From: an uncultured Bacteroides sp.
GTDB lineage: Bacteria; Bacteroidota; Bacteroidia; Bacteroidales; Bacteroidaceae
Direction: 5' to 3'
Length of the DNA stretch: 64,000 bases
NCBI GenBank assembly: GCA_944320865.1
Contig: CALUJC010000001.1
Location: forward strand, 61,748-125,747
The position numbers were made by a program, and so were the translations under genes. A model generated the notes under the pieces. That model ran no database searches and was not told where the DNA came from. It was given only the letters and a program-made list of their open reading frames with translations. Below are positions 1-64,000 of this stretch, one piece after another; positions within the stretch are counted from its first letter, which is position 1; every line of letters begins with the position of its first letter.

Positions 1-582
1 GAGGCGCGTCCCCGGGCGGCAGGTGTGCAGTATGTCTTCCACCAGCCGGTTGTTGCGGTAAGGGGTTTCTATGAAGAGTTGCGTCTGGTCCTCGGCATAG
101 GCGCGCTGCTCCAGCTGCTTGAGTCGGGCGGCGCGGGCCTGCGGGTCGATGGGCAGGTAGCCGTTGAAGGCGAAGCTTTGGCCGTTGAAACCGGAGGCCA
201 TGACGGAGAGGATGATGCTCGAGGGGCCCACGAGCGGCACCACGTGCAGGCCCCGTCGCTGCGCCTGGGCCACCACGTCGGCGCCCGGATCGGCCACGGC
301 GGGGCATCCGGCCTCGGAGATGACGCCCATGTCCTCCCCAGCCTCCAGGGGGCGCAGGTAGCCGCTCACGGCCTCGGGGGTGGTGTGCTTATTCAGCGGG
401 TAGAACGTGAGGGCGTCGATGTCAATGTCGCGATCCACCCGCTTGAGGAAGCGTCGGGCAGAGCGCACGTCTTCCACTATGAAGTGGCGGATGCGGAGGA
501 TGATGTCACGGTTGTACGCGGGCAGTACGTTCTGCCACGGGGTGTCGCCCAAGGTGACGGGCAGCAGGTAGAGGGCTGGCAT
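1..582 (-). CDS. rsmI: RsmI-type SAM-dependent methyltransferase (partial, 3' end missing)
   Basis: Partial gene read from an ATG at 582-580 and still open at the window edge; 194 codons are present. The protein resembles the tetrapyrrole-methylase/RsmI family, which methylates the ribose of C1402 in 16S rRNA. Supporting motifs are the start LYLLPVTLGD, the glycine-rich stretch GVISEAGCPAVADPG (family form DAGTPxxSDPG) and PLVGPSSIILSVMASGFNGQ. The family assignment is good; which rRNA base is modified is inferred from the family. It lies on the same strand as fabI but 373 bp away across a repeat-filled gap, so it is probably a separate unit. An open frame on the opposite strand is a shadow of this gene. 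Confidence 0.85.
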   Translation of the reverse strand, partial: MPALYLLPVTLGDTPWQNVLPAYNRDIILRIRHFIVEDVRSARRFLKRVDRDIDIDALTFYPLNKHTTPEAVSGYLRPLEAGEDMGVISEAGCPAVADPGADVVAQAQRRGLHVVPLVGPSSIILSVMASGFNGQSFAFNGYLPIDPQARAARLKQLEQRAYAEDQTQLFIETPYRNNRLVEDILHTCRPGTRL

Positions 583-622
583 AAGTGAAGGTTATAATTG
601 TTTACAGCAAAAAAGTAATGTG

Positions 623-710
623 ACATCAGTTCAAGACTGAAGCCACATCAGTTCAAGACTGAAGGTACATCAGTTCAAGACTGATGTGGCATCACTTCAA
701 GACTGATGTA
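623..710. repeat. Intergenic array, four 22-nt units
   Basis: Four units start at 623, 645, 667 and 689, each containing catcagttcaagactga or a one-base variant, with an exact 22 nt period. The third unit is a dyad (acatcagt ... actgatgt). The block 661-674 can also pair with 702-715. It lies in the 583-955 gap between two minus-strand genes. It may act as a fabI terminator or as RNA structure. The rest of the gap holds the inverted repeat at 821-899. Confidence 0.8.
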
Positions 711-820
711 CCTTCATTTTAAGAGTATTGGTTATCAAGTATTTACAAAATGCAGGCTGGATATACATTTTTTCTGACATCAAAGAGGCCTGTCAGGATG
801 GTTTTACTCATTGTTTTGCC

Positions 821-899
821 CTGTCATCCTGAACGAAGTGAAGGATCTCTCATTGATTTATGCTATTAGGAGATTCTTCGCTTGCGCTCAGAATGACAG
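821..899. repeat. Inverted repeat of the ctgtcatyctga type
   Basis: The left arm 821-848 (ctgtcatcctgaacgaagtg...) and right arm 871-899 are complementary apart from a few mismatches and one indel. From memory, this sequence type (tcatcctgagcgaagcgaaggatc) is a widely dispersed intergenic repeat in Bacteroidetes genomes. Its role is unknown. It lies just downstream of the fabI stop codon. Confidence 0.75.
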
Positions 900-955
900 A
901 CTATATCTTAATGAAATAGCCAATGATATCCATTCCGACTTTCGGTTTTCCCCTG

Positions 956-1813
956 TCATCCGTAGATGATGTGGCCGTCTTGGTCCATGTATTCCTCCAG
1001 GCCTTTCTGGTAGGTGTTCATTGCCCTAAGGCTCATGCCCATGCTGGAGAAGCCCCCGTCGTGGTAGAGGTTCTGCATGGTGACCTTGCGGGTGAGGTCG
1101 GAGAACATCACGATGCAGTAGTCAGCACACTCGTCGGCCGAAGCATTGCCCAGCGGAGACATGCGGCTGGCAAAGTCGAACAGCTTGTCCATATCCTTCA
1201 CGCCCGAGCCGGCGGTGGTCATGGTGGGCGATTGCGATATGGTGTTTACCCGCACATGGTGCTCGCGTCCGTAGATGTAGCCAAAGCTGCGGGCAATGCT
1301 CTCCAGCAGGGCCTTGGCGTCGGCCATGTCGTTGTAGCCGAAGAAGGTGCGCTGGGCGGCCACGTAGCTCAGGGCCAGTATGGACCCGTATTCGGCCACA
1401 GCGTCAAGCTTCTTGGCCGTCTGTATCATCTTGTGGAAGGAGATGGCGGAGATGTCGAGCGTCTTGCCCAGCATGTCGTAGTCCAGGTCGTCATAAGTGC
1501 GGCGCTTACGCACGTTGGGCGACATGCCGATGGAGTGAAGCACGAAGTCCACCTGTCCGCCCAATACCTCCATCGAGCGGGTGAACACCGTCTTCAAGTC
1601 CTCCACGCTGGTGGCGTCGGCGGGGATAACCTCGCACTGCAGCTTCTCGGCCAGGGCCGACACCTGACCCATGCGCACGGCCACGGGAGTGTTCGACAGG
1701 GTGATGCGGGCGCCATTCTCCACGGCCTTCTCGGCCACCTTCCAGGCAATGGATTGTTCGTTGAGGGCACCGAAGATGATGCCTTTCTTACCTTGCAAAA
1801 GATTGTAACTCAT
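956..1813 (-). CDS. fabI: Enoyl-[acyl-carrier-protein] reductase (NADH), FabI
   Basis: A 285-residue short-chain dehydrogenase of the FabI type, which carries out the last reduction step of each fatty-acid elongation cycle in the cytoplasm. The N-terminal cofactor-binding region has GALNEQSIAWKVAEKA. The catalytic Tyr-x6-Lys motif is seen in YNDMADAKALLESIARSFG (about residues 160-180), preceded by YVAAQRTFFG as in FabI proteins. The ATG at 1813 gives the family start (MSYNLLQGKKGIIFGALN). It appears monocistronic, with a -7 promoter element 35 bp upstream and a repeat array downstream. Confidence 0.95.
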   Translation of the reverse strand: MSYNLLQGKKGIIFGALNEQSIAWKVAEKAVENGARITLSNTPVAVRMGQVSALAEKLQCEVIPADATSVEDLKTVFTRSMEVLGGQVDFVLHSIGMSPNVRKRRTYDDLDYDMLGKTLDISAISFHKMIQTAKKLDAVAEYGSILALSYVAAQRTFFGYNDMADAKALLESIARSFGYIYGREHHVRVNTISQSPTMTTAGSGVKDMDKLFDFASRMSPLGNASADECADYCIVMFSDLTRKVTMQNLYHDGGFSSMGMSLRAMNTYQKGLEEYMDQDGHIIYG

Positions 1814-1848
1814 ACCTATTTACTGTTTAATTACTAAAAATCAGGGCG

Positions 1849-1856
1849 CAAAGATA
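1849..1856 (-). promoter_or_regulatory. Probable -7 box of fabI
   Basis: On the minus strand this reads TATCTTTG, matching the Bacteroidetes -7 consensus TAnnTTTG, 36 nt before the fabI ATG. No clear TTTG -33 box is seen at 19-21 nt, so this is only half of a promoter. Confidence 0.55.
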
Positions 1857-1960
1857 CGTACTTTCTGCCTAAAAACATGAAAAGCAGAGAAAGAATTGCA
1901 CATCGGCACGGCTTTGGGCGCAAATCACTATCTTTGTCCCGGCAATAAACAACGACTAAA

Positions 1961-2635
1961 ATGATGGACAAAATGAAGAAACTCGTGATATTCGACCTGG
2001 ACGGCACGCTGCTCAACACCATTGCCGACCTGGCACAGAGCACCAACCACGCCCTCGAGGAGTTGGGCTACCCCACGCACGACGAGGACTCGTACCGCCA
2101 ACGGGTGGGCAACGGCATCAACAAGCTCTTTGAGCGCGCCCTGCCCGAGGGGGAGAAGACGGAGGAAAACGTGCTGCGCATGCGCCAGGCATTTATACCA
2201 TATTATAATATACATAACGCCGACCGCAGTCTTCCCTACCCCGGCATACCCGCCTTGCTGGCACACCTGCAGCAGCACAATGTCCGCCTGGCCGTGGCTT
2301 CCAACAAGTACCAGGCCGCTACCTCCAAGCTGATAGCGCACTACTTCCCCGCCATCAACTTCGCCGCCGTGCTGGGCCAGCGCGAGGGCATCCCGGTGAA
2401 ACCCGACCCGACTATCGTGCACGACATCCTCCGGGTCTGCCCTGTCCCCCCGGCAGACGTGCTCTATGTGGGCGACTCTGCCGTGGACATGCAGGCGGCC
2501 ATCAATGCCCGGGTCACCTCGTGCGGTGTCACCTGGGGATTCCGCCCCCGTGCCGAGCTGGAAGCCCTCTGCCCCGACCACATCGTGGACCGTGCGGAAG
2601 ACATTGCCCGCCTGGCAGGCTGCCCCATGGAGTAG
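1961..2635 (+). CDS. gph: HAD-family phosphatase, phosphoglycolate phosphatase-like
   Basis: A 224-residue HAD hydrolase, probably cleaving 2-phosphoglycolate or a similar small phosphate ester. HAD motif I is FDLDGTLLNT near the N-terminus, motif II is the AVASN region, motif III the Lys in GIPVKPDP, and motif IV GDSAVDMQAA. The helical cap between motifs I and II has the Gph/PGP layout (VGNGINKLFERAL). The start at 1961 (MMDKMKK) is preferred; an inner ATG at 1964 is possible. A TATCTTTG -7-like box at 1929-1936 lies 24 nt upstream. It is divergent from fabI. The exact substrate cannot be read from the sequence. Confidence 0.85.
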   Translation: MMDKMKKLVIFDLDGTLLNTIADLAQSTNHALEELGYPTHDEDSYRQRVGNGINKLFERALPEGEKTEENVLRMRQAFIPYYNIHNADRSLPYPGIPALLAHLQQHNVRLAVASNKYQAATSKLIAHYFPAINFAAVLGQREGIPVKPDPTIVHDILRVCPVPPADVLYVGDSAVDMQAAINARVTSCGVTWGFRPRAELEALCPDHIVDRAEDIARLAGCPME

Positions 2636-2814
2636 ACACAGGTGGCAAAGCCTGTTCACCATTCTTTACACCAGCCAGGGCGACAGGACGACTATCCCTT
2701 AGCGGATGGAGGGAAACGGGTGTCATATCGTGTACGGGAACGCGCTTTTGTGTGCACGATAACGGCACTTTCGCTACGAAATACACCTATTTACCAAATA
2801 TTATGACTTTTCTG

Positions 2815-2845
2815 TTTGTCCTGTAAAGAAAAGCACTTATTTTTG
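2815..2845 (+). promoter_or_regulatory. Bacteroidetes-type promoter of the IIC-like permease
   Basis: TTTG at 2815-2818 and TATTTTTG at 2838-2845 are separated by 19 nt, a full match to the TTTG-N19-21-TAnnTTTG consensus. The expected start site is near 2852, giving a leader of about 45 nt before the ATG at 2896. Confidence 0.75.
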
Positions 2846-2895
2846 GAGACATTCACAGACACAGATTAAGAAAACAGGTTACAAACATCAACACC

Positions 2896-4299
2896 ATGGA
2901 ACAAGTATTCAGCTATATCATCGGACTGGGGGCGGCTGTCATGATGCCCGTCATCTTCACCATCCTGGGCATTTGCATCGGCATCAAGGCAGGCAAGGCG
3001 CTGAAAAGCGGATTGCTGGTAGGCGTAGGCTTTGTGGGATTGTCCGTTGTCACCGCCCTGCTCACCAGTAGCCTGGGACCGGCGCTGAGCCAGGTGGTGG
3101 ACATCTACGGCCTGCAACTCCGGGTGTTCGACATGGGGTGGCCGGCTGCGGCGGCCGTGGCCTACAACACGTCGGTGGGCGCACTCATCATCCCCGTCTG
3201 TCTGGGCGTGAACATCCTGATGCTGCTCACCAAGACGACGCGGACGGTCAACATAGACTTGTGGAACTACTGGCACTACGCCTTCATCGGAGCGGTGGTG
3301 TATTTCGCGTCAGACAATATATGGTGGGGCTTTTTTGCCGCCATCATCTGCTACATACTCACGCTGGTACTGGCCGACTATACGGCGGACCGGTTCCAGC
3401 GGTTCTACGACAAGATGGAGGGCATCTCCATCCCGCAGCCGTTCTGTGCGGGATTCGTGCCGTTTGCCATGGGCATCAACTGGCTGCTGGACAAGATTCC
3501 GGGCTTCAACCGCCTGAACATCGACGCCGAGGGCATGAAGCGCAAGTTCGGATTGCTGGGCGAACCACTGTTCCTCGGGGTACTGGTGGGGTGTGCCATC
3601 GGTGCCTTGTCGTATAGGAGCGGCGGGGAACTGGTGGACGGCATCCCCAACATCCTGGGCCTGGGCATCAAGATGGGAGCGGTGATGGAACTGATTCCGC
3701 GCATCACGGCGCTGTTCATAGAGGGGCTGAAACCCATATCCGACGCCACGCGCGAACTCATTGCCCGCCGCTTCAAGGGCGCAGCGGGGCTGAACATCGG
3801 CATGAGCCCGGCACTGGTCATCGGGCACCCCACGACGCTGGTGGTGTCGTTGTTGCTCATCCCCGTCACCATCCTGCTGGCGGTGGTGCTGCCGGGCAAC
3901 GAGTTCCTGCCGCTGGCCTCGCTGGCGGGCATGTTCTACCTGTTTCCGCTGGTGCTGCCCATCACGCGGGGCAATGTGTTGAAGACCTTCATCGTGGGGC
4001 TTGTAGTGCTCGTCATCGGGCTGTACTTCGTCACCAACCTGGCTCCCTACTTCACGCTGGCTGCGCAGGACGTCTATGCCCAGACGGGCGACGCGGCAGT
4101 CAACATCCCGCAAGGATTCGAGGGCGGCTCGCTGGACTTTGCCTCCAGCCCCCTGGCGTGGGTCATCTTCCACCTGACGCATACGCTGAAGTACGCCGGC
4201 CCCGCCTTGCTGGTGCTGGGCACGCTGGTGGCCCTGGTGATGAACCGCAGGGCCATCGTGAGGATGCAAACCGGGAAGCGGGACTCTATCCAGCATTAG
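2896..4299 (+). CDS. PTS galactitol-type IIC-like permease (orphan)
   Basis: A 467-residue, very hydrophobic protein with about 10-12 membrane segments, resembling the EIIC component of galactitol-type phosphotransferase systems (GatC). Examples are the opening MEQVFSYIIGLGAAVMMPVI and the conserved loop IPQPFCAGFVPFAMGINW. No IIA, IIB, HPr or enzyme I gene is seen in this window, so it may transport without phosphorylation. Kdu-type and hexuronate genes follow, hinting at sugar-acid or polyol substrates, but this is inference. The last five codons (DSIQH) and the TAG stop lie inside the first unit of the repeat array at 4283-4466, so the native C-terminus may have been replaced. Confidence 0.8.
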   Translation: MEQVFSYIIGLGAAVMMPVIFTILGICIGIKAGKALKSGLLVGVGFVGLSVVTALLTSSLGPALSQVVDIYGLQLRVFDMGWPAAAAVAYNTSVGALIIPVCLGVNILMLLTKTTRTVNIDLWNYWHYAFIGAVVYFASDNIWWGFFAAIICYILTLVLADYTADRFQRFYDKMEGISIPQPFCAGFVPFAMGINWLLDKIPGFNRLNIDAEGMKRKFGLLGEPLFLGVLVGCAIGALSYRSGGELVDGIPNILGLGIKMGAVMELIPRITALFIEGLKPISDATRELIARRFKGAAGLNIGMSPALVIGHPTTLVVSLLLIPVTILLAVVLPGNEFLPLASLAGMFYLFPLVLPITRGNVLKTFIVGLVVLVIGLYFVTNLAPYFTLAAQDVYAQTGDAAVNIPQGFEGGSLDFASSPLAWVIFHLTHTLKYAGPALLVLGTLVALVMNRRAIVRMQTGKRDSIQH

Positions 4300-4466
4300 A
4301 TAGAGACTCTATCCAGTATTAGATAGAGACTCTATCCAGCATTAGATAGAGACCCTATCCAGTATTAGATAGACACCCTATCCAGTATTAGATAGACACC
4401 CTATCCAGTATTAGATAGACACCCTATCCAGTATTAGATAGACACCCTATCCAGTATTAGATAGAG
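4283..4466. repeat. Intergenic array, eight 23-nt units
   Basis: Eight near-identical units start at 4283, 4306, 4329, 4352, 4375, 4398, 4421 and 4444. Each contains tctatccagtattagataga or a close variant, with arms tctatc/gataga. Units 4-8 carry ccctatcc in place of ctctatcc, showing stepwise duplication of variants. The first unit overlaps the end of the upstream gene. A 60 bp gap then leads to kduI. Confidence 0.9.
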
Positions 4467-4526
4467 AGCCGGGATAGGACAGGACAAGATGGGATATAAG
4501 ACGTAAAACTTAAATAACAACAGAAT

Positions 4527-5447
4527 ATGAAGACATTAGCAACCGCAATCGTGATGGGCGCCGTGGCCACAGCCGCCACCGCCCAAGTGAACTACCAGAT
4601 GCAGGTGGCCTGCAACCCGCAGGACGTGAAGACCTACGACACCGAGCGCCTGCGCGCCAGCTTCCTGATGGAGAAGGTGATGGCGCCCGATGAAATCAAC
4701 CTGACCTACTCCATGTACGACCGCTTCATCTACGGCGGGGCCATGCCCGTGCAGAAGGTGCTGGAGCTGGACACCATAGACCCGCTGAAGGCCGACTACT
4801 TCCTGGAGCGCCGCGAGCTGGGCGTCATCAACATCGGCGGCCCGGGCGTGGTGACGGTGGATGGCCAGGAGTATGAACTCGGTTTCAAAGAAGCGCTCTA
4901 CGTGGGGCGCGGCAAGCGGCAGGTGACCTTCCGCAGCAAGGACAGCGCACAGCCGGCCAAGTTCTACCTCAACTCGGCCACGGCACACCGGGAGTACAAG
5001 ACGCAGCTCGTCACCATCAGCGGCCGCAAGGGTTCGCTCAAGGCCAACTCCTTCCCCGCCGGGAAGATGGAGGAGAGCAACGACCGCGTCATCAACCAGC
5101 TCATCGTGGCCAACGTCTTGGAGGAAGGGCCCTGCCAACTGCAGATGGGACTGACCGAGCTGAAGCCCGGCAGCGTGTGGAACACCATGCCCGCCCACAC
5201 CCACAGCCGACGCATCGAGGCCTACTTCTACTTCCAGGTGCCGCAGGACAACATGGTGTGCCACCTCATGGGCGAGCCGCAGCAGGAGCGCCTGGTGTGG
5301 ATGAAGAACGAGCAGGCCATCATGTCGCCCGAGTGGTCCATCCACGCTGCCGCCGGCACGAGCAACTACTCCTTCATCTGGGGCATGGCCGGCGAGAACC
5401 TGGACTATAACGACATGGACAAGATAAAGTACACCGACATGCGCTAA
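4527..5447 (+). CDS. kduI: 5-keto-4-deoxyuronate isomerase with a signal peptide
   Basis: A 306-residue KduI (4-deoxy-L-threo-5-hexosulose-uronate ketol-isomerase), which interconverts the ketouronate released from unsaturated uronides on the pectin/glycosaminoglycan route. The metal-site region has [15 protein letters not shown] (about residues 227-241), with a further His in [21 protein letters not shown] (split: [10 protein letters not shown] and FIWGMAGEN). The usual family length is about 280. The extra N-terminus [20 protein letters not shown] looks like a cleavable signal peptide, so the enzyme may act in the periplasm. No in-frame Met lies between the signal and VNYQMQ, which supports this start. 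exuT starts 11 bp downstream, so the two are probably co-transcribed. Confidence 0.9.
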
Positions 5448-5458
5448 CCCCCGCCGCC

Positions 5459-6910
5459 ATGAAAGACAATGCACGTAACTCCGCCTCCGCGCCGATGACC
5501 GGCTTCCGCTGGACCATCTGCGCCATGCTGTTCTTTGCCACCACCGTCAACTACCTGGACCGCCAGGTGCTGTCGCTCACGTGGGACGAGTTCATCAAGC
5601 CCGAGTTTCATTGGGACGAATCGCACTACGGCACCATCACCGCCGTGTTCTCCTTCGTATATGCCGCCTGCATGCTCTTTGCCGGGCGGCTCATCGACTG
5701 GCTGGGCTCCAAGCGCGGCTACCTGTGGGCCATCGGCATCTGGTCGGCCGGGGCATGCCTGCACGCCCTGTGCGGCATCGTCACCGAGCACTGCGTAGGC
5801 CTGCACACTGCCGCCGAGCTGGCCGGGGCTACGGGCGACGTGGTGGTGGTGATTGCCACCGTCAGCATGTACTGCTTCCTGGCGGCGCGGTGCGTGCTGG
5901 CCCTGGGCGAGGCGGGCAACTTCCCTGCCGCCATCAAGGTGACGGCCGAGTACTTCCCCAAGAAAGACCGCGCCTTTGCCACCTCCATCTTCAACGCCGG
6001 GGCGTCGATAGGCGCACTGGTGGCCCCGCTCACCATTCCGCTGCTGGCCAAGGCCTGCGGGTGGGAGTTGGCGTTCATCATCATCGGCGTGCTGGGCTTC
6101 GTGTGGATGGGCTTCTGGGTGTTCCTCTACAGCGCGCCGGCCAAGAGCCGCCACGTCAATGCCGCCGAGCTGGCCTACATTGAGCAAGACAGCCGCGACG
6201 GGCAACAGGAGGAACAGCATCCGGCCAGGGAGGAGAAGCCGATGAACTTCATCCAATGCTTCCGCTACCGGCAGACGTGGGCCTTCGCCCTGGGCAAGTT
6301 CATGACGGACGGCGTGTGGTGGTTCTTCCTCTTCTGGATACCGGCCTACCTGAACACGCAGTTCGGCATCAAGACGTCCGAGGGGCTGGGCATGGCGCTC
6401 ATCTTCACGCTGTATGCCATCACCATGCTGTCCATCTACGGCGGCAAGCTGCCCACCATCATCATCAACCGCACGGGGCTGAACCCCTACGCGGCACGGA
6501 TGAAGGCGATGCTCATCTTTGCCTTCTTCCCGCTGGTGGTGCTGCTGGCGCAGCCGCTGGGCACCGTGTCGCCCTGGTTCCCCGTGGTGCTGATAGGCAT
6601 CGGCACGGCAGCCCACCAGTCGTGGTCGGCCAACATCTTCTCCACCGTGAGCGACATGTTCCCCAAGTCGGCCGTGGCCACCGTCACCGGCATAGGCGGC
6701 ATGGCGGGGGGCTTGAGCTCGATGCTGATGCAATACGGCGCGGGCGAGCTGTTTGTCTATGCGGGCGAAACGGGGCTGACGTTCATGGGCTTCGAGGGCA
6801 AGCCGGCGGGCTACTTCATCATCTTCTGCATCTGCGCCGTGGCCTACCTGGCCGGGTGGTGCATCATGAAGGCGCTCGTGCCGCGCTACAAGCCCATCGT
6901 GACGGACTAA
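5459..6910 (+). CDS. MFS transporter, hexuronate (ExuT-like) family
   Basis: A 483-residue, 12-segment major facilitator protein of the anion:cation symporter group that includes ExuT and GudP. Motifs: NYLDRQVLSLTWDEF near the N-terminus, LGEAGNFPAAIKVTAEYFPK in the middle of the N-half (a hallmark of hexuronate/glucarate transporters), and DGVWWFFLFWIPAYLN in the C-half. It probably imports hexuronates or their deoxyketo derivatives across the inner membrane by proton symport. It follows kduI by 11 bp, which supports a shared uronate role: if KduI is periplasmic, this carrier would import its product. The substrate is inferred. Confidence 0.85.
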   Translation: MKDNARNSASAPMTGFRWTICAMLFFATTVNYLDRQVLSLTWDEFIKPEFHWDESHYGTITAVFSFVYAACMLFAGRLIDWLGSKRGYLWAIGIWSAGACLHALCGIVTEHCVGLHTAAELAGATGDVVVVIATVSMYCFLAARCVLALGEAGNFPAAIKVTAEYFPKKDRAFATSIFNAGASIGALVAPLTIPLLAKACGWELAFIIIGVLGFVWMGFWVFLYSAPAKSRHVNAAELAYIEQDSRDGQQEEQHPAREEKPMNFIQCFRYRQTWAFALGKFMTDGVWWFFLFWIPAYLNTQFGIKTSEGLGMALIFTLYAITMLSIYGGKLPTIIINRTGLNPYAARMKAMLIFAFFPLVVLLAQPLGTVSPWFPVVLIGIGTAAHQSWSANIFSTVSDMFPKSAVATVTGIGGMAGGLSSMLMQYGAGELFVYAGETGLTFMGFEGKPAGYFIIFCICAVAYLAGWCIMKALVPRYKPIVTD

Positions 6911-6916
6911 GCCCGG

Positions 6917-6990
6917 GCAGAGTGGCTGCTTAAGTCTAAGCAGAGTGGCTGCTTAAGCCTAAGCAGAGTGGCTGCTTAGGCCTAAGCAGC
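6917..6990. repeat. Intergenic array, three 23-nt units ending in a perfect palindrome
   Basis: Units start at 6917, 6940 and 6963 (gcagagtggctgcttaa...). The last part, 6971-6990, is the perfect 20 bp palindrome gctgcttaggcctaagcagc. The array begins 6 bp after the exuT stop, between convergent genes, so a transcription-termination or RNA-protection role is plausible. Confidence 0.85.
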
Positions 6991-7022
6991 CTTCGTGTTC
7001 AAGGGGAATCTGCCGTGCGGGC

Positions 7023-7051
7023 AAAAAAAGAGGGAAGTCTCCCGACTTCCC
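7023..7051 (-). terminator. Intrinsic terminator of the tat-helicase operon
   Basis: The hairpin gggaagtc-tccc-gacttccc is followed on the minus strand by a run of seven T (7023-7029). It lies about 120 bp beyond the helicase stop, in the right orientation to end that transcript. Confidence 0.7.
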
Positions 7052-7080
7052 AATTCTTCTAACCTTAAATCTAAATCTCT

Positions 7081-7173
7081 ATGAAAAAAACGCGGTACAA
7101 ATATACGGCATCCCTTCCTTATTCGCAACAGGCCGGACAAAGAAAATGCGGCCAAATGTGTAATATCTGCTAA
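7081..7173 (+). CDS. Possible 30-residue cysteine-containing peptide
   Basis: A short frame of 30 codons plus stop, starting MKKTRYKYTASLPYSQQAGQ and ending RKCGQMCNIC, preceded by a hairpin at 7031-7051 and an A/T-rich leader (taaccttaaatctaaatctct) typical of Bacteroidetes translation starts. Its stop overlaps the convergent helicase stop by about 3 bp. No family is recognised. It could be a real micro-protein, a leader peptide, or chance. Confidence 0.3.
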   Translation: MKKTRYKYTASLPYSQQAGQRKCGQMCNIC

Positions 7174-10100
7174 ATTACCCCCCTTGTCCCGCCGTTTCCC
7201 TCCGTCAATACTTGCAACAAGCGGGCATACAAGGGGTTCAGTTGCAGAAGCTCGGGGACGCCCGTCACAAACATCTGCTTCCGGGCGCGGGTCAGGGCCA
7301 CGTTCAGCTTGCGGTCTATCAGCACCCCGTCGTCCTCGGTCATGTTGCCCGACGTTTCCAGCTGGTAAGCCCTGTTCAGGCAGAAGGAATAGATGATGAC
7401 ATCGCGCTCGCTGCCCTGGAAACGTTCCACCGTGTCCACCATCACCCCGGCCAGCGCCTCGATGCCCGTGGCCTCCAGTTCCCGCCTAATCAAGGCCACC
7501 TGGCTGCGGTAAGGCGCTATGACCCCCAAGGTGTATGCCACGTCGAACTGCCCCCCTGCGCTGTATTGCCTGTAGACCGACGCGGCCAGCCGCGCCACCA
7601 GCCGCGCCTCCGAATGGTTCGCCTTGGGCGAGCAGGCCAACGGCTCGGGCTCGGAGGGCAGGAAGGCCACCCGGCAGGTGAGCAGGGCGGCAAACTCGTC
7701 AGCCTCCATCCCCGGCGCCAGTGCCAGGCTTCCCTGCTGGTGGGGCAGCCCCAAAGGCAGCAAGCGGTTGCCGTAGAAGGCTTGGTTGGGAAAGCGGGCC
7801 ACCTCCACATTCATGCGGCCCTGGCGGCACAACATGTCGCAGCAACGCTCGGCCAAGGGCATCACGCTCCCCTCCTCCGCAGCGCGGTGGCGGGAAAGGT
7901 GCCTGTACAGCCGCTCGAACAGCGAATCCTTCAGGTTGAGCAGCCCGATGTCCCGCAGAGCCTCATCCTTCACCTCCGACTGTCCAGAGGGTTGCAGCAC
8001 CACGGCAGGCAGCTGCTTATGGTCGCCTATCAAGACGAACTTGCCGATGGCATCTTTTCCCGACGCATCGCGGGCACACAGCAGGCCGAGCAATTGCGGT
8101 TCCAATATCTGGGTCGCCTCGTCCACCAGAGCCACGTCGAACGTCTTCAACCGGAACAAATCCGTCTTCGACGAAAGCGTGGCCACCGTGCCCACAAACA
8201 CACGGCAACGGGCAATGCGCTCTCTCACGGCCCGGCGGTTGCCACAAGCATCCAGGACGTTCTCTATCAGATAAGGCCGGTAAAGCGGTTCGCAAGCCAG
8301 CTCACTCCCGATGCGGATGAAATCTATGGAAGGCCTGATGCCCGCCAGCATCTTGCAGATTTCATCCACAGCCCGGTTGGTGTACGACAACAGCAGCAAT
8401 TGCCCTCCCCGGCCATAAAAATTCTCCACCATGGCACGCAAGGCCCGCGAAGTCTTCCCCGTTCCCGGAGGGCCTACCAGCAAGAAATAGTCACGTGCCG
8501 CCTCAGCCTTCAACGCTATGCGCGAAAAATCGTCGGCAGCCAAAGCTATACGTCCGTCCAGCGAGGTGTCAAACTCCGGCAAGCGTTGCCCCAGCAACAA
8601 GTCGCGCCTTGCCTGCGTGGCAGTAAGAAAAGCGCCCAAGCCATTATACATGCTGCGGAACGACGTATCCATATAGTCATGCTCAATGGCATAACGGCTA
8701 CCGGCCGGCAACACACCCGCATTTTGCTGGGAGGCACGCAAACGCAAGCGGACAGTATTCCCCGTGAAGCTCTCAATGTTACCCTTAAATACCATCTTGT
8801 TGGTCACATTGTCAGCATCCTTGTTCCTTTCATACAGCACCACCGCATCCCCCTCCCTGAAATTGGGAAGTATGCACACATCTTCTTCCTCAGCCACATC
8901 GGATACGGACAAAACCAGGAAAGGCTTATGCTCATCGGCTGCATGGTTCTGCACGATACAGAGGTCATACAATATTTCACCGGCTTCCCGCTTTTCCTCC
9001 AACGTGGAAAGCCATAAGGACGAAGCTCCGAAGCGTCCCCCATACTCCGCATCACCCGACTTGGCAGTATACATCTCTTTCGTGACAAAGTTATAAAGAG
9101 TGCAGAAATAGGCTGTCTCCAAAGCCGAGAGCGAGTGCAATCGTCCGCACACCTTCTCAATGGAAGGCAATAAATATCGTTTCCATAAGACATTGTCCAA
9201 TCCCTTTTCATTTAACAGAGAAGGAGAAATTGCCTTCAGGAACTCAGCTGTATATTCAGGATTATTCTTCAGTTGAACGGCATATTCATTGGCCACAATC
9301 CGGTTGCGCACATCCATCACCCTCCGCACCATGGCCCACGATGAGCGTGCCGGATACAGCAACGGATAACGGGTATAAAACAAATAGGCTTTCACCCGGC
9401 GATGCTCCATCCCCATGGAGTACTCCAGCACCGCCTGATAAAGCAGCATTTGTACCCGGTTATTCTCCTTAGGTTCAACCTTGCCCCGGATGGCATATTC
9501 ATCCGCTTTGCCGGACTTCATTTCGATAAACGAAGACATATCCCGCTGCATATAGTCCAGACGGCCTTGAAGTCCCAACGCCTCGCAGATGTACGAAGGT
9601 TCAAGCACGGCATCCGCCCTGTCAAGTGCATAGCCCGGAGCCGGGAATACCTCATTTACCGTCTTGCGGATATGTTCAAAATGCAGCTTGCAATCGGCAA
9701 AAAAGGCCGCCTCTTTTTCCGGGTCGAGCAAATCTTCGCAAGCCGCCAGTTCGATGGGATAAGCGCGGAAAGCCTTCCGCATACATGCCAGGTAGTCGGG
9801 AGCTTCCACCGCATGAATCCATTCGTCAAGGAAAAGGTTAGCAATGTTACCCAGCAACAACGGCCGTGTATTATCCGGCGGCTGTAGGCGTGCAAATACA
9901 TAATTCAACGGATGATGGCCATATTCCTTGAAACATTCTGCCAGCGAACTGATGTCTATCAGGTAATCCGGTTCCAGTACAATAAACGATGGGGTAAGCA
10001 CCTCTTCCTCATCGACTGCCACATCCAACAGGTTCAGCTGGGCATGCCGCCACAACACCCGGCACGTTTCCTTAAATTCATCATTAACCTGGGGCACGTT

Positions 10101-10628
10101 ATAATGTACACGCAACAGCCCTTTGTCCACACAGTCCACAGGTTCTACATACAGATAAGTCTCGTCGGCATATTGGAATATCACCCTCATGCGCTTCACC
10201 TGCCGTGCAACCGGCGAGGCAAGCAGATAAGTCGCGTCTTCACGGGGCAACAATGCATACAAATCAGCCGGAATATCTTCACCGGTCAAGCGTTTCATAA
10301 AGAAAGCCAACGTCTTGACATCCCTAAGCAGCTGTTTCCGCTCCGGCTTTACGCGGTGGTTCAATACATCATTGGAGGCCAGGCGGACAGTATGCAGGCG
10401 GTTCTCTTCGGCAAGGGTCAAGCCTATCTTAGAAGCCACGAAGCTGATACGCGCCGACAGGTCGGTCAGCTGCAAGCAGCCTTTGTCACCGCCCAATTGG
10501 GTGCGGCATAAGCGTTCCAACAATTCCCGCAACTGGCGGTAAGCCACATATCCGGATAAAGACTCGTTACGGCACACCGCCCACAGTATGCCGTAACCTT
10601 CTTTTATACCGATATCATTGCACATCAA
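7170..10628 (-). CDS. Dna2-like protein: PD-(D/E)XK nuclease plus superfamily-1 helicase
   Basis: A 1152-residue protein with two recognisable parts. Around residues 350-380 lies a RecB/Dna2-type nuclease signature (GRLDYM followed by FIEMKSGK). From about residue 700 there is a UPF1/DNA2-type helicase: Walker A VGPPGTGKTS (about 719), Walker B ALVDEATQI, motif III GDHKQLPAVV, motif V VDTVERFQGSERDVII and motif VI LNVALTRARKQMF (about 1113). It probably processes DNA ends or RNA-DNA structures in the cytoplasm. The start ATG overlaps the tatC stop by 4 bp (ATGA), so it is the last gene of the tat operon. Its cellular role is not known; it could serve in repair or in defence. Confidence 0.85.
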   Translation of the reverse strand: MMCNDIGIKEGYGILWAVCRNESLSGYVAYRQLRELLERLCRTQLGGDKGCLQLTDLSARISFVASKIGLTLAEENRLHTVRLASNDVLNHRVKPERKQLLRDVKTLAFFMKRLTGEDIPADLYALLPREDATYLLASPVARQVKRMRVIFQYADETYLYVEPVDCVDKGLLRVHYNVPQVNDEFKETCRVLWRHAQLNLLDVAVDEEEVLTPSFIVLEPDYLIDISSLAECFKEYGHHPLNYVFARLQPPDNTRPLLLGNIANLFLDEWIHAVEAPDYLACMRKAFRAYPIELAACEDLLDPEKEAAFFADCKLHFEHIRKTVNEVFPAPGYALDRADAVLEPSYICEALGLQGRLDYMQRDMSSFIEMKSGKADEYAIRGKVEPKENNRVQMLLYQAVLEYSMGMEHRRVKAYLFYTRYPLLYPARSSWAMVRRVMDVRNRIVANEYAVQLKNNPEYTAEFLKAISPSLLNEKGLDNVLWKRYLLPSIEKVCGRLHSLSALETAYFCTLYNFVTKEMYTAKSGDAEYGGRFGASSLWLSTLEEKREAGEILYDLCIVQNHAADEHKPFLVLSVSDVAEEEDVCILPNFREGDAVVLYERNKDADNVTNKMVFKGNIESFTGNTVRLRLRASQQNAGVLPAGSRYAIEHDYMDTSFRSMYNGLGAFLTATQARRDLLLGQRLPEFDTSLDGRIALAADDFSRIALKAEAARDYFLLVGPPGTGKTSRALRAMVENFYGRGGQLLLLSYTNRAVDEICKMLAGIRPSIDFIRIGSELACEPLYRPYLIENVLDACGNRRAVRERIARCRVFVGTVATLSSKTDLFRLKTFDVALVDEATQILEPQLLGLLCARDASGKDAIGKFVLIGDHKQLPAVVLQPSGQSEVKDEALRDIGLLNLKDSLFERLYRHLSRHRAAEEGSVMPLAERCCDMLCRQGRMNVEVARFPNQAFYGNRLLPLGLPHQQGSLALAPGMEADEFAALLTCRVAFLPSEPEPLACSPKANHSEARLVARLAASVYRQYSAGGQFDVAYTLGVIAPYRSQVALIRRELEATGIEALAGVMVDTVERFQGSERDVIIYSFCLNRAYQLETSGNMTEDDGVLIDRKLNVALTRARKQMFVTGVPELLQLNPLYARLLQVLTEGNGGTRGVI

Positions 10629-11452
10629 GCCTCCTCATTTACCTCCTCGTCGTCCGTCGCCTCTTCCCGTTTTTTATCCTTCACCATCAGGATGCTTAAC
10701 TCATAAAGCAGATAAAGCGGAACAGCCACCACGGTCAAGGTAAACGGGTCGCCTGTCGGAGTAATTACGGCAGCAGCTATCACTATCAGTACAGCCGCAT
10801 GCCGACGGTACTTGCGCAAAAAGGTCTTGTTCACAAGTCCTAAGAGAGACAACAGCCAGGTCACCAACGGCAACTCAAAAGCCAGCCCCATGCACAACAC
10901 CAGCATCATGAAATTGTTGATGTAGGAGTTCAAGGAAATCTGGTTCTCGATAACCGCGCTCAACTGGTAAGTGGACAAGAAACGCAAGGTCAGCGGATAC
11001 ACCATGAAATAGCCCAGCAATACACCCAGGAAAAACATGACAGTCCCCAACGTCAATGCCTTCTTCACCCCCTTCACTTCATTGGGATAAAGTGCAGGGC
11101 TGATGAACTTCCACACCTCATAAAACAGGTAAGGAGCCGCCGTCACGACCGACATCCACAACGAAGTAGATATATGAATAAAGAAAGGAGCCGCCAGGTT
11201 GATGTTTATCAGCTTTACATGAAAATCCTGTGTAAAGAAGTCACCCTCCAAATGAAATGTTTCTCCCACCTTCCGTAACAAGTCATAAAACGCGAAATCA
11301 TTCCGGCAAGGTGCCATAATCACCTGGTCGAACAAGTAGGGCATGGCAATAAAGTAGCCTATGGCCAACACGAACCATACGCCCAATACGCGAAACAGCA
11401 CCCGGCGCAATTCATCCAAATGATCCCAAAAGGTCAGTTCTTTTTCGCTCAT
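10625..11452 (-). CDS. tatC: Sec-independent protein translocase TatC
   Basis: A 275-residue integral membrane protein with six predicted membrane segments, the receptor subunit of the twin-arginine translocase that exports folded proteins. The N-terminal motif TFWDHLDELRRVLFRV is the TatC signature, and the later region (PNEVKGVKKALTLGT) also fits. The start is placed at the ATG at 11452 (MSEKELTFWDHL); a longer upstream frame has no family support. It lies in an operon with tatA upstream (128 bp gap holding a hairpin) and the helicase/nuclease downstream (4 bp overlap). No tatB is present, as is usual for Bacteroidetes. Confidence 0.95.
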   Translation of the reverse strand: MSEKELTFWDHLDELRRVLFRVLGVWFVLAIGYFIAMPYLFDQVIMAPCRNDFAFYDLLRKVGETFHLEGDFFTQDFHVKLININLAAPFFIHISTSLWMSVVTAAPYLFYEVWKFISPALYPNEVKGVKKALTLGTVMFFLGVLLGYFMVYPLTLRFLSTYQLSAVIENQISLNSYINNFMMLVLCMGLAFELPLVTWLLSLLGLVNKTFLRKYRRHAAVLIVIAAAVITPTGDPFTLTVVAVPLYLLYELSILMVKDKKREEATDDEEVNEEA

Positions 11453-11512
11453 AACACAATTCGGCACAACAATTATCCCGCAAGACAGGATGCATACGGG
11501 CATATACTTACA

Positions 11513-11548
11513 TGAGGCTGTATCAAGATGAGTTTTGAAACAGCCTCA
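11513..11548. repeat. Hairpin between tatA and tatC
   Basis: Arms 11513-11526 (tgaggctgtatcaa) and 11535-11548 pair at 13 of 14 positions with an 8 nt loop. There is no long T-run. It could stabilise the tatA message or partly attenuate tatC, setting a higher TatA level. This is inferred from position. Confidence 0.65.
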
Positions 11549-11580
11549 CATCTACCATATTATTTTGTTTTGCAAAGACG

Positions 11581-11793
11581 TTATCTATCCTTGGACACGG
11601 GTTCGTCTATCTCGTCCTTTGCCTTGTTTATTTCTTCTTTAGCCTCGTTTACGCCTTCTTTAAAGCTTTTCACTCCTTTTCCCAGCCCTCTCATCAGTTC
11701 AGGAATCTTCTTTCCTCCGAATAATAACAGAATAATCACTGCGATTATAATCCATTCAGTGCCGCTTGGCATTAATAAAAGTAAATTAGTCAT
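11581..11793 (-). CDS. tatA: Twin-arginine translocase subunit TatA
   Basis: A 70-residue protein with one N-terminal membrane helix ([16 protein letters not shown]), the Phe-Gly hinge, the amphipathic stretch [20 protein letters not shown] and a charged C-tail. This is the pore-forming TatA/E type that oligomerises with TatC. It is the first gene of the tat operon, with a complete promoter immediately upstream at 11820-11852. The length is normal for the family in Bacteroidetes. Confidence 0.95.
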
Positions 11794-11819
11794 AGTTGTA
11801 TTTCAATTAATTTGCGTTG

Positions 11820-11852
11820 CAAAGATAGTATTTATTTTTTAGAAAAAACAAA
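11820..11852 (-). promoter_or_regulatory. Bacteroidetes-type promoter of the tat operon
   Basis: On the minus strand, TTTG (11852-11849) and TATCTTTG (11827-11820) are separated by 21 nt, a full consensus match. The promoter sits 10-40 bp beyond the murF/alr stop codon. Confidence 0.8.
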
Positions 11853-11862
11853 ACAGATAAAA

Positions 11863-14352
11863 TCAATCTTGATAATATATCCGCTTTACCCGTGTCGAAA
11901 CGCTTGTCAATACCTCATAAGGAATGGTCCCCAAAGCATCAGACAGCACCGTTACCGGCAAATGGTCGCCGAATATCTCCACCGAGTCTCCTTCAGTGCA
12001 CTGAATATCAGTTACATCTATCATACAAACATCCATACAGATATTGCCCACATAGGGTGCCTTCTGTCCGTTCACCAGGCAATAGGCAGCTCCATTGCCC
12101 AGATGGCGGTTCAAGCCATCGGCATAACCTATGGGGATGGCGGCAATACGCGACGGGCGGGTTAAATGTCCTTTACGGCTGTAGCCCACCGTTTCATCGG
12201 CAGGAACCTCCCGTATTTGCAGGATGGTGGTGCGCAGCGTACTGACATTGTGCATGACGGCATTAGTAATCGGATTGATGCCATACAGGCCTATGCCCAG
12301 CCGCACCATGTCGAACTGTGCCCCCGGGAAACGCTCTATGCCTGCCGAGTTGCAGATATGCCGCAATATCTTGTGGGAGAAAGCCGCCTGCAATTCACCG
12401 GAAGCCGCTTCAAACGTCTCTATCTGCCGGCGTGTGAAGGCATCAAATACCGAAGAATCGCTACCCGCCAAGTGCGAGAACACCGAGCGGGGAATCACCG
12501 CATTCTGCCCCTTCAGCCGTTCTATAAGCCGGGGCATGTCCTCCGGGGCAAATCCCAAGCGGTGCATTCCCGTGTCCAGCTTGATGTGAATGGGGAAGTT
12601 GGCAATGCCTTCCTTTTCAGCTTCCCGTATCAAGGCCTCCAGCAGGTGGAAGCTATAGACCTCAGGCTCCAGTTTATAGTCGAACATTGTCTTAAAGGCC
12701 GTCATTTCCGGGTTCATTATGAGGATGTCGGCCGTGATGCCCGCCTTGCGCAGTTCAAAACCTTCATCGGCCACCGCCACCGCCAGATAATCCACCCGGT
12801 GTTCCTGCAGGGTTTTCGCTATCTCATACGAACCCGCGCCGTATGCCGAAGCCTTCACCATGCACACCATCTTCGTTTCCGGGTGCAACAAGCCACGGTA
12901 ATAGTTCAAGTTAGCCACCATTGCACCCAGGTTCACCTCCAGAATGGTTTCATGCACCTTTTTCTCCAGCACCTCGGTCAAGGCGTCGAAGCCATATTTA
13001 CGGGCACCTTTTATCAGGATGATTTCATTCTCCAGACAGAGTTTGCCCGTCCCGATGTCCTTCAGCAAAGCAGTCGTATCCGGATAGAATGCCTTTTCCA
13101 TGCCAAAGCGGTCGGCGCAGATAGCCAACTCGCTCCCTACACCAATGATGCGCTCCACCCCCCGGCTATTCACCAATTGGGCCACCTGGCGGTAAAGCGA
13201 ATGGGCGGTCTGCCCCGTTTCAAGGATGTCCGACAATATCAACGTACGCTTCAGCCCCTTGCTCTCCGAGCGCCTGTACATGAAGTCGAGGGCTATGTCA
13301 AGCGAAGCCAAGTCCGAATTATAACTGTCGTTGATGAGCAGGCAACCGTTCTTCCCCTCCTTTACCTCCAGGCGCATAGCCACCGGCTCCAATCGTGCCA
13401 TGCGCTCCGTAATGGCGGCAGGCGGCAGCATCAGGTACACGCATGCGGCAAGGCAATGCAGGGAGTTTTCTATGGAAGCATCGTCTATAAAGGGCAAGGT
13501 GTAGCTATTGTCCATATCCAGGTAGCGGTAAGACACCACCGTACTGTTTTCTCCCTTTTCTATCTTGCTTATGTACAGCGGCCGGTCGGCATCCTTGCAA
13601 CTCCAGGCTATCTCGCGGGCAGGCAACATCGACTTGGCCATGCAGCTGCTGATAAACTCGTCGTCGCCGTTGTAAATCACCACATCGCAATCCTTGAACA
13701 AGGTGAGCTTCTCCATGCACTTCTCTTGCATGGAGAAGAAGTTTTCCTGATGGGCGCCCCCTATGTTGGTCAGGATGCCTATGGTAGGCTTAATGATGTT
13801 CTGCAAGGCACGCATCTCTCCCGGCTCCGAAATGCCGGCCTCAAACACGGCCAACTGGTGTTCCTCCTTCATCTGCCATACAGACAGGGGCACACCTATT
13901 TGCGAATTATAGCTGCGTGGCGAGCGCACCACCGCCTTGTCTGCTGCAAGCAACTGGTGCAGCCACTCCTTCACCACGGTCTTGCCATTACTGCCCGTAA
14001 TGCCTATGACGGGGATGCTGAATTGTTCCCTATGATGCTCCGCCAGCTTTTGAAGCGCTTTCAAGGGCGACGGCACAATCAGGCAATTCACATCCGGCGC
14101 ATTCAAAATTGCGCACACGTCCTCCTTCTTATAGTCTTCCTCGCTCACCACGAAGTTGCGCACCCCGCGCGTATAAAGCTCGGCAACATAGCGGATACCG
14201 TTATTCCGCCGCGTAGGCAAGGCGAAAAATAGCGTTTCTTCCGGAAAGCTCAACGAACGGCTGTCCGTCAGCAGCCAGTCTATCGTGGCAGGCGCGCTCC
14301 CTGTACGGTTCGCGCCTATGGTTTCTGCAATTTCTTCAATTGTATATGACAT
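11863..14352 (-). CDS. Fused MurF ligase and alanine racemase
   Basis: An 829-residue fusion. Residues 1-450 are MurF-like (UDP-MurNAc-tripeptide:D-Ala-D-Ala ligase), with the ATP-binding motif VIGITGSNGKTVVKEWLHQL (about 113-132) and INDSYNSD. Residues 460-829 are an alanine racemase (PLP-dependent), with the Lys motif MVCMVKASAYGAGSYEIAK, the substrate region GLYGINP and the C-terminal YVGNICMDVCMIDVTDI. The protein thus makes D-Ala and adds the dipeptide to the cell-wall precursor. The fusion is common in Bacteroidetes. The start overlaps the upstream GSCFA gene by 37 bp. murF and alr are the two activities. Confidence 0.95.
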   Translation of the reverse strand: MSYTIEEIAETIGANRTGSAPATIDWLLTDSRSLSFPEETLFFALPTRRNNGIRYVAELYTRGVRNFVVSEEDYKKEDVCAILNAPDVNCLIVPSPLKALQKLAEHHREQFSIPVIGITGSNGKTVVKEWLHQLLAADKAVVRSPRSYNSQIGVPLSVWQMKEEHQLAVFEAGISEPGEMRALQNIIKPTIGILTNIGGAHQENFFSMQEKCMEKLTLFKDCDVVIYNGDDEFISSCMAKSMLPAREIAWSCKDADRPLYISKIEKGENSTVVSYRYLDMDNSYTLPFIDDASIENSLHCLAACVYLMLPPAAITERMARLEPVAMRLEVKEGKNGCLLINDSYNSDLASLDIALDFMYRRSESKGLKRTLILSDILETGQTAHSLYRQVAQLVNSRGVERIIGVGSELAICADRFGMEKAFYPDTTALLKDIGTGKLCLENEIILIKGARKYGFDALTEVLEKKVHETILEVNLGAMVANLNYYRGLLHPETKMVCMVKASAYGAGSYEIAKTLQEHRVDYLAVAVADEGFELRKAGITADILIMNPEMTAFKTMFDYKLEPEVYSFHLLEALIREAEKEGIANFPIHIKLDTGMHRLGFAPEDMPRLIERLKGQNAVIPRSVFSHLAGSDSSVFDAFTRRQIETFEAASGELQAAFSHKILRHICNSAGIERFPGAQFDMVRLGIGLYGINPITNAVMHNVSTLRTTILQIREVPADETVGYSRKGHLTRPSRIAAIPIGYADGLNRHLGNGAAYCLVNGQKAPYVGNICMDVCMIDVTDIQCTEGDSVEIFGDHLPVTVLSDALGTIPYEVLTSVSTRVKRIYYQD

Positions 14353-15317
14353 GTCTCTCGTTCTTTTTCGAAGTCTAAGTACGGGTATTTTTCGTTAAGT
14401 CGGTCTATTTTTAACACAATTTGTTCTAAAAAACGCTTATATTCATCCGACTCCGGCCGGAAAGGCTTATGGCATAGCATCTTATGTACATCTTCGCAAG
14501 ATGCCATTATCCCCCTTGATTCGGGAGTGATGATTTCGCAGAAGCGCTGCCACACGTAGTCCACTGCCTTTGTCGAAGGGTGCACCATGTCGTCGGCATA
14601 AAAGCGATAATCGCGCAGCTCGTCCGTCACAATCTCATACGCGGGAAAGTAAAACGCCCGCCCCGGAAAAGCCTTGCATATCTCCTCCACGGCCAACAGC
14701 AACGTTGCTTTGCTGAGCTGACTTTCGTGAAGCCCGTCGCGCAAGTAACGGATAGGGCTGACGGTAAGATACACCTTCAGCCGTGCATTGCGGGCAAACA
14801 GTTCCGCAAACAACGCAGCATATTCCGCCGCAATCTCCTCCACCGACAGCCTGCGCCTCCCGAAGTTCCGCTCCGGCAACTTGTGGCAATTGCCCACCAC
14901 GCGCCCCGTGTCCTTAGCCTCATACACCACCGCCGAGCCGAAGGTTAGCAGCAGGAAGTCCAAGTCGTCCACCTCACCTGCCGCCACCTGCAGACGACCA
15001 TTAATGAGGCGCAACGTCTCTTCCACCGTGTCCGCAGAAAAGTCGCTATGGTGCATCGGGCTATGCCAACAGCCGTTATGCCAGAACAAATCTTCCCGGC
15101 CATACACCTTGCCCTCCATCATCTCCTGCAAAGCCTCTGCTATGGACAGAGGGTTATACAAGATGCCGAAAGGATTGACATCACAACGGAACTTGCTTAT
15201 TTTCAAACGCTCGCCCATAGCCTCGGAAAAGCACGAGCCCAACGACATCAGCACATCGGCATGGGCAATGGCCGGCAAGTCGACAGGCAGGGATACCGGA
15301 GTAAAGAATTCCATCAT
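14316..15317 (-). CDS. GSCFA domain protein
   Basis: A 333-residue protein with the signature LGSCFSEAMGERL (the GSCFxxxxG motif) near residue 26 and NPFGILYNPLSIAEAL. GSCFA proteins resemble SGNH/GDSL hydrolases: Ser in GSCF could be the nucleophile, and DDMVHPSTKAVDYVW near residue 240 holds a likely Asp-x-x-His pair. The substrate is unknown; coupling with murF/alr (37 bp overlap) suggests a link with the cell envelope. No signal peptide is seen, so it is probably cytoplasmic. Start MMEF or MEF; ATG at 15317 is used. Confidence 0.85.
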   Translation of the reverse strand: MMEFFTPVSLPVDLPAIAHADVLMSLGSCFSEAMGERLKISKFRCDVNPFGILYNPLSIAEALQEMMEGKVYGREDLFWHNGCWHSPMHHSDFSADTVEETLRLINGRLQVAAGEVDDLDFLLLTFGSAVVYEAKDTGRVVGNCHKLPERNFGRRRLSVEEIAAEYAALFAELFARNARLKVYLTVSPIRYLRDGLHESQLSKATLLLAVEEICKAFPGRAFYFPAYEIVTDELRDYRFYADDMVHPSTKAVDYVWQRFCEIITPESRGIMASCEDVHKMLCHKPFRPESDEYKRFLEQIVLKIDRLNEKYPYLDFEKERETCHIQLKKLQKP

Positions 15318-15363
15318 AAGTAATCAATCATAGTTTGTTTATGCTATAAAAGTGAATCGGGGA

Positions 15364-15564
15364 TTATTTATATGCACGCAACTCTGCAATAAGAACCTGC
15401 TTGCTGATGAGCCGACCTTCATAAAGAGCAAAAGCTGCATAAACACAATCATTGGCTACAGGGCCGTATACAATGTCATAGTCATGAACATATCCCTTTT
15501 GCATACGGTTAGCCATCACAAAGAAATATGCCTTATCGAGCAAATCTTTATCCATATTCCTCAT
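15364..15564 (-). CDS. Small protein resembling the C-terminal part of DUF3990
   Basis: A 66-residue protein. The stretch YVHDYDIVYGPVANDCVYAA resembles the C-terminal half of DUF3990 proteins, which are normally about 150-170 residues and share an ADP-ribosyltransferase-like fold. The N-terminal half is missing, so this may be a remnant. Against simple decay, a TATATTTG -7 box lies at 15584-15591 on the minus strand, about 20 nt before the ATG, so a short gene could still be expressed. An inner ATG at 15555 is an alternative start. Function unknown. Confidence 0.5.
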   Translation of the reverse strand: MRNMDKDLLDKAYFFVMANRMQKGYVHDYDIVYGPVANDCVYAAFALYEGRLISKQVLIAELRAYK

Positions 15565-15583
15565 ACTTTCCTCGATTTCAGGA

Positions 15584-15591
15584 CAAATATA
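15584..15591 (-). promoter_or_regulatory. -7 box before the small DUF3990-like gene
   Basis: Minus strand TATATTTG, 19 nt before the ATG at 15564. No TTTG is found at the right distance (the nearest is 13 nt away), so the match is partial. The rest of the 15565-15968 gap holds the inverted repeat at 15704-15830 and nothing else recognised. Confidence 0.45.
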
Positions 15592-15703
15592 GCGATTCTT
15601 TCCTCAAATAAAGGGAAGAAGAGAATGAATATTCCCCAATAAGTAACTAATCATATTTAGTTTATACGATAAATGGGAATTTAGCGCGCGCAAGCACATC
15701 CAA

Positions 15704-15830
15704 ATTTTTTAGACGCGGATTGAGCGGATTAGGCGGATTGTTAAAGGGGCTTCGCCCAATTAATCATCCGTATGGTTTAAAAATAAAAAAATAAAATCCG
15801 CTTTATCCGCTCAATCCGCGTCTAAAAAAT
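15704..15830. repeat. 36-bp inverted repeat around a small hairpin
   Basis: Arms 15704-15739 and 15795-15830 match at 34 of 36 positions (attttttagacgcggattga ... and its complement). The 55 bp centre holds a second hairpin (ggggcttcgcccaatt). It lies between the GNAT gene and the small DUF3990-like gene and resembles a MITE or a long bidirectional terminator. Confidence 0.8.
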
Positions 15831-15968
15831 AGTCCGATAAATTATCATTTAATTCCGTACTCTTACTTATTTGTTGTCTTAACAAACCGGAAAAAGAAAG
15901 CCGCCCGCCTCTTGCGGTCGTTTGCAAAGGGCAGGCGGAATAATGGAATCCATCCGAAACGGAGGCGA

Positions 15969-16520
15969 TCACTCCGTGCCGGCTATGTCGTTCAAGTCGA
16001 AGAACAGCAGGCGTGTCGCTTGACCGGCATCGTCTTCATTCAGTGGGATGAAACCGTTTTTCAAGTAGAACGGAATAGCATCGGCGTATGCGTCTACAGT
16101 CAGAAAACGGCATCCCGTCTTATTGTCGGTTATGAAATATCTCTTGATAAATCGGATGAGATTAGAGCCAATGTGCAGGTTCTTGGCTGCGTTGTCCACC
16201 GCCAGCCTGCACAACTTTCCCGCAGGATAGCTTCTCAAACGCTTCTCGTTCACAAAGCGGTGCTTGCGGAAACGGTTGAACTCGGTCTTGCTCTCGAAAT
16301 CGCTTAGCGACACTTTGTCGTTGGCCAAACTGAAATAAGCCAGTACCTTACCGCTCTCGCTATCTTCTACCACGTATGTCACGGCAAGCAATGCCTTGCG
16401 GTACAGCGGTGCCTCTTCCAAGATGAAACTGTTCAAGTCTTCATCGCCGCAATCAAATGAAGCTATATGTTCAGCTGGGCTAAGCTTCCTCACCCTTAGC
16501 TGCTCGTAGTCTATCTTCAT
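15969..16520 (-). CDS. GNAT-family acetyltransferase, possible toxin
   Basis: A 183-residue GCN5-type acetyltransferase. The N-terminal FDCGDEDLNSFILEEA, the core CRLAVDNAAKNLHIGSNLIR (acetyl-CoA loop region, with a weaker than usual Q/RxxGxG/A) and the C-terminal AIPFYLKNGFIPL follow the layout of TacT/AtaT toxins, which acetylate aminoacyl-tRNA. The preceding gene encodes a 66-residue partner and overlaps this one by 41 bp, a typical toxin-antitoxin arrangement. That the protein is a toxin is inferred from this layout; an ordinary metabolic or ribosomal N-acetyltransferase is possible. Confidence 0.7.
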   Translation of the reverse strand: MKIDYEQLRVRKLSPAEHIASFDCGDEDLNSFILEEAPLYRKALLAVTYVVEDSESGKVLAYFSLANDKVSLSDFESKTEFNRFRKHRFVNEKRLRSYPAGKLCRLAVDNAAKNLHIGSNLIRFIKRYFITDNKTGCRFLTVDAYADAIPFYLKNGFIPLNEDDAGQATRLLFFDLNDIAGTE

Positions 16521-16680
16521 ATTTCTTGCCGTTTTCGAACCATTTCATCACAATGTCATAGCTCTTTTTAATCTGATCTATTTCTTCTTGCGGAACAGTC
16601 CGTTTCTGATTCATTCTTACCTCAAACCGTCGGGCATCTTCACCAAACAGTATCGGGGTTTCTTTTATAGGTCTTGCCAT
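16480..16680 (-). CDS. Small partner protein, probable antitoxin of the GNAT gene
   Basis: A 66-residue charged protein starting MARPIKETPILFGEDARRFE, with a helical, Lys/Glu-rich C-terminal half (about 25-66). I do not recognise a named family; the size, charge and 41 bp overlap with the downstream GNAT gene suggest an antitoxin that both represses the operon and neutralises the enzyme. The ATG at 16680 is chosen because MARPIKETP is the natural-looking start; an upstream in-frame start at 16713 would add 11 residues. A complete promoter lies at 16752-16783. Confidence 0.65.
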   Translation of the reverse strand: MARPIKETPILFGEDARRFEVRMNQKRTVPQEEIDQIKKSYDIVMKWFENGKKYEDRLRAAKGEEA

Positions 16681-16751
16681 ATTCTTTCCTCCCTTCATTA
16701 GTATAAAAAACACACCCCCCCATCGTTAAGAGGCTTGGGAGGCTCGTGCTG

Positions 16752-16783
16752 CAAAAATACAACAACCATTCCACACCGCCAAA
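16752..16783 (-). promoter_or_regulatory. Bacteroidetes-type promoter of the GNAT pair
   Basis: On the minus strand, TTTG (16783-16780) and TATTTTTG (16759-16752) are 20 nt apart, a full consensus match. The leader is about 65 nt and includes a C-run complement (cccccc at 16715-16720 on the plus strand). Confidence 0.75.
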
Positions 16784-17327
16784 CTTTGGCAATTCTTTAT
16801 CCAACATTTCCATAGCTTCCCTCTACTTTCCTAAAATAAAGGGAAGAAAAATATGGACATTTTCCCATCACACAAAATATTCCAACAAAAATTACATTTC
16901 CGCTTGCCCTTTCTCCCCTTTTCCCGTTGCACCATGTTCGCATCTTTTACGCTTCTTGTTCGCTTCTATAGCGAGGGGGAAAATTCGAACATGGTACGAA
17001 CTTGGTACGAACCGGGTAGGTAGTTGGTATATACAGGACATATATTTGTTAAGTAAAAGTATTGACACATAAATAGTTACGAGCATTACGGAGAGATATT
17101 TTTGTAAAGAAATAGAAAACAGAAGCTCTCTAATTGTAAATATTTAAGAGTACACGATTAAACAATAGAGGGGAATAATACATCCTTACAAACAAGGCTT
17201 ACAGAAGGAAAAGTCCCCAAAAGGAGCCGGAGCAGCATGGTGACAGGCCCGATTTTTCCCCAGTTAGGAAAAAAATATTCCCCAGTCAGGAAGGGGGCGC
17301 TGCCTAACTGGGGAAGAAAAATAGCCT
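16784..17327. other. Gene-free gap upstream (3') of the fimbrial genes, with a dispersed repeat
   Basis: No convincing gene. 16957-17021 (tgttcgcttctatagcga ... cgaacatggtacgaactt) is shared, in inverted orientation, with 37642-37707. Near 17245-17310 there is a second short dyad (cccagttaggaaaaaaa / cctaactgggg), just beyond the stop of the last fimbrial gene, which may be its terminator. Confidence 0.6.
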
Positions 17328-20300
17328 TTATAACGTGCCTTTCTCCAAAACCACTTCTTCGTCATTTTGCAGGCGGCGGAGGGTGACGCTGCCTTGGTAA
17401 TACTCCGTATGACCAATGGGATAAGGGGAGAAGCGCACGTAGATTTCTTCGTCCATATCCAAGGGGTACTCCGTGCGGAGGGTGAGCGTGAAAGTGGCAT
17501 GTTTATGATTGCTTTCGTCTCTTGTAGCATTGCACACACCCAAACGAGTACCATCCTTGCGCTCCAACGACAGATAGGGCGATTCTAACAAGAACTCGCC
17601 GTCACTTCCCTCAGCAAATGTAACAGAGCCGGTAATCTGCCTATTGGTAATCGTTAGCTCGGCAGGGGTAAAGGCTACCTTATTGTCGTATTCGGAAAGG
17701 GTTATCGTCTCGGCAGAAGCTACTGTATTGGTTTGGAAAAGCAATGTGACATTTGCTTGGTCGGTAGTAAACGTGTAACCGCCCTCTACAGCCTTCAGTC
17801 GCGTTTCCTCGTCAGCAGGCGATAGGTTCGTGGTAGCCACAAAGACGGTTACGGACTTGTTGCCATTGAAGTCGAATATCTCTTGCGGAATGTCAACATT
17901 CAGCGTGACTGCTTCACCCGGACCGTAGGGTATCTCTACACTGCTGCCCGTGCTGCTGCCGTAGTTAAGGGTGGCAGTAAAGACATAGGCATCCGCGCCT
18001 CCGGCCTGCCCCGAAGTGCTGTTTCGGGTGGTGAGGATGGTGGAGCGGTAAGTATTTTCGCTATTGTTTCCTGCCGCTGCATCCACATTGTGCGCCGCTA
18101 TGCGTATGTAGCTGGCACAGTCGGTGGACTGGGTCACCATGGGGATGGTGATGCCTGTATTGGCGTAGTTGCCAGGCTGAGTACTCGGCATGGTATAAAT
18201 GTAGTAGAAGCCGCGCTCCGGGTCGGGAGTGTCGCATTCCCGCAAGTCTGTACCTGTCGATTTAGCTTGAATCTTATCCTTGTCCACGTAGATGCGCAGG
18301 TCTACACGTTCATCATTATTGGGCCAGAAAACATTGCCGCTTGTATTGACAAACTGCAAGTGCAGGTTGAATTCCTGCCCGGCTATGGGCGGTACATGCA
18401 CCTCGGCATTATTATTCAAATCAGTAGTCCAAGTCACTCCATTATTTGCATTGTCCAGCCCCACCCGGATGTAGTTTATCTGGTTGCTTCCTGCCATGTA
18501 GATATATTGCCGGATGGTGGTGAACGCTTCTGCTTCCAGGAAGAACTCTATGCGTGGGGCTTCGTTTTCGTTTGCCTCATAGTCGTTCAGCACAGTCTCG
18601 AAATTCACGCGATGCAGGCCGGGACGGTCTACAGTGTAGACGTATTTGTAAGACCAATCCCTCTTCTCTTCGATTGCCCCGTCGGCCAACTTAAAGTTGC
18701 ACTCTTCGAATACCACGTCCAAGTAGGTTTGGTTGCCATTCATGTCCACATTGGTGCCGTTGTCATCAAAGAGGTTGGCGGAAATCTTTACGTCCAGCGG
18801 GAAAAGTTCTTCGGGGAAATCTTCGGGGATGGTGAAGGCTATGGCCACCGGCTGCCCTGTCCGTTCGGGCACGCCCGATGAGGTCCACACCGGGGTAAAG
18901 GAGAAGTTGGTCAGCGAAATCAGGTTGACGGTGCGCACGAACTTGCCTGCCTTGATTTGCAGGGAGCCGTATTGGGGCGAGCCGATATTGAGCGGAAAAA
19001 TGGTGATGGTGCCTTCGCCCGGATTGTCTAATGAAGTGCCGGCTTGGAAATCATTTTCTATCCTTGATTCAGCGATACCGGTGTTGCCGCCTTCCGTCCA
19101 CGTCACTTCGGGAGTAGTGTTGTTTCCGCTGCCGCCGAACCAGGTGTAGCGTATGGTGTATGTGCCGTCGGCATTAATGGTTTCGGGCGTAATGATACGG
19201 GTGGTTGCACCTGTCACTTTCAGCTCGCTCTTACTGTCGCTTATGCCGGCTATGGTCTGGTCTATGGACACCCATACATTGTTGGCGGCATCGCCGTTCA
19301 GGGCTTCTTCAAAGGTGGCGTAGCCCATGCGTTCCGGGATACCGGTGAAGTGAAAGGTGTAGAGGTGGTTGCGCAAGATGGGGAAGTAGTCGCCATTATC
19401 GTCTACCAAGGCTATCTTGTAGTAGCGGTCATTCTCTTCCCACTGGGTATCCTCGCTTTCTCCCCCTTCTGTATTGATGCGGAAAATAGCAAACATGGGA
19501 TTGTTGGCCGAGTTCTCATGCTCAAAGGCAAAGCGGGCATCGCCACCTTCCGAGTAGCGGGTCACATCCGTCGGGGTAGTGGCCACCAGTTTGTCCTCTT
19601 CGGCGCAGAGGGTAGGCTCGGCAATGGCGGCAGCATCGGCAAAGGCAAACGGGTCTGCGTTTTCTCCGGTTTTCCGGTTGTAGGGTGCCACCGTGCCGCG
19701 CGAGTATTCGTTGACCAGAACATAGCCTTTAATGCTCAGGTTTTCACCTGAACCTTCCCGATGGTGCTGGAAGCGTGCTTGGTTGCGGAACATCTGCACG
19801 ACATCTCCCGTACCTCCTGCAAAACTTGTCAGCTCTTCTTCCGTGGCAAAGTGCATGTATCCCCAGTAGGACAGCAGGCCTGAGGTGGTGGTAAACTCAG
19901 GAATTACTTCCGTGTCCAGGCGTCCCAGGTTGGGGGTGTCTTCAAAGTCGTTCACGTTGAGGTTGGCAATGAAGTGAATGTAGCGGGTAGCACCGGGAAT
20001 GGTGGCCTGGAAAGAACCGCTCAGATTGTTGTCCAACGTGCCGTCGGAAGTATTGCCTCCTCCCGACACAGTCTGCTCTATATCCGTAGCCTGCACATGG
20101 CCTATGTAGTGGCGGTAGCTGTCGAAACAGAACAGCCACAGCGTGCGCACGCCATATCCGTCGGGGTCTACGGCACGGGTCACCACTTCCTGCATGTCGG
20201 GTATCTGCGTGGAGAAGCGCAGGGTGATGTTGCCGTTTTCATCCACCTCTACGGGACGGGTATTGTCCACAAGGGCATTGTCCTGGCAGGCGGCAAGGAG

Positions 20301-20345
20301 TGCCAAGATGAGGAGCAAAGGGAGGTATCGTACAAGTTTTATCAT
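17328..20345 (-). CDS. Large fimbrial accessory (tip-type) lipoprotein
   Basis: A 1005-residue lipoprotein, last gene of the fimbrial cluster. The signal ends in a lipobox (LILALLAACQDN), so it is secreted and lipidated before presumed incorporation at the outer surface. The first ~350 residues have the fimbrillin-like pattern (TRAVDPDG, ANLNVNDF, LRNHLYTFHFTGI); the remainder is rich in beta-strand-like, Asn/Thr repeats, compatible with several Ig-like domains. Such large last-in-operon proteins (often annotated DUF4906-like) may be tip adhesins. It starts 3 bp after the stop of the 20349-22634 gene. The ligand is unknown. Confidence 0.75.
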   Translation of the reverse strand: MIKLVRYLPLLLILALLAACQDNALVDNTRPVEVDENGNITLRFSTQIPDMQEVVTRAVDPDGYGVRTLWLFCFDSYRHYIGHVQATDIEQTVSGGGNTSDGTLDNNLSGSFQATIPGATRYIHFIANLNVNDFEDTPNLGRLDTEVIPEFTTTSGLLSYWGYMHFATEEELTSFAGGTGDVVQMFRNQARFQHHREGSGENLSIKGYVLVNEYSRGTVAPYNRKTGENADPFAFADAAAIAEPTLCAEEDKLVATTPTDVTRYSEGGDARFAFEHENSANNPMFAIFRINTEGGESEDTQWEENDRYYKIALVDDNGDYFPILRNHLYTFHFTGIPERMGYATFEEALNGDAANNVWVSIDQTIAGISDSKSELKVTGATTRIITPETINADGTYTIRYTWFGGSGNNTTPEVTWTEGGNTGIAESRIENDFQAGTSLDNPGEGTITIFPLNIGSPQYGSLQIKAGKFVRTVNLISLTNFSFTPVWTSSGVPERTGQPVAIAFTIPEDFPEELFPLDVKISANLFDDNGTNVDMNGNQTYLDVVFEECNFKLADGAIEEKRDWSYKYVYTVDRPGLHRVNFETVLNDYEANENEAPRIEFFLEAEAFTTIRQYIYMAGSNQINYIRVGLDNANNGVTWTTDLNNNAEVHVPPIAGQEFNLHLQFVNTSGNVFWPNNDERVDLRIYVDKDKIQAKSTGTDLRECDTPDPERGFYYIYTMPSTQPGNYANTGITIPMVTQSTDCASYIRIAAHNVDAAAGNNSENTYRSTILTTRNSTSGQAGGADAYVFTATLNYGSSTGSSVEIPYGPGEAVTLNVDIPQEIFDFNGNKSVTVFVATTNLSPADEETRLKAVEGGYTFTTDQANVTLLFQTNTVASAETITLSEYDNKVAFTPAELTITNRQITGSVTFAEGSDGEFLLESPYLSLERKDGTRLGVCNATRDESNHKHATFTLTLRTEYPLDMDEEIYVRFSPYPIGHTEYYQGSVTLRRLQNDEEVVLEKGTL

Positions 20346-20348
20346 ATA

Positions 20349-22634
20349 CTATTGATTAAGATAATCTTCTTGCATAATGGGTTCATTGGCTTTGACGTCG
20401 CGGATGCAGCGGATATAAGCAGAAGAATACCCTGTTCCAATGGTTCCTTCGTTCCATTCCGTTACATTTCCCCACCAATCTTCCTCTTCGTTAGTTAGTA
20501 ACACCTTACCGCTAGCAGCCCAATAATAAGCACCTGCTAATACACGATCTATTACTGACTCGTCATCGCCTTGATATTTATCTATTATCCAAAGTTCCTT
20601 TTCCGTAGGCAGCCGCCAATCCTCATAAACTTCTCCATCCAAAGATTTTTCCGCATATTCTCTACAGTGAGTTTTAGCGCTATTATACCCTTGTGTAGTT
20701 ACTGTTCCCAATTGAGAGGCTATCATAAAAGCGGGGGATACCAATTGGTTGTTTTCATTAGAACTATCTGTATAACCATCTTTATCTAATGCAGGGACAG
20801 CTAAAGTATATTTATTGGAAGTCTTGGTGATACGAACAAAATACATGTTGTTGTTGGGATTATCTGATTGTTTACTATACCTTTCCACTTCCCAATCTCC
20901 ATATCTATAGTATCCTTGAAACCATCCTGTACTGACCCATTCACTCTCTCTGTTATATCTATATTGATAAATGCTACCATTATAATAAACTTTTGATTTG
21001 AAATCAGAGCCAGATGTCTTAGGAGCTTCCGCATCATCACTCTGCGGACTTTCATAAGGTCCTGATTCATAAGTGACAGTAGAACCATTGTATTTAAAGT
21101 CCGTTCTATAAGAATACCATCCCGGCACCGCCACAATATACTCCAGCGGATATTGTTTCACCAAGAACGTAGCAGTCACTCCTTGCTCATTCTTTACTTC
21201 TACTTCAATATACCGTATACCGTTGTTGGTCGGAATATCAGAGGTAACTTCCAAATACCCATATCGGCTGCCTTCTTCTCCTACTATACTGGCATTGATA
21301 TGATAGCGTTGCAAATTATTAATCGTCTGTTTTTGGTTCATTTTGTCATAATAATAAGCCTCCACCACACGCACGTAGCTGGTAGTGCCACTATTATTCC
21401 ACACCCCCGACGACGACGTGAAATACTGCTCCGTCGTCTCGCTGATGTTCTTCATTTCAATCACATCTTTTAGCAATTCCAGGTAGCGGACATCATCATC
21501 GCTGATATTGATAGTTTCCTCATCCCAATCTACCACTTCAAACTTAGGTTTCAACTCTACCGGCTTATCAATTTCCGTCTGTCCCAGGCGGTCTATGGTG
21601 ATGGTGGTCTGGTAAATGGTATTGCGGTTCAGCACCATTTGGTCGGCAGAGGTGCCCAGGCGGATGGGTATTTTGTAATAGTTGGAAGATTTATATTCCT
21701 CCACATTTCCGGTATTGCCATCACTATTTCCTATATATTCTCCCGGCATGTTCAGCAGCACGAAAGTCTCGTCCAAGGCATTGTTGCCCCAGCGGTTGGG
21801 ATAAGTGTAGACTACCACCACTGCGGCGTTTTCCGCATCGGGTTGCTGTTGCTGCCAAGCCTCCACACTTTGTTCTTCCGCCCCGTTTCCTGCCAGCCCT
21901 CTTTCTTCGGACAAAGTGCGTTCTTCATCGTCTGCCCAAAGCAAGCCTTTGGTGGCATGGTTGCGCACAATGGAACGGTAGCCTGTGGGTGTGAATACCG
22001 CTTTGAAGTCTTCCGCCAGATTGATGTAGATTCTTATCTTTACCGCTATGCGGGTGACCGGCACGGGGAGGATGTAGTTGTTCTCTTGTACACTAGGCTG
22101 GAAGTTCACATCGCCCGTCATGGTGAACAGTTTGCCGGAATAATAGTTGTTACTTCCCAAATTGCCATGCTCAGGCTTCCAGATGTCGGTATCGGTATCC
22201 ATGGCAGCTTTCAAATCATCTACAGTAAAGATTTGTGATAAATCTTCTGTTCCGTGATAATTGGCCACCACGTAGATGCCATACTGTGCATCAGGGCCTT
22301 CGGGAAACATGTTGGTGTTGTTCTTCCAGTCGCCCGAAGCCAGGGTGGCCACGCCGTTGGTAAAGGTCAGTTTCTTGTAGCTCTCACTCCCTTCGCGCGT
22401 GCCGTCGGCCTTGAAGATGAACACGTGGGCGGTCTCTATGGTGTTTTCGCGCAAATTATCATTGCCTACTTCCGTGGCCCGTGTCTCTATGGACGAGGTG
22501 CGCAGGTCTATCACCAGCCCTTCGGATACAGAAGGTTCGGGCAAGGCAGGCAATTCCTCTTGCGTACACGAGGTTGCCAAGGCTATCAGGCCAAGTAGGG
22601 CGGCCAGGTTTGCTATGAACAGTTTCTTTATCAT
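20349..22634 (-). CDS. Fimbrillin-family accessory lipoprotein
   Basis: A 761-residue lipoprotein with signal MIKKLFIANLAALLGLIALA and lipobox ATSCTQEE. The N-terminal region has RATEVGNDNLRENTIETAHV and VTRIAVKIRIYINL, patterns of Mfa1/FimA-type subunits with a donor-strand groove. The C-terminal ~150 residues contain WRLPTEKELWIIDKYQ and YYWAASGKV, like the formylglycine/FISUMP-like 'DUF1566' type domain found in Bacteroides surface proteins. Start: an ATG at 22634, preceded by aaaggagag, is preferred to the TTG at 22661 that overlaps the upstream stop. It is probably a minor shaft or tip subunit. Confidence 0.75.
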   Translation of the reverse strand: MIKKLFIANLAALLGLIALATSCTQEELPALPEPSVSEGLVIDLRTSSIETRATEVGNDNLRENTIETAHVFIFKADGTREGSESYKKLTFTNGVATLASGDWKNNTNMFPEGPDAQYGIYVVANYHGTEDLSQIFTVDDLKAAMDTDTDIWKPEHGNLGSNNYYSGKLFTMTGDVNFQPSVQENNYILPVPVTRIAVKIRIYINLAEDFKAVFTPTGYRSIVRNHATKGLLWADDEERTLSEERGLAGNGAEEQSVEAWQQQQPDAENAAVVVVYTYPNRWGNNALDETFVLLNMPGEYIGNSDGNTGNVEEYKSSNYYKIPIRLGTSADQMVLNRNTIYQTTITIDRLGQTEIDKPVELKPKFEVVDWDEETINISDDDVRYLELLKDVIEMKNISETTEQYFTSSSGVWNNSGTTSYVRVVEAYYYDKMNQKQTINNLQRYHINASIVGEEGSRYGYLEVTSDIPTNNGIRYIEVEVKNEQGVTATFLVKQYPLEYIVAVPGWYSYRTDFKYNGSTVTYESGPYESPQSDDAEAPKTSGSDFKSKVYYNGSIYQYRYNRESEWVSTGWFQGYYRYGDWEVERYSKQSDNPNNNMYFVRITKTSNKYTLAVPALDKDGYTDSSNENNQLVSPAFMIASQLGTVTTQGYNSAKTHCREYAEKSLDGEVYEDWRLPTEKELWIIDKYQGDDESVIDRVLAGAYYWAASGKVLLTNEEEDWWGNVTEWNEGTIGTGYSSAYIRCIRDVKANEPIMQEDYLNQ

Positions 22635-22657
22635 GTGAATGCACTCTCCTTTCTGTT

Positions 22658-24226
22658 TCAATTGCCAGCGGCGGGCAAGGCATCGTATGCGTTTTCCGAC
22701 ACTTGGCGAATCAGTATCTCCGTCTCATTGCCAGGGAAGGGATACGTACCGTTTTCCTCATTTTTGGGATTGATAATCTGCATGCCCTCATCTTCCATCG
22801 CTCCACCAAACGGGGAAGAAAGCGTGATGAACAGTTTCACCTCTTGCGGTGTCTCTTGGTTGTAATTCCCTATGGGCACAATGGTGAAGGTAGCAAAGTT
22901 CGGGGTTTCTTCGCCTACCCCACTGGTAGTTCCCTCCAGACGGAAGTCTACCGTAGAGCTGAGGTGTGCCGTCCACGTGGCGCCGACAGGGGAAGCCATG
23001 CGGAACTGGAAGGTAGCCCCCCGGTTTGTGCCGTCGGTAGAGGTGGCAACTGCTACGGCACGCTCATTATCTGCGGTTTCCGGGTCATCCGGTATTTCTT
23101 TATAGAGTGTTACTTTTTGTAACTCAGCATTCCAATCGGTGGAAAAGTCTATTTCGTTCTCGTCTACTTCCCAAGGCTTTACATCAAGCTGTATTTGCAG
23201 GGAATTGGATACCAAGGTGCCGCGCACGTTGATGGTCTGGTTGCGCTTAACGGCAGGCAGGTAAACCATTTTTTCATGTTCCTCGCCGTTGGTGGTGTAT
23301 TCTATTTCCAGCCAATACATTCTGTTTCCATTCCCGTCTGTGCCCTCCGGCAGTTTATCAGGATTTTCCGTGCCAAATAGGTTTTCCAACATATAAGTTT
23401 CAGCTATAGTCTGATATTCGCCGTTCTCGTTGTTTACAGACGACACCACTTGTGTGATGGGGACAGACGTGGCTAGAAACGCGTCAGATAATCCTTCCGG
23501 CATAACATACATGGTCTTTTGGTCTCCTTCCGTGGGTTCCTTCATCAGCCAAGTGTATCTCGGTCCCCGATAAAGTGTAGCCTTGTCTATAGTGGCGTCC
23601 TCTTCCCCCACCTTGGCAAATTGCAGCCTTAGCCTTGCCATGGCACGGGTGCAAAGAATGTCTATCAGCTGCGGCGCGGTGGTCTTGCGGATGGTGAAGG
23701 AGCGGTTGTTTTCGTCTACATTATTTTCCGTCTTTCCTTCTTCCAGCAGGTTGGACATGGGACAGGCAAAATTCCCGTCTGCGTCAGTTTTGAAAGTGTT
23801 GGCCGTAAACATATAGTTCTCTACCTCACTACGGGTAGTGTTCGCATTCAAGTCCGAGGAATTAGCTTCCTTTGTCATGCTACCATCGTTCAGCGTCACC
23901 AGGAAGTCTACCACGGTGGTTTGGGTGAGCGGCAAGTCCATAGTGCAATAGTACGGGCCGTTGCCTTCCACTTCTTGATAATAGTAACCGATGGGGGCAA
24001 CTGCTGTTCCTGCCGTGCCGTGCAGATAAGCATAGATGCGTATGGTGCGTATCTCCTTGTCGTAGTTCACGGTGGCACGGGTTTCGGGTGCATTGGCATC
24101 TATGGCCAGCATGACCGTTGTGGTGTCACCCGATGCAGGCAATGCCCCCTCCACATCGTCGGAAGTACATGCCGCGAAGCAAAGGCAGACAAACAACAGA
24201 GCTACTATGTTATTCCATATCTTCAT
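22658..24226 (-). CDS. Fimbrillin-family lipoprotein
   Basis: A 522-residue lipoprotein with signal peptide MKIWNNIVALLFVCLCFAAC and a Cys at position 20. The mature region starts with a strand-rich fimbrillin pattern (TTTVMLAIDANAPETRATVN, and IRTIRIYAYLHG), and contains a TRAMARLRLQFAKVG stretch like the second fimbrillin domain. It is an accessory or minor fimbrial subunit between the Mfa1-like and the 761-residue genes, 18 bp after the stop of the upstream gene. Exact position in the fibre is unknown. Confidence 0.75.
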   Translation of the reverse strand: MKIWNNIVALLFVCLCFAACTSDDVEGALPASGDTTTVMLAIDANAPETRATVNYDKEIRTIRIYAYLHGTAGTAVAPIGYYYQEVEGNGPYYCTMDLPLTQTTVVDFLVTLNDGSMTKEANSSDLNANTTRSEVENYMFTANTFKTDADGNFACPMSNLLEEGKTENNVDENNRSFTIRKTTAPQLIDILCTRAMARLRLQFAKVGEEDATIDKATLYRGPRYTWLMKEPTEGDQKTMYVMPEGLSDAFLATSVPITQVVSSVNNENGEYQTIAETYMLENLFGTENPDKLPEGTDGNGNRMYWLEIEYTTNGEEHEKMVYLPAVKRNQTINVRGTLVSNSLQIQLDVKPWEVDENEIDFSTDWNAELQKVTLYKEIPDDPETADNERAVAVATSTDGTNRGATFQFRMASPVGATWTAHLSSTVDFRLEGTTSGVGEETPNFATFTIVPIGNYNQETPQEVKLFITLSSPFGGAMEDEGMQIINPKNEENGTYPFPGNETEILIRQVSENAYDALPAAGN

Positions 24227-24244
24227 GTCTTTCTCCTCAAAGTT

Positions 24245-25795
24245 TTAATCAAAATCGGGATAGACATCAATATCTTCCCGCCACGACGCCAGCGATACAC
24301 GGATAATCAGCCCGCCTTCTTCGCCCGGCTCGGTGCCTCCTATTCCCGCAATGCTGCGCACATCCAACTGGTAGATGTTGTTACGCACAATGGCATACTC
24401 CATGGGACTAATCTTAGTAGGGTCGCCATCGTCGGCATGACGTATCCAATAGGTGTAGTAGCATATGCCATTGGTATATTTGTAGATGCCATACTGGAGA
24501 CAGTTGTCATCGGTCAAGCTGATGTTGCCGCCCATAGCTGTTGCTATTTCTTCTAAAGTCTTGTAGAACTTATTGGCATACCAATAGAAAGTTTCTCCTT
24601 CCGTGAAACCGGCCGGTGTATATTGCGCTTTGAAGACTACGCCGGTGCAGTAATATTTCCTCTTGTCTTCATTTTCCAGCACTTCAGCCGGAATGACGTT
24701 TTCCTGGGTGTAGTCCAATAAATAATAGGTAGTGCCATCCTCATCCGTAGAGGTGACCTCAGTAGACAATCCACGCCAAAGTTGTGCCCAATCTTCTGCA
24801 TCGTGAAAATACAGGGAATTGTCATAATGATGGTTACCGGTTTCAATAGTAGGCAAGTTCAAAGTCATGGGGCCTATCACATAATTGGAAGCTGCACTCA
24901 GACCATTCTTAGGCTCCTCATCACCCAAATAAGTAAAGGCAAGCGGATTTGCCGACAAATCGGTACCAGCCGTTACCCGTTTAAACCAATAGGAATATTC
25001 TATATTATTGTTTACGGTATTTTCAAAATACTTATTGACCACGATAAATTGCTGTATTTTCACAACATCCCCAGTAGTTCCTATCTGATAGCTATCATTC
25101 ACGCGGCAATCTATCCGTGCCACCAGCCTTTCCACATCTATATTTACCGTAGCCGGATTATTTTTGCTGTTGTTTCCTTCTATCTTGACAGAATTAATTC
25201 TTTTCTCGGCATCGAATATTGGATTGGCTGAGGACATGACAAATAAGTTATTTTCCACAGCTTCTAATGTGGCTGCATCCCTTAGTTCGCCTAATGTGCT
25301 AAAATTAGTCTCTGTTTTCACGCCATCAACATTGGCTATTGCCAGCACATCATACGTCTTGCCTATTTGCAATTCATCTATTTCCATAGGCTCAGTAAAA
25401 TACCGGTTATTGTAGCCATGAAGGTTGCTTTCCCCAAACGAGAAATTCACTATTGCCTTAATCTGAGTATTTCCATCAGCATTAATACCTTTCCTTATGC
25501 CAGATTCATCTTCCCCTCCGTCAAAGAAATAGAGATATAAATTTTCTATCCGGTTTTCGTAGTTTTCTCCCGGCCATTCGTCATCCCCATTCTCCCCCGG
25601 CGTGGGCGACCCTATCGTCCGCGTCCGGGCACCGCCATCCGTATTCACCACCACGCTGACATACACGCCGCTGCCGTCCGCCTCCTCGTGGGGAAGGGAT
25701 ACATCGGCCATGCCGCCATCCATGCAACTGCTAAGGACGGGGAGAGCCGTGAGGAGACAGGCAATGCTGTATGGCAATAGCTTTCGGAGTGTCAT
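24245..25795 (-). CDS. Mfa1-like fimbrial subunit (accessory)
   Basis: A 516-residue lipoprotein (lipobox VLSSCMDG). The C-terminus, AIVRNNIYQLDVRSIAGIGG followed by GGLIIRVSLASWREDIDV, matches the C-terminal pattern of the major fimbrillin at 27186-29156 (VVRNNWYEIDIQSVSGPGDP, then INVLSW), the strand used in donor-strand polymerisation. The N-terminal domain has TRTIGSPTPGENGDDEWPGE and VERLVARIDCRVND. It is probably a second, minor subunit of the same fibre. It follows the Mfa2-type gene across a repeat-rich gap of 93 bp. Confidence 0.8.
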   Translation of the reverse strand: MTLRKLLPYSIACLLTALPVLSSCMDGGMADVSLPHEEADGSGVYVSVVVNTDGGARTRTIGSPTPGENGDDEWPGENYENRIENLYLYFFDGGEDESGIRKGINADGNTQIKAIVNFSFGESNLHGYNNRYFTEPMEIDELQIGKTYDVLAIANVDGVKTETNFSTLGELRDAATLEAVENNLFVMSSANPIFDAEKRINSVKIEGNNSKNNPATVNIDVERLVARIDCRVNDSYQIGTTGDVVKIQQFIVVNKYFENTVNNNIEYSYWFKRVTAGTDLSANPLAFTYLGDEEPKNGLSAASNYVIGPMTLNLPTIETGNHHYDNSLYFHDAEDWAQLWRGLSTEVTSTDEDGTTYYLLDYTQENVIPAEVLENEDKRKYYCTGVVFKAQYTPAGFTEGETFYWYANKFYKTLEEIATAMGGNISLTDDNCLQYGIYKYTNGICYYTYWIRHADDGDPTKISPMEYAIVRNNIYQLDVRSIAGIGGTEPGEEGGLIIRVSLASWREDIDVYPDFD

Positions 25796-25888
25796 TTCTT
25801 CTTGACTACTTTATTCTTGACCACTTGACTTCTTGACTTCTTAACTTCTTTATTCTTGACTTCTTGACTACTTGACTTCTATCTACTA
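25796..25888. repeat. Low-complexity repeat tract (cttgacttctt type)
   Basis: A tract of degenerate copies of cttcttgacttcttaactt fills the whole gap between two fimbrial genes and begins at the stop codon of the Mfa2-type gene. The same sequence type forms the 33 bp inverted repeats at 34238-34750. Confidence 0.75.
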
Positions 25889-27016
25889 CTACAAATCCAC
25901 ATTCATCACCCGCTTGCTCCAGCCCAGGATGCCGATGGAGACGTCGGTGTACTGCCACTTGCCGCCCTTCAGGAAGAAGGTGAGGCGGAAGTCGTAGCCA
26001 CGGTCCAGAAACTCCTGGAGGGTGTAGCGACGGGTCTCGTCGTAGTTGCGCAACTGGCCCAGCAGGTTGCAGAGGTCGGCCTCTATCACCGCCTCGCGGG
26101 TGTCGCGGCGGCGTATGGTGAGGCGGGCATCCTCCGCAGGGTCGTCGCTGGCATAGAGGCGGGCGGTCATAAAGTCGGCATGCGCGGTACGGCCAGCCTC
26201 GCCGCTGCGCGTCTGCATGGCCTCGTCGTCATCGGTAGTGTTCCAGGTGGCGTAGGGCGTATAAATGGCCGTGCGGGTGCCGGTGGAAGGCACAGGCTTA
26301 CCGGTGCTCATCTGCGCGTAGTCCAAGTAGAGGTTGCGGTGGGTGATGGTAAAAGTGTAGTCGGTCACATCCATGGTTTCCGGTTCGTCAATCTCGCGCA
26401 GGGACACGGAGATAGACTTGGTGTCGCGCATCAGCGAAAGGGTTTGCTCGGCGTAGCGGTCGGCAGGCACGTAGACGGGCTGCGTGCTCACGGCGTGCCA
26501 CAGCGTGTCCAGCGGCTCCTGTTCATGGCGCACCAAGGCCCAGTCATCGCCCAGATGGGTGTGGTCCAGTTCAACGCTGAAATCCTCCATCAGGTCGCCC
26601 AAGGCAGGTTCTTTCCACAGGAAGTTGGCGCCGGGACCGGCCAGCATGTCCTCATACGAGCGTTGCCCGCCCACGGCAAGGAACCGGTAGTTGCCCTCGG
26701 GCAAGTCCAGATAGAGGCTACCGGGGCGCGGTGCGTCGGCGCGGTGCAAGTCAGGCTCAATGAAGGAAGTGACATATTGCCCTTGTTCGTTGTAAACAAA
26801 GACACCCACGCTGCCCACGTGCTCCAGCATGTCGGCGCGTTGCAGGTTGTAGTCATACTTCAGGTTGAGCCACAGGCCGTGTTCACATCCGTCGCGGTCT
26901 TCAAAGATAAAATCCGTGCAGGCCGTGAGGGATGCGAGCAGGGCAGCCACCAGCGCAAAGGCAACTTTGCGCGTCCGTTGTCCCTTCCAAAGGTGTATAT
27001 TCGCTGTTGCTTTCAT
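25889..27016 (-). CDS. FimB/Mfa2-family fimbrial anchor
   Basis: A 375-residue lipoprotein of the FimB/Mfa2 type, which ends fimbrial polymerisation and anchors the shaft in the outer membrane. It has a signal and lipobox (LLASLTACTDF), followed by EDRDGCEHGLWLNLKYDYNL, a family hallmark, and VGVFVYNEQGQYV. The C-terminus ILGWSKRVMNVDL is also typical. It sits directly downstream of the major fimbrillin, as in known fim and mfa operons. Start at 27016 (MKATANIHLW) is the most distal reasonable ATG. Confidence 0.88.
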   Translation of the reverse strand: MKATANIHLWKGQRTRKVAFALVAALLASLTACTDFIFEDRDGCEHGLWLNLKYDYNLQRADMLEHVGSVGVFVYNEQGQYVTSFIEPDLHRADAPRPGSLYLDLPEGNYRFLAVGGQRSYEDMLAGPGANFLWKEPALGDLMEDFSVELDHTHLGDDWALVRHEQEPLDTLWHAVSTQPVYVPADRYAEQTLSLMRDTKSISVSLREIDEPETMDVTDYTFTITHRNLYLDYAQMSTGKPVPSTGTRTAIYTPYATWNTTDDDEAMQTRSGEAGRTAHADFMTARLYASDDPAEDARLTIRRRDTREAVIEADLCNLLGQLRNYDETRRYTLQEFLDRGYDFRLTFFLKGGKWQYTDVSIGILGWSKRVMNVDL

Positions 27017-27102
27017 TTGTTTGTCTTGTTGTTTGTCTCGCGGATAACCGTTTCTGTTCGTGCGGCGTTTCTTTGTCCAACCATCATCGGCAGCATGGGC
27101 AT

Positions 27103-27152
27103 TTCCCTGCCTGTAGAGACGTGGCGTGCCGCGCCTCTACAGGCAAAGGGAA
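27103..27152 (-). terminator. Strong hairpin between the major fimbrillin and the anchor gene
   Basis: The arms 27103-27118 (ttccctgcctgtagag) and 27135-27152 pair over 16 or more bases, with a GC-rich inner part (acgtggcgtgccgcg). It begins about 35 bp after the fimbrillin stop. There is no strong T-run, so partial termination or 3'-end protection fits better than full termination. The core gtagagacg...cg(c/t)ctctac is also a known type of dispersed repeat (from memory). Confidence 0.65.
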
Positions 27153-27185
27153 TGCATTCTTCATGCCACACGTTTTCCCTCCAAA

Positions 27186-29156
27186 TTAGAGGTCTACGCT
27201 CTGAGAACGTTTTGCCCAGGAGAGGACGTTGATGGCACAGTTGATATAACCTTCTGCTGAATCATCCGGGCCTTCCGGTTCTTCTATTGTAGGATCACCA
27301 GGTCCACTTACTGATTGAATATCTATTTCATACCAGTTATTACGAACTACCCCATAACGACCTAAATGCTTCAATTGATAGCTAGACTCATCCTCAACTC
27401 CTTCTTCTTCCAATCCTACTCCTTCACTATCTTGGAAGTGACGGATCAAAGAAGAATAGTAGAAATTTTCGCCGTCTTTATAATATGATATTCTACCTCC
27501 AACTACAGATGCTACAGCAGCTACTTGAGCATTGTATTTATCAGAACCTGATGTCTCAGTAAAAGTGAATACATCAGTAACATCCGTATATGTACCAGAA
27601 TTCAAATCTGTTTTAAGACTTATACCCTTTGAATCCTCGGTTATAGATAAATCGTCAGAGGTATCCAATAACTCATTAGCTGCACTTATGACATAATCAA
27701 CAAAAGCATCAGTTCCATTAGAAGCAGAGCCACCACCTACAGTCTTTTCCGGATATTTTGTGGAATTAGTACCACAAATAAAGAAACTCTTTTTAGAAGC
27801 CGCTGTTTCCCCATCAAATTTTGTCCAATAATTTGTTTTTATCAACACGCCTGTTGTCTGTTCCTTAGCTTGTTGATCATAATTCATTGTATTTTCAAGG
27901 CAGTAGCAAGCATTATCAGCTGTAGTTGTTACAAGGTTTGTATTCCAAGTAATACCTGTTGGAGTAATGTTGCCATCTTTATCTGTAGTATAAGTAGTGA
28001 ATTCATTCTGTCCTGTAACATCTTCGCTTCCGCTTCCATAATAATTAGCATCTTGTGCCCAATAAATGCGATAATAGTTTGTTTCGTTAGCTACACCAAA
28101 AGATGCATTTTCTATGGGGCGTGTACCAGCAAAACGTTCAGCAGCATTGCCATTACTACTTGCTGTACTTAACCAAGAACTTGTAGCTGTAGCATTAAAG
28201 TTCCTTACATCTCGCACTAACTTTGTAGAATTATTGGTTACATTCAAACACCAACCTGTGATTTCTATCAAATCATCTGTTTCTTGTCCAGTTGCATCAG
28301 TAACTTTAATTTTCTTTGCATCATTTGCATCCTTATGGGTAGACGTAGAAGTCAACGTAACTTTAGCAACAACACGCTCTACATATACATTAGCAACATC
28401 ACCAGCCACTGCATCCCCCTGATCATCGTATACAGTAACCGGAACTAAAGTATAGGCTTTAGCACCAGCAATGGTGTTTGAACTTCCTTGCTTATCCGAT
28501 AATGGAGAATTGGTCATGGTAAATTGATTTTTCGTTTGCTCATCACCTACAAAAGCATTCAAATCAACATTTGTACCATTCAACTTACTTTGAAGGGCAG
28601 AAAGAGTACTTGTACCAGCAGTTAAGGCTGTACCATTTACTGATAAACCGCCGTTTGTTGAAGATATCAAGTCTGAGTTATAATTTAATATTACAAGCAC
28701 ATACAATTGCTCTGTAGCACTTACCTTAGGAGCCTCCGTAATAATAGACACTTGCTCTGTCACTTGCGGTATTTCTGTAGATCCCGATACAGTTAAGTTT
28801 CCTTTGGCAATGGGGTATGCTTTTACAAATTTGGCATTAGTGTCAGGATCAGTTGGTGTCTGATCTTGAGATGTTCCGCTCTTATTATCTTTAAAGAACA
28901 CAAGCATGGCATTCTCCACATTGTATTCATTTGCTTCGCCATCTTCCAAGTCTACTACAGGAGAATCTTCTGTACCATCCGTAGACCTTGTTGATGTTCC
29001 GCTCGTAGTAGGCATATTAATCGCCACCTTTACATACCCTTCTCCCGTAGCCGGAGTGTTGGTATTATTCCCTCCCGTCGCATCTTCCAGCGTGTCGCTA
29101 CAAGCGGCAAACATACCTGCCGCCAACAGCATGGCCAAATAGTTAATCTTTTTCAT
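27186..29156 (-). CDS. Mfa1-family major fimbrillin
   Basis: A 656-residue lipoprotein, probably the main shaft subunit. The start is the ATG at 29156 (MKKINYLAMLLAAGMFAACS); a longer frame upstream has no family support. Lipobox FAACSD. The N-terminal domain contains STRSTDGTEDSP, a candidate Arg-gingipain-like processing region, as in type V pili. The middle has VERVVAKVTLTSTSTHKD, and the C-terminal strand region is YGVVRNNWYEIDIQSVSG plus INVLSWAKRSQSVDL. It is about 1.2-1.4 times the length of characterised Mfa1. Base composition is more A/T-rich than its neighbours. No promoter consensus was found directly upstream; a long inverted repeat lies at 29310-29540. Confidence 0.85.
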   Translation of the reverse strand: MKKINYLAMLLAAGMFAACSDTLEDATGGNNTNTPATGEGYVKVAINMPTTSGTSTRSTDGTEDSPVVDLEDGEANEYNVENAMLVFFKDNKSGTSQDQTPTDPDTNAKFVKAYPIAKGNLTVSGSTEIPQVTEQVSIITEAPKVSATEQLYVLVILNYNSDLISSTNGGLSVNGTALTAGTSTLSALQSKLNGTNVDLNAFVGDEQTKNQFTMTNSPLSDKQGSSNTIAGAKAYTLVPVTVYDDQGDAVAGDVANVYVERVVAKVTLTSTSTHKDANDAKKIKVTDATGQETDDLIEITGWCLNVTNNSTKLVRDVRNFNATATSSWLSTASSNGNAAERFAGTRPIENASFGVANETNYYRIYWAQDANYYGSGSEDVTGQNEFTTYTTDKDGNITPTGITWNTNLVTTTADNACYCLENTMNYDQQAKEQTTGVLIKTNYWTKFDGETAASKKSFFICGTNSTKYPEKTVGGGSASNGTDAFVDYVISAANELLDTSDDLSITEDSKGISLKTDLNSGTYTDVTDVFTFTETSGSDKYNAQVAAVASVVGGRISYYKDGENFYYSSLIRHFQDSEGVGLEEEGVEDESSYQLKHLGRYGVVRNNWYEIDIQSVSGPGDPTIEEPEGPDDSAEGYINCAINVLSWAKRSQSVDL

Positions 29157-29309
29157 AATTACATTATTAAAGTTGTTATCATATTGTTTGTTTTGCATTC
29201 TCTTTGCACAGGGCACAACACGCGCACCACGCACACAGTGTATGTTGTGGTGTTCTTAGGCTTATGAAGGGAAATAAGGGGGATAATGTGAGGGGGGGGA
29301 AGTTGCAGG

Positions 29310-29540
29310 GGACGGCAACGCCGTCCAACCATGCTTAACCGCTGTGTGCCGCGTAGCGGTACCTGCGGCAGGAAGCCATCGCCCGGCAAGCTGAACCTCG
29401 GAGGGGTTCAACATCATAGTGACGAGACACTGACTGTTCGGCCTCTTCGAGGTCGGGAATGCGCTCTATGCTTGCATGTATCCGCAGGTACCGCTACGCG
29501 GCACACAGCGGTTAAGCATCGTTGGACGGTTTCACCGTCC
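29310..29540. repeat. 59-bp inverted repeat upstream of the major fimbrillin
   Basis: Arms 29310-29368 and 29482-29540 are complementary at 54 of 59 positions. Each arm has inner hairpins (ggacgg...ccgtcc and ccgcgtagcgg). The 113 bp centre holds gaacctcggaggggttc and cctcttcgagg hairpins. A partial -7 box TATGCTTG (29467-29474) points away from the fimbrillin gene. The gap 29157-29614 holds no gene. It could be an invertible promoter segment, a leader RNA, or an insertion scar of the neighbouring toxin-antitoxin cassette. Confidence 0.75.
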
Positions 29541-29614
29541 TGAGAGATGCATTCTGCATGTCTCGTCAGCGCGTTGTTCCTTGTTTCTTTATCAGCTACT
29601 ATAGCCTCGTAGCG

Positions 29615-29965
29615 TTACAGCCCAACCTTTGCCTTAGCTTGAGCAAACAACTCTGCTACTCGTGCGGCAGACAAAGATTCGCGTTCGGCTTTGTCGTATA
29701 TGGTGAGCAGGATAATCTGTCCACTTACTTCATCAATTTCATATACATAAGTAAGGACTCTTGCTCCATGGCTTTTGCCACGATTCTTACTGGCTATAGC
29801 CATTCGTACTTTAAACTTTCCCTCTCCCAAATCGGAACCAGTGAAAGGATTAGCGCGAAGTTCTTCAAGCAAACGAGCATAATCTTGCTTCATCGACTTG
29901 TACTTCTTGCTCAATCGCTTCAATTCCTTTTCAAACTCAGGAAGGGTGTCAATGCTATAATTCAT
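29615..29965 (-). CDS. RelE/ParE-superfamily toxin
   Basis: A 116-residue protein with the RelE/HigB/YafQ-type plan: MNYSIDTLPEFEKELKRLSK at the start, LGEGKFKVRMAIASKNRGKS in the middle and ARVLTYVYEIDEVSGQIILL before a charged C-terminus (IYDKAERESLS). It is probably a ribosome-dependent mRNase. The partner gene precedes it with an 11 bp overlap. The pair lies inside the fimbrial locus, between the DUF3868 gene and the major fimbrillin, and is flanked by two hairpin elements, which suggests insertion. Confidence 0.8.
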   Translation of the reverse strand: MNYSIDTLPEFEKELKRLSKKYKSMKQDYARLLEELRANPFTGSDLGEGKFKVRMAIASKNRGKSHGARVLTYVYEIDEVSGQIILLTIYDKAERESLSAARVAELFAQAKAKVGL

Positions 29966-30239
29966 GAAGCAGCTCCTCCGCCGATTTCAGTTTCCAACCT
30001 TCTTTTTTTGCACGACACAATTCAGTAAAAGCATTGAGATATACATCTTCCAGCTCTTCCTTACTGATGTACTCCACATCATCATCTTCTACAGCCTTCT
30101 TGACCGTGGCCTGCTTTACGGCAGACATGGCACGATTCAAGGCCCGTTGCACCTTCTCTATCACATCCACGTTGTCTACGCTGTAGAGTTGGCTGACCAG
30201 CGCATCACGCTTAATACTGAGGTCTACATTTTCAGTCAT
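29955..30239 (-). CDS. Antitoxin of the RelE-type pair
   Basis: A 94-residue, acidic, mostly helical protein (KVQRALNRAMSAVKQATVKK, then VEDDDVEYISKEELEDVYL), first gene of the pair. It probably wraps around the toxin through its C-terminal part, and represses the promoter. It overlaps the toxin start by 11 bp, a sign of translational coupling. A minus-strand -7 box (TAACTTTG, 30277-30270) lies about 30 nt upstream, so the pair has its own promoter and is not dependent on the fimbrial transcript. Confidence 0.75.
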   Translation of the reverse strand: MTENVDLSIKRDALVSQLYSVDNVDVIEKVQRALNRAMSAVKQATVKKAVEDDDVEYISKEELEDVYLNAFTELCRAKKEGWKLKSAEELLHEL

Positions 30240-30269
30240 GGCTTTGCTCCTTTCTTGTTTAACTTATTG

Positions 30270-30277
30270 CAAAGTTA
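30270..30277 (-). promoter_or_regulatory. -7 box of the toxin-antitoxin pair
   Basis: Minus strand TAACTTTG, matching TAnnTTTG, 31 nt before the antitoxin ATG. No TTTG is found 19-21 nt further upstream. Confidence 0.5.
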
Positions 30278-30322
30278 CGCATTATTTCCCTTATTTCCCA
30301 CTAAGTCAAAGAACACTTTTTT

Positions 30323-30435
30323 AATGAAGAACTAATAATGAAGAATGAAGAATTGTGGCGCAGCCTCGTTCAAAAAAAGAAGTTCCTACAGAATTCTTCA
30401 TTTTGCCGCGTAGCGGCGATTCTTCATTCTTCATT
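30323..30435. repeat. aatgaag-type inverted repeat overlapping the DUF3868 stop codon
   Basis: The left side 30323-30354 (aatgaagaacta... aatgaagaatgaagaatt) and right side 30392-30435 (aattcttcatt ... cattcttcatt) are complementary. The right side contains tgccgcgtagcggcg, also found in the 29310-29540 element. The last codons of the DUF3868 gene (NEE and TGA) are made from this repeat. Confidence 0.75.
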
Positions 30436-31842
30436 TATCACCAGTATCCTCATATTCTCCTCCGCCCCCTTCAGTCCGGCTGCTTGAGCCTGCTTGAGCA
30501 AGGAGAGGGCTTCATCGTAACGACCTTGCTGCAGCAGGGCCACACCACGGGCATTCTGTGCCTCGGGGGTGTTGCCCGCCTTGTCCAGGTAGGGCAAAGC
30601 CTGTTCCGTCAGCCCGGCCTGCAGCAGGGCATTGGCGGCGTTGAGGTTAGCCACAGGGTCGTCGGGATACAGGCGCACGGCCACGTCGAACACGTGGTTG
30701 AAGTCCGGGCTGCCCGGCTCGTAGGTCTGCGCCACGGCAAACATCTCTTGCAAAGAGAGTTTCTGGGGCTGGGTGCGGATTATCTTCCTTGCCTCCTGCA
30801 CGTTGAACCCACGGATGACGTAGGTCACCACGTAGTCCGACCGCCGCAAGCCGGGGTAGCACTCCTCCAGCAGCATGCGGTAGGCCTCGGGATGCTCGCG
30901 CTTCAGGCGGGCCTCCTTGGGGTCGGGCTGCAGGTCGCTGTCTATGATGTCCAATATTTCCTGCTTGTCCTTCAGTCCCGTCTGCAGCACGTAGGCGCGC
31001 AGGCCTTCCCAGTTCTCCGGCTCATAGGCGGTGGCGAACAGGGTGTCGCTGAAGTCGTAGCGGTCGATGAGGTAGCGTTTCAGTGCCTCGGTACGCCCCT
31101 TGGCCAGGCGGGTGTTGCTGGCCCACGTGCCCTCGGGCGAGGCAAAGCCCTTGATGCTGATGGAGGCGATGGTGGCGTCGGGGTCGTGGCGCACGGTGTC
31201 GATGGTGGCACGTATCTTGCCCAGCTCCTGCGGATTGCGCCGGTAGTCGGGATAGATGGTAGTCTTGTTGACGGGAAAGTCCAGGTAGGCCGTGCCGCGC
31301 AGCTCGCGCGTCTTGCGGGTAACGGCTTGCGGGGATACATAGGCCAGCCGGGGCACAAAGGCCACATCGGCCCGGGCCAGCAGTGTCTCGCCGTTCTCCT
31401 CCACCTGCCCGCACCCGCAGAGGTCTTCGGCCACGGTGAGGTGGGCGTTGTCCATCCAAGGCGCATAGGCAAGGGCTGTGCGATACGTCAGGCTCTGCTC
31501 CTCCCCCTTCTGCCTTTTCACCACCTGCACGGGGCCTTCGGCATAGACCTGATGGTTGTTGCGTTCGTAATAGAGGTGGCGACGGCGGCCCATCACCTCG
31601 ATGGCAGGCAGCCAGGTTGTCTTGGCATCCGTGGCCAGCAGGGGCTGCAACACCACCGAACGGTTGCTCTCTACCTTCATGCCGTCCAGGCGTATGTTCA
31701 TGGAAATCACCACGCTGTCGCGCAGGCGGACAATGCCGGCACCCTCCACCTGTGCACCGCTTGCCAGGGTCTGGGCATGAAGGGGCATGGCCAAGGCGGC
31801 CATAAGCAGCGCGGACGATATGTAGCGTGCGGAAGTTTTCAT
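30424..31842 (-). CDS. DUF3868 fimbrial-locus protein with OmpA-like and TPR-like regions
   Basis: A 472-residue secreted protein (signal MKTSARYISSALLMAALAMP, then LHAQ). The first ~190 residues fit DUF3868, seen next to Mfa-type fimbriae. Residues ~200-330 contain ISIKGFASPEGTWASNTRLA, like OmpA C-terminal domains that bind peptidoglycan. The last ~120 residues are helical and TPR-like (DPVANLNAANALLQAGLTEQ). Together this suggests a periplasmic scaffold linking the fibre to the envelope. It follows the DUF3575 gene by 57 bp. The C-terminal NEE comes from a repeat (see 30323-30435). Confidence 0.8.
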   Translation of the reverse strand: MKTSARYISSALLMAALAMPLHAQTLASGAQVEGAGIVRLRDSVVISMNIRLDGMKVESNRSVVLQPLLATDAKTTWLPAIEVMGRRRHLYYERNNHQVYAEGPVQVVKRQKGEEQSLTYRTALAYAPWMDNAHLTVAEDLCGCGQVEENGETLLARADVAFVPRLAYVSPQAVTRKTRELRGTAYLDFPVNKTTIYPDYRRNPQELGKIRATIDTVRHDPDATIASISIKGFASPEGTWASNTRLAKGRTEALKRYLIDRYDFSDTLFATAYEPENWEGLRAYVLQTGLKDKQEILDIIDSDLQPDPKEARLKREHPEAYRMLLEECYPGLRRSDYVVTYVIRGFNVQEARKIIRTQPQKLSLQEMFAVAQTYEPGSPDFNHVFDVAVRLYPDDPVANLNAANALLQAGLTEQALPYLDKAGNTPEAQNARGVALLQQGRYDEALSLLKQAQAAGLKGAEENMRILVINEE

Positions 31843-31899
31843 AATCTTCTGATATTGATTTGTTTGTTTCGTTTGCTTTGTTTCACTTTTTAAAAAAAA

Positions 31900-32490
31900 T
31901 CAGAATACATATATCAGGCTGACGGCCGCCTTGGTAGGCCCGAAATAATTATGCGGTTCGTTGTCTTCCAGTTTTTCGCCACACCGGGGGCACTCGTACT
32001 TGTCGGCCCGCGTGTAGATGTAGCCTATGCCAATCTCGGCCTCCATGCTCCAACGCCGCGACAGCATCCACTGGTAGCCGTAGGCTATGCCGGCACCCAG
32101 CATCCACCCCTCGTAGCGGTGGTCGGCCAACTGGCCGAAATCGGTGCCCAGGAACTTGAAGTCGCCTCCCACGTTACCAATATTATATATGCCGCCCAGC
32201 ACATGCGCGCCAAGGAAGTGCCCGTTGAAGCGCTCGCACAACCAATAGCGAGCCTCCGGCTGAATGAGCCAGTGCTTCCACTTGGTATTGTCACTGAATG
32301 TCCACGGATTGAGATTGCCCGAGAGGTCTATAGTCCATCGGTGAGCTATGCCGACCTCCACGCCCAGGTTCAACGTTGTGGTGGCGTCGTATAGCAAATT
32401 TGTTTTTACTGCCGCTTTTTGGGCATAAGCCGAAGTAATGGGCAAGAAAAACAATACACATATTATCCATGTATATCGTTTCATTTTCAA
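31900..32490 (-). CDS. DUF3575 outer-membrane protein
   Basis: A 196-residue protein with a signal peptide (MKRYTWIICVLFFLPITSAYA) and a small beta-barrel pattern ending in AAVSLIYVF. The typical DUF3575 start AVKTNLLYDATTTLNLGVEV is present. A CPRCGE motif near residue 165 could form a disulfide or bind metal, which is odd for an outer-membrane barrel. It is first in the fimbrial locus, with a complete promoter upstream. It may be the outer-membrane partner of the DUF3868 protein. Confidence 0.8.
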   Translation of the reverse strand: MKMKRYTWIICVLFFLPITSAYAQKAAVKTNLLYDATTTLNLGVEVGIAHRWTIDLSGNLNPWTFSDNTKWKHWLIQPEARYWLCERFNGHFLGAHVLGGIYNIGNVGGDFKFLGTDFGQLADHRYEGWMLGAGIAYGYQWMLSRRWSMEAEIGIGYIYTRADKYECPRCGEKLEDNEPHNYFGPTKAAVSLIYVF

Positions 32491-32557
32491 GGAAAAGATT
32501 GTTAATTTTTTGTTTGTTTCGTCTGCTATATTCCAACTGTTCGTAAGAATCAGCTCG

Positions 32558-32588
32558 CAAAGATAATGAGTTTTATTTTACCAACAAA
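32558..32588 (-). promoter_or_regulatory. Bacteroidetes-type promoter of the fimbrial locus
   Basis: On the minus strand, TTTG (32588-32585) and TATCTTTG (32565-32558) are 19 nt apart, a full match. It would start transcription near 32551, about 60 nt before the DUF3575 ATG. Confidence 0.75.
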
Positions 32589-32752
32589 GGTGTATCCTTA
32601 TCAAATTTGTTATAAAACATTAAAAACCGCCATAAGCTCATTCTGAGCAGGGAAAGGTAACTCATCCCGAAAATATTATCCAACAAAGTACCGCCTGCCC
32701 CGGGACGTACAAATAAAAATAAATAACCAATTATGTAGGATTATTTGCCCGT

Positions 32753-32840
32753 CGCGCAGGCGTAAGAAGACTGCCACGGTAGCGTTTCAAAGCCAGCGTG
32801 CTGGCGTAGGAAGGCTGGCGCGCTGGGGTTACTACGCTGG
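32753..32840. repeat. Intergenic array, four degenerate 22-nt units
   Basis: Related positions (gcgt or equivalent) fall at 32760, 32782, 32804 and 32826, a 22 nt period. The palindrome gccagcgtgctggc lies at 32793-32806. The array sits in the 32491-32929 gap between divergent genes, some 60-150 bp upstream of the hpt -7 box. Confidence 0.65.
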
Positions 32841-32903
32841 GAAAAGGGATATATAGCGCGCGATTACTTACCCGGAATAGTCCCATAATTCGGATAAAAA
32901 GCG

Positions 32904-32911
32904 TACTTTTG
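32904..32911 (+). promoter_or_regulatory. -7 box of hpt
   Basis: TACTTTTG matches TAnnTTTG, 18 nt before the ATG at 32930. It overlaps a TTG that could be mistaken for a start of a longer frame, which argues for the ATG start. Confidence 0.6.
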
Positions 32912-32929
32912 CACCCAAATACAATAAAA

Positions 32930-33481
32930 ATGCAGATGGACAACACCATACAAATCAAAGACAAGACATTTGTCGTCTCCATTCCGGAGGCAGACATCCT
33001 GCGGGAGGTGGAGCGCGTGGCGCAGGAAATAAACCGCGACCTGGCGGGGAAGAACCCGTTGTTTCTGAGCGTGCTGAACGGCTCGTTCATGTTCACCGCC
33101 GACCTGATGAAGCGCATCACCATTCCCTGCGAAGTGTCGTTCGTCAAGCTGGCCTCCTACCAGGGCGTGGCCACCACGGGCAAGGTGAAGGAGGTGATAG
33201 GCATCAACGAAGACCTGACGGGACGCACCATCGTCATCGTGGAGGACATTGTGGACACGGGTCTGACCATGCAACGCCTGCTGGAATCGCTGGGCACGCG
33301 CCGCCCCCAGGAGATACACATCGCCACCCTGCTCGTGAAACCCGACAAGCTGAAGGTAGACCTCGACATAGAATACGTGGCCATGCGCATACCCAACGAC
33401 TTCATCGTGGGCTACGGACTGGACTACGACGGGCTGGGGCGGAACTTCAAGGACATTTATACCGTAATCAATGAAGAATGA
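32930..33481 (+). CDS. hpt: Hypoxanthine phosphoribosyltransferase
   Basis: A 183-residue purine salvage enzyme that makes IMP (and possibly GMP) from PRPP and the base in the cytoplasm. The PRPP-binding motif is IVIVEDIVDTGLTMQ (about residues 97-111), and VSFVKLASYQG is the flexible-loop region. The start is ATG 32930 (MQMDN) or 32936 (MDN); the upstream TTG overlaps the -7 box. The last codons (AAT GAA GAA TGA) coincide with a dispersed aatgaagaatgaag repeat, so the tail NEE may be acquired. Confidence 0.92.
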   Translation: MQMDNTIQIKDKTFVVSIPEADILREVERVAQEINRDLAGKNPLFLSVLNGSFMFTADLMKRITIPCEVSFVKLASYQGVATTGKVKEVIGINEDLTGRTIVIVEDIVDTGLTMQRLLESLGTRRPQEIHIATLLVKPDKLKVDLDIEYVAMRIPNDFIVGYGLDYDGLGRNFKDIYTVINEE

Positions 33482-33655
33482 AGAATTTAGTAGTCAGTAG
33501 CCAGTAGATGGTAGATAAAACAGTAGATATAATTCGTTAAGCAGTATAGAATGCTTTGCAGAACAGATTATTTTTTCTATCCATTCTATCTACCGACTAC
33601 TGACTACTAACTACTGACTACTAAATTCTAAATTCTTCATTCATAATTCTTAATT
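33470..33655. repeat. Long imperfect inverted repeat starting at the hpt stop codon
   Basis: The left side 33470-33517 (aatgaagaatgaagaattta, then gtagtcagtag units) can pair with 33590-33645 (tatctaccgactactgact... attcttcattcat). It fills the whole hpt-adk gap. Built of short direct repeats (agtagtcagt type). Could form one long RNA hairpin. Confidence 0.75.
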
Positions 33656-33661
33656 TATCAT

Positions 33662-34234
33662 ATGCTGAACATCGTAATTTTCGGCGCCCCCGGCTCAGGC
33701 AAGGGGACGCAAAGTGAGAGAATCGTAGAAAAGTATGGCATCAACCACATCTCTACCGGAGACGTGCTGCGTGCCGAAATCAAGAATGGCACCGAGCTGG
33801 GCAAAACCGCCAAGCAGTACATCGACCAAGGTCAGCTGCTGCCCGATGAGCTCATCATCGACATCCTGGCCAGCACACTGGACGGGCTGAAGGACTCGAA
33901 GGGCGTCATCTTCGACGGCTTCCCCCGCACCATCGCTCAGGCCGAGGCATTGAAGAAGATGCTGGCCGAACGCAACCAGGCCGTGAGCGTGATGCTCGAC
34001 CTCGAGGTGCCCGAAGACGAACTGATGCACCGCCTCATTCTGCGCGGACAGCAAAGCGGACGTGCCGACGACAACGAGGAGACCATACGCAAGCGCCTCA
34101 CCGTGTACCACAGCCAGACGGCTCCCCTCATCGACTGGTACAAGCAAGAAGGCCTTTATGCCCACATCAACGGCCTGGGCGACCTGGAGCGCATCACGGC
34201 TGATATTTGCGAGGCTATTGATAAAACTTTGTGA
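33662..34234 (+). CDS. adk: Adenylate kinase
   Basis: A 190-residue enzyme, AMP + ATP to 2 ADP. The P-loop is FGAPGSGKGTQSERIV (about residues 6-21); the AMP site has STGDVLRAEI, and FDGFPRTIAQAEAL is the family hallmark. The lid region is the short, Zn-free type, fitting the length of about 190. Start ATG 33662 directly follows the repeat-filled gap. Second in the hpt-adk-obgE run, now separated from obgE by a repeat-flanked insert. Confidence 0.97.
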   Translation: MLNIVIFGAPGSGKGTQSERIVEKYGINHISTGDVLRAEIKNGTELGKTAKQYIDQGQLLPDELIIDILASTLDGLKDSKGVIFDGFPRTIAQAEALKKMLAERNQAVSVMLDLEVPEDELMHRLILRGQQSGRADDNEETIRKRLTVYHSQTAPLIDWYKQEGLYAHINGLGDLERITADICEAIDKTL

Positions 34235-34237
34235 GAA

Positions 34238-34750
34238 GGTGAGAAGTCAAGAAGTTAAGAAGTTAAGAAGTCAAGAAGTTAAGAAATTAAAGGAGTTAAG
34301 GAGTTGAGAAGAAATGGTGGCACAATCTTTCGAAGAATTGACTGTATGGAAGAAGGGACATCAATATGTCTTATGCATTTATCGCATCACTAAAAGCTAT
34401 CCCAAAGAGGAAATGTTTGGGTTGGTCAATCAGATACGGAGAGCAGCAGCTTCCATCACAGCCAACATTGCAGAAGGATTTGTCAGAATAGGGAAAAAAG
34501 AAAAACTCCGCTTCTACAACATTTCACAAGGCTCTCTTGAAGAGACAAGAAATTTCTTGATTCTTTCAAAAGACTTAGGTTATATCACAGAAAATGACTA
34601 CTTGAAATTGAAACAAGATGCTGCAGAAATCAGCAAAATGCTCAAATCTTATTGCCAAACCATTATTAGCAGTATGTAAATTATCAAAAGGCAGAAGTTA
34701 AGAAGCTTTGCATCCTCCTTCTTAACTTCTTAACTTCTTGACTTCTTACC
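34238..34750. mobile_element. Possible mobile cassette with 33-bp inverted repeats carrying a four-helix-bundle gene
   Basis: The left end 34238-34270 (ggtgagaagtcaagaagtta...) and right end 34718-34750 are complementary at 32 of 33 positions. Between them lies one gene (34314-34679). The element starts 3 bp after the adk stop and ends 19 bp before obgE. No transposase is present; movement would have to be in trans. The repeats are low-complexity (aagaagttaag units), so independent growth of repeats cannot be ruled out. Confidence 0.45.
34314..34679 (+). CDS. Four-helix-bundle protein (S23/IVS family)
   Basis: A 121-residue protein of the 23S-rRNA-intervening-sequence type: SFEELTVWKKGHQYVLCIYR at the start, EEMFGLVNQIRRAAASITAN in helix 2 and IAEGFVRIGKKEKLRFYNIS. 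Relatives include Avd of diversity-generating retroelements, a basic pentamer that binds nucleic acid. The function of stand-alone copies is unknown. It is enclosed in 33 bp inverted repeats and sits between adk and obgE, which suggests insertion. Codon use is A/T-rich relative to its neighbours. Confidence 0.85.
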   Translation: MVAQSFEELTVWKKGHQYVLCIYRITKSYPKEEMFGLVNQIRRAAASITANIAEGFVRIGKKEKLRFYNISQGSLEETRNFLILSKDLGYITENDYLKLKQDAAEISKMLKSYCQTIISSM

Positions 34751-34769
34751 CCCTAAATTCCACAACACT

Positions 34770-35951
34770 ATGCCAGAATCCAACTTTGTAGACTACGTGA
34801 AGATATACTGCCGCTCGGGAAAGGGCGGAAGGGGCTCTACGCACATGCGCCGTGCCAAGTACCAACCCCACGGAGGTCCGGACGGGGGCGACGGCGGACG
34901 CGGAGGCGACATCATTCTGCGCGCCAACCGCAACTACTGGACACTGCTGCACCTGCGCTACCAACGGCATGTGCTGGCAGGACACGGGGAAAGCGGCTCG
35001 AAAAACCGCAGCTTCGGCAAGGACGGGCAAGACCAGGTCATCGAGGTGCCCTGCGGCACCGTGGCCTACAATGCCGAGACGGGACAATACCTGTGCGACG
35101 TCACCGAGCACGGCCAGGAAGTCATCCTGCTGAAAGGCGGGCGTGGCGGACTGGGCAACTGGCACTTCCGCACCGCCACACGCCAGGCACCCCGCTTTGC
35201 GCAGCCCGGCGAGCCGATGCAGGAGATGACCGTCATCCTGGAGCTGAAACTGCTGGCCGACGTGGGCCTCGTGGGCTTCCCCAATGCCGGGAAATCCACT
35301 CTGCTCAGCGCCGTCTCAGCCGCCAAGCCCAAGATAGCCGACTACCCCTTCACCACCATGGAGCCCAGCCTGGGCATCGTGCCCTACCGCGACAACAAAT
35401 CGTTTGTCATGGCGGACATTCCCGGCATCATCGAGGGAGCCAGCGAGGGCAAGGGACTGGGCCTGCGCTTCCTGCGCCACATAGAGCGCAACTCCCTGCT
35501 GCTGTTCATGGTGCCTGCCGACAGCGATGACATTGCCCGCGAGTATGACATCCTGCTCAACGAGCTGCGCCAGTTCAACCCCGAAATGCTGGACAAGCGC
35601 CGCGTGCTGGCCATCACCAAGAGCGACATGCTGGACCAGGAACTGATGGACGAACTGGAGCCTACCCTGCCCCAGGGCATTCCCCATGTGTTCATCTCCT
35701 CCGTCAGCGGGCTGGGGCTGGACGTGCTGAAAGACATCCTGTGGACAGAACTGAACGAGGAGAGTAACAAGATTGAAGGCCACATAGAGAGCATCGCCCA
35801 CCGCCCCAAGGACCTCAGCCACCTGCAAGAGGAGCTTGAAGAAGAAGGCGAAGATGAAGACCTCAGCATAGAGTACATCGACGAGGACGATGTAGAAGAC
35901 CTGGAGGACTTTGAGTATGAGGAGGACTGGGAAGAGGACGATAATAAATGA
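34770..35951 (+). CDS. obgE: Obg-family GTPase
   Basis: A 393-residue GTPase tied to 50S ribosome assembly and stress control. Residues 1-160 form the glycine-rich Obg fold ([32 protein letters not shown]). The G-domain follows: G1 [14 protein letters not shown] (about 170), G3 [17 protein letters not shown]4 TKSD. The C-terminal tail is strongly acidic (from about residue 355), as often in Bacteroidetes. The ATG at 34770 gives the conserved start [13 protein letters not shown]. Confidence 0.97.
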
Positions 35952-35953
35952 AA

Positions 35954-36040
35954 AATGAAGAATGAAGAACGAAGAATGAAGTTTCCGCTGCCCGTTATAT
36001 TGCATGCAAATTCTTCATTCTTAATTCTTCATTCTTCATT
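35954..36040. repeat. aatgaag-type inverted repeat after obgE
   Basis: Arms 35954-35981 and 36013-36040 pair at 26 of 28 positions. The element starts immediately after the obgE stop and ends 13 bp before the next gene. Same sequence type as 30323-30435 and 33470-33655. Confidence 0.8.
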
Positions 36041-36053
36041 AAAAGAAAATGCC

Positions 36054-36851
36054 ATGCGCATCCCCTTGGTAAAATACGGCATCCTGCACGGACATCCCGA
36101 AGTCTGTGCCTTCAGCACCACCCGCCGGGGCGGCATCAGCACGGGCACCTATGCCTCGCTGAACTGTACCCCCTACACGGGCGACGACCCGGAATGCGTG
36201 CGCCGCAACCGGAAAATCCTGGCGGAGGCCTTGCCTTTCCCACCGCGAGAGCTGGTCATTCCCTGGCAAACCCACGGCACACAGGTGCTCCCCATCGACA
36301 AGGACTACCTCAACTCCACACCCGACGAACGGAAAGCACTGCTGCAAGGCATCGACGCCCTCACCACCCGCGAACCGGGTTTCTGCCTCTGCATTTCTAC
36401 GGCCGACTGTATACCCCTGCTGCTCTACGACGTCCGCCACCGAGCCGTAGCAGCCATCCATGCCGGCTGGAGGGGCACCGTGGCGGGCATCGCCACACAC
36501 ACCCTGCGGCACATGCACCAACTCTACGGCACTGCGGGAGAAGACGTGCTGGCCTGCATCGGACCCGGCATCGCGCGCGACGCCTTTGAAGTAGGAGATG
36601 AAGTATACCAAGCCTTCTGCCAAGCCGGATTGCTTATGCAGCACATTGCGTACCGGCACGCCGGCACAGGCAAATGGCACCTTGACCTGCCCTTGGCCAA
36701 CCGCCTGCAACTGCTGGATTTCGGCGTTCCCGACCGGCAGATAGAATGGTGCGGCATCTGCACCTACAACCGGCACGAAGAATTCTTCTCCGCCCGCCGC
36801 CTGGGCGTGAAGTCGGGGCGGATGCTGACGGGCATCATGATAAACGGTTGA
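36054..36851 (+). CDS. pgeF: PgeF/YlmD-family purine nucleoside phosphorylase-like (laccase-domain) protein
   Basis: A 265-residue protein of the former 'polyphenol oxidase' family (YfiH/YlmD). Family members have been shown to act on purine nucleosides or to edit peptidoglycan precursors. Metal-site motifs: CISTADCIPLLLYD (about 118-131), IHAGWRGTVAGI and CIGPGIARDAFEVG. The start is the ATG at 36054 (MRIPLVKYGIL); an in-frame upstream extension is encoded by the repeat at 35954-36040 and was discarded. Co-directional with obgE, convergent with the exonuclease gene. Confidence 0.88.
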   Translation: MRIPLVKYGILHGHPEVCAFSTTRRGGISTGTYASLNCTPYTGDDPECVRRNRKILAEALPFPPRELVIPWQTHGTQVLPIDKDYLNSTPDERKALLQGIDALTTREPGFCLCISTADCIPLLLYDVRHRAVAAIHAGWRGTVAGIATHTLRHMHQLYGTAGEDVLACIGPGIARDAFEVGDEVYQAFCQAGLLMQHIAYRHAGTGKWHLDLPLANRLQLLDFGVPDRQIEWCGICTYNRHEEFFSARRLGVKSGRMLTGIMING

Positions 36852-36868
36852 TAGGCCGAAAGTCTGAA

Positions 36869-37420
36869 TTACAGCCTCCCCCGGCAGAAATCCATTTCCG
36901 ACAGCTCCAGCCACCCGGCATCGCGCACCTCCCTCAAGAACAGCCGTGCACACATTTCCGCATCATCGCCCGCCCGGTGGTGCTGCCCGCAGGATATGTC
37001 GAACTGCCGGCAAAGGTAGTCCAACTTGTTGCAACCAAAGTCATAGAGTTTTTTCGCTGCCCGCAGGGAACAGTAGTAGGTGATGTCCGGCTTCGCCAAG
37101 CCATATAGTTCCAAAGACTGGCGGATGCAGCCCATATCGAACGCCGCATTGTGGGCCACCAGCACGGGGCACTCCCGCAGATAACCGCCAATCTCGGCCC
37201 ATACCTCCGGAAATTCGGGCGCATCCGCCGTATCTTCGGGCCGTATGCCATGTATCTGCATGTTCCAAAAACTATAATAATTGCCCTGCGGGCGCACCAG
37301 CCACGAGCGCACCCCGGCCACCTTGCCGCCGCGCACCACGCAAATGCCCACCTCGCAGATGGAAGCACGGCTGCCGGTAGCCGTCTCAAAATCGATGGCG
37401 ATGAAATTCAGTCCCTGCAT
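36869..37420 (-). CDS. 3'-5' exonuclease, DnaQ/epsilon-like
   Basis: A 183-residue DEDDh exonuclease. Exo I is FIAIDFETATG at the start, Exo II VLVAHNAAFDMGC, Exo III HHRAGDDAEMC, so the catalytic Asp, Glu, Asp, His, Asp set is complete. The start is placed at the ATG at 37420 (MQGLNFIAIDFE); the longer frame adds 14 residues without family support. It could be a repair or RNA-trimming exonuclease rather than a polymerase subunit. A minus-strand TATCTTTG box lies at 37453-37446. Confidence 0.88.
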   Translation of the reverse strand: MQGLNFIAIDFETATGSRASICEVGICVVRGGKVAGVRSWLVRPQGNYYSFWNMQIHGIRPEDTADAPEFPEVWAEIGGYLRECPVLVAHNAAFDMGCIRQSLELYGLAKPDITYYCSLRAAKKLYDFGCNKLDYLCRQFDISCGQHHRAGDDAEMCARLFLREVRDAGWLELSEMDFCRGRL

Positions 37421-37445
37421 ACAGAATATCGTTAGTCTGACGGCA

Positions 37446-37453
37446 CAAAGATA
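37446..37453 (-). promoter_or_regulatory. -7 box of the exonuclease gene
   Basis: Minus strand TATCTTTG, 26 nt before the ATG at 37420. No TTTG at 19-21 nt upstream. Confidence 0.55.
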
Positions 37454-37641
37454 CGCATACACCCGTCAAAAACAACATCAGGAGCGCACTTTCCTACAAT
37501 AATAAAAATATTGAACAACCTCTCTAAACGCTTTTTCCAAGAAAAAGTGCCGGAATCCGCCATCACCATCATCATATATTACTGAATATCACGCACATAC
37601 AATACAAAACAAGTACAAGTCCGCACTTTAGTCGGGTCTCC

Positions 37642-37707
37642 TTCGTACCAAGTTCGTACCATGTTCGTTCCAGGTTCGCTCTTTACCCGTCGCTATAGAA
37701 GCGAACA
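37642..37707. repeat. Second copy (inverted) of the dispersed intergenic repeat
   Basis: This stretch (ttcgtaccaagttcgtacca... ctatagaagcgaaca) is the reverse complement of 16957-17021 with a small number of differences. It lies in the 37421-37841 gap between divergent genes; no gene is seen there apart from promoter elements. Confidence 0.75.
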
Positions 37708-37819
37708 TGGAGCGAACTTAATAGGTAGCAAATATTTACAAAGCCTGTCCGAATACTGGGAAATGACCGGCCGGACGGAAAGAAACGCCCAGAGAATTTC
37801 ATAACCCGAAAGAAAGCGT

Positions 37820-37827
37820 TACTTTTG
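37820..37827 (+). promoter_or_regulatory. -7 box of the B3/4-domain gene
   Basis: TACTTTTG, 15 nt before the ATG at 37842. No TTTG at the expected -33 position. Confidence 0.55.
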
Positions 37828-37841
37828 CAAGAAAATGAAAA

Positions 37842-38519
37842 ATGACGCCTATGTTTCAACTCAACATCTCCCCAGAGCTTTCCGCAGCCTGCCCCCGTTA
37901 CCGCGTAGCAGCCGTCTATGCCGAAGTGCAAAACACGCCTTACAACGAAGGCCTTTGGCAAGAAATAGATGCCTTTACCCAAGAGTTGCGGGCCACCGAC
38001 ACGGCGGACAGCATCAAGCAGCAGCCCGCCATTGCCGCCACGCGCGAGGCCTACCGCCGCCTGGGCAAAGACCCCAGCCGCTACCGCCCGTCGGCCGAAG
38101 CGTTGAGGAGGAGGCTCTTGCGCGGACTGGAGTTGTACCGCATAGACACGTTGGTCGACCTCATCAACCTAGTTTCCCTGCGCACGGGTTACAGCATCGG
38201 CGGCTTTGATGCGGACAAGATTCAGGGCACGGCCCTCACCCTTGGCGTAGGCCATGCAGGAGAGCCATTCGAGGGCATAGGGCGCGGCCCGCTGAACATC
38301 GAGGGGCTGCCTGTGTGGCGCGACGCGCAGGGCGGCATTGGCACGCCCACCAGCGACCATGAGCGCACGAAGATGGACGTGGGCACGCGGCATATACTGG
38401 CCCTCATCAACGGGTATGACGGGGATGAGGAGCGGCTGCGCGAGGCGGCGGAGATGACGCGGGAATTATTGGAGAAGTATGCGGCTGCGGATGGGGGAAT
38501 GATTACCTATTTGTGCTAA
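37842..38519 (+). CDS. Stand-alone B3/B4 domain protein (PheT-like editing fold)
   Basis: A 225-residue protein with the B3/B4 fold of the phenylalanyl-tRNA synthetase beta chain: RYRPSAEALRRRLLRGLELY, INLVSLRTGYSIGGFDADKI and LNIEGLPVWRDAQGGIGTP, then TSDHERTKMDVGTRHILAL. In PheT this domain clears mischarged Tyr-tRNA; stand-alone copies may edit aminoacyl-tRNA in trans, but their role is not well established. The start ATG 37842 is used; 37851 (MFQLNISPE) is possible. ung follows 16 bp later, so the two are probably co-transcribed. Confidence 0.85.
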   Translation: MTPMFQLNISPELSAACPRYRVAAVYAEVQNTPYNEGLWQEIDAFTQELRATDTADSIKQQPAIAATREAYRRLGKDPSRYRPSAEALRRRLLRGLELYRIDTLVDLINLVSLRTGYSIGGFDADKIQGTALTLGVGHAGEPFEGIGRGPLNIEGLPVWRDAQGGIGTPTSDHERTKMDVGTRHILALINGYDGDEERLREAAEMTRELLEKYAAADGGMITYLC

Positions 38520-38535
38520 AAAAGGAGAATTAACC

Positions 38536-39198
38536 ATGCAAGTACGTATCGCCGAAGACTGGCGCAGACAACTGCAAGACGAATTTGACAAGCCATACTT
38601 CAAGCAACTGACAGACTTTGTGCGGGAAGAATATACCCATACGCAAGTGCTCCCGCCGGGGGGACGCATCTTCTACATTTTCGACCATTGCCCGTTCGAC
38701 AAGGTAAAGGTGGTCATCTTGGGACAAGACCCCTACCCTGCGCCGGGACTTTACTATGGCGTTTGCTTCTCTGTGCCCGAGGGCGTGGCCATTCCGGGTT
38801 CTTTGGCCAATATTTTCCGGGAGATTCACGATGATTTAGGGAAGCCCATCCCCCACTCAGGCAATCTGGACAGATGGGTGGCGCAAGGAGTGTTCCCGCT
38901 GAATTCGGTCTTGACCGTGCGGGCTTATCAGACAGGCTCGCACCGGGGGCGTGGATGGGAAACGTTTACCGATGCCGTCATCCGCAAGCTGAGCGATGAG
39001 CGTGAGCACTTGGTCTTTATGCTGTGGGGCAGTTATGCGAAAGAGAAAGCGGCGTTGATAGACCACTCCCGGCATCTGGTGCTGACTGCTGCCCATCCCT
39101 CACCACGCTCTGCCGAACATGGATTCCTGGGGTGCCGGCATTTCAGCCGGGCCAATGCCTATCTGAAGCAACATGGTATGCAAGGAATAGAATGGTGA
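38536..39198 (+). CDS. ung: Uracil-DNA glycosylase, family 1
   Basis: A 220-residue base-excision repair enzyme. Motif A is VILGQDPYPAPGLYYGVCFS (Asp is the catalytic base), the Ser/Asn site is GVFPLNSVLTV, and motif B HPSPRSAEHGFLGCRHFS carries the catalytic His. Length is normal. It follows the B3/4-domain gene by 16 bp. The ATG at 38536 gives MQVRIAEDWRRQL, typical for the family. Confidence 0.96.
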   Translation: MQVRIAEDWRRQLQDEFDKPYFKQLTDFVREEYTHTQVLPPGGRIFYIFDHCPFDKVKVVILGQDPYPAPGLYYGVCFSVPEGVAIPGSLANIFREIHDDLGKPIPHSGNLDRWVAQGVFPLNSVLTVRAYQTGSHRGRGWETFTDAVIRKLSDEREHLVFMLWGSYAKEKAALIDHSRHLVLTAAHPSPRSAEHGFLGCRHFSRANAYLKQHGMQGIEW

Positions 39199-39280
39199 AC
39201 AAATGCTTATCTGCAGATAATTGAGAGCTCACCTGCATAAAAAACACGCACGCCCCGCACTAACTATGCGAACCTTTCAC

Positions 39281-39288
39281 TACCTTTG
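39281..39288 (+). promoter_or_regulatory. -7 box of phoH-purC
   Basis: TACCTTTG, 27 nt before the phoH ATG. No clear -33 TTTG. Confidence 0.55.
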
Positions 39289-39315
39289 CGGAAAATAGAA
39301 GAATCCTAAACACGA

Positions 39316-40299
39316 ATGATAGAAAAACTGATTGTACTCGAAGACATAGACCCCGTCATCTTCTATGGCGTGAACAATGCCAACATGCAACTCGTCAAGG
39401 CATTGTACCCCAAACTACGCATCGTGGCGCGGGGCAACGTCATCAAGGTGCTGGGCGACGAGGAGGAGATGTGCGCCTTCGAGGAGAACATCCTCAAACT
39501 GGAGAAGTACTGCGCAGAGTATAACCAGTTGAAGGAGGAAACCATCATCGACATCATCAAGGGCAATGCCCCGCAGGCCGAGAAGAGCGGCAACGTCATC
39601 GTCTTCAGCGTGACGGGAAAGCCCATCATCCCGCGCAGCGAGAACCAGCAGAAACTGGTGGACGCCTTCCGTGAGCACGACATGGTGTTTGCCATCGGCC
39701 CGGCGGGTTCGGGCAAGACCTACACCGCCATCGCCCTGGCCGTGCGTGCCCTGAAGAACAAGGAGATAAAGAAAATCATCCTCTCCCGCCCCGCCGTGGA
39801 GGCTGGCGAGAAGCTGGGCTTCCTGCCGGGCGACATGAAGGAGAAGATAGACCCCTACCTGCAACCCCTGTACGACGCCTTGCAGGATATGATACCCGCC
39901 GCCAAACTTCAAGAGTATATGGACCAGAACGTCATCCAGATAGCCCCCCTGGCCTTCATGCGAGGCCGGACGCTGAACGATGCCGTGGTCATCCTGGACG
40001 AGGCGCAGAACACCACCTCCGCCCAAATCAAGATGTTCCTCACCCGCATGGGCATGAACACCAAGATGATAGTAACGGGAGATATGACGCAGATAGACTT
40101 GCCCACATCGCAGACCTCCGGGCTGGTGCAGGCACTCCGCATATTAAAAGGAGTAAAGGGAATTTCCTTTATAGAGTTGAACCAGAAGGATATCGTCAGA
40201 CATAAATTAGTGACCCGCATCGTCGAGGCGTATGACAAGTACGAGAAGGAGCAGAAGGCGGAGCGGGAGCGCAAGAAAGAAGAAACCATAGCTAAATAA
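39316..40299 (+). CDS. PhoH-family ATPase
   Basis: A 327-residue PhoH/YbeZ-type P-loop ATPase, linked in other bacteria to RNA handling and 16S rRNA maturation with YbeY. Walker A is [18 protein letters not shown] (about residues 130-147), Walker [21 protein letters not shown], sensor [11 protein letters not shown]. An N-terminal KH-like region (residues 1-90) precedes the ATPase. The C-terminus is a charged helix ([15 protein letters not shown]). It is 7 bp upstream of purC, so probably one operon. Confidence 0.93.
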
Positions 40300-40306
40300 C
40301 AAAAAT

Positions 40307-41251
40307 ATGAAAGCATTAACTAAAACAGATTACCATTTCCCCGGACAGCAAGCTGTCTATCACGGGAAAGTACGCGACGTGTACAACATCAACGGCGAGA
40401 AGCTCGTCATGGTGGCAACGGACCGCATCTCGGCCTTCGACGTCATCCTGCCCAAAGGCATTCCCTTCAAGGGACAGATATTGAACCAGATTGCCGCGAA
40501 GTTCCTCGACGCCACGACGGACATCTGCCCCAACTGGAAGCTGGCCACGCCCGACCCGATGGTGACGGTGGGCGTCTTCTGTGAGGGCTTCCCCTTGGAG
40601 ATGATTGTGCGCGGCTACCTCTGCGGCTCGGCCTGGCGTGCCTACAAGAGCGGCGTGCGCGAAATCTGCGGCGTCCGCCTGCCGGAGGGCATGAAGGAGA
40701 ACCAAAAGTTCCCCACCCCCATCATCACCCCCACCACCAAGGCCGAAATAGGCGAGCACGATGCCGACATCTCCAAGGAAGAAATCCTGAAGCGCGGCCT
40801 CTGCACGCCCGAGGAATACGCCATCCTGGAGGACTACACCCTGCGCCTCTTCGAGCGCGGCACGCAGATTGCCGCAAAGAGAGGACTCATCCTGGTGGAC
40901 ACGAAGTACGAGTTCGGCAAGCACGACGGCAAGATTTACCTGATGGACGAAATCCACACGCCCGACTCCAGCCGCTACTTCTACAGCGAGGGCTACGAGG
41001 AGCGTTTCACGAAGGGCGAGCCGCAACGCCAGCTCTCCAAGGAGTTCGTGCGCGAATGGCTTATGGACAACGGCTTCCAAGGCAAGGAAGGACAGCAGGT
41101 GCCCGAGATGACGGACGAGATTGTGAAGAGCATCAGCGACCGCTACGTGGAGCTCTTCGAACACATCACGGGCGAGAAGTTCGTGCCGCAGGACACGGAG
41201 GACATCGCCACGCGCATCGAACGGAATGTAACGAATTATCTTAATGCCTGA
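40307..41251 (+). CDS. purC: Phosphoribosylaminoimidazole-succinocarboxamide synthase
   Basis: A 314-residue SAICAR synthetase, step 8 of purine synthesis (CAIR + Asp + ATP). Motifs: [40 protein letters not shown] (nucleotide site), [13 protein letters not shown] and [20 protein letters not shown], then [10 protein letters not shown]. It is the long form (about 310) common in Bacteroidetes and eukaryote-like PurC. It starts 7 bp after phoH. Confidence 0.97.
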
Positions 41252-41316
41252 TTTCTGTCCGGCAAGCCCCGGCACCCCCTCTACAGATGCTTGTAGGGCC
41301 GATTCCGGGGCTTCTG

Positions 41317-41404
41317 ACATCAGACGGCGTTTCATCCTGCATCAGACGGCGTTTCATCCCACATCAGACGCCGTTTGATCCTACATCAAACGCCGTTTGA
41401 TGTC
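41317..41404. repeat. Intergenic array, four 22-nt units
   Basis: Units start at 41317, 41339, 41361 and 41383 (acatcagacggcgtttcatc and variants). In the last unit, compensating changes make a near-perfect palindrome (acatcaaacg-c-cgtttgatgt). It lies between purC and menG. Confidence 0.85.
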
Positions 41405-41449
41405 ACATCATCCCGGCAGGCATCTTATTTTGTAAATTAAAAGGAAACA

Positions 41450-42187
41450 ATGGAATACCCACAAGAGAAAGTCAAGCCCTACGGCAGCGAGGGCAAGAAA
41501 GTAGAACAGGTGGAGCGCATGTTCGACCACATCGCCCCCACTTACGACCGGCTGAACCACACCCTCTCGCTCGGCATCGACCGCCGGTGGCGCAAGAAGG
41601 CCATCCGCTGGCTCGCCCCCTTCCGCCCGCAGGACGTGATGGACGTGGCCACGGGCACGGGCGACTTTGCCCTGTTGGCCTGCCGGATGCTGCAACCGCG
41701 CACGCTGACGGGCGTAGATATCTCGGAGGGTATGATGCAAGTGGCGCGGCAGAAGGCGCAGGACGCCGGACTGGACGGGCACATCCGCTTCCGGCGCGAG
41801 GACTGCGAGGCGCTCACCTTCCCCGACGCCTCGTTCGATGCCGTCACCGTGGCCTTCGGCGTGCGCAACTTCGAGCACCTGGACCTGGGGCTGCGGGAGA
41901 TGTGCCGCGTGCTCCGTCCCGGCGGCCACCTCGTCATCCTGGAGCTTTCCACGCCCGACCGCTTTCCCATGAAGCAACTGTTCGCCCTCTACTCACGGGT
42001 GGCGATGCCCGTCATCGGCCGCAGCATCTCGCACGACAACAGTGCCTATACCTACCTGCCAGAGAGCATCCGCGCCTTCCCGCAGGGCGAGGTGATGAGC
42101 CAGAGCATCCGCCGCGCCGGCTTTTCGGAAGTCAGGTTCAAGCGGCTGACGTTCGGGGTGTGCACGCTGTATATGGCGACGAAATAA
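41450..42187 (+). CDS. menG: Demethylmenaquinone methyltransferase
   Basis: A 245-residue UbiE/MenG methyltransferase, final step of menaquinone synthesis. Typical motifs: [33 protein letters not shown], the SAM site [26 protein letters not shown]-like [19 protein letters not shown], and [20 protein letters not shown]. Bacteroidales use menaquinone, so MenG is preferred over UbiE. A 62 bp gap separates it from the upstream array; aroE follows after a repeat-rich gap. Confidence 0.95.
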
Positions 42188-42192
42188 GCATT

Positions 42193-42312
42193 TAGCTACG
42201 AGTGACGAGCTACAAGCTACCAGTAGCCGCACAAACCAACTCGTAGCTAACTAACAACAATAACACCCGTAGCTCGTAGCTTGTAGCTCGTAGCTAACTA
42301 ACAACAATAACA
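42193..42312. repeat. Gap between menG and aroE: direct and inverted repeats of a 'gctacgag' type
   Basis: The 26 nt ctcgtagctaactaacaaca... occurs twice, at 42240-42265 and 42287-42312; the second copy is the leader of aroE. Flanking gctacgagctacaagctac-type sequence (42193-42220) can pair with 42270-42297. This looks like duplication of the aroE leader caused by insertion or slippage. Confidence 0.75.
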
Positions 42313-42315
42313 ACT

Positions 42316-43065
42316 ATGGACAAATACGGTTTAATAGGCTACCCGCTGAAGCATTCGTTTTCCATCGTCTACTTCAACGAAAAGTTCAAGGCTGAGAACA
42401 TCGACGCCGAGTATGTCAACTTCGAGATTCCCCGCATCGAAGAGTTCATGGAGGTCGTGGAGGAGAATCCCAACCTCTGCGGGCTGAATGTCACCATCCC
42501 CTACAAAGAGCAAGTCATCCCCTACCTGGACGAGCTGGACAAGGACACGGCCAAGATAGGCGCGGTGAACGTCATCAAAATCATCCGCCAGCCCAAAGGC
42601 AAGGTCAAGCTGGTGGGCTATAACTCGGACATCATAGGTTTTACCCGCTCCATTGAACCATTGCTCAAGCCCGACGTCCATACACATGCCCTGATACTGG
42701 GCACGGGTGGTGCTTCGAAAGCCATCTTCCGGGGACTGGAAAACCTGGGCATAAAGAGCACCTTCGTATCGCGCACCAAGAAGAACGACGAAGTAATGAC
42801 CTACGAAGAACTGACACCCGAGGTGATGCAACAATACAAAATTATCGTGAACTGCACCCCTGTGGGCATGTACCCCAAAGTAGATGAATGCCCTGCCATT
42901 CCCTACGACCAATTGACCACCGACCACCTGCTCTACGACCTGCTGTACAACCCCGACGAGACCCTCTTCATGAAAAGAGGCCGCGCACAAGGAGCTACCG
43001 TGAAGAACGGCCTGGAGATGCTGTTGCTGCAAGCCTTTGCCGCATGGGAAATCTGGCACCGATAA
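42316..43065 (+). CDS. aroE: Shikimate dehydrogenase
   Basis: A 249-residue AroE that reduces 3-dehydroshikimate with NADPH. The substrate side has YGLIGYPLKHSFSIVYFNEK and GLNVTIPYKEQVIPYLDELD (catalytic Lys in PYK), the cofactor side LILGTGGASKAIFRGL. It is slightly shorter than E. coli AroE (272), as usual for Bacteroidetes. A hydrolase gene follows 15 bp later and is probably co-transcribed. Confidence 0.95.
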   Translation: MDKYGLIGYPLKHSFSIVYFNEKFKAENIDAEYVNFEIPRIEEFMEVVEENPNLCGLNVTIPYKEQVIPYLDELDKDTAKIGAVNVIKIIRQPKGKVKLVGYNSDIIGFTRSIEPLLKPDVHTHALILGTGGASKAIFRGLENLGIKSTFVSRTKKNDEVMTYEELTPEVMQQYKIIVNCTPVGMYPKVDECPAIPYDQLTTDHLLYDLLYNPDETLFMKRGRAQGATVKNGLEMLLLQAFAAWEIWHR

Positions 43066-43080
43066 GCCTCACATTTGCCT

Positions 43081-44064
43081 ATGAAGACAAAAAAAGCCCT
43101 CAAGTATTCCTTTATCGGCGTGGTGGCCATCATTGCCCTGCTGCTATGCGCCGGCTACTTCACACTCGGCTTTGCCCTGCAACCCAGTGCGCTGGACACC
43201 CGCAGCCGCGACCTCACCGCCTCTTATGAGCACATGGTCAAAGAATTTCCCGAACTGGAGGTGTGGATAGACAGTCTGTACCAGGCCGGTGCCCTGCGCG
43301 ACTGGTATATAGAAAACGAACGCGGCGAACAGCTGCACGCCATCTACGTCCGCGCAGCACAACCTACGCAGCGCACAGCCGTCATCGTGCATGGCTATAC
43401 AGACAATGCCGTGCGGATGCTGCACATCGGCTACCTGTACAGCCGCCTGCTGGGCTACAACATCCTGCTGCCCGACCTCCATGCCCACGGACTAAGCCAA
43501 GGCAGTGCCATACAGATGGGTTGGCTGGACCGCCTAGACGTGTTGCAATGGATGGAAACAGCCGACGAACTGTTTGGCCGCGAAATAGGAGGAACTCAAA
43601 TGGTAGTGCATGGCATATCAATGGGAGCAGCCACCACCATGATGGTGTCCGGCGAGGTGCAACATGGCATCCACCAAGCACCCTACGTGAAGTGCTTTGT
43701 GGAAGACTGCGGTTATACCAGCGTGTGGGATGAATTCAAAGGCGAACTGAAAGCCCGGTTCCACCTGCCACCCTTTCCATTGCTGCACATAGCCAGCAAG
43801 CTCTGCGACTGGGAGTACGGCTGGAACTTCCGCCAGGCATCGGCCTTGGAGCAGGTGAAGAAGTGTACCCTGCCCATGCTGTTTATCCACGGCGATAGCG
43901 ACGACTTTGTGCCCACCTGGATGGTACACCCCCTCTACGAGGCCAAGCCCGAGCCCAAAGAATTGTGGCTAGCTCCCGGCCCAGGCCACGCACTGTCCTA
44001 CAAGCACAACCCCGAAGAATACACAGCACGGGTAAAGGCATTCACCGAAAAGTATATCAACTAA
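43081..44064 (+). CDS. Membrane-anchored alpha/beta hydrolase
   Basis: A 327-residue protein with an N-terminal membrane helix (SFIGVVAIIALLLCAGYFTL) and an alpha/beta-hydrolase domain. The oxyanion region is AVIVHGYTDNA, the nucleophile elbow HGISMGAA (Ser), the acid Asp in HGDSDDFVPT and His in GPGHALSY: the triad is complete. It is probably a periplasm-facing esterase, lipase or peptidase of unknown substrate. Start ATG 43081 is preferred over the TTG six bases upstream. Confidence 0.85.
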   Translation: MKTKKALKYSFIGVVAIIALLLCAGYFTLGFALQPSALDTRSRDLTASYEHMVKEFPELEVWIDSLYQAGALRDWYIENERGEQLHAIYVRAAQPTQRTAVIVHGYTDNAVRMLHIGYLYSRLLGYNILLPDLHAHGLSQGSAIQMGWLDRLDVLQWMETADELFGREIGGTQMVVHGISMGAATTMMVSGEVQHGIHQAPYVKCFVEDCGYTSVWDEFKGELKARFHLPPFPLLHIASKLCDWEYGWNFRQASALEQVKKCTLPMLFIHGDSDDFVPTWMVHPLYEAKPEPKELWLAPGPGHALSYKHNPEEYTARVKAFTEKYIN

Positions 44065-44095
44065 ACTCACCTTGTAATTCTATCTTCTATTTAGC

Positions 44096-44998
44096 ATGAA
44101 GAGACTGACAGTTTTATTATTCCTTTGTCTAGCCCTCCCCCTGTGGATGCAGGCCAAGGTATATACCCCCGACAACCTGCCCAAGGTGCACCTGCAAAAC
44201 AAGTACCGTTACCTGTGCGACCCCGAAGGCATACTCTCCTCCGCCGCAACAGACAGCATCGACCGCATGCTCTACCGCCTGGAACAACAGACAGGCATCG
44301 AGACCGTGGTGGCCGTAGTGCCCAGCATCGGGCAGGCGGAGTGCTTCGATTTCTGCCACGAGCTGCTCAACTCGTGGGGCGTGGGCAAGAAGGGGAAGGA
44401 CAACGGGCTGGTCATCCTGCTCGTCACCGACCAACGGTGCATACAGTTCTACACCGGCTACGGCCTAGAGGGCGTGCTGCCCGATGCCATCTGCAAGCGC
44501 ATACAGGTGCAGGCCATGATTCCCTACCTGAAGAACGAACAATGGAGCGAAGGCATGGTAGCCGGCATACGCGCCACCTGCGCCCGGCTGGACGGCTCGA
44601 TGGAGAACGACAGCGGCACCGGTGAGGATGACAGCCTTTGGCCCGTATTCGTGTTCCTTGGCTTCATCGCCTTCGGCATCATTGCTGTCATATTGGCCGT
44701 GCGCGCGGCAAGCAAGTGCCCCAAGTGCGGCAAGCATAAGCTGCAACGCGTCAGCAGCCAGACGGTATCCATCCACAACGGCGTAAAGACCGAGGAAGTG
44801 ACCTACCTGTGCCGCCACTGCGGGCACGTGGTGACCCGGCGCGAACGCCACGGCAGCGACAACTACCGGGGCGGACGTGGAGGAGGCCCCGTCATCTTCG
44901 GCGGAGGAGGTTTCTTCGGTAGCGGCGGAGGAGGCTTCAGCGGCGGCAGCTTCGGAGGCGGAAGCGGGGGCGGCGGGGGAGCAGGCTCCAGGTTTTAA
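44096..44998 (+). CDS. TPM-domain membrane protein
   Basis: A 300-residue protein with signal peptide (MKRLTVLLFLCLALPLWMQA), an extracytoplasmic TPM/Psb32-like domain (DPEGILSSAATDSIDRMLYR, VILLVTDQRCIQFYTGYGLE), one membrane helix (PVFVFLGFIAFGIIAVILAV, about 180-200), a Cys4 zinc-ribbon (CPKCGKHKLQ ... CRHCGHVV) and a Gly/Ser-rich tail. TPM proteins often pair with LemA and are linked to membrane protein quality control; lemA is indeed downstream, but separated by a toxin-antitoxin module. Confidence 0.88.
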   Translation: MKRLTVLLFLCLALPLWMQAKVYTPDNLPKVHLQNKYRYLCDPEGILSSAATDSIDRMLYRLEQQTGIETVVAVVPSIGQAECFDFCHELLNSWGVGKKGKDNGLVILLVTDQRCIQFYTGYGLEGVLPDAICKRIQVQAMIPYLKNEQWSEGMVAGIRATCARLDGSMENDSGTGEDDSLWPVFVFLGFIAFGIIAVILAVRAASKCPKCGKHKLQRVSSQTVSIHNGVKTEEVTYLCRHCGHVVTRRERHGSDNYRGGRGGGPVIFGGGGFFGSGGGGFSGGSFGGGSGGGGGAGSRF

Positions 44999-45016
44999 TG
45001 AAGAATGAAGAACTAA
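44997..45016. repeat. Short aatgaag-type repeat at the TPM stop codon
   Basis: aatgaagaatgaagaactaa begins within the TAA stop of the TPM gene. Same type as at 30323, 33470 and 35954. It marks the left edge of the inserted toxin-antitoxin pair. Confidence 0.6.
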
Positions 45017-45044
45017 GAATATTCTCCTTATCATAAGTAATGAC

Positions 45045-45052
45045 TATATTTG
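45045..45052 (+). promoter_or_regulatory. -7 box of the second toxin-antitoxin pair
   Basis: TATATTTG, 24 nt before the ATG at 45077. No TTTG at 19-21 nt upstream. Confidence 0.55.
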
Positions 45053-45076
45053 CAAAGCATAAAAAAAGAAATCCAT

Positions 45077-45325
45077 ATGACAACAGCAGAATTAGAAGGC
45101 CGTAAAATGGTACTTATCCGGGAAATTGTGAACCACTTCAATACGGAAGAAGCCCTGCAAAGACTTGCTGAGGCGTGCAGCATCATACGTAGTAAAGAGG
45201 ACAGTGCATCTTCCGAGTTTCCCCCCGAACTATTTCAGAAATTAACAGAAACAGTTGAACAACAATATGAAGCCGGACTATGCCTCACTGATGAAGAACT
45301 TGACAAAGTAATACAGACATGGTAA
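45077..45325 (+). CDS. Probable antitoxin
   Basis: An 82-residue acidic helical protein (MTTAELEGRKMVLIREIVNH, then FNTEEALQRLAEACSII) overlapping the following RelE/ParE-type gene by 7 bp. I recognise no DNA-binding motif with confidence. Its position as the first gene of an overlapping pair makes it the antitoxin. The start is set at the ATG at 45077, 24 nt behind a -7 box; an upstream in-frame start at 45050 would overlap the -7 box. Confidence 0.7.
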   Translation: MTTAELEGRKMVLIREIVNHFNTEEALQRLAEACSIIRSKEDSASSEFPPELFQKLTETVEQQYEAGLCLTDEELDKVIQTW

Positions 45326-45645
45326 TCAAATGGTCTCCAGTAGCAATAAATAGCTTAGAAGAAGTTTATAACTTCTATCTGGCTCAAGCCAATGCAACCG
45401 TAGCCCACCGGATTATTATGGAAATCCGTCAAGAGGTGCGCTATCTGCTCATTTTCCCTACCATCGGAAGTGTACAAGAACAAAACGGGAAAGCAACACA
45501 ATATCGGTATATCCTCAAGCAGCACCATAAAATACTCTATACCATAAGACAAGACTGCATTATCATTGCTTATGTTTGGGATACCCGGCACAACCCTAAA
45601 ACCCTTGCTAAGATTTTAAAACAACAAATAGACAAAGAAGTATGA
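45319..45645 (+). CDS. RelE/ParE-superfamily toxin
   Basis: A 108-residue protein of the ParE/RelE type: IKWSPVAINSLEEVYNFYLA, the middle RQEVRYLLIFPTIGSVQEQN, then YRYILKQHHKILYTIRQDCI and VWDTRHNPKTLAKIL (the ParE C-terminal DxRxxP motif is seen as DTRHNP). It probably inhibits gyrase or translation. It overlaps the antitoxin by 7 bp and the downstream lemA start by 4 bp (ATGA), so lemA may be translated from its message. Confidence 0.85.
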   Translation: MVIKWSPVAINSLEEVYNFYLAQANATVAHRIIMEIRQEVRYLLIFPTIGSVQEQNGKATQYRYILKQHHKILYTIRQDCIIIAYVWDTRHNPKTLAKILKQQIDKEV

Positions 45646-46226
45646 AGAAAACAACCACCCTTATCATCATCGCCATCATTGCCGTCATTACCATCTGGAC
45701 AGTGTGGGGCTACAACGACCTCGTCAGCATGGACGAGAACGTAAGCAGCCAGTGGGCCAACGTGGAGACGCAGTACCAGCGCCGCGCCGACCTCATCCCC
45801 AACCTGGTGAACACCGTGAAGGGCTATGCCGCCCACGAGCAGGAAACGCTGAAAGGCGTAGTGGAAGCCCGCAGCAAGGCCACGCAAATCAAGCTGGATG
45901 CCTCCGAACTGACGCCGGAGAAACTGGCACAATTCCAGCAGGCACAAGGCGAACTGACCACGGCCCTGAACAAGCTGCTCGCCATCCGCGAAGCCTATCC
46001 CGACCTGAAAGCCAACCAGAACTTCCTGGAACTGCAAGCCCAGCTGGAAGGCACGGAGAACCGCATCAACGTGGCGCGCAAGAACTTCAACGACGCCGCA
46101 AAGGATTATAACACCGCCATCCGCCGCTTCCCCAAGAATATCCTGGCCGGAATGTTCGGCTTCAACAAGCGCGCCTACTTCGAAGCACAGGAGGGTGCCG
46201 AGGTGGCTCCGACGGTGGAATTCTGA
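45642..46226 (+). CDS. lemA: LemA family protein
   Basis: A 194-residue LemA protein: N-terminal membrane anchor (LIIIAIIAVITIWTVWGYND) followed by the long helical domain with VSSQWANVETQYQRRADLIP, NLVNTVKGYAAHEQETL and the C-terminal FNDAAKDYNTAIRRFPKNIL. LemA proteins pair with TPM proteins; the partner lies at 44096-44998. The start overlaps the toxin stop by 4 bp, so expression may now depend on the toxin-antitoxin promoter. An array starts 2 bp after the stop. Confidence 0.95.
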   Translation: MKKTTTLIIIAIIAVITIWTVWGYNDLVSMDENVSSQWANVETQYQRRADLIPNLVNTVKGYAAHEQETLKGVVEARSKATQIKLDASELTPEKLAQFQQAQGELTTALNKLLAIREAYPDLKANQNFLELQAQLEGTENRINVARKNFNDAAKDYNTAIRRFPKNILAGMFGFNKRAYFEAQEGAEVAPTVEF

Positions 46227-46227
46227 T

Positions 46228-46315
46228 GTAGTATCACCACCATGGTAGTGTAGTATCGCTACCGTGCTGGCGTAGTATCACTGCCCCGGTGGCGTAGTAT
46301 CGCTACCGGGGCATT
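46228..46315. repeat. Intergenic array, four 22-nt units
   Basis: gtagtatc occurs at 46228, 46250, 46272 and 46294, an exact 22 nt period. Individual units hold short dyads (gtag-tatcg-ctac). It begins 2 bp after the lemA stop, between convergent genes. Confidence 0.85.
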
Positions 46316-46433
46316 CATTTACAGACTGTTACGAAGGGATAAAAACAACGGGGGATGAAACGCTGTGGAAACGCGTCATCCCCCTTCATTGTTTACAAAT
46401 GGTTAGAGTAAGCGAGAGATTTTTGCTACCTGC

Positions 46434-48308
46434 TTATTCAGCTTTCATCACCAACTCCAAGTCGGTGCCCGACTTCACGTTAAGGGTCTTAAAGCCTACG
46501 CATTGCAAAGAAAGCATAGCGTCGGGCGAAGAAAGCCGCAGTTCAAAACGGCCGTCCTTGCCGGTTACAGTTCCGTGCTTGGTACCGGCCTCGAGCACAA
46601 TAACTCCGGGCATCGGCTCGCCGTCTTCACCCTTCACAATGCCGGTAGCCGATTGGAGGGACAATGTTTCTACATTCACTTTGCTTACCTGCCCACGCAA
46701 AAAGTCCTTCACACTGTCCACCAGTTCCTGTGGCACATCGCCCTCGGTCCTCAGGCTGAGCATGTGAATCTGCTTGGTCTTTACCATTATCACACCGTTC
46801 TCCACGCCCCGGGTGCCATAAGCTGCAGCCTTATCCCCTTTCAATATGGTGATGCTCTCAATTTTGTCTGGAGACACCTGCGCCTTAAAGGCATCCCATT
46901 CCATCACTTTTCCATCTACTACAACCACCGGTTCCTTTACCTTGGGTGTGGACAACTGCTCCGCCAACACCGACGGGAAGAAAATAGGCAGGGTAAACTG
47001 TACGGGCACCGGCTTACCATCCTTCATACCGGGCTTCCAGCGGGGCATCGCCTCTACCAAGCGGATGGCTTCAGCATCAAACTCCTCGTCCAAGCCGCGC
47101 AGCAGTTTAGGGTTCACCACCCGCCCTTCTTCATCGACCGTGAACTGAATAATGACATTGCCGCTCCGCGTATCGACCAACGGATGCCGCATGTTGTCTT
47201 TCACGTACTTCCGCAAAGCCTCTGACCCGCCGGGAAACTCCGGGGACTGGTCTACGCCCTCATGCGCCACAGCATCGGCCACCTTGTCCTTCAAGCGGGA
47301 AGTCACCAAAGTGTCTGGCTGAGGAACAACACTTTCCGGCACATTTCCTTTCACAATTGCCGATAAATCGCTAACTTTGGCAGCAGCAATCTCACTTGCT
47401 ACACCCGAAACTTCGGGACGGGCGAAAGCAACCACTGCAATGGCTGCCAGCGGAAGTACGTAGAGGTACTTGGCGCGTGCCCACGGACTGGATTTTCTTT
47501 TTGTCATCATAGTGATACGTTTTTTAAGTTTACTGTGATTAAAGCTGTTGGCAAGAGAGTAGAGCCTTGTGCCGACAGCTTTTTTTATTAATAATAATTG
47601 GTATTCCTTCGCGTTGACGCCCGAGGCCAGCACAGCCTCGTCGGCCTCGTATTCGTGTACATTCTGCAGCTCCTGCTTCAAGAGCCAGGCGGCGGGGTTG
47701 AACCACTGCAACGTGATGCACACGTCGGCCAGCAGCAAGTCCCACGAGTGGCCGCGGCGAATGTGCGCCAACTCGTGCAGCAGGATGGCGCGGCCGTCTT
47801 CCTGCAAGTCCTTGCGCGAGATGACGATGTAGCTCATCCAGCTGAAGGGAGCAATCTCCCGGTCGTGCACCAGCAGGCAGACGCCCCGGCAGCCGGGGAC
47901 ATAGCCGCCCACATCCTCCCTCCGGGCGGAGCGCAGCAGGGCAAGCAGCCGGCACAGGGAATAGCCTCCCCGCAGCACGAAGAACACCGCCCCCGCCACG
48001 TACACCAGCAACACCCCTTGCACCCACGGCACTTCCACATGGGCGGCGTCTGGTACTGTTTCGGCCACGGGCGCGGCAGCCATCATCAGCAGCCATTGCT
48101 CCAGCGAGAGCATGGTTTGCCCCACCTCGGAAGGGTGCTTCATGCTGACCTCTGCCAGCGGCAGCATGCACGACAGCACCAACACGCCCAGCAACGCCAG
48201 ACGGTTGAAGCGGTGAAACGTCTCGCGACTGAGCAGCAGGCGGTAGAACAGGTAGAACGCCGCCAGGCAGAGGGCGGACTTGAGGATGTAGACTAAAAAG
48301 AGGCCCAT
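46434..48308 (-). CDS. M56 (BlaR1-like) peptidase fused to TonB and TonB-receptor-like domains
   Basis: A 624-residue membrane protein. Residues 1-270: four membrane helices and an M56 zinc peptidase with LLHELAHIRRGHSWD (about 176-190) and HEYEADEAVLASG. Residues ~285-300: a further helix (YLYVLPLAAIAVVAFARPE). Residues ~350-445: TonB C-terminal domain (SPEFPGGSEALRKYVKDNMR, VIIQFTVDEEGRVV). Residues ~460-530: a stretch like the SusC plug (ITILKGDKAAAYGTRGVENG). The C-terminus: a carboxypeptidase-regulatory-like domain (GIVKGEDGEPMPGVIVLEAG). It probably senses an envelope signal and cleaves the BlaI-type repressor of the same operon. What it senses is unknown. Confidence 0.88.
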   Translation of the reverse strand: MGLFLVYILKSALCLAAFYLFYRLLLSRETFHRFNRLALLGVLVLSCMLPLAEVSMKHPSEVGQTMLSLEQWLLMMAAAPVAETVPDAAHVEVPWVQGVLLVYVAGAVFFVLRGGYSLCRLLALLRSARREDVGGYVPGCRGVCLLVHDREIAPFSWMSYIVISRKDLQEDGRAILLHELAHIRRGHSWDLLLADVCITLQWFNPAAWLLKQELQNVHEYEADEAVLASGVNAKEYQLLLIKKAVGTRLYSLANSFNHSKLKKRITMMTKRKSSPWARAKYLYVLPLAAIAVVAFARPEVSGVASEIAAAKVSDLSAIVKGNVPESVVPQPDTLVTSRLKDKVADAVAHEGVDQSPEFPGGSEALRKYVKDNMRHPLVDTRSGNVIIQFTVDEEGRVVNPKLLRGLDEEFDAEAIRLVEAMPRWKPGMKDGKPVPVQFTLPIFFPSVLAEQLSTPKVKEPVVVVDGKVMEWDAFKAQVSPDKIESITILKGDKAAAYGTRGVENGVIMVKTKQIHMLSLRTEGDVPQELVDSVKDFLRGQVSKVNVETLSLQSATGIVKGEDGEPMPGVIVLEAGTKHGTVTGKDGRFELRLSSPDAMLSLQCVGFKTLNVKSGTDLELVMKAE

Positions 48309-48338
48309 GGCACATTAGTTTTTGGGTGATACAACGTT

Positions 48339-49565
48339 TTACTTCCGGCACACGATGACTACCACCGGATTGTCTTCCTCGCCTATGCCCGACAGGGGGG
48401 CAAGCGCAGGGTTGCTTCGGGCTTCGGGATGCTCGTCCAGCCAGGGCAGAATGTCGTCGGGCAGCAGCAAGGAGGCATATCCGCCCTGCGCGGTGCTTGC
48501 AGTGGGGCGGAAAGGCAGAAAGCCGTTGATGTCGTCCGCCAGCCCTTCGGACTCAGGTGCCATGCGGGTCGTCTGTGTCCGGCGGTTGTAGATGCCGTTC
48601 AGCGTCTCCGGGCGGTCGTCATAAAGGCCACGCACGCATTGGAAGAAGAGGGTTTCCGTCCCCTCCAAGATGCACATGGGGAGAATCTTGTCGTGGCTGC
48701 CCTCGCCGTTGGCGCGCTCCTCGGCAGGGAAGTGCCAACGGCCCGTGTGGAAAGCCACGGCAGGCTGCAGGCGGTTGTCCACTACATTATATATAGTGTC
48801 GCAAAAGCTTTCTTTAAAGCGCACATGCCCCGCATGGCTCCATAAGTTGCTGCCCATGAGGTTGGCCGACACGCTGCCATCCTGGAAACGTGTCAATATC
48901 ATGCCGCCATTGCCGAACTTCTTTACGCTGATGCTGCTGATGTCCTGCAACCCCATGGGCGGAAGCATGGGCAACAGGCTGGAGACGGTATCGCACCCAT
49001 GCCCCGCCTTGTCGAACAGCAGCAGCGCACGGGCATGGGCGTTCATCTGAGCCAGGTTGGCATAGTAACCCACAATGATGGAGTCGGAAAAGGCATAAGC
49101 CGTGGGCATCTCGGGCGGAACGGGCACCTTGAGGCTGCCTTGATAATGGCCACGGAGGTCGTACACCTGCAAACGGTCGGGGTAGCGGACGAAATACAGC
49201 AGGCCGTCCCACGTGTTGTAGTAGGCAGAAGCCGAAGAATACGCCTGCGGGTCTTCGCCCCTATGCCCTATCTTGGCCACGAAATGCCCGTCCTGCCCGT
49301 CAAAGCTGAACACATTGCCGCCCGATGAAACCAGGATGTAGCCGTCCAGAACCTGCACCGAGGGATTGCGCCCGATAAGGCACGAGTCGTTCGTCTCCAG
49401 CGGCACGTAGCGCACCGAGTCGCCCAGGTCGGAGAGCCTCAGCCCATCCATCGCGGCCACGGCTCCCTCCACGTCGACAACCGCCAGGTCGTCGGTCACC
49501 ACCGCAGCGGGTTGGGAACATGCAGCCAACGCCAAGGCTGCCACTATACATTTCAACTGTTTCAT
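48339..49565 (-). CDS. 6-bladed beta-propeller lipoprotein
   Basis: A 408-residue lipoprotein (MKQLKCIVAALALAACSQPA, lipobox ALAAC). The mature protein is the Bacteroidetes '6-bladed beta-propeller' type, with YVPLETNDSCLIGRNPSVQV as its hallmark and repeats such as FSFDGQDGHFVAKIGHRGED and LQVYDLRGHYQGSLKVPV. Function is unknown; it may bind a ligand at the cell surface or in the periplasm. The start ATG overlaps the blaI stop by 4 bp and the M56 gene follows 30 bp later, so a repressor-lipoprotein-sensor operon is likely. A longer upstream frame overlapping blaI was rejected. Confidence 0.8.
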   Translation of the reverse strand: MKQLKCIVAALALAACSQPAAVVTDDLAVVDVEGAVAAMDGLRLSDLGDSVRYVPLETNDSCLIGRNPSVQVLDGYILVSSGGNVFSFDGQDGHFVAKIGHRGEDPQAYSSASAYYNTWDGLLYFVRYPDRLQVYDLRGHYQGSLKVPVPPEMPTAYAFSDSIIVGYYANLAQMNAHARALLLFDKAGHGCDTVSSLLPMLPPMGLQDISSISVKKFGNGGMILTRFQDGSVSANLMGSNLWSHAGHVRFKESFCDTIYNVVDNRLQPAVAFHTGRWHFPAEERANGEGSHDKILPMCILEGTETLFFQCVRGLYDDRPETLNGIYNRRTQTTRMAPESEGLADDINGFLPFRPTASTAQGGYASLLLPDDILPWLDEHPEARSNPALAPLSGIGEEDNPVVVIVCRK

Positions 49566-49930
49566 TTTCTTTCCTCCACTTGTTTTATCAATGCTTTCAA
49601 CTCGTCCAGCGAGATGTCTTCCTCCTGTACCAGCGAGGAGACGGCGCCCAGGTACGAGTTGTTGAAATACTTGCTGATGACACGCTTCAAGGTGCCCTTG
49701 CTGAACTCCTCGCGCGACACCACAGGATAATACTGGTAGGTATTGCCAAATGCCTTGTGGGCCACGTAGCCCTTCTCCTCCAGTCCGCGCACAATGGTGG
49801 ACAGGGTGTTGAAGTGCGGCCTGGGCTCGGCGTAGAAGGCCAGCATCTCCTTCACGAACAACGGACCTTTCTCCCAAAAAAGACCCATGATTTCTTCTTC
49901 CTTTGCAGTCAATCCTTTCATAACCGGCAT
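49562..49930 (-). CDS. BlaI/MecI-family repressor
   Basis: A winged-helix repressor of about 122 residues: MKGLTAKEEEIMGLFWEKGP, then PHFNTLSTIVRGLEEKGYVA (recognition helix region) and a C-terminal dimer helix (ISLDELKALIKQVEERK). It would be cleaved or released through the M56 protein. The start is uncertain: ATG 49930 (MPVMKG) is used; 49921 (MKGLTAKE) and 49960 (MSLFVSS) are possible. Two dyads just upstream are its probable operators, so the operon should be autoregulated. Confidence 0.88.
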   Translation of the reverse strand: MPVMKGLTAKEEEIMGLFWEKGPLFVKEMLAFYAEPRPHFNTLSTIVRGLEEKGYVAHKAFGNTYQYYPVVSREEFSKGTLKRVISKYFNNSYLGAVSSLVQEEDISLDELKALIKQVEERK

Positions 49931-49964
49931 ATTTCTGTTAGACGAAACAAATAACGACATTTTA

Positions 49965-49998
49965 TAGTTCACGAACTAATCTTTTTAGTTAAACTAAA
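49965..49998 (-). promoter_or_regulatory. Twin dyad operators of the BlaI-type repressor
   Basis: Two dyads: tagttcacgaacta (49965-49978, six-base arms) and tttagttaaactaaa (49984-49998, seven-base arms). Their centres are about 20 bp apart (two helical turns), fitting two repressor dimers on one face. They lie directly upstream of the repressor gene, in the divergent region to the hemerythrin gene. Confidence 0.6.
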
Positions 49999-50033
49999 CT
50001 AAAGCATATAGTTGGCCAAGGGAAAGGCATAAA

Positions 50034-50082
50034 AATACCTACTAATTGCGATTGACAGATTCGAAGAAAAGCCGTTTCTTTG
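50034..50082 (+). promoter_or_regulatory. Promoter and operator of the hemerythrin/luxR operon
   Basis: -33 ATTG (50051-50054), 20 nt, -7 TTTCTTTG (50075-50082). The dyad AATACC-N8-GCGATT (50034-50053) shares its last three bases with the -33 box. The same arrangement is found at 51754-51802 and 61567-61615. A second partial copy (atacctacta) lies at 50101-50110. Confidence 0.65.
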
Positions 50083-50116
50083 CAGCCGGAAAGAACAAAC
50101 ATACCTACTATTTGCT

Positions 50117-50821
50117 ATGGACAAACCTCACAAATATGGAGCAGACGACCACATGAGCGACCTCATCTGCGACAACTACTCGCTGCTGATGGTGATGAGC
50201 CGTTTCGGCCTGGCGCTGGGATTCGGCGACAAGACGGTGCGCGAGGTGTGCCAAGCCCAGGGCGTGGACTACCGCACCTTCCTGGCCGTGGCCAACTTCA
50301 TCAGCGAAGACCAATACACTTACAGTGAGGACGACACGGACTTCTCGCTGACCTCGCTGATGGACTACCTGAAGCGTGCCCACACTTACTTCCTCGACTT
50401 CAACCTGCCGGCCATACGCCGCAAACTCATCGAAGCGCTGGACTACGCCGGGGGTGCCGACCTGTCGTACCTCATCATGCGCTTCTACGACGAATATGCC
50501 AAGGAGGTGCGCCGCCACATGGAGTATGAGAACGAAGCCGTCTTCACCTACGTGCAGGGGCTGATGCAGGGACGGCTGGACGAACACTACGACATAGCCA
50601 CCTTCGCCAGCAAGCACAACCAGATAGACGCCAAGCTGAAGGAACTGAAGAACATCATCATAAAGTATTACCCCGCCGGACAGTGCAACAACCTGCTCAA
50701 CGCCGTGCTGTTCGACATCTTCAACTGCGAGCAAGACCTCGCCTCGCACTGCCAGGTGGAGGACTACCTCTTCGTGCCCGCCGTGGCCGCCGTGGAAAGG
50801 AGACTGAAGAATGGACAGTAA
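50117..50821 (+). CDS. Hemerythrin-domain protein (RIC/ScdA-like)
   Basis: A 234-residue protein. The N-terminal ~50 residues (MSDLICDNYSLLMVMSRFGL, TVREVCQAQGVD) resemble the ScdA N-terminal (DUF542) helix, and the remainder is a hemerythrin-like four-helix bundle with likely di-iron ligands in KRAHTYFLDF, RRHMEYENEAVF, SKHNQID and ASHCQVEDYLFVP. Relatives repair or sense damage to iron centres by NO or oxygen. It overlaps the luxR-type gene by 11 bp, so sensing followed by gene regulation is possible. The sensing role is inferred. Confidence 0.85.
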   Translation: MDKPHKYGADDHMSDLICDNYSLLMVMSRFGLALGFGDKTVREVCQAQGVDYRTFLAVANFISEDQYTYSEDDTDFSLTSLMDYLKRAHTYFLDFNLPAIRRKLIEALDYAGGADLSYLIMRFYDEYAKEVRRHMEYENEAVFTYVQGLMQGRLDEHYDIATFASKHNQIDAKLKELKNIIIKYYPAGQCNNLLNAVLFDIFNCEQDLASHCQVEDYLFVPAVAAVERRLKNGQ

Positions 50822-51428
50822 CAACACGCCACTGAAGATTGTAGTAGCCGACTCTTCCGCCATACTGCGCAGCGGGGTGGCCGCCGTGCTGAAGCGGCTG
50901 CCCGGGCTGAACATCCAGCCCGTGGAGATTGCCACCTCCGAGTCGCTGCGCCACTACCTGCAGCTGCACCGCCCCCAGGCCGTCATCGTCAGCCCCACGC
51001 TGGGCGGCTGGCTCGACCTGCCCGCCCTCAAGGCCGAGGGGCGCAACGGCGAGGCGCGCTACGTGGCCCTCGTCTCCACCGTCATCGACCCCGCCGCGCT
51101 GCGCGGATACGACGCACAAATCTCCATCTGCGACGACCCCGACGCCATTGCCGACCGCCTGGACAGCCTGCTGCGCGCCCCCGGCGATGAGCCGCGCGAC
51201 GCCGGCACCGAGGCGCTGAGCCAGCGCGAGAAGGAGATAGTGACCTGCGTGGTGAAGGGCATGACCAACAAGGCCATAGCCGACCGCCTGTGCCTCTCCA
51301 TCCACACCATCATCACCCACCGGCGAAACATCGCCCGCAAGCTGCAGATACACTCCTCGGCCGGGCTCACCATCTACGCCATCGTCAACAAGCTCGTCGA
51401 GCTGGGCGACATCAAAGACCAACTGTAG
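50811..51428 (+). CDS. LuxR-type regulator with a degenerate receiver
   Basis: A 205-residue NarL-like regulator. The C-terminal HTH is clear: EALSQREKEIVTCVVKGMTN, KAIADRLCLSIHTIITHRRN, IARKLQIHSSAG. The N-terminal receiver fold is recognisable (KIVVADSSAILRSGVAAVL), but the usual phosphorylated Asp is replaced: the strand reads AVIVSPTLGG, with Ser61-Pro62 at that site. So it is probably not controlled by a kinase, and no kinase gene is nearby. Overlap with the hemerythrin gene suggests direct coupling. It is a good candidate for binding the AATACC-N8-GGTATT dyads. Confidence 0.85.
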   Translation: MDSNNTPLKIVVADSSAILRSGVAAVLKRLPGLNIQPVEIATSESLRHYLQLHRPQAVIVSPTLGGWLDLPALKAEGRNGEARYVALVSTVIDPAALRGYDAQISICDDPDAIADRLDSLLRAPGDEPRDAGTEALSQREKEIVTCVVKGMTNKAIADRLCLSIHTIITHRRNIARKLQIHSSAGLTIYAIVNKLVELGDIKDQL

Positions 51429-51503
51429 TCCGCCCCGTAGCGCCATCCTTCGGAAAAGGAACCGCCCTACGGGGCATTTTTTTGCGCGATACGACCCGGT
51501 TAA

Positions 51504-51644
51504 AAACGGACGCGCATCCGGTTAGAAACGGACGCGCGTCCAGTTTGAAACGGACGCGCGTCCATTTTTGAACAGATGCGCATCCGTTTCCAAAGAGACC
51601 GTTATCCGCCTGCGGAGGGACAGTTATCCGCCTGCGGAAACGCC
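51504..51644. repeat. Two adjacent 22-nt arrays (four units and two units)
   Basis: Units at 51504, 51526, 51548 and 51570 contain aaacggacgcgcgtcc or variants (GGACGCGCGTCC is a palindrome). After a 9 bp gap, units at 51601 and 51623 contain gttatccgcctgcgga. Both have a 22 nt period although their sequences are unrelated. They lie 3' of the luxR-type gene. Confidence 0.85.
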
Positions 51645-51747
51645 CTAAAACAATTCCCGCCCCACGATATCACATCGGGAGGCGGGAATCCTTTTATCTT
51701 CATAAAAGTGGTTACGTAATTATGACTAACTAATTCATTCAAATCTG
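51645..51747 (-). ncRNA. Possible ~100-nt small RNA
   Basis: An orphan minus-strand promoter (51754-51785) would start transcription near 51747. About 60 nt later comes a strong hairpin (arms 51681-51689 and 51653-51661, ggcgggaat/attcccgcc, with inner pairing) followed on the minus strand by TTGTTTTAG, like an intrinsic terminator. No plausible protein frame lies between. The hairpin could instead serve the luxR-type gene as a bidirectional terminator. Confidence 0.45.
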
Positions 51748-51753
51748 ATGCTG

Positions 51754-51802
51754 CAAAGATAGGGCAAACAGGCGTGCGGCGCAATACCGAGAAGTAGGTA
51801 TT
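51754..51802 (-). promoter_or_regulatory. Orphan promoter with AATACC-N8-GGTATT operator
   Basis: On the minus strand: -33 ATTG (51785-51782), 20 nt, -7 TATCTTTG (51761-51754). The perfect dyad AATACC-N8-GGTATT lies at 51783-51802, sharing three bases with the -33 box. Confidence 0.65.
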
Positions 51803-51806
51803 TTAA

Positions 51807-51883
51807 TAGCGGTGAGCGGGGTAGCGATTAGCGGTTCGTGCACATTAACCACTAATCACTACCCCGCTAATCACTCACCGCTA
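51807..51883. repeat. Imperfect inverted repeat after ccsBA
   Basis: tagcggtgagcggggtagcg (51807 onward) pairs with the 51849-51883 side (accccgctaatcactcaccg...). It begins 9 bp after the ccsBA stop. It may terminate the long minus-strand operon. Confidence 0.7.
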
Positions 51884-51892
51884 TCCCGCTAT

Positions 51893-53950
51893 TTAAGCAT
51901 AACTGTGCATACCGCCCAGCACGTAGTTCACGCCGAAGTACGTCATCAGCACCGTCGCGAAGGCAGCTATCATGTAGAGATGGAAGGCACGCGGACGGCG
52001 CAACCACCGCAGGCTCCCGGCATGGAACGCCACCGCGTAGACCATGAAGGTGACCAGCGCCCACACCTCCTTGGGGTCCCACGCCCAATAACGCCCCCAC
52101 GACACGTTGGCCCACACCGCGCCCAAAAAGATGCCTGCCCCCAGCAGGAACACCGCCGGATAAAGCATCAGCCGGCCCAGCAGCATCAGCCTACCGGCCT
52201 GCGCAGGCAAGCAAAGGCCCAGCACCCCGCCCAGCAGCAGGAAGAAGAACAGCGCATAGGCCATCATGATGACCGACACATGCGCGCTGAGCCATGGCGA
52301 GGAGAGCACGGGCATGAGGGGGGTAATCTGCGGATTGCGCTGCCCCAGCCAGGCCACCAGCAGGGCAAAGCCCGCCAGCAGCAATCCGAAAGGCAGCGTG
52401 GCCGGGAAACGCCTGCGCAACAGGCAAGCCAGCAACAGGGCGCAAAGGGCGAGGAAGAGCATCGTCTCGTAGCCATTGCCCAAGGGGATGTGACGGCCAA
52501 TGTACCACCGCAGCCCGTAGCCCACGAGGTGCATCGCCGTGACGGCATACAGCCCCGCCGCCAGTCCGGCATCCACACGCCGCAGCCCCCTTCCGCCCGG
52601 CGCGCGGCGCAGACAGCCCTGCAGCAATCGGGCAAAGGCCAGACAGCCCAGCGCGAGGCAGGCCATGAAGAGGATGCGGGCAAAGGGAACGCGGTTGTAC
52701 AGCAGCTCGGCCTCCACCCTGGCCGGGGAGAGGGGCGGCACACTGCCATCGGCAGGCAGCGGGCGGATGAGGGTGCCGCCCGTCAGCATCAGTACCAGCC
52801 CCACCTTCTCGTCCACCTCAAGGGCTGCCTTCACCAAGGCAGAAGGCTGTCCACCGGAAAGAGAATCGGGCTTTACCCACTTATTCAAACGGTATTCTTG
52901 CCCATCGAACAAGTCGGACAGCCGGGCGTACGGAGAAGGAATGCCCAGCCATCGGCGCAGTTCGGCACTCTTGATGCGCAGCATCGGTTCGCCCTTCCAC
53001 ACATCGGGGCGCAGCAGCCAGCCGCTCACCACCTGTTCGGGCGTCAGGTTGCCGTAGTCGGGGCGTCCGTAGAGCTTCGTCACAAAGTCACGCGCCAAGG
53101 TGTTGAAAGGCACTACCCGGTCGTTGTACACCACCTGCACCCGTGCCAGGCTGTCCGCACTGTGGCGGGGCAGTGCAGGCAACGAGCGCTGTTGTGCCCC
53201 GACCCCGGTCGCCCCCAGGCAAAGACAGGCCACCAACGACCCGCCCCGGCGCAGCAGCGGATGCCTCCACAACCGCCGGAATCCTCCGCCACGCGCCAAC
53301 AGCACCCATAGCATCGACAGTCCCAGCAAGGCATAGCCGGCATAAGTCACGCCGATGCCCCACGGGTCGTGGTTGACAGTGAGCCAACTGCCGCCCTCTT
53401 CGTCGTAGGACGCCTGGTAGAAGCGGTATCCCCGATGCACGGCAATGCGGTTCATGGAGATGACAGTGGCGACTGCCGCCGTGTCCCCTTCCCCGTGTGG
53501 ACGGAAGCGGACGTAACTCACGTAGTCGGCCGGCGCCTCCGTTCCCGGATAATGCTCCACCCGAAAGCTGTCCAACATAAGGGTAAAAGGCAAAGGCTGC
53601 AAAGACCGGCTGCCCTGTTCCACAAAACTGGCAGCTTCACTGCCTACGGCCAGGTGCACGTATCCCTTCTTGCCCGTGGCAAAAGTAGTCAGCGCCCCGG
53701 CCAGGATGACGAGGAATGAACCGTGCAATAACAGTACAGGCAATTTCGTGAGCCACCAGCGATACCGGATGCATGCGGCAACCGTGGCCAAGGCCAAAAC
53801 TCCCCACAGGCTGCAAAACCAATAAGAATGGTAAATGTTCCGTTCCACAAATGCAGTTCCTTGTGCCCGCTCCACAAAAGTGGCGACAGCCAGCACCGCT
53901 ACCAATAAGACATACACCACCACTACCGTTGCCTTGAATGCCTTTCCCAT
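51893..53950 (-). CDS. Fused ResB-CcsA cytochrome c maturation protein (CcsBA)
   Basis: A 685-residue System II haem handling and attachment protein. The first ~400 residues are ResB-like with four membrane helices and a periplasmic domain (PVLLLHGSFLVILAGALTTF). The C-terminal ~280 residues are CcsA-like with about eight helices and the haem-binding WWD motif VSWGRYWAWDPKEVWALVTF near residue 620. It would deliver haem to the CxxCH sites of the two cytochromes encoded upstream. It is last in the seven-gene operon, 13 bp after the RidA-like gene. Confidence 0.92.
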   Translation of the reverse strand: MGKAFKATVVVVYVLLVAVLAVATFVERAQGTAFVERNIYHSYWFCSLWGVLALATVAACIRYRWWLTKLPVLLLHGSFLVILAGALTTFATGKKGYVHLAVGSEAASFVEQGSRSLQPLPFTLMLDSFRVEHYPGTEAPADYVSYVRFRPHGEGDTAAVATVISMNRIAVHRGYRFYQASYDEEGGSWLTVNHDPWGIGVTYAGYALLGLSMLWVLLARGGGFRRLWRHPLLRRGGSLVACLCLGATGVGAQQRSLPALPRHSADSLARVQVVYNDRVVPFNTLARDFVTKLYGRPDYGNLTPEQVVSGWLLRPDVWKGEPMLRIKSAELRRWLGIPSPYARLSDLFDGQEYRLNKWVKPDSLSGGQPSALVKAALEVDEKVGLVLMLTGGTLIRPLPADGSVPPLSPARVEAELLYNRVPFARILFMACLALGCLAFARLLQGCLRRAPGGRGLRRVDAGLAAGLYAVTAMHLVGYGLRWYIGRHIPLGNGYETMLFLALCALLLACLLRRRFPATLPFGLLLAGFALLVAWLGQRNPQITPLMPVLSSPWLSAHVSVIMMAYALFFFLLLGGVLGLCLPAQAGRLMLLGRLMLYPAVFLLGAGIFLGAVWANVSWGRYWAWDPKEVWALVTFMVYAVAFHAGSLRWLRRPRAFHLYMIAAFATVLMTYFGVNYVLGGMHSYA

Positions 53951-53963
53951 CTCAACAGCCTGC

Positions 53964-55124
53964 TTAAAACGGTTCGTATTTGTCGTTGTCCACCGCCTTC
54001 ACGCCCATACACTCCATCTCAATCAGCCAGCCCGGACGGCACACGGGCGCCAAAGTGATGACCTTGGGCGTGTGCGGGAAGCGTTCGTCGTACATGGCTT
54101 TCACTACCGGATAGTCGGCCGGGTCACGCAGGTACACTATCATCTGCCCTACGTCCTCAAAGGAACATTCCGCTTCGGCCAGCAAGGCCTCCACGTTCTC
54201 CCACATGCGCCTTGTCTGCTTGCGGATATCGCCCGGATACATCACCTCGCCTTTGTTATTGATGCTTGCCGTGCCCGAGATGAATACATGCCTGCGGTCG
54301 CCGTAGTCCACATACGTTCCCCGCTCGAAAGTGACGCCGTACTCGTAGGTGGGATTCAGGTGAGTAGGCGCATAGAGGTAGCGCATCTGCCCGGGTTGCA
54401 GCCCGTCTACGGCATACGCATCCATCTGCACCAGCACCTTGGGGTCGGCATGGCGGCCTCCGATGCCCGTGCTGGCTATGTAGTGGGTCTTCTCTGTCAG
54501 ACCTTGGGTGACGAACACCTCGCTGCGTGCCTTCACCACACCGGCGTAGTTCACGTCCACATTCTGCACGAAAAACCACGTGCGGACACAGTTGGCCGCC
54601 AGCCGGCAGCCCTGTTCCACGAGTTGCATCACATAGTCGTTCAGCAACAGGCGTGTCTGGTACTCCGAATTGGCGGCACGGTTGAAGGCTCCCCCGCTCC
54701 ACAAGTGGCGGTAAGTCCCATGCTTCACCTCGAAAAGTCCGTTGTGAAGCACCTGCGTCTTTATGCCGGTTTGCAGGTAAGCCCACAAGGCCACTTTCGA
54801 GCCATTCAAGGGCGGTTGCTCCACGATGGACAATGCACAATCAGACCCTTCCGTCGTAATGGCCTGCAAGAGGTCGGCCTGATTGGCGGCATCACTCAGG
54901 AAGTAGCGTTTGAACACAGCAATGGAGCCTTTCAGTTCATGCGCCAGCAAGGCATCGTAGGCATTCAGCACAGCATTCAACTGCTCTTCATACGTACCTT
55001 CCGGCCAAGTGCAATGAATCATCACGTGATATTCCGAAACATTGCTCCTTCCGGCGAACTTGAATATCTCTGTCAGCGTCTTGTCTGACTGTATGGTTTG
55101 TTGTTTGTTATCGTTCATCGACAT
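53964..55124 (-). CDS. Two-domain protein: chorismatase-like N-terminus and RidA/YjgF C-terminus
   Basis: A 386-residue protein. The C-terminal ~150 residues are a YjgF/RidA domain (HVFISGTASINNKGEVMYPG, RKQTRRMWENVEALLAEAEC, VICRPG-like PVCRPGWLIEMECMGVKA). The N-terminal ~230 residues, with VRTWFFVQNVDVNYAGVVKA and YIASTGIGGRHADPKVLVQM, resemble the trimeric fold of the FkbO/Hyg5 chorismatase group, though catalysis is unproven. No signal peptide: cytoplasmic. Between ccsBA and a haem-c lipoprotein gene its role is unclear; from memory, similar genes stand next to ccsBA in other Bacteroides. Start 55124 or 55118. Confidence 0.75.
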   Translation of the reverse strand: MSMNDNKQQTIQSDKTLTEIFKFAGRSNVSEYHVMIHCTWPEGTYEEQLNAVLNAYDALLAHELKGSIAVFKRYFLSDAANQADLLQAITTEGSDCALSIVEQPPLNGSKVALWAYLQTGIKTQVLHNGLFEVKHGTYRHLWSGGAFNRAANSEYQTRLLLNDYVMQLVEQGCRLAANCVRTWFFVQNVDVNYAGVVKARSEVFVTQGLTEKTHYIASTGIGGRHADPKVLVQMDAYAVDGLQPGQMRYLYAPTHLNPTYEYGVTFERGTYVDYGDRRHVFISGTASINNKGEVMYPGDIRKQTRRMWENVEALLAEAECSFEDVGQMIVYLRDPADYPVVKAMYDERFPHTPKVITLAPVCRPGWLIEMECMGVKAVDNDKYEPF

Positions 55125-55148
55125 CTAATTATGGTTATGTACAACATA

Positions 55149-55877
55149 TCAAGGCTGTGCGCCATTGTCTATCCAGTCTTCTATCAAATTCAGCAAAACG
55201 GTCTTCCGCTTTGCATCAAGAATGTCCGTATGCGGATGGCCGGTATCCCCGTCGCGACTCAACACCAGGTAGAGGAAACTGCTGCCCGCATCCCCCGGAC
55301 TTACCCGAAGCATCTCGGGATTGCATGTAGCCGGTTGGTTCACCAAGGCATCATAGCTGAGCCCTTCGGTAAGATACAAGCCGGCGGCTGCCCCTCCCGC
55401 ACTGGCTCCGTGGCAAGCGGCACAGCTTGGGGTAAAGACCTCATCCTGCACTACGCCGCACATACCCACATCCTGTGCTCCGACATCCATGGTTACCACA
55501 TTGTCTACTGCAGCAGAAACATCGGTCTTGCAGAAAGTATGTACCCGACGGCGCAGGCGGTCGGTGATGCAAAACTCCAGGCTGGTCACTTCATCCGTAA
55601 TGCCGGACATTTCGACCGTCACTTCACCGCCGTCCGTAGAGGGGTTGGGCACAATTTTCGAGACGACGGCATACGCGCTTTCATCGTTGAACCCGGCCAC
55701 TACCAGGCTATAGCCACTGGGCCAGTCGCCTATGTTGCTGATGCTGCCCGTCATTTTCAGGCTGAGTCCTTCCTGCGGAATAACGACCTGTTCTTCGTAA
55801 ATCCGTCCGTCATCGCACGAGGAAAGCAACCCCATCAAGGGCAGGCATAGCGATAGAATCAAAACTTTCTTGTTCAT
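55149..55877 (-). CDS. Mono-haem c-type lipoprotein
   Basis: A 242-residue lipoprotein (signal MNKKVLILSLCLPLMGLLSS, then Cys in the lipobox). Residues ~30-140 are beta-rich without an assigned domain; the last ~90 residues hold one haem-c site, CAACH, inside EVFTPSCAACHGASAGGAAA, with a possible distal Met in EMLRVSPGDAGSS. It could pass electrons to or from the di-haem oxidoreductase upstream in the operon. The start is the ATG at 55877; the longer frame is not supported. It precedes the RidA-like gene by 24 bp. Confidence 0.85.
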   Translation of the reverse strand: MNKKVLILSLCLPLMGLLSSCDDGRIYEEQVVIPQEGLSLKMTGSISNIGDWPSGYSLVVAGFNDESAYAVVSKIVPNPSTDGGEVTVEMSGITDEVTSLEFCITDRLRRRVHTFCKTDVSAAVDNVVTMDVGAQDVGMCGVVQDEVFTPSCAACHGASAGGAAAGLYLTEGLSYDALVNQPATCNPEMLRVSPGDAGSSFLYLVLSRDGDTGHPHTDILDAKRKTVLLNLIEDWIDNGAQP

Positions 55878-55908
55878 ATGTGTATGTCCTTTCCTAAGAA
55901 AATGCTTG

Positions 55909-57123
55909 TCAGAAAGAGTATTGCAGCAATACCGTGGCCGAGTGGGTGGCAATGCCCAGGTCATCGTTGTCACGGTCGAGTTGGGTGTCGTGTCCCGTGC
56001 GCCCGATGAACTGGTACATGGCCTGCAACTTCAGGTTACAACCCTTGAAGAAGTAATTCACACCCACGGCCGGCATGTTGAGGAAGCCGTTGGTGTCCAC
56101 GCCGTTCCGGTTGAAGAAGTCATAACGGGCAGCCAGCTGCACGCGGGGAGCCACAAAGTAACCACCCTGTACGTATCCGCCCAGAAAGTTGTAAGACTTG
56201 TCTATCTTCTGCCGCTTGGTGAAGCCCACGTTCATCCAGTAAGCCTCGGCGGCCAGATAGAGTCTGTTCTTCAGCCAGGCAAACTCCAAGCCCACGCGGG
56301 TATCGTTGGTACTCTCGCTTTCACTCTCCACGTTGACGGAGGCCGAAAGGCCGAACATGATTTTGTCTTCATGCAAACGGTTGGGATTGCCCTGCGTGGA
56401 AGGCATCACCCCCTTGGGCATATACGTCAGGCGGCCGGCATAAAGCAGGGAGGGAATGTGCCAATCGTCGCTCAGTGTCTTTCCGGCGGTATTGACCGAT
56501 GCGCCCGTGCCGTTGAACAGGCCTACTTCATAGCCGAACTTGCCTGCCAGCAGGCCGTGGATTTCCACCCCCAGGTCGAAACCGGTGCCGATGTTGGGCA
56601 TCACCGCATTCAGCGAATAGGGCAGGATGACGGCAGCCGTCAGCGAAGTAGGCAACACGGGCATCAGCGTTTCACCCAAGGTAGTGAGGTAGGCGTGGGA
56701 GAAGGGTGTCTTGAACTTGCCCACGCGGATGGCAAACTGCTGCTTCAACGCCACGTCGAACCAAGCTTGCTGCAACAACGCGCCCCCGCTGGCCGCCGCA
56801 TTGATGGAGAGGTTGAACGACACCTTCTCGAACGCCTTGCCCGTAAAGCCAAGCACGGCATAGGGCACCGCGAAGCCGGAGTTGGCCACGTTGTCCTGAT
56901 TGTAAGCCTTGTCCAGGCCCTCATCGTCATACCAGTTGAAGTTTCCGCTGGTCTGCACCAACAGGTAGGGCTTGAACACAAAGTCGCCCTTCTTCGTTTC
57001 GATGGAGAATCCCTCGCGTCCGGCAAGCGACACCACGCCGTTGTCCGTATCTTCCTCGTATTGCGCCATGGCGGCCAGAGGGAGCAAAGCCGCCAAAAGC
57101 ATCATGGCTATCTTTTTCATCAT
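55909..57123 (-). CDS. Outer-membrane porin-like protein
   Basis: A 404-residue beta-barrel protein with signal peptide (MMKKIAMMLLAALLPLAAMA, cleaved before QYEED) and a C-terminal Phe (ATVLLQYSF), typical of outer-membrane insertion. Alternating strands such as VRLQLAARYDFFNRNGVDTN-like RVQLAARYDFFNRNG and GLSASVNVESESES suggest a 16-strand OprO/OprP-type porin. Its substrate may be a metal complex, judging from the operon, but this is inference. The start at 57123 is chosen by the signal peptide; 57141 and 57162 are alternatives. Confidence 0.8.
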   Translation of the reverse strand: MMKKIAMMLLAALLPLAAMAQYEEDTDNGVVSLAGREGFSIETKKGDFVFKPYLLVQTSGNFNWYDDEGLDKAYNQDNVANSGFAVPYAVLGFTGKAFEKVSFNLSINAAASGGALLQQAWFDVALKQQFAIRVGKFKTPFSHAYLTTLGETLMPVLPTSLTAAVILPYSLNAVMPNIGTGFDLGVEIHGLLAGKFGYEVGLFNGTGASVNTAGKTLSDDWHIPSLLYAGRLTYMPKGVMPSTQGNPNRLHEDKIMFGLSASVNVESESESTNDTRVGLEFAWLKNRLYLAAEAYWMNVGFTKRQKIDKSYNFLGGYVQGGYFVAPRVQLAARYDFFNRNGVDTNGFLNMPAVGVNYFFKGCNLKLQAMYQFIGRTGHDTQLDRDNDDLGIATHSATVLLQYSF

Positions 57124-57203
57124 TGAATTGTTTTGTTTCATCATTTTCGTTTGTAAGTACATGTTTTTAAGAGACTTATTACTTTATTTTTTCTTCACCC
57201 AAA

Positions 57204-57291
57204 ATAAAGTGTTACTTTACTCGGAGTAAAGCGTTACTTTATTCCTAATAAAGCGTTGCTTTATTCCGAGTAAAGTAACGCTGCATTCCTT
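57204..57291. repeat. Intergenic array, four 22-nt units, inside the iron/haem operon
   Basis: Units start at 57204, 57226, 57248 and 57270 (rtaaagygttrctttaytcc type), an exact 22 nt period with self-complementary taaagcgtta/actttat parts. It lies between the di-haem oxidoreductase stop and the porin start, so it may split the operon or set transcript levels. Confidence 0.85.
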
Positions 57292-57322
57292 CGGAAGCAA
57301 TCATAAAGCAGAGCAACATTGT

Positions 57323-58747
57323 TTATAGTGATTTAAGGAAGGCGACCAGTGCATCACGGTCTTCCTTCGGCATGTTTTTGAAGAGGTTCTTGGAGGCTTC
57401 GCCCTCGCCGCCGTGCCACATGATGGCCTCCACGAAGTTCCTGGCGCGCCCGTCGTGCAGGAAGTACGTGTGCCCGTTCACCCGCTCTTGCAAGCCGATG
57501 CCCCACAAGGGGGTGGTGCGCCACTCGTTGCCGCGTGCCAGGCCGCTGACATAATTGTCGTTCAAGCCCACGCCCATGATTTCCGAACCCATGTCGTGCA
57601 GCAGGAAGTCGGAATACGGGTGGATGGTCTGCCCGCCCAACCAAGGCAACTGCGTGCCGGCCAGCAAAGTAGAGCCGCGCGGACGGGTGTGCAACGTGGT
57701 GACGTGGCACAAGTGGCACTTGGCCTCGTAGAACATCTCCTCGCCACGGACCACCTGCGGGTCGTTCACATTGCGGCGGGCGGGCACGCCGAGACATTGC
57801 ATGTAGAGGTCCACGTTCTCCATGTCTTCGGTAGACACATCCAGTTGGTCGTAAGCCAAGCCCATCATGCTGCCCTGGTTTACCTGCGCCTGTCCTTCGC
57901 ATATCTCCTCCGGATAGCGGCTGTTGGTCATGCCCATGTCGCTGGAGAAGCCCAGCTCCACGGTCAGGTCCTGGTGCTGCGCCTTGTTGCCGCTGAGGCC
58001 CACGGCGTAAACTCCCTTCTCCGTCACATAGTTGCAACGGCCGCTGATGCCATACTCCGGATAATTGCTCTTGGCAGCCAAGGCCTCAATCTCCTTCGTG
58101 TCGATGGCCATCATCTGCCCCATGCCCACGTGGCGCAAAGGGATGCGCACGGTGCAGAAAAGGTCTTTGGGGTCAATCTCGTCGGCATACCAATCGGTAA
58201 TGGTGTAAGTGGGCTTGGCCAGCTCGTACTTCTCGCCATCGGGGAAGCTGAACTCCTGGTACTCCCACTCCACCTTCAGCTTGCCTTCCGGCTCCACGCC
58301 GTAAATGGCCTGGTCGTGCAACACCCGCCCGTAGTCCTGGAAGAAAGCCCCGTTCTTACGGCTGATATAAATGAGCATGGACGAGAAGCCCGTGCTGCCC
58401 GAACCGCCCTCCGTCCACAGGGTGGGCGCGGTGCGACCTGCATTGCGGTGGCAACTGCCGCAAGAATAACCGGCATAGACAGGTCCCAATCCATCGGACT
58501 GTGCCCTTACATCGTCATACAAGCCGTCGCCACGCGTAAAACGGGTCTTGTAGCTGCCCGTCACCCAGTCGGCTTCCGAGTCGTAGGCAAACGAAGAAGT
58601 AGAGAAGATGGTGGACGTACCAGCAGAAAGAGCATAGCCGTAAGGCACCTCGATGTCATCGGCATTGATTTCATCGTAGTCCTCGCAGGCACACCACACC
58701 AACAAGCCGAAAGCAAGGGAGAAATATCTTATGTAATGATTAAACAT
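57323..58747 (-). CDS. Di-haem oxidoreductase-like protein (DHOR/DUF1111)
   Basis: A 474-residue MauG-like di-haem protein. A lipobox-like sequence (LVWCACED) ends the signal region. Haem-c sites: CGSCH (in YAGYSCGSCHRNAGRTAP, about residue 95) and CHLCH (about residue 345). The C-terminal block EWRTTPLWGIGLQERVNGH and YFLHDGRARNFVEAIMWHGG is the hallmark of the family. It acts in the periplasm or at the outer membrane. In other bacteria DHOR genes accompany imelysin genes in iron-uptake loci, as here. The redox substrate is unknown. Confidence 0.93.
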   Translation of the reverse strand: MFNHYIRYFSLAFGLLVWCACEDYDEINADDIEVPYGYALSAGTSTIFSTSSFAYDSEADWVTGSYKTRFTRGDGLYDDVRAQSDGLGPVYAGYSCGSCHRNAGRTAPTLWTEGGSGSTGFSSMLIYISRKNGAFFQDYGRVLHDQAIYGVEPEGKLKVEWEYQEFSFPDGEKYELAKPTYTITDWYADEIDPKDLFCTVRIPLRHVGMGQMMAIDTKEIEALAAKSNYPEYGISGRCNYVTEKGVYAVGLSGNKAQHQDLTVELGFSSDMGMTNSRYPEEICEGQAQVNQGSMMGLAYDQLDVSTEDMENVDLYMQCLGVPARRNVNDPQVVRGEEMFYEAKCHLCHVTTLHTRPRGSTLLAGTQLPWLGGQTIHPYSDFLLHDMGSEIMGVGLNDNYVSGLARGNEWRTTPLWGIGLQERVNGHTYFLHDGRARNFVEAIMWHGGEGEASKNLFKNMPKEDRDALVAFLKSL

Positions 58748-58863
58748 ATCATTCTCTTTTAATTAGCTATCAAATCATTGTATTTTCCGTCCAGACATGC
58801 CAAAGAAGCAGAGGCCGGAACTACATTCCGCCCCCTACTTCCTTCAGCACTCTTACTTTAAAT

Positions 58864-60102
58864 TTAATCGGTCAGGCGATGCTCCTTGAAACGCTTGGCA
58901 TAGCTGTCTCCACCCTTGTAGCTATCGTTCCAATAGCTGTAGAGGTCGTCAGAGTCTTTCACCAGCAGGGTGACGGCGGCCATCATGTAGTCGCCCCAGT
59001 TCTGCTTGTTGGCATCGCTGTACACATAATCTTCGGGGTCGTTGGCATCCAGCTGGTCGTTCAGCGTGCGGGCCACACCGTTGCGGAAGGCCAGGAACTC
59101 CAGCGTATGGAATCCACGCACGGCCTGCGCATTGGCAATGGATTCGGCATTGGCCCCGTCTTCGGTAAAGTCTCCGGTCCATTCCATAGAGCCCCAGGCA
59201 GCCGTTTCCAGCACGTTCACAATGGCATCCTTGTCCAAAGGCCAGCTATCCATGTTGGGGTCGAGTCCCTGGTCGGCTACCGGGCCGAAGAGGAAGGCTT
59301 CGCTCGTTTCCCACGGTTCGCGGGCTACCAGCCAGGCATCGCAGATGTCCTCGAATGCCGCATCGCTGGGATTCTCGGAGAAGGCATAGATGGCATTATA
59401 CAGCAACTGGTTCTTATCCTTCAAATCCTTGTAAGTAGGCAACACCACGACATCCACATAGGTAGATACTACAGGGTCGAGCACCTCGTCGGTATTGATT
59501 TCACCTGTACGCTCGATGTAGCCTTTCAGACTGTTCAGAGCCTCAAACAGGTCGGCGCAAGCACGTTGGGCTTCCAAGGCTTCGGTGCTGTTGATGTGGT
59601 TGCGGAAAGGCTGGGGAATAGCCAGAATGGCATCGTGGGCAGTCTTGACGGCTTCCATTACCTCGTCGGCCATCGCGGCATTCACACCACTGACTACCGA
59701 ATAAATGGAGTTGGCAGCAGCATTCATCTGCGTCAAGTCAAGTTGATTGTTGGACACCACCTGTTCGCCGCGCGTACCGGTCAGGGCATTATAGATGGAA
59801 ATAATATTATTGGAGTAGTCCTCGCGGGAGTGCCAGCTGTACCACGACTCCACAGCGTAAAGGGCTTCCGTTGTCTGGCCGCTGTTGTAGAGGGCCAACG
59901 GGTCGCCAATCTTGGCCTCGCCTACCTCGTTGGCAATATCGAGGCAACCGTCGATAATCTGTTCCACACAGTTCAAGGCACCGCCACCACCGGTGGCAGG
60001 AGGATTGTTTCCGGGGTCATCCCCACCTTTGTCATCACTACACGACGCCATGGCCATCAGGCCCAACGCCAGACTTGCTACATAAAGAATGTTCTTTTTC
60101 AT
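58864..60102 (-). CDS. Imelysin-family lipoprotein
   Basis: A 412-residue lipoprotein (MKKNILYVASLALGLMAMAS, lipobox MASCSD). It is imelysin-like (IrpA/EfeO relatives): DAWLVAREPWETSEAFLFGP, DPNMDSWPLDKDAI and the GxHxxE motif RGFHTLEFLAF (about residue 325). Imelysins bind iron or haem at the cell surface or periplasm and have two helical bundles, matching the helical sequence. It lies between a porin and the di-haem oxidoreductase gene. Despite the old name, no peptidase activity is expected. Confidence 0.93.
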   Translation of the reverse strand: MKKNILYVASLALGLMAMASCSDDKGGDDPGNNPPATGGGGALNCVEQIIDGCLDIANEVGEAKIGDPLALYNSGQTTEALYAVESWYSWHSREDYSNNIISIYNALTGTRGEQVVSNNQLDLTQMNAAANSIYSVVSGVNAAMADEVMEAVKTAHDAILAIPQPFRNHINSTEALEAQRACADLFEALNSLKGYIERTGEINTDEVLDPVVSTYVDVVVLPTYKDLKDKNQLLYNAIYAFSENPSDAAFEDICDAWLVAREPWETSEAFLFGPVADQGLDPNMDSWPLDKDAIVNVLETAAWGSMEWTGDFTEDGANAESIANAQAVRGFHTLEFLAFRNGVARTLNDQLDANDPEDYVYSDANKQNWGDYMMAAVTLLVKDSDDLYSYWNDSYKGGDSYAKRFKEHRLTD

Positions 60103-60129
60103 CTTGTTCTTGATTTTATGGATTAATAC

Positions 60130-61542
60130 TTATTTCTTGAAAAACCAACCGACATAGGCTATGCCGATGGAAAACTCGTTCTCGCTGTTGTACTTGCTGG
60201 TGCCGAACACTTTCTGCGTACCTATCTGACGGGTGGTGTAATCGGCCTTCACCACCAGGTTGGGCAGGGCAAACCAGTTGATGCCCGCCGTCCACTTGCT
60301 GACTTGGCAGCGCGGGTCGGGCACCACGCTCCCCTCGCAGCTCTCTTGCGAGTTATAGTATTCATAGCGGGCAAAAGGGTAGATGACAGGGCACTTCTTG
60401 CCGTGGAAGAAAGCACTGAGGTTCAGCCCGGCTTCCGCCCCGTAGCACAAGGCAGACTCGGCCGTGCTGCGCATGGAGCCGTGGTGATAGTTGGAGTTGT
60501 TGGACAGGCTGGTAGAGCTTACCCGGGCAGAATTGTCCATGTTGCCGTAAATAATGTTGGCACGGGCGGTGACGTAGCGGTTCTTATACTCAGCGTCTGC
60601 CGAATAAATACGGACAGGCACCTTGTAGTCTACACTCTGCGTACCGGAGGAAGTAGCTTGGCTGTAGGTGTACTTATACTCCTTGTCGGCATTGCGGGTG
60701 GCATCGGCACAGTAATAGAAGGAAGCGCCTACCCGCAAGCCCGGCACACCTTTATAATCCAGACGAACTACATAGCCGGGCGAGGAGAACTTATCCGTTT
60801 CAAACAAGCCCTGCTTGCCATCCCTCACCCAACCGTCGCGCCCGAAACCGTCGGGGTTCAGGCCGGCAACCGCCATCAGTTGGTAGTCGAAAGCAGCATA
60901 ACCCTTGCCGAAAGAGCCGAAAAGAGAAACGCCCGTCTCATGCCACGTGGAAGGGATGATGGTGGTTTCGCCCTCGGGCCGCGAAGTGCCGAAGAAGTTG
61001 AAGGGTTCGTGGTGGGCATTGGTCAGGCCTATGGGTACCACCATGTGCCCGGCCCGGATGTTGAATGCCGGATGGATGAGCCGTGTGATGTGGAACTGCT
61101 CCAACGCCACCTCGCCGGCCTTTTCCATCTCGGTCTCATACTCGTTGTTTTCCGAAGGCTCCAGCTCGGTAGCCATGCCCGTACCGCCGGACTCGAACTC
61201 GATTTCGGCCCCCAATATCCACTTCGATGTAAACTTGTAGTCGAAGGCCAGCACAAAGCGGGGTATGGAAATGCTGCTGCGGTGCTCCTTGGTGTTGCCC
61301 ACGCCGGTTCCCGTGAAGCGGTTGAGGCCATAATCCATGAAGTTGGCCACTATTTCGCCATATCCGCCTACGCGAAACCGTTTGTAGTCGTCATCCGTCG
61401 TTGCGGAAATACCTTTCTTAACTTTTTCTATTCCTGAGGATTTTGCTGTAGTCACTGTGTCGGGGACAAGCACCTCCCCGGCCTGCAATGCACCTACTGA
61501 CAGCAACAGGCACAGAGTGAATAAACTGATTTGTCTTTTCAT
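60130..61542 (-). CDS. Outer-membrane porin-like beta-barrel protein
   Basis: A 470-residue protein, first gene of the operon. Signal peptide MKRQISLFTLCLLLSVGALQ (cleaved near AG). Barrel-type strands run throughout (RFVLAFDYKFTSKWILGAEI, IRAGHMVVPIGLTNAHHEPF) to the C-terminal ...YVGWFFKK. The layout resembles OprO/P porins, but the ending lacks the usual terminal Phe because two Lys follow. It may bring a metal or haem complex into the periplasm for the imelysin protein, 27 bp downstream. The promoter with an operator lies at 61567-61615. Confidence 0.82.
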   Translation of the reverse strand: MKRQISLFTLCLLLSVGALQAGEVLVPDTVTTAKSSGIEKVKKGISATTDDDYKRFRVGGYGEIVANFMDYGLNRFTGTGVGNTKEHRSSISIPRFVLAFDYKFTSKWILGAEIEFESGGTGMATELEPSENNEYETEMEKAGEVALEQFHITRLIHPAFNIRAGHMVVPIGLTNAHHEPFNFFGTSRPEGETTIIPSTWHETGVSLFGSFGKGYAAFDYQLMAVAGLNPDGFGRDGWVRDGKQGLFETDKFSSPGYVVRLDYKGVPGLRVGASFYYCADATRNADKEYKYTYSQATSSGTQSVDYKVPVRIYSADAEYKNRYVTARANIIYGNMDNSARVSSTSLSNNSNYHHGSMRSTAESALCYGAEAGLNLSAFFHGKKCPVIYPFARYEYYNSQESCEGSVVPDPRCQVSKWTAGINWFALPNLVVKADYTTRQIGTQKVFGTSKYNSENEFSIGIAYVGWFFKK

Positions 61543-61566
61543 TTTTTACCTTAATTATTGTTGCCG

Positions 61567-61615
61567 CAAAGGTAGGGGGAGTTAAAAAGTGGGGCAATAC
61601 CCAAAAAATGGTATA
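61567..61615 (-). promoter_or_regulatory. Promoter and operator of the porin-imelysin operon
   Basis: On the minus strand: -33 ATTG (61598-61595), 20 nt, -7 TACCTTTG (61574-61567). The dyad AATACC-N8-GGTATA lies at 61596-61615, placed exactly as at 51783-51802 and 50034-50053. Confidence 0.7.
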
Positions 61616-62310
61616 TTGAAAAGACCTCATCGCCATGAGTAGGTATACAGATATCTTTGCAACCTTAACCTGTCGTGCTATGTCGTGATAGAGGTAAAAA
61701 TGCTAAAAGGGTACTATCCTGCCTCACTTCCGGACACGGCTCTTTCATTTAGACTTTGGACAGCATCCCTTTCCCAAAAGTTAGTGCGAAAAATGAATAT
61801 TTACAAAATTGTTCATTTCAAAGGCTATTATCCCCCTATTTCCTCTTGGACATGTCCGTATTTTCTACGGTCCACCTCCGACCCAATACGCCGATGGATT
61901 ATCGGACTTGTGTCGGACTTGTATCGGAGGAGAGTCGGAGGTGGTACGGAGCCAGGTTATATTTATTGCGGCAATATATTGGGTTATAGGATATTATGGG
62001 TGATTATTAGGACTATTTTTGTAAGGAAAAGCGAATTAGCAGATTTTTTCATGTAAACTTTTATGGATTCCAAAATGGGAAATGCGGGATTTTTAATATA
62101 TTTACATTTTCATTCTTGCATAGCTTGTCATCGTGCCGTCTGCGGATGAAGCATGAACCGGTAATGCCTCTTAGGCAGCCCGGAATGGCAATGCCGGTTC
62201 TTATATCCAAGTGTAAATGAAAGTGCCGTGACTTCCGGAGGGCGTGCGAGACGGGGTAATACTTGGCGAAAGATAGGAAGAATATTTTGACGTGGGCAAG
62301 AGGTTTCCTG
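61616..62310. other. Gap with degenerate repeats, no convincing gene
   Basis: A plus-strand TATCTTTG box lies at 61652-61659, behind agtaggtat (61638-61646). It is followed by a frame from about 61703 with two KGYYP stretches whose DNA repeats (gctaaaagggtactatcc and aaaggctattatcccc). 61850-61960 contains repeated tcggacttgt and gtcggaggtgg units with inverted copies. I see no recognised protein, and 62060-62310 shows nothing. Confidence 0.4.
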
Positions 62311-62682
62311 CTATATTTCCAATACTTCACGTTCCTTTTTGGGAAGTGAGGCGAGGACAAGGCGATACGACTCGCAGACTAATTCACGAATCATCGCGTC
62401 GGGAACGTCTTGGTTGAAATACACATCGTTCCAATGGCGTTTGTTCATGTGCCATGCCGGACGGATGCCATTGTAACGCGCCCGCAATTCCAGTGCTATG
62501 TCGGGCTTGGATTTGAGGCAGCAGCGGTCGAACACCTCGATGTTCACGTAACAGAACCATTTGCTGCCAATATAAAAGCAGAGCACGTCGCGGCTGTAAG
62601 GGTCTTTCACCGTCGTGAATGGCATCTTCTCCGTCACATGGGGCAGAGAGAGACAATAGTTTCTGAAATCTTCAATATTCAT
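62311..62682 (-). CDS. MmcQ/YjbR-family DNA-binding-like protein
   Basis: A 123-residue protein of the YjbR/CyaY-fold family: NIEDFRNYCLSLPHVTEKMP at the start, VLCFYIGSKWFCYVNIE in the middle, and the hallmark GIRPAWHMNKRHWNDVYFNQ followed by SYRLVLASLPKK. The family is small and widespread; its function is not known, and nucleic-acid binding is only suggested by structure. It stands alone, 63 bp from the amidohydrolase stop. Confidence 0.85.
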   Translation of the reverse strand: MNIEDFRNYCLSLPHVTEKMPFTTVKDPYSRDVLCFYIGSKWFCYVNIEVFDRCCLKSKPDIALELRARYNGIRPAWHMNKRHWNDVYFNQDVPDAMIRELVCESYRLVLASLPKKEREVLEI

Positions 62683-62745
62683 GTCAATCGGATATTGTCT
62701 GATGCGAAGATAACTAAAATCGGGGAGCGGGGCAAGGGACTCTCC

Positions 62746-63759
62746 TTAATTCTCAAACAACCGCTCCGCATTCTTCCACAGTATATCCTCGCTGTAAGGA
62801 GCCAATTCCTCATCCGCAGCCAGCGTCTGTTTCAGCCTTTGCAGGTTGGCTTTCAGCACGGCATCGGGCAAGTAGGGGTAATCCGAACCGTAAAGGATAT
62901 GGTCGGGCGAGGTGATGGTGAGCAGCGAATGCAATACTTCAATAGTCGGATTGCCCGCCAAGTCGAAGTAAAGGCGCGACAGGTTGCCGTCCCAATCTAT
63001 CGGCTGCATATAGCCCTGCACGACCATTGCCGGGAGGATGGATTTCAGTCTCGGCAACGCCAACGGCAAGAACGAGCCGCAATGGGGCACGACCACTTTC
63101 AGGTTGGGGTAGCGCAGCAGCACGTTCCTCGACAACATGTTCACCACGGCACGGGTGGTTTCCGCCGGATATTCGTACATCGCTAGCGGCGTGGTGGCGA
63201 TAATTTTCTCCGGATAAGGCGTGGGGCGGTGCGGATGGATGATGATGACAGCGTGTCGCTCATTCAGCACCTCCATCAGCGGATCCAACGCCTCGTCGCC
63301 CAAGTATTGCCCACGGCTGTTGGTCGCCAGCTTCACGCCGTCCGCGCCCAAGGTGTCAAGCGCATAAATGGCTTCGCGGATGGCGGCGTCCACATTGGGC
63401 AGCGGCAGAGCAGCGCAGAACCTGAATCTGTCGGGATAGTCCTGTTTCACCCTTGCCGAAACCTCGTTCACCCGGCGGATGCACTCGGCACTTTCCTCCA
63501 CATCATCGTAATACGGCTGCGGGGCGGGCATCGTCAGTACGGCAGTTCGGATGCCGGCACTATCCATAAAGGCGATGTGCCGTCCGGCATCCCATTCGGG
63601 CAACGGGAAGGTCTCTTCCAGTTCCGCCCCATGCGCTTTCAGTACTTCCACATATTCAGGGATGATGATGTGGGTGTGGACATCGACCGTCTGCCCGCAA
63701 AGGGGAGCCAGCCCGAAAGCCAGCCCAAAAAACAGAGATATGTACTTTTTTGTCCTCAT
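62746..63759 (-). CDS. Secreted amidohydrolase-2 family enzyme
   Basis: A 337-residue TIM-barrel metal-dependent hydrolase of the ACMSD/amidohydrolase-2 group, which includes decarboxylases and lactonases. Metal ligands appear in VDVHTHIIIPEYV (His-x-His), IIHPHRPTPYP, VVPHCGSFLP and YGSDYPYLPD. Unusually it starts with a signal peptide (MRTKKYISLFFGLAFGLAPL, then CGQ), so it is exported. The start is the ATG at 63759; a longer frame overlaps the acetyltransferase and was rejected. It follows the acetyltransferase by 4 bp. Substrate unknown. Confidence 0.85.
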   Translation of the reverse strand: MRTKKYISLFFGLAFGLAPLCGQTVDVHTHIIIPEYVEVLKAHGAELEETFPLPEWDAGRHIAFMDSAGIRTAVLTMPAPQPYYDDVEESAECIRRVNEVSARVKQDYPDRFRFCAALPLPNVDAAIREAIYALDTLGADGVKLATNSRGQYLGDEALDPLMEVLNERHAVIIIHPHRPTPYPEKIIATTPLAMYEYPAETTRAVVNMLSRNVLLRYPNLKVVVPHCGSFLPLALPRLKSILPAMVVQGYMQPIDWDGNLSRLYFDLAGNPTIEVLHSLLTITSPDHILYGSDYPYLPDAVLKANLQRLKQTLAADEELAPYSEDILWKNAERLFEN

Positions 63760-63763
63760 ATAA

Positions 63764-64000
63764 TCATATGTGTTTGACAACTTTCGCCGGAACACCGACC
63801 GCAACTGCATTGGCAGGTATGTCGCTCGTAACCACAGCCCCGGCACCGATGACGGAATTATCCCCGATGGTTACGCCTTGCAGGATGGTGGCGTTGGAAC
63901 CCACCCATACGTTATTACCCAAAACGATAGGCGCGGAATAAGTCATCTTGCGCTTCTCCGGCTCCAGGAAATGGTTGAGCGTGGCAAACACCACATTGTG
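63764..64000 (-). CDS. Hexapeptide-repeat acetyltransferase (partial, 5' end missing)
   Basis: The C-terminal 78 codons of a left-handed beta-helix acetyltransferase of the maltose/galactoside O-acetyltransferase type; the frame runs to the window edge. Seen: [59 protein letters not shown] and GVPAKVVK. Hexapeptide turns are regular. It would acetylate a sugar with acetyl-CoA. It is probably in an operon with the amidohydrolase (4 bp gap). Confidence 0.88.

Follow-up and report, generated by a model that had tools for sequence, protein, structure and literature searches.

The window, by which the whole analysed stretch of DNA of 64 kb is meant, contains eight sites at which short units are repeated in tandem with a period of 22 or 23 nt (Table 1). 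Nine stretches (the eight sites and 51601–51644) were tested at lags 10 to 40 by z, with fewer lags for the 44-nt stretch, and the period given in the original prediction was the best lag in 9 of 9, with 0 of 5,000 shuffles having any lag as good, which confirms the arrays at their positions. TRF recovers all of them except 32753–32840, the weakest of the nine, which is also missed by the 75% scans.

The description of the arrays as intergenic needs some qualification, as the array at 4283 extends with its first unit over the final codons of a PTS EIIC-like gene (2896–4299) and the array at 46228 begins right behind the stop codon of a LemA-family gene (45642–46226). The array at 6917 is immediately 3′ of an MFS transporter gene (5459–6910), that at 51504 is flanked, by eye, by two terminator-like hairpins of convergent genes, and that at 57204 sits between two minus-strand genes; in the spacer equivalent to the latter, the array of the sister genome is a different one (GGAACC..GGTTCC). 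The array at 32753 lies upstream of a phosphoribosyltransferase gene (at about 32909–32930), and the sister genome G015, whose contig begins just before the array, carries an array of different sequence before the same gene.

Table 1. Tandem arrays in the 64-kb window.
Positions	Strand	Period (nt)	Units	Dyad	Identity	Dyad test	Remark
623..710	.	22	4	CATCAGT-TCAAG-ACTGATG	0.88 (lag 22)	p=0.010	
4283..4466	.	23	8	CTATC..GATAG	0.96	p=0.015	
6917..6990	.	23	~3		0.94	p=0.005	
32753..32840	.	22	4		0.56 (lag 22)		Diverged; best lag nonetheless
41317..41404	.	22	exactly 4 (88 nt)		0.85	0/200 permutations	Between purC and ubiE
46228..46315	.	22	4		0.71	n.s., p=0.10	
51504..51591	.	22	4	GGACGCGCGTCC	0.82	0/200 permutations	
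51601..51644	.	22	2	TCCGC-CT-GCGGA	0.77		Dyad different from that of 51504..51591
57204..57291	.	22	4	TAAAGC-GTT-GCTTTA	0.74	0/200 permutations	

Period, distribution and unit anatomy

Comparable arrays, typically of about four palindromes with mostly 22-base spacing and a sequence that varies by site, are found throughout this genome (G000) and in many relatives, while stretches sampled from E. coli, from Bacteroidales of other families and from other Bacteroidota have hardly any. In 864 kb of the window's genome, 49 sites were found at lag 22, 23 or 44. Over 159 loci, some of which are duplicated in the counts, lag 22 accounts for 97 intergenic sites vs 1 genic site (97 + 19 vs 1 when lag 23 is included); at 80 named purC loci, 41 of which have an array, the figures are 43 and 0 (next intergenic lag, 17). 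The near-absence from coding sequence would be in keeping with 22 not being a multiple of 3. TRF, too, reports 92 intergenic arrays at period 22, as opposed to 18 at 23, 15 at 21 and 14 at 44, with no remaining period exceeding 6. The sharp peak at 22–23 nt with mostly unrelated units, proposed originally as a test, is present both in the genome sample and in the relatives. The fixed-lag scans are blind to arrays with internal indels; TRF, in whose rows indels are present in 16 of the 92 arrays with period 22 vs 8 of 21 with other periods, gives weak support for an intolerance of indels in the 22-nt arrays.

For gene context, duplicate arrays were merged, leaving 122 (the window's array at 41317 being represented by its identical copy L079). 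Divergent gene pairs hold 16 of the 122, at a density of about 2 per 10 kb vs 3.7–5.1 elsewhere (rough values, since the denominator includes some duplicate loci), and between codirectional genes the array starts at a median of about 61–66 nt past the upstream stop codon.

That nearly all units hold a dyad, as first noted, proved too strong a statement. Among 53 arrays of this genome and its sister, the dyad is significant against column-permuted arrays in 32 at p<0.05 (24 at p<0.01), whereas 21 have no significant dyad; of these, ten form a single sister-genome family (GGTACGGGTAAGCACGGGCGGA) and five are members of the family of the array at 46228. In 70 arrays picked for clear dyads, the identity of neighbouring units is 0.79–0.90 at 2–8 bp from the dyad centre, 0.72 at the centre itself and 0.61–0.63 in the linkers, which by inspection are roughly 3–8 nt long. 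Identity falls with distance, from 0.78 for adjacent units to 0.71 for those two units apart and 0.65 for those three apart, a gradient for which degenerate end units may be partly responsible, and only 2 of 70 22-nt arrays are at least 95% identical. Outside arrays the dyads hardly exist: of eight patterns sought in samples of both sister genomes, six never occur and the other two give seven strays in total, two of which stand 22 nt apart.

Sequence families and the purC–ubiE spacer

Because shared sequence is the usual means of recognising repeat families, similarity searches fail to group these arrays. The 51 arrays of the two genomes fall into 24 components, of which 16 (about a third of the arrays) are singletons; for one of these, L047:16175, a later sample contains a mate, so that at least one of them is not truly alone. 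The claim that the unit sequence differs completely between sites therefore holds in that most units are unrelated, and fails in that families recur: the family of 46228, with six relatives of that array, is the largest of the first genome sample (seven members), and 51504 has three mates in the sample, 57204 two and 623 one (L053:12364–12458). By eye, the array at 32753 also resembles the family of 46228. At given sites, arrays may be present in one sister genome and absent from the other.

Sequence change can be followed in the spacer between purC and ubiE, where the array is orthologous in five genomes (four distinct sequences), always with four units in 88 columns and no gap. The spacer measures 198–199 nt in all five, and of the four arrays besides the window's, three have a changed sequence. 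The arms covary, with a score of 0.321 vs at most 0.116 when the structure is slid and with 13 of 40 pairs differing at both positions; the structure is that of the window's own copy, pairing holds in only 69% of cells, and the distinct rows number only four. Where purC and ubiE are neighbours (60 loci), an array is counted between them in only 7, and three close relatives (L074, L076, L078) carry arrays of 24-nt period in the same purC spacer, so the 22-nt register is not absolute, which slightly lowers our confidence in a reading based on geometry. A change in unit number is visible between L113 and L107, whose spacers differ by exactly 44 nt, that is two units, with two identical 44-mers. 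Together with the likeness of neighbouring units and the covariation of arms at the orthologous site, this exact difference supports in part the earlier idea of a copying process.

Comparison with known elements and rival explanations

REP and BIME palindromes, associated with RAYT (Y1) transposases, are short extragenic palindromes in genome-specific families, as are the arrays described here, which differ in their fixed 22-nt tandem register and in the near lack of solitary palindromes; a REP/BIME origin was rejected because the Y1 transposase (PF01797) has 0 matches in G000 and G015 (94.8% and 84% complete). Cooperative operator or iteron arrays consist of one sequence per system with a cognate protein, and some iterons are of about 22 bp; phasing at about two helical turns is common to them and to the present arrays, 16 of 51 of which, however, are each unique in sequence. 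CRISPR arrays combine dyad repeats with variable parts between them, similar to the dyads and variable intervening parts seen here, but the period of 22, the short linkers and a different repeat at most loci set these arrays apart. The nearest named element found is BrickBuilt, a minisatellite/MITE of Porphyromonas gingivalis, described as tandem repeats of 23 nt that follow one another without spacers and are always intergenic, with predicted stem-loops, one sequence family, a leader, a tail and terminal inverted repeats, at 19 loci in one strain (PMC4596501). The arrays share with it a Bacteroidales host, tandem intergenic repeats of about 23 nt with no spacers, predicted stem-loops and several copies per genome, and differ in their many unrelated sequences, their mostly 22-nt period, their approximately four units and the lack of any general leader, tail or terminal repeat. 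The window gave no Rfam match at gathering scores, one array had no match in phages and another none in plasmids, and among the matches listed in open-licence literature there was nothing on a 22-nt period repeat in Bacteroides. We found no described element that fits the arrays; the alternative named at the outset, that all are copies of one known repeat family, does not apply.

Among the explanations to be weighed, that of a neutral minisatellite is rather unlikely. Here hairpin-prone sequence would duplicate in 22-nt steps by a mutational ruler, and the arrays, read by nothing, would persist where harmless, which agrees with the near lack of genic 22-nt arrays (1 of 98), as expected of frameshifts, with the greater likeness of adjacent units, with the 24-nt period of the arrays that relatives carry in the purC spacer and with the lowest density being between divergent genes. 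The retention of four units and of spacer length in five genomes, while the sequence changed in three, speaks against it, as does the rarity of nearly perfect arrays, whereas young arrays should be perfect. Alternatively, and improbably in our judgement, each family could be bound cooperatively by its own dimeric protein of fast-changing specificity, with the dispersed arrays following. Conserved arms with free linkers are as expected of such operators, and so are families common to dispersed loci of one genome; moreover, F1-like arrays of G000 (two assigned by eye) are matched at four places by a G015 array beside the same gene (one pair having only one flanking gene in common), and in 4 of 4 the G015 array is of the largest family of that genome. 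This correspondence is weak, given that this family makes up 10 of the 25 sampled arrays, and seven further F1-like sites, as well as one matched F2 site, have no adjacent G015 array; a likeness of F1 to that family, first seen by eye, was rejected (z −0.8). Other family pairs reach z 3 to 5 (F4 with GB and GD, F3 with GC, F5 with GB, F2 with GA), values that palindromes may inflate. The singletons and the scarcity of single sites also argue against operators.

It is very improbable that the arrays are remnants of miniature transposons similar to BrickBuilt, even though they are intergenic and tandem, with several loci per family and with presence or absence between sister genomes. Inverted repeats do flank a few arrays (L217, L214), scores of at least 9 are somewhat commoner in G000 than in mismatched flanks (0.06 vs 0.02) and some F4 arrays share end sequence by eye; overall, however, the flank scores are near the level of mismatched flanks (means of 5.84 vs 5.49, 5.14 vs 5.53 and 6.08 vs 5.44 in three sets), the 80-nt flanks of G000 and G015 yielded three short matches, none of them a leader or tail, and no target duplication is evident by eye at the short empty site L046/L254. 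A MITE was therefore rejected for want of general flanking inverted repeats and of a shared leader or tail. Least credible of all is that the units act within 3′ untranslated regions as RNA hairpins in tandem, serving termination or mRNA stability. The position of arrays shortly after stop codons would suit this, but G.T vs A.C on the sense strand is 34:38 for arrays near stops and 44:53 for all codirectional arrays, vs 110:41 in 172 terminator-like hairpins taken as positive control, and on this test the reading was rejected. The arrays between divergent genes, the placing of 51504 between two hairpins of terminator type and the Rfam result point the same way. The dyads look DNA-level, with no RNA-strand bias, and the phased RNA structure suggested by the original prediction is accordingly not borne out.

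A tentative mechanism based on geometry

The explanation that we prefer, though only as a possibility, is that the arrays are palindromic minisatellites made and homogenised by hairpin-templated copying, whose register would be set by a DNA process reading geometry and not sequence. The element would be defined by some four dyads whose centres lie 22 bp, or about two helical turns, apart, in nearly any sequence. Units could be added, and arms homogenised, by template switching and slippage associated with hairpins or cruciforms, which would preserve the palindromes irrespective of their sequence; a protein or a replication or repair machine sensing the spacing of dyads and not their sequence would hold the register near 22 and favour about four units. 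Arrays are retained almost only outside coding sequence and less often beside promoters.

The broader claim, that the Bacteroides group carries a class of genomic element defined by geometry only, in numbers from tens to well above a hundred arrays, each with some four dyads at 22-bp pitch made and kept in register by a dedicated sequence-indifferent DNA process, with each array and each species rewriting its own palindromes under a fixed architecture, is more doubtful. If spacing and not sequence is maintained, this group would have a DNA transaction not yet described, be it binding, copying or folding, whose ruler measures about two helical turns and of which the arrays give a genome-wide readout; the neutral reading, if true, would still expose a mutational ruler worth knowing. 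Families common to dispersed loci are not accounted for by copying inside one array only. Between this genome and its sister, 0 BLAST pairs of shared families were found at the threshold used (first 464 kb of G000), while two units of a G015 family do occur in G000, at L233:13886 and 13908, so that the genome privacy of families is not absolute.

Intergenic arrays in the window and their distribution

The original prediction was that intergenic arrays of unrelated sequence share a 22–23 nt period, and it held: at every stretch named, the claimed lag was the best among the lags tested and was equalled in none of 5000 shuffles. TRF independently recovers the named arrays, except for the diverged array at 32753, and an autocorrelation scan of the window returns five sites at lag 22 and two at lag 23, with low-complexity tracts at other lags; the same scan of ten block-shuffled windows gave no site at any lag. 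The window (contig 1, bases 61748–125747) belongs to a draft genome of 3.03 Mb. The nine records closest to its purC product are 94–98% identical to it and carry uncultured or Candidatus Bacteroides labels, apart from one isolate, Mediterranea sp. An20 (95%); the first named Bacteroides species follow at 88–89%. Judged by these identities, the organism belongs to the Bacteroides group.

In 864 kb of this genome (G000), counted with genes included, there are 38 sites at lag 22, ten at lag 23 and one at lag 44, from which about 170 may be extrapolated for the whole genome; 338 kb of the sister genome (G015) hold 23 and two sites at lags 22 and 23. In 80 named purC-region loci (1.46 Mb), all 43 lag-22 sites are intergenic, the next intergenic lags being 7 (17 sites), 21 (four) and 9, 23, 24, 42 and 44 (three each), and one or more intergenic arrays with a lag of 21, 22, 23 or 44 are present in 41 of the 80 loci. 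Across 159 loci, lag 22 is found at 97 intergenic sites and one genic site, and the intergenic arrays reported by TRF have periods of 22 (92), 23 (18), 21 (15) and 44 nt (14), any other period reaching at most six. Array-bearing records include those titled as named strains of B. cellulosilyticus, B. timonensis, B. rodentium, B. pyogenes and B. caecigallinarum, which rules out an artefact of draft assembly from mixed DNA. The density is uneven, with nine arrays, mostly of 23 nt, in 91 kb of one further genome (G018) and one in 120 kb of another (G020). Other families of the order gave a single site of lag 22, 23 or 44 in 270 kb (two stretches of this sample being without readable bases), a 44-nt repeat apparently of another type; 400 kb of other Bacteroidota also gave one, and 50 kb of E. 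coli none. Since two loci labelled Parabacteroides each bear an array (L134, lag 22; L137, lag 21), the range is wider than Bacteroides alone.

Anatomy and evolution of the arrays

Three consecutive dyads are found in 28 of 85 arrays, and four in another 28. Identity between neighbouring units is 79–90% at 2–8 bp from the dyad centre, 72% at the centre and 61–63% in the linker. Dyads are significant in 32 of the 53 arrays tested, the tested patterns occur almost exclusively within arrays, and some arrays combine unrelated dyads at a constant 22-nt spacing (by eye, L024 near 14650). Arrays of 23 nt tend to have more units, and more uniform ones, than arrays of 22 nt (median 4.4 vs. 3.8 units, identity 0.86 vs. 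0.79).

Hairpins acting in a transcript should tolerate G·U pairs on the sense strand. Sense G·T and A·C mismatches stand at 110:41 in 172 terminator-like hairpins from the same loci, at 34:38 in arrays that follow a codirectional stop codon at a distance below 80 nt and at 44:53 across all codirectional arrays. This missing G·T excess, the location of 16 of 122 arrays between divergent genes, mostly with some 100 nt or more separating them from both gene starts, and the position of array 51504 between two terminator-like hairpins (by eye) lead us to reject hairpins working in RNA; the dyads look like DNA-level features.

In five genomes, the purC–ubiE spacer is 198–199 nt long with four 22-nt units, and its five arrays (four distinct) align gap-free over 88 columns, only 27 of them invariant. 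The dyad base pairs covary, both sides having changed in 13 of 40 pairs; the covariation score is 0.321 against 0.004–0.116 for slid structures, for a structure derived from the window's own array and an alignment of four rows, a small number. This spacer bears an array of lag 21–23 or 43–45 in seven of 60 loci, most being without, and G015 and locus L081 carry arrays of other sequence there. Three close relatives (L074, L076, L078) are an exception to the 22-nt rule, with 24-nt-period arrays of CCCCACGCGTGGGGTA-type dyads. Across the entire array, the copy in locus L079 matches that of the window base for base: in 60-nt bins along window 40560–41420, identity is 86–96% along purC, 100% in the array and 63–91% downstream, which resembles a recombination tract terminating at the array. 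The spacer of L113 equals that of L107 plus exactly 44 nt, two identical 44-mers being visible by eye in L113; unit gain and loss occurs in blocks. Unit similarity drops with distance (0.78, 0.71, 0.65).

An automatic comparison of 24 collinear G000/G015 spacers gave arrays in both genomes in two, in G000 only in four (in at least one of these, L229/L032, G015 does have a weaker array that falls short of the threshold), in G015 only in one and in neither in 17. In the two shared spacers the array sequences are unrelated, and a further case of arrays in both genomes, before a phosphoribosyltransferase gene, was found by hand. When L226:14280–14560 is compared by eye with L028:14100–14250 of the sister genome, the reading frame of L226 seemingly stops about eight codons sooner, at the start of the array, as though the incoming array had taken the place of the gene's end.

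In the first samples, BLAST paired arrays 18 times within G000, 46 times within G015 and never between them, and 16 of 51 arrays were singletons. At four places an array like family F1 of G000 and a G015 array lie beside the same gene, the latter always from the largest G015 family, which hints at a correspondence; that family makes up ten of 25 G015 arrays, which limits the weight of the four places. Seven other F1-like sites are without a neighbouring array in G015, and F1 has no detectable similarity to the largest G015 family. Flanks of G000 and G015 arrays share no common leader or tail, and inverted repeats show no general excess around arrays. Unlike most, two arrays of one family (L217, L214) are each enclosed by inverted repeats, of 14 nt, and of about 27 nt with mismatches.

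Possible origin and known relatives

These observations ask for a process that copies units and preserves palindromes of any sequence, with the spacing of centres held near 22. The first two of these could come from slippage and template switching associated with hairpins, which would also account for the array-specific palindromes, the strand symmetry and the similarity gradient. That arrays usually keep this register and favour about four units suggests a DNA transaction that responds to dyad spacing, the main rival being a purely mutational ruler. With singletons making up about a third of the sampled arrays, a separate sequence-specific protein for each array family is a less likely explanation.

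Of the described elements found, BrickBuilt comes closest. This 23-nt minisatellite within a MITE of P. gingivalis resembles the arrays in its intergenic tandem architecture but forms a single sequence family with terminal inverted repeats (PMC4596501). Among the matches listed from the open-licence literature, none describes a 22-nt period common to arrays in Bacteroides.

Other short-period repeats

Low-complexity repeats of 7–8 nt (CTTCTTGACTACTTAA type) also occupy intergenic regions of the window, and in the scan of 159 loci a single intergenic lag is commoner than lag 7 (45 sites).

Coordinates of exceptional arrays and other repeats
Feature	Locus	Position
24-nt array, purC spacer	L074	10996-11070
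24-nt array, purC spacer	L076	10959-11068
24-nt array, purC spacer	L078	1719-1779
Array within inverted repeats	L217	4482-4579
Array within inverted repeats	L214	17670-17762
7–8 nt repeat	window	25798-25887
7–8 nt repeat	window	33583-33655
7–8 nt repeat	window	34234-34311
7–8 nt repeat	window	34718-34748
11-nt direct repeats	window	37632-37678
11-nt direct repeats	window	16935-17029
11-nt direct repeats	L035	13046
11-nt direct repeats	L040	10261
11-nt direct repeats	L048	3851
11-nt direct repeats	L051	8211
11-nt direct repeats	L220	1527
11-nt direct repeats	L221	14543
11-nt direct repeats	L229	11355
11-nt direct repeats	L233	18605

Most of the 11-nt direct-repeat arrays belong to a single family, with TTCGTACCATG and its complement as the repeated sequence, and a CGCTATAGAAGCGA-like dyad frequently adjoins them; lag 11 accounts for 13 sites in the 864 kb of G000, not all of this family. 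Where gene calls are available, these arrays lie at least 81 nt from neighbouring genes, several of them between divergent genes, and they look like the putative binding region of a regulator.
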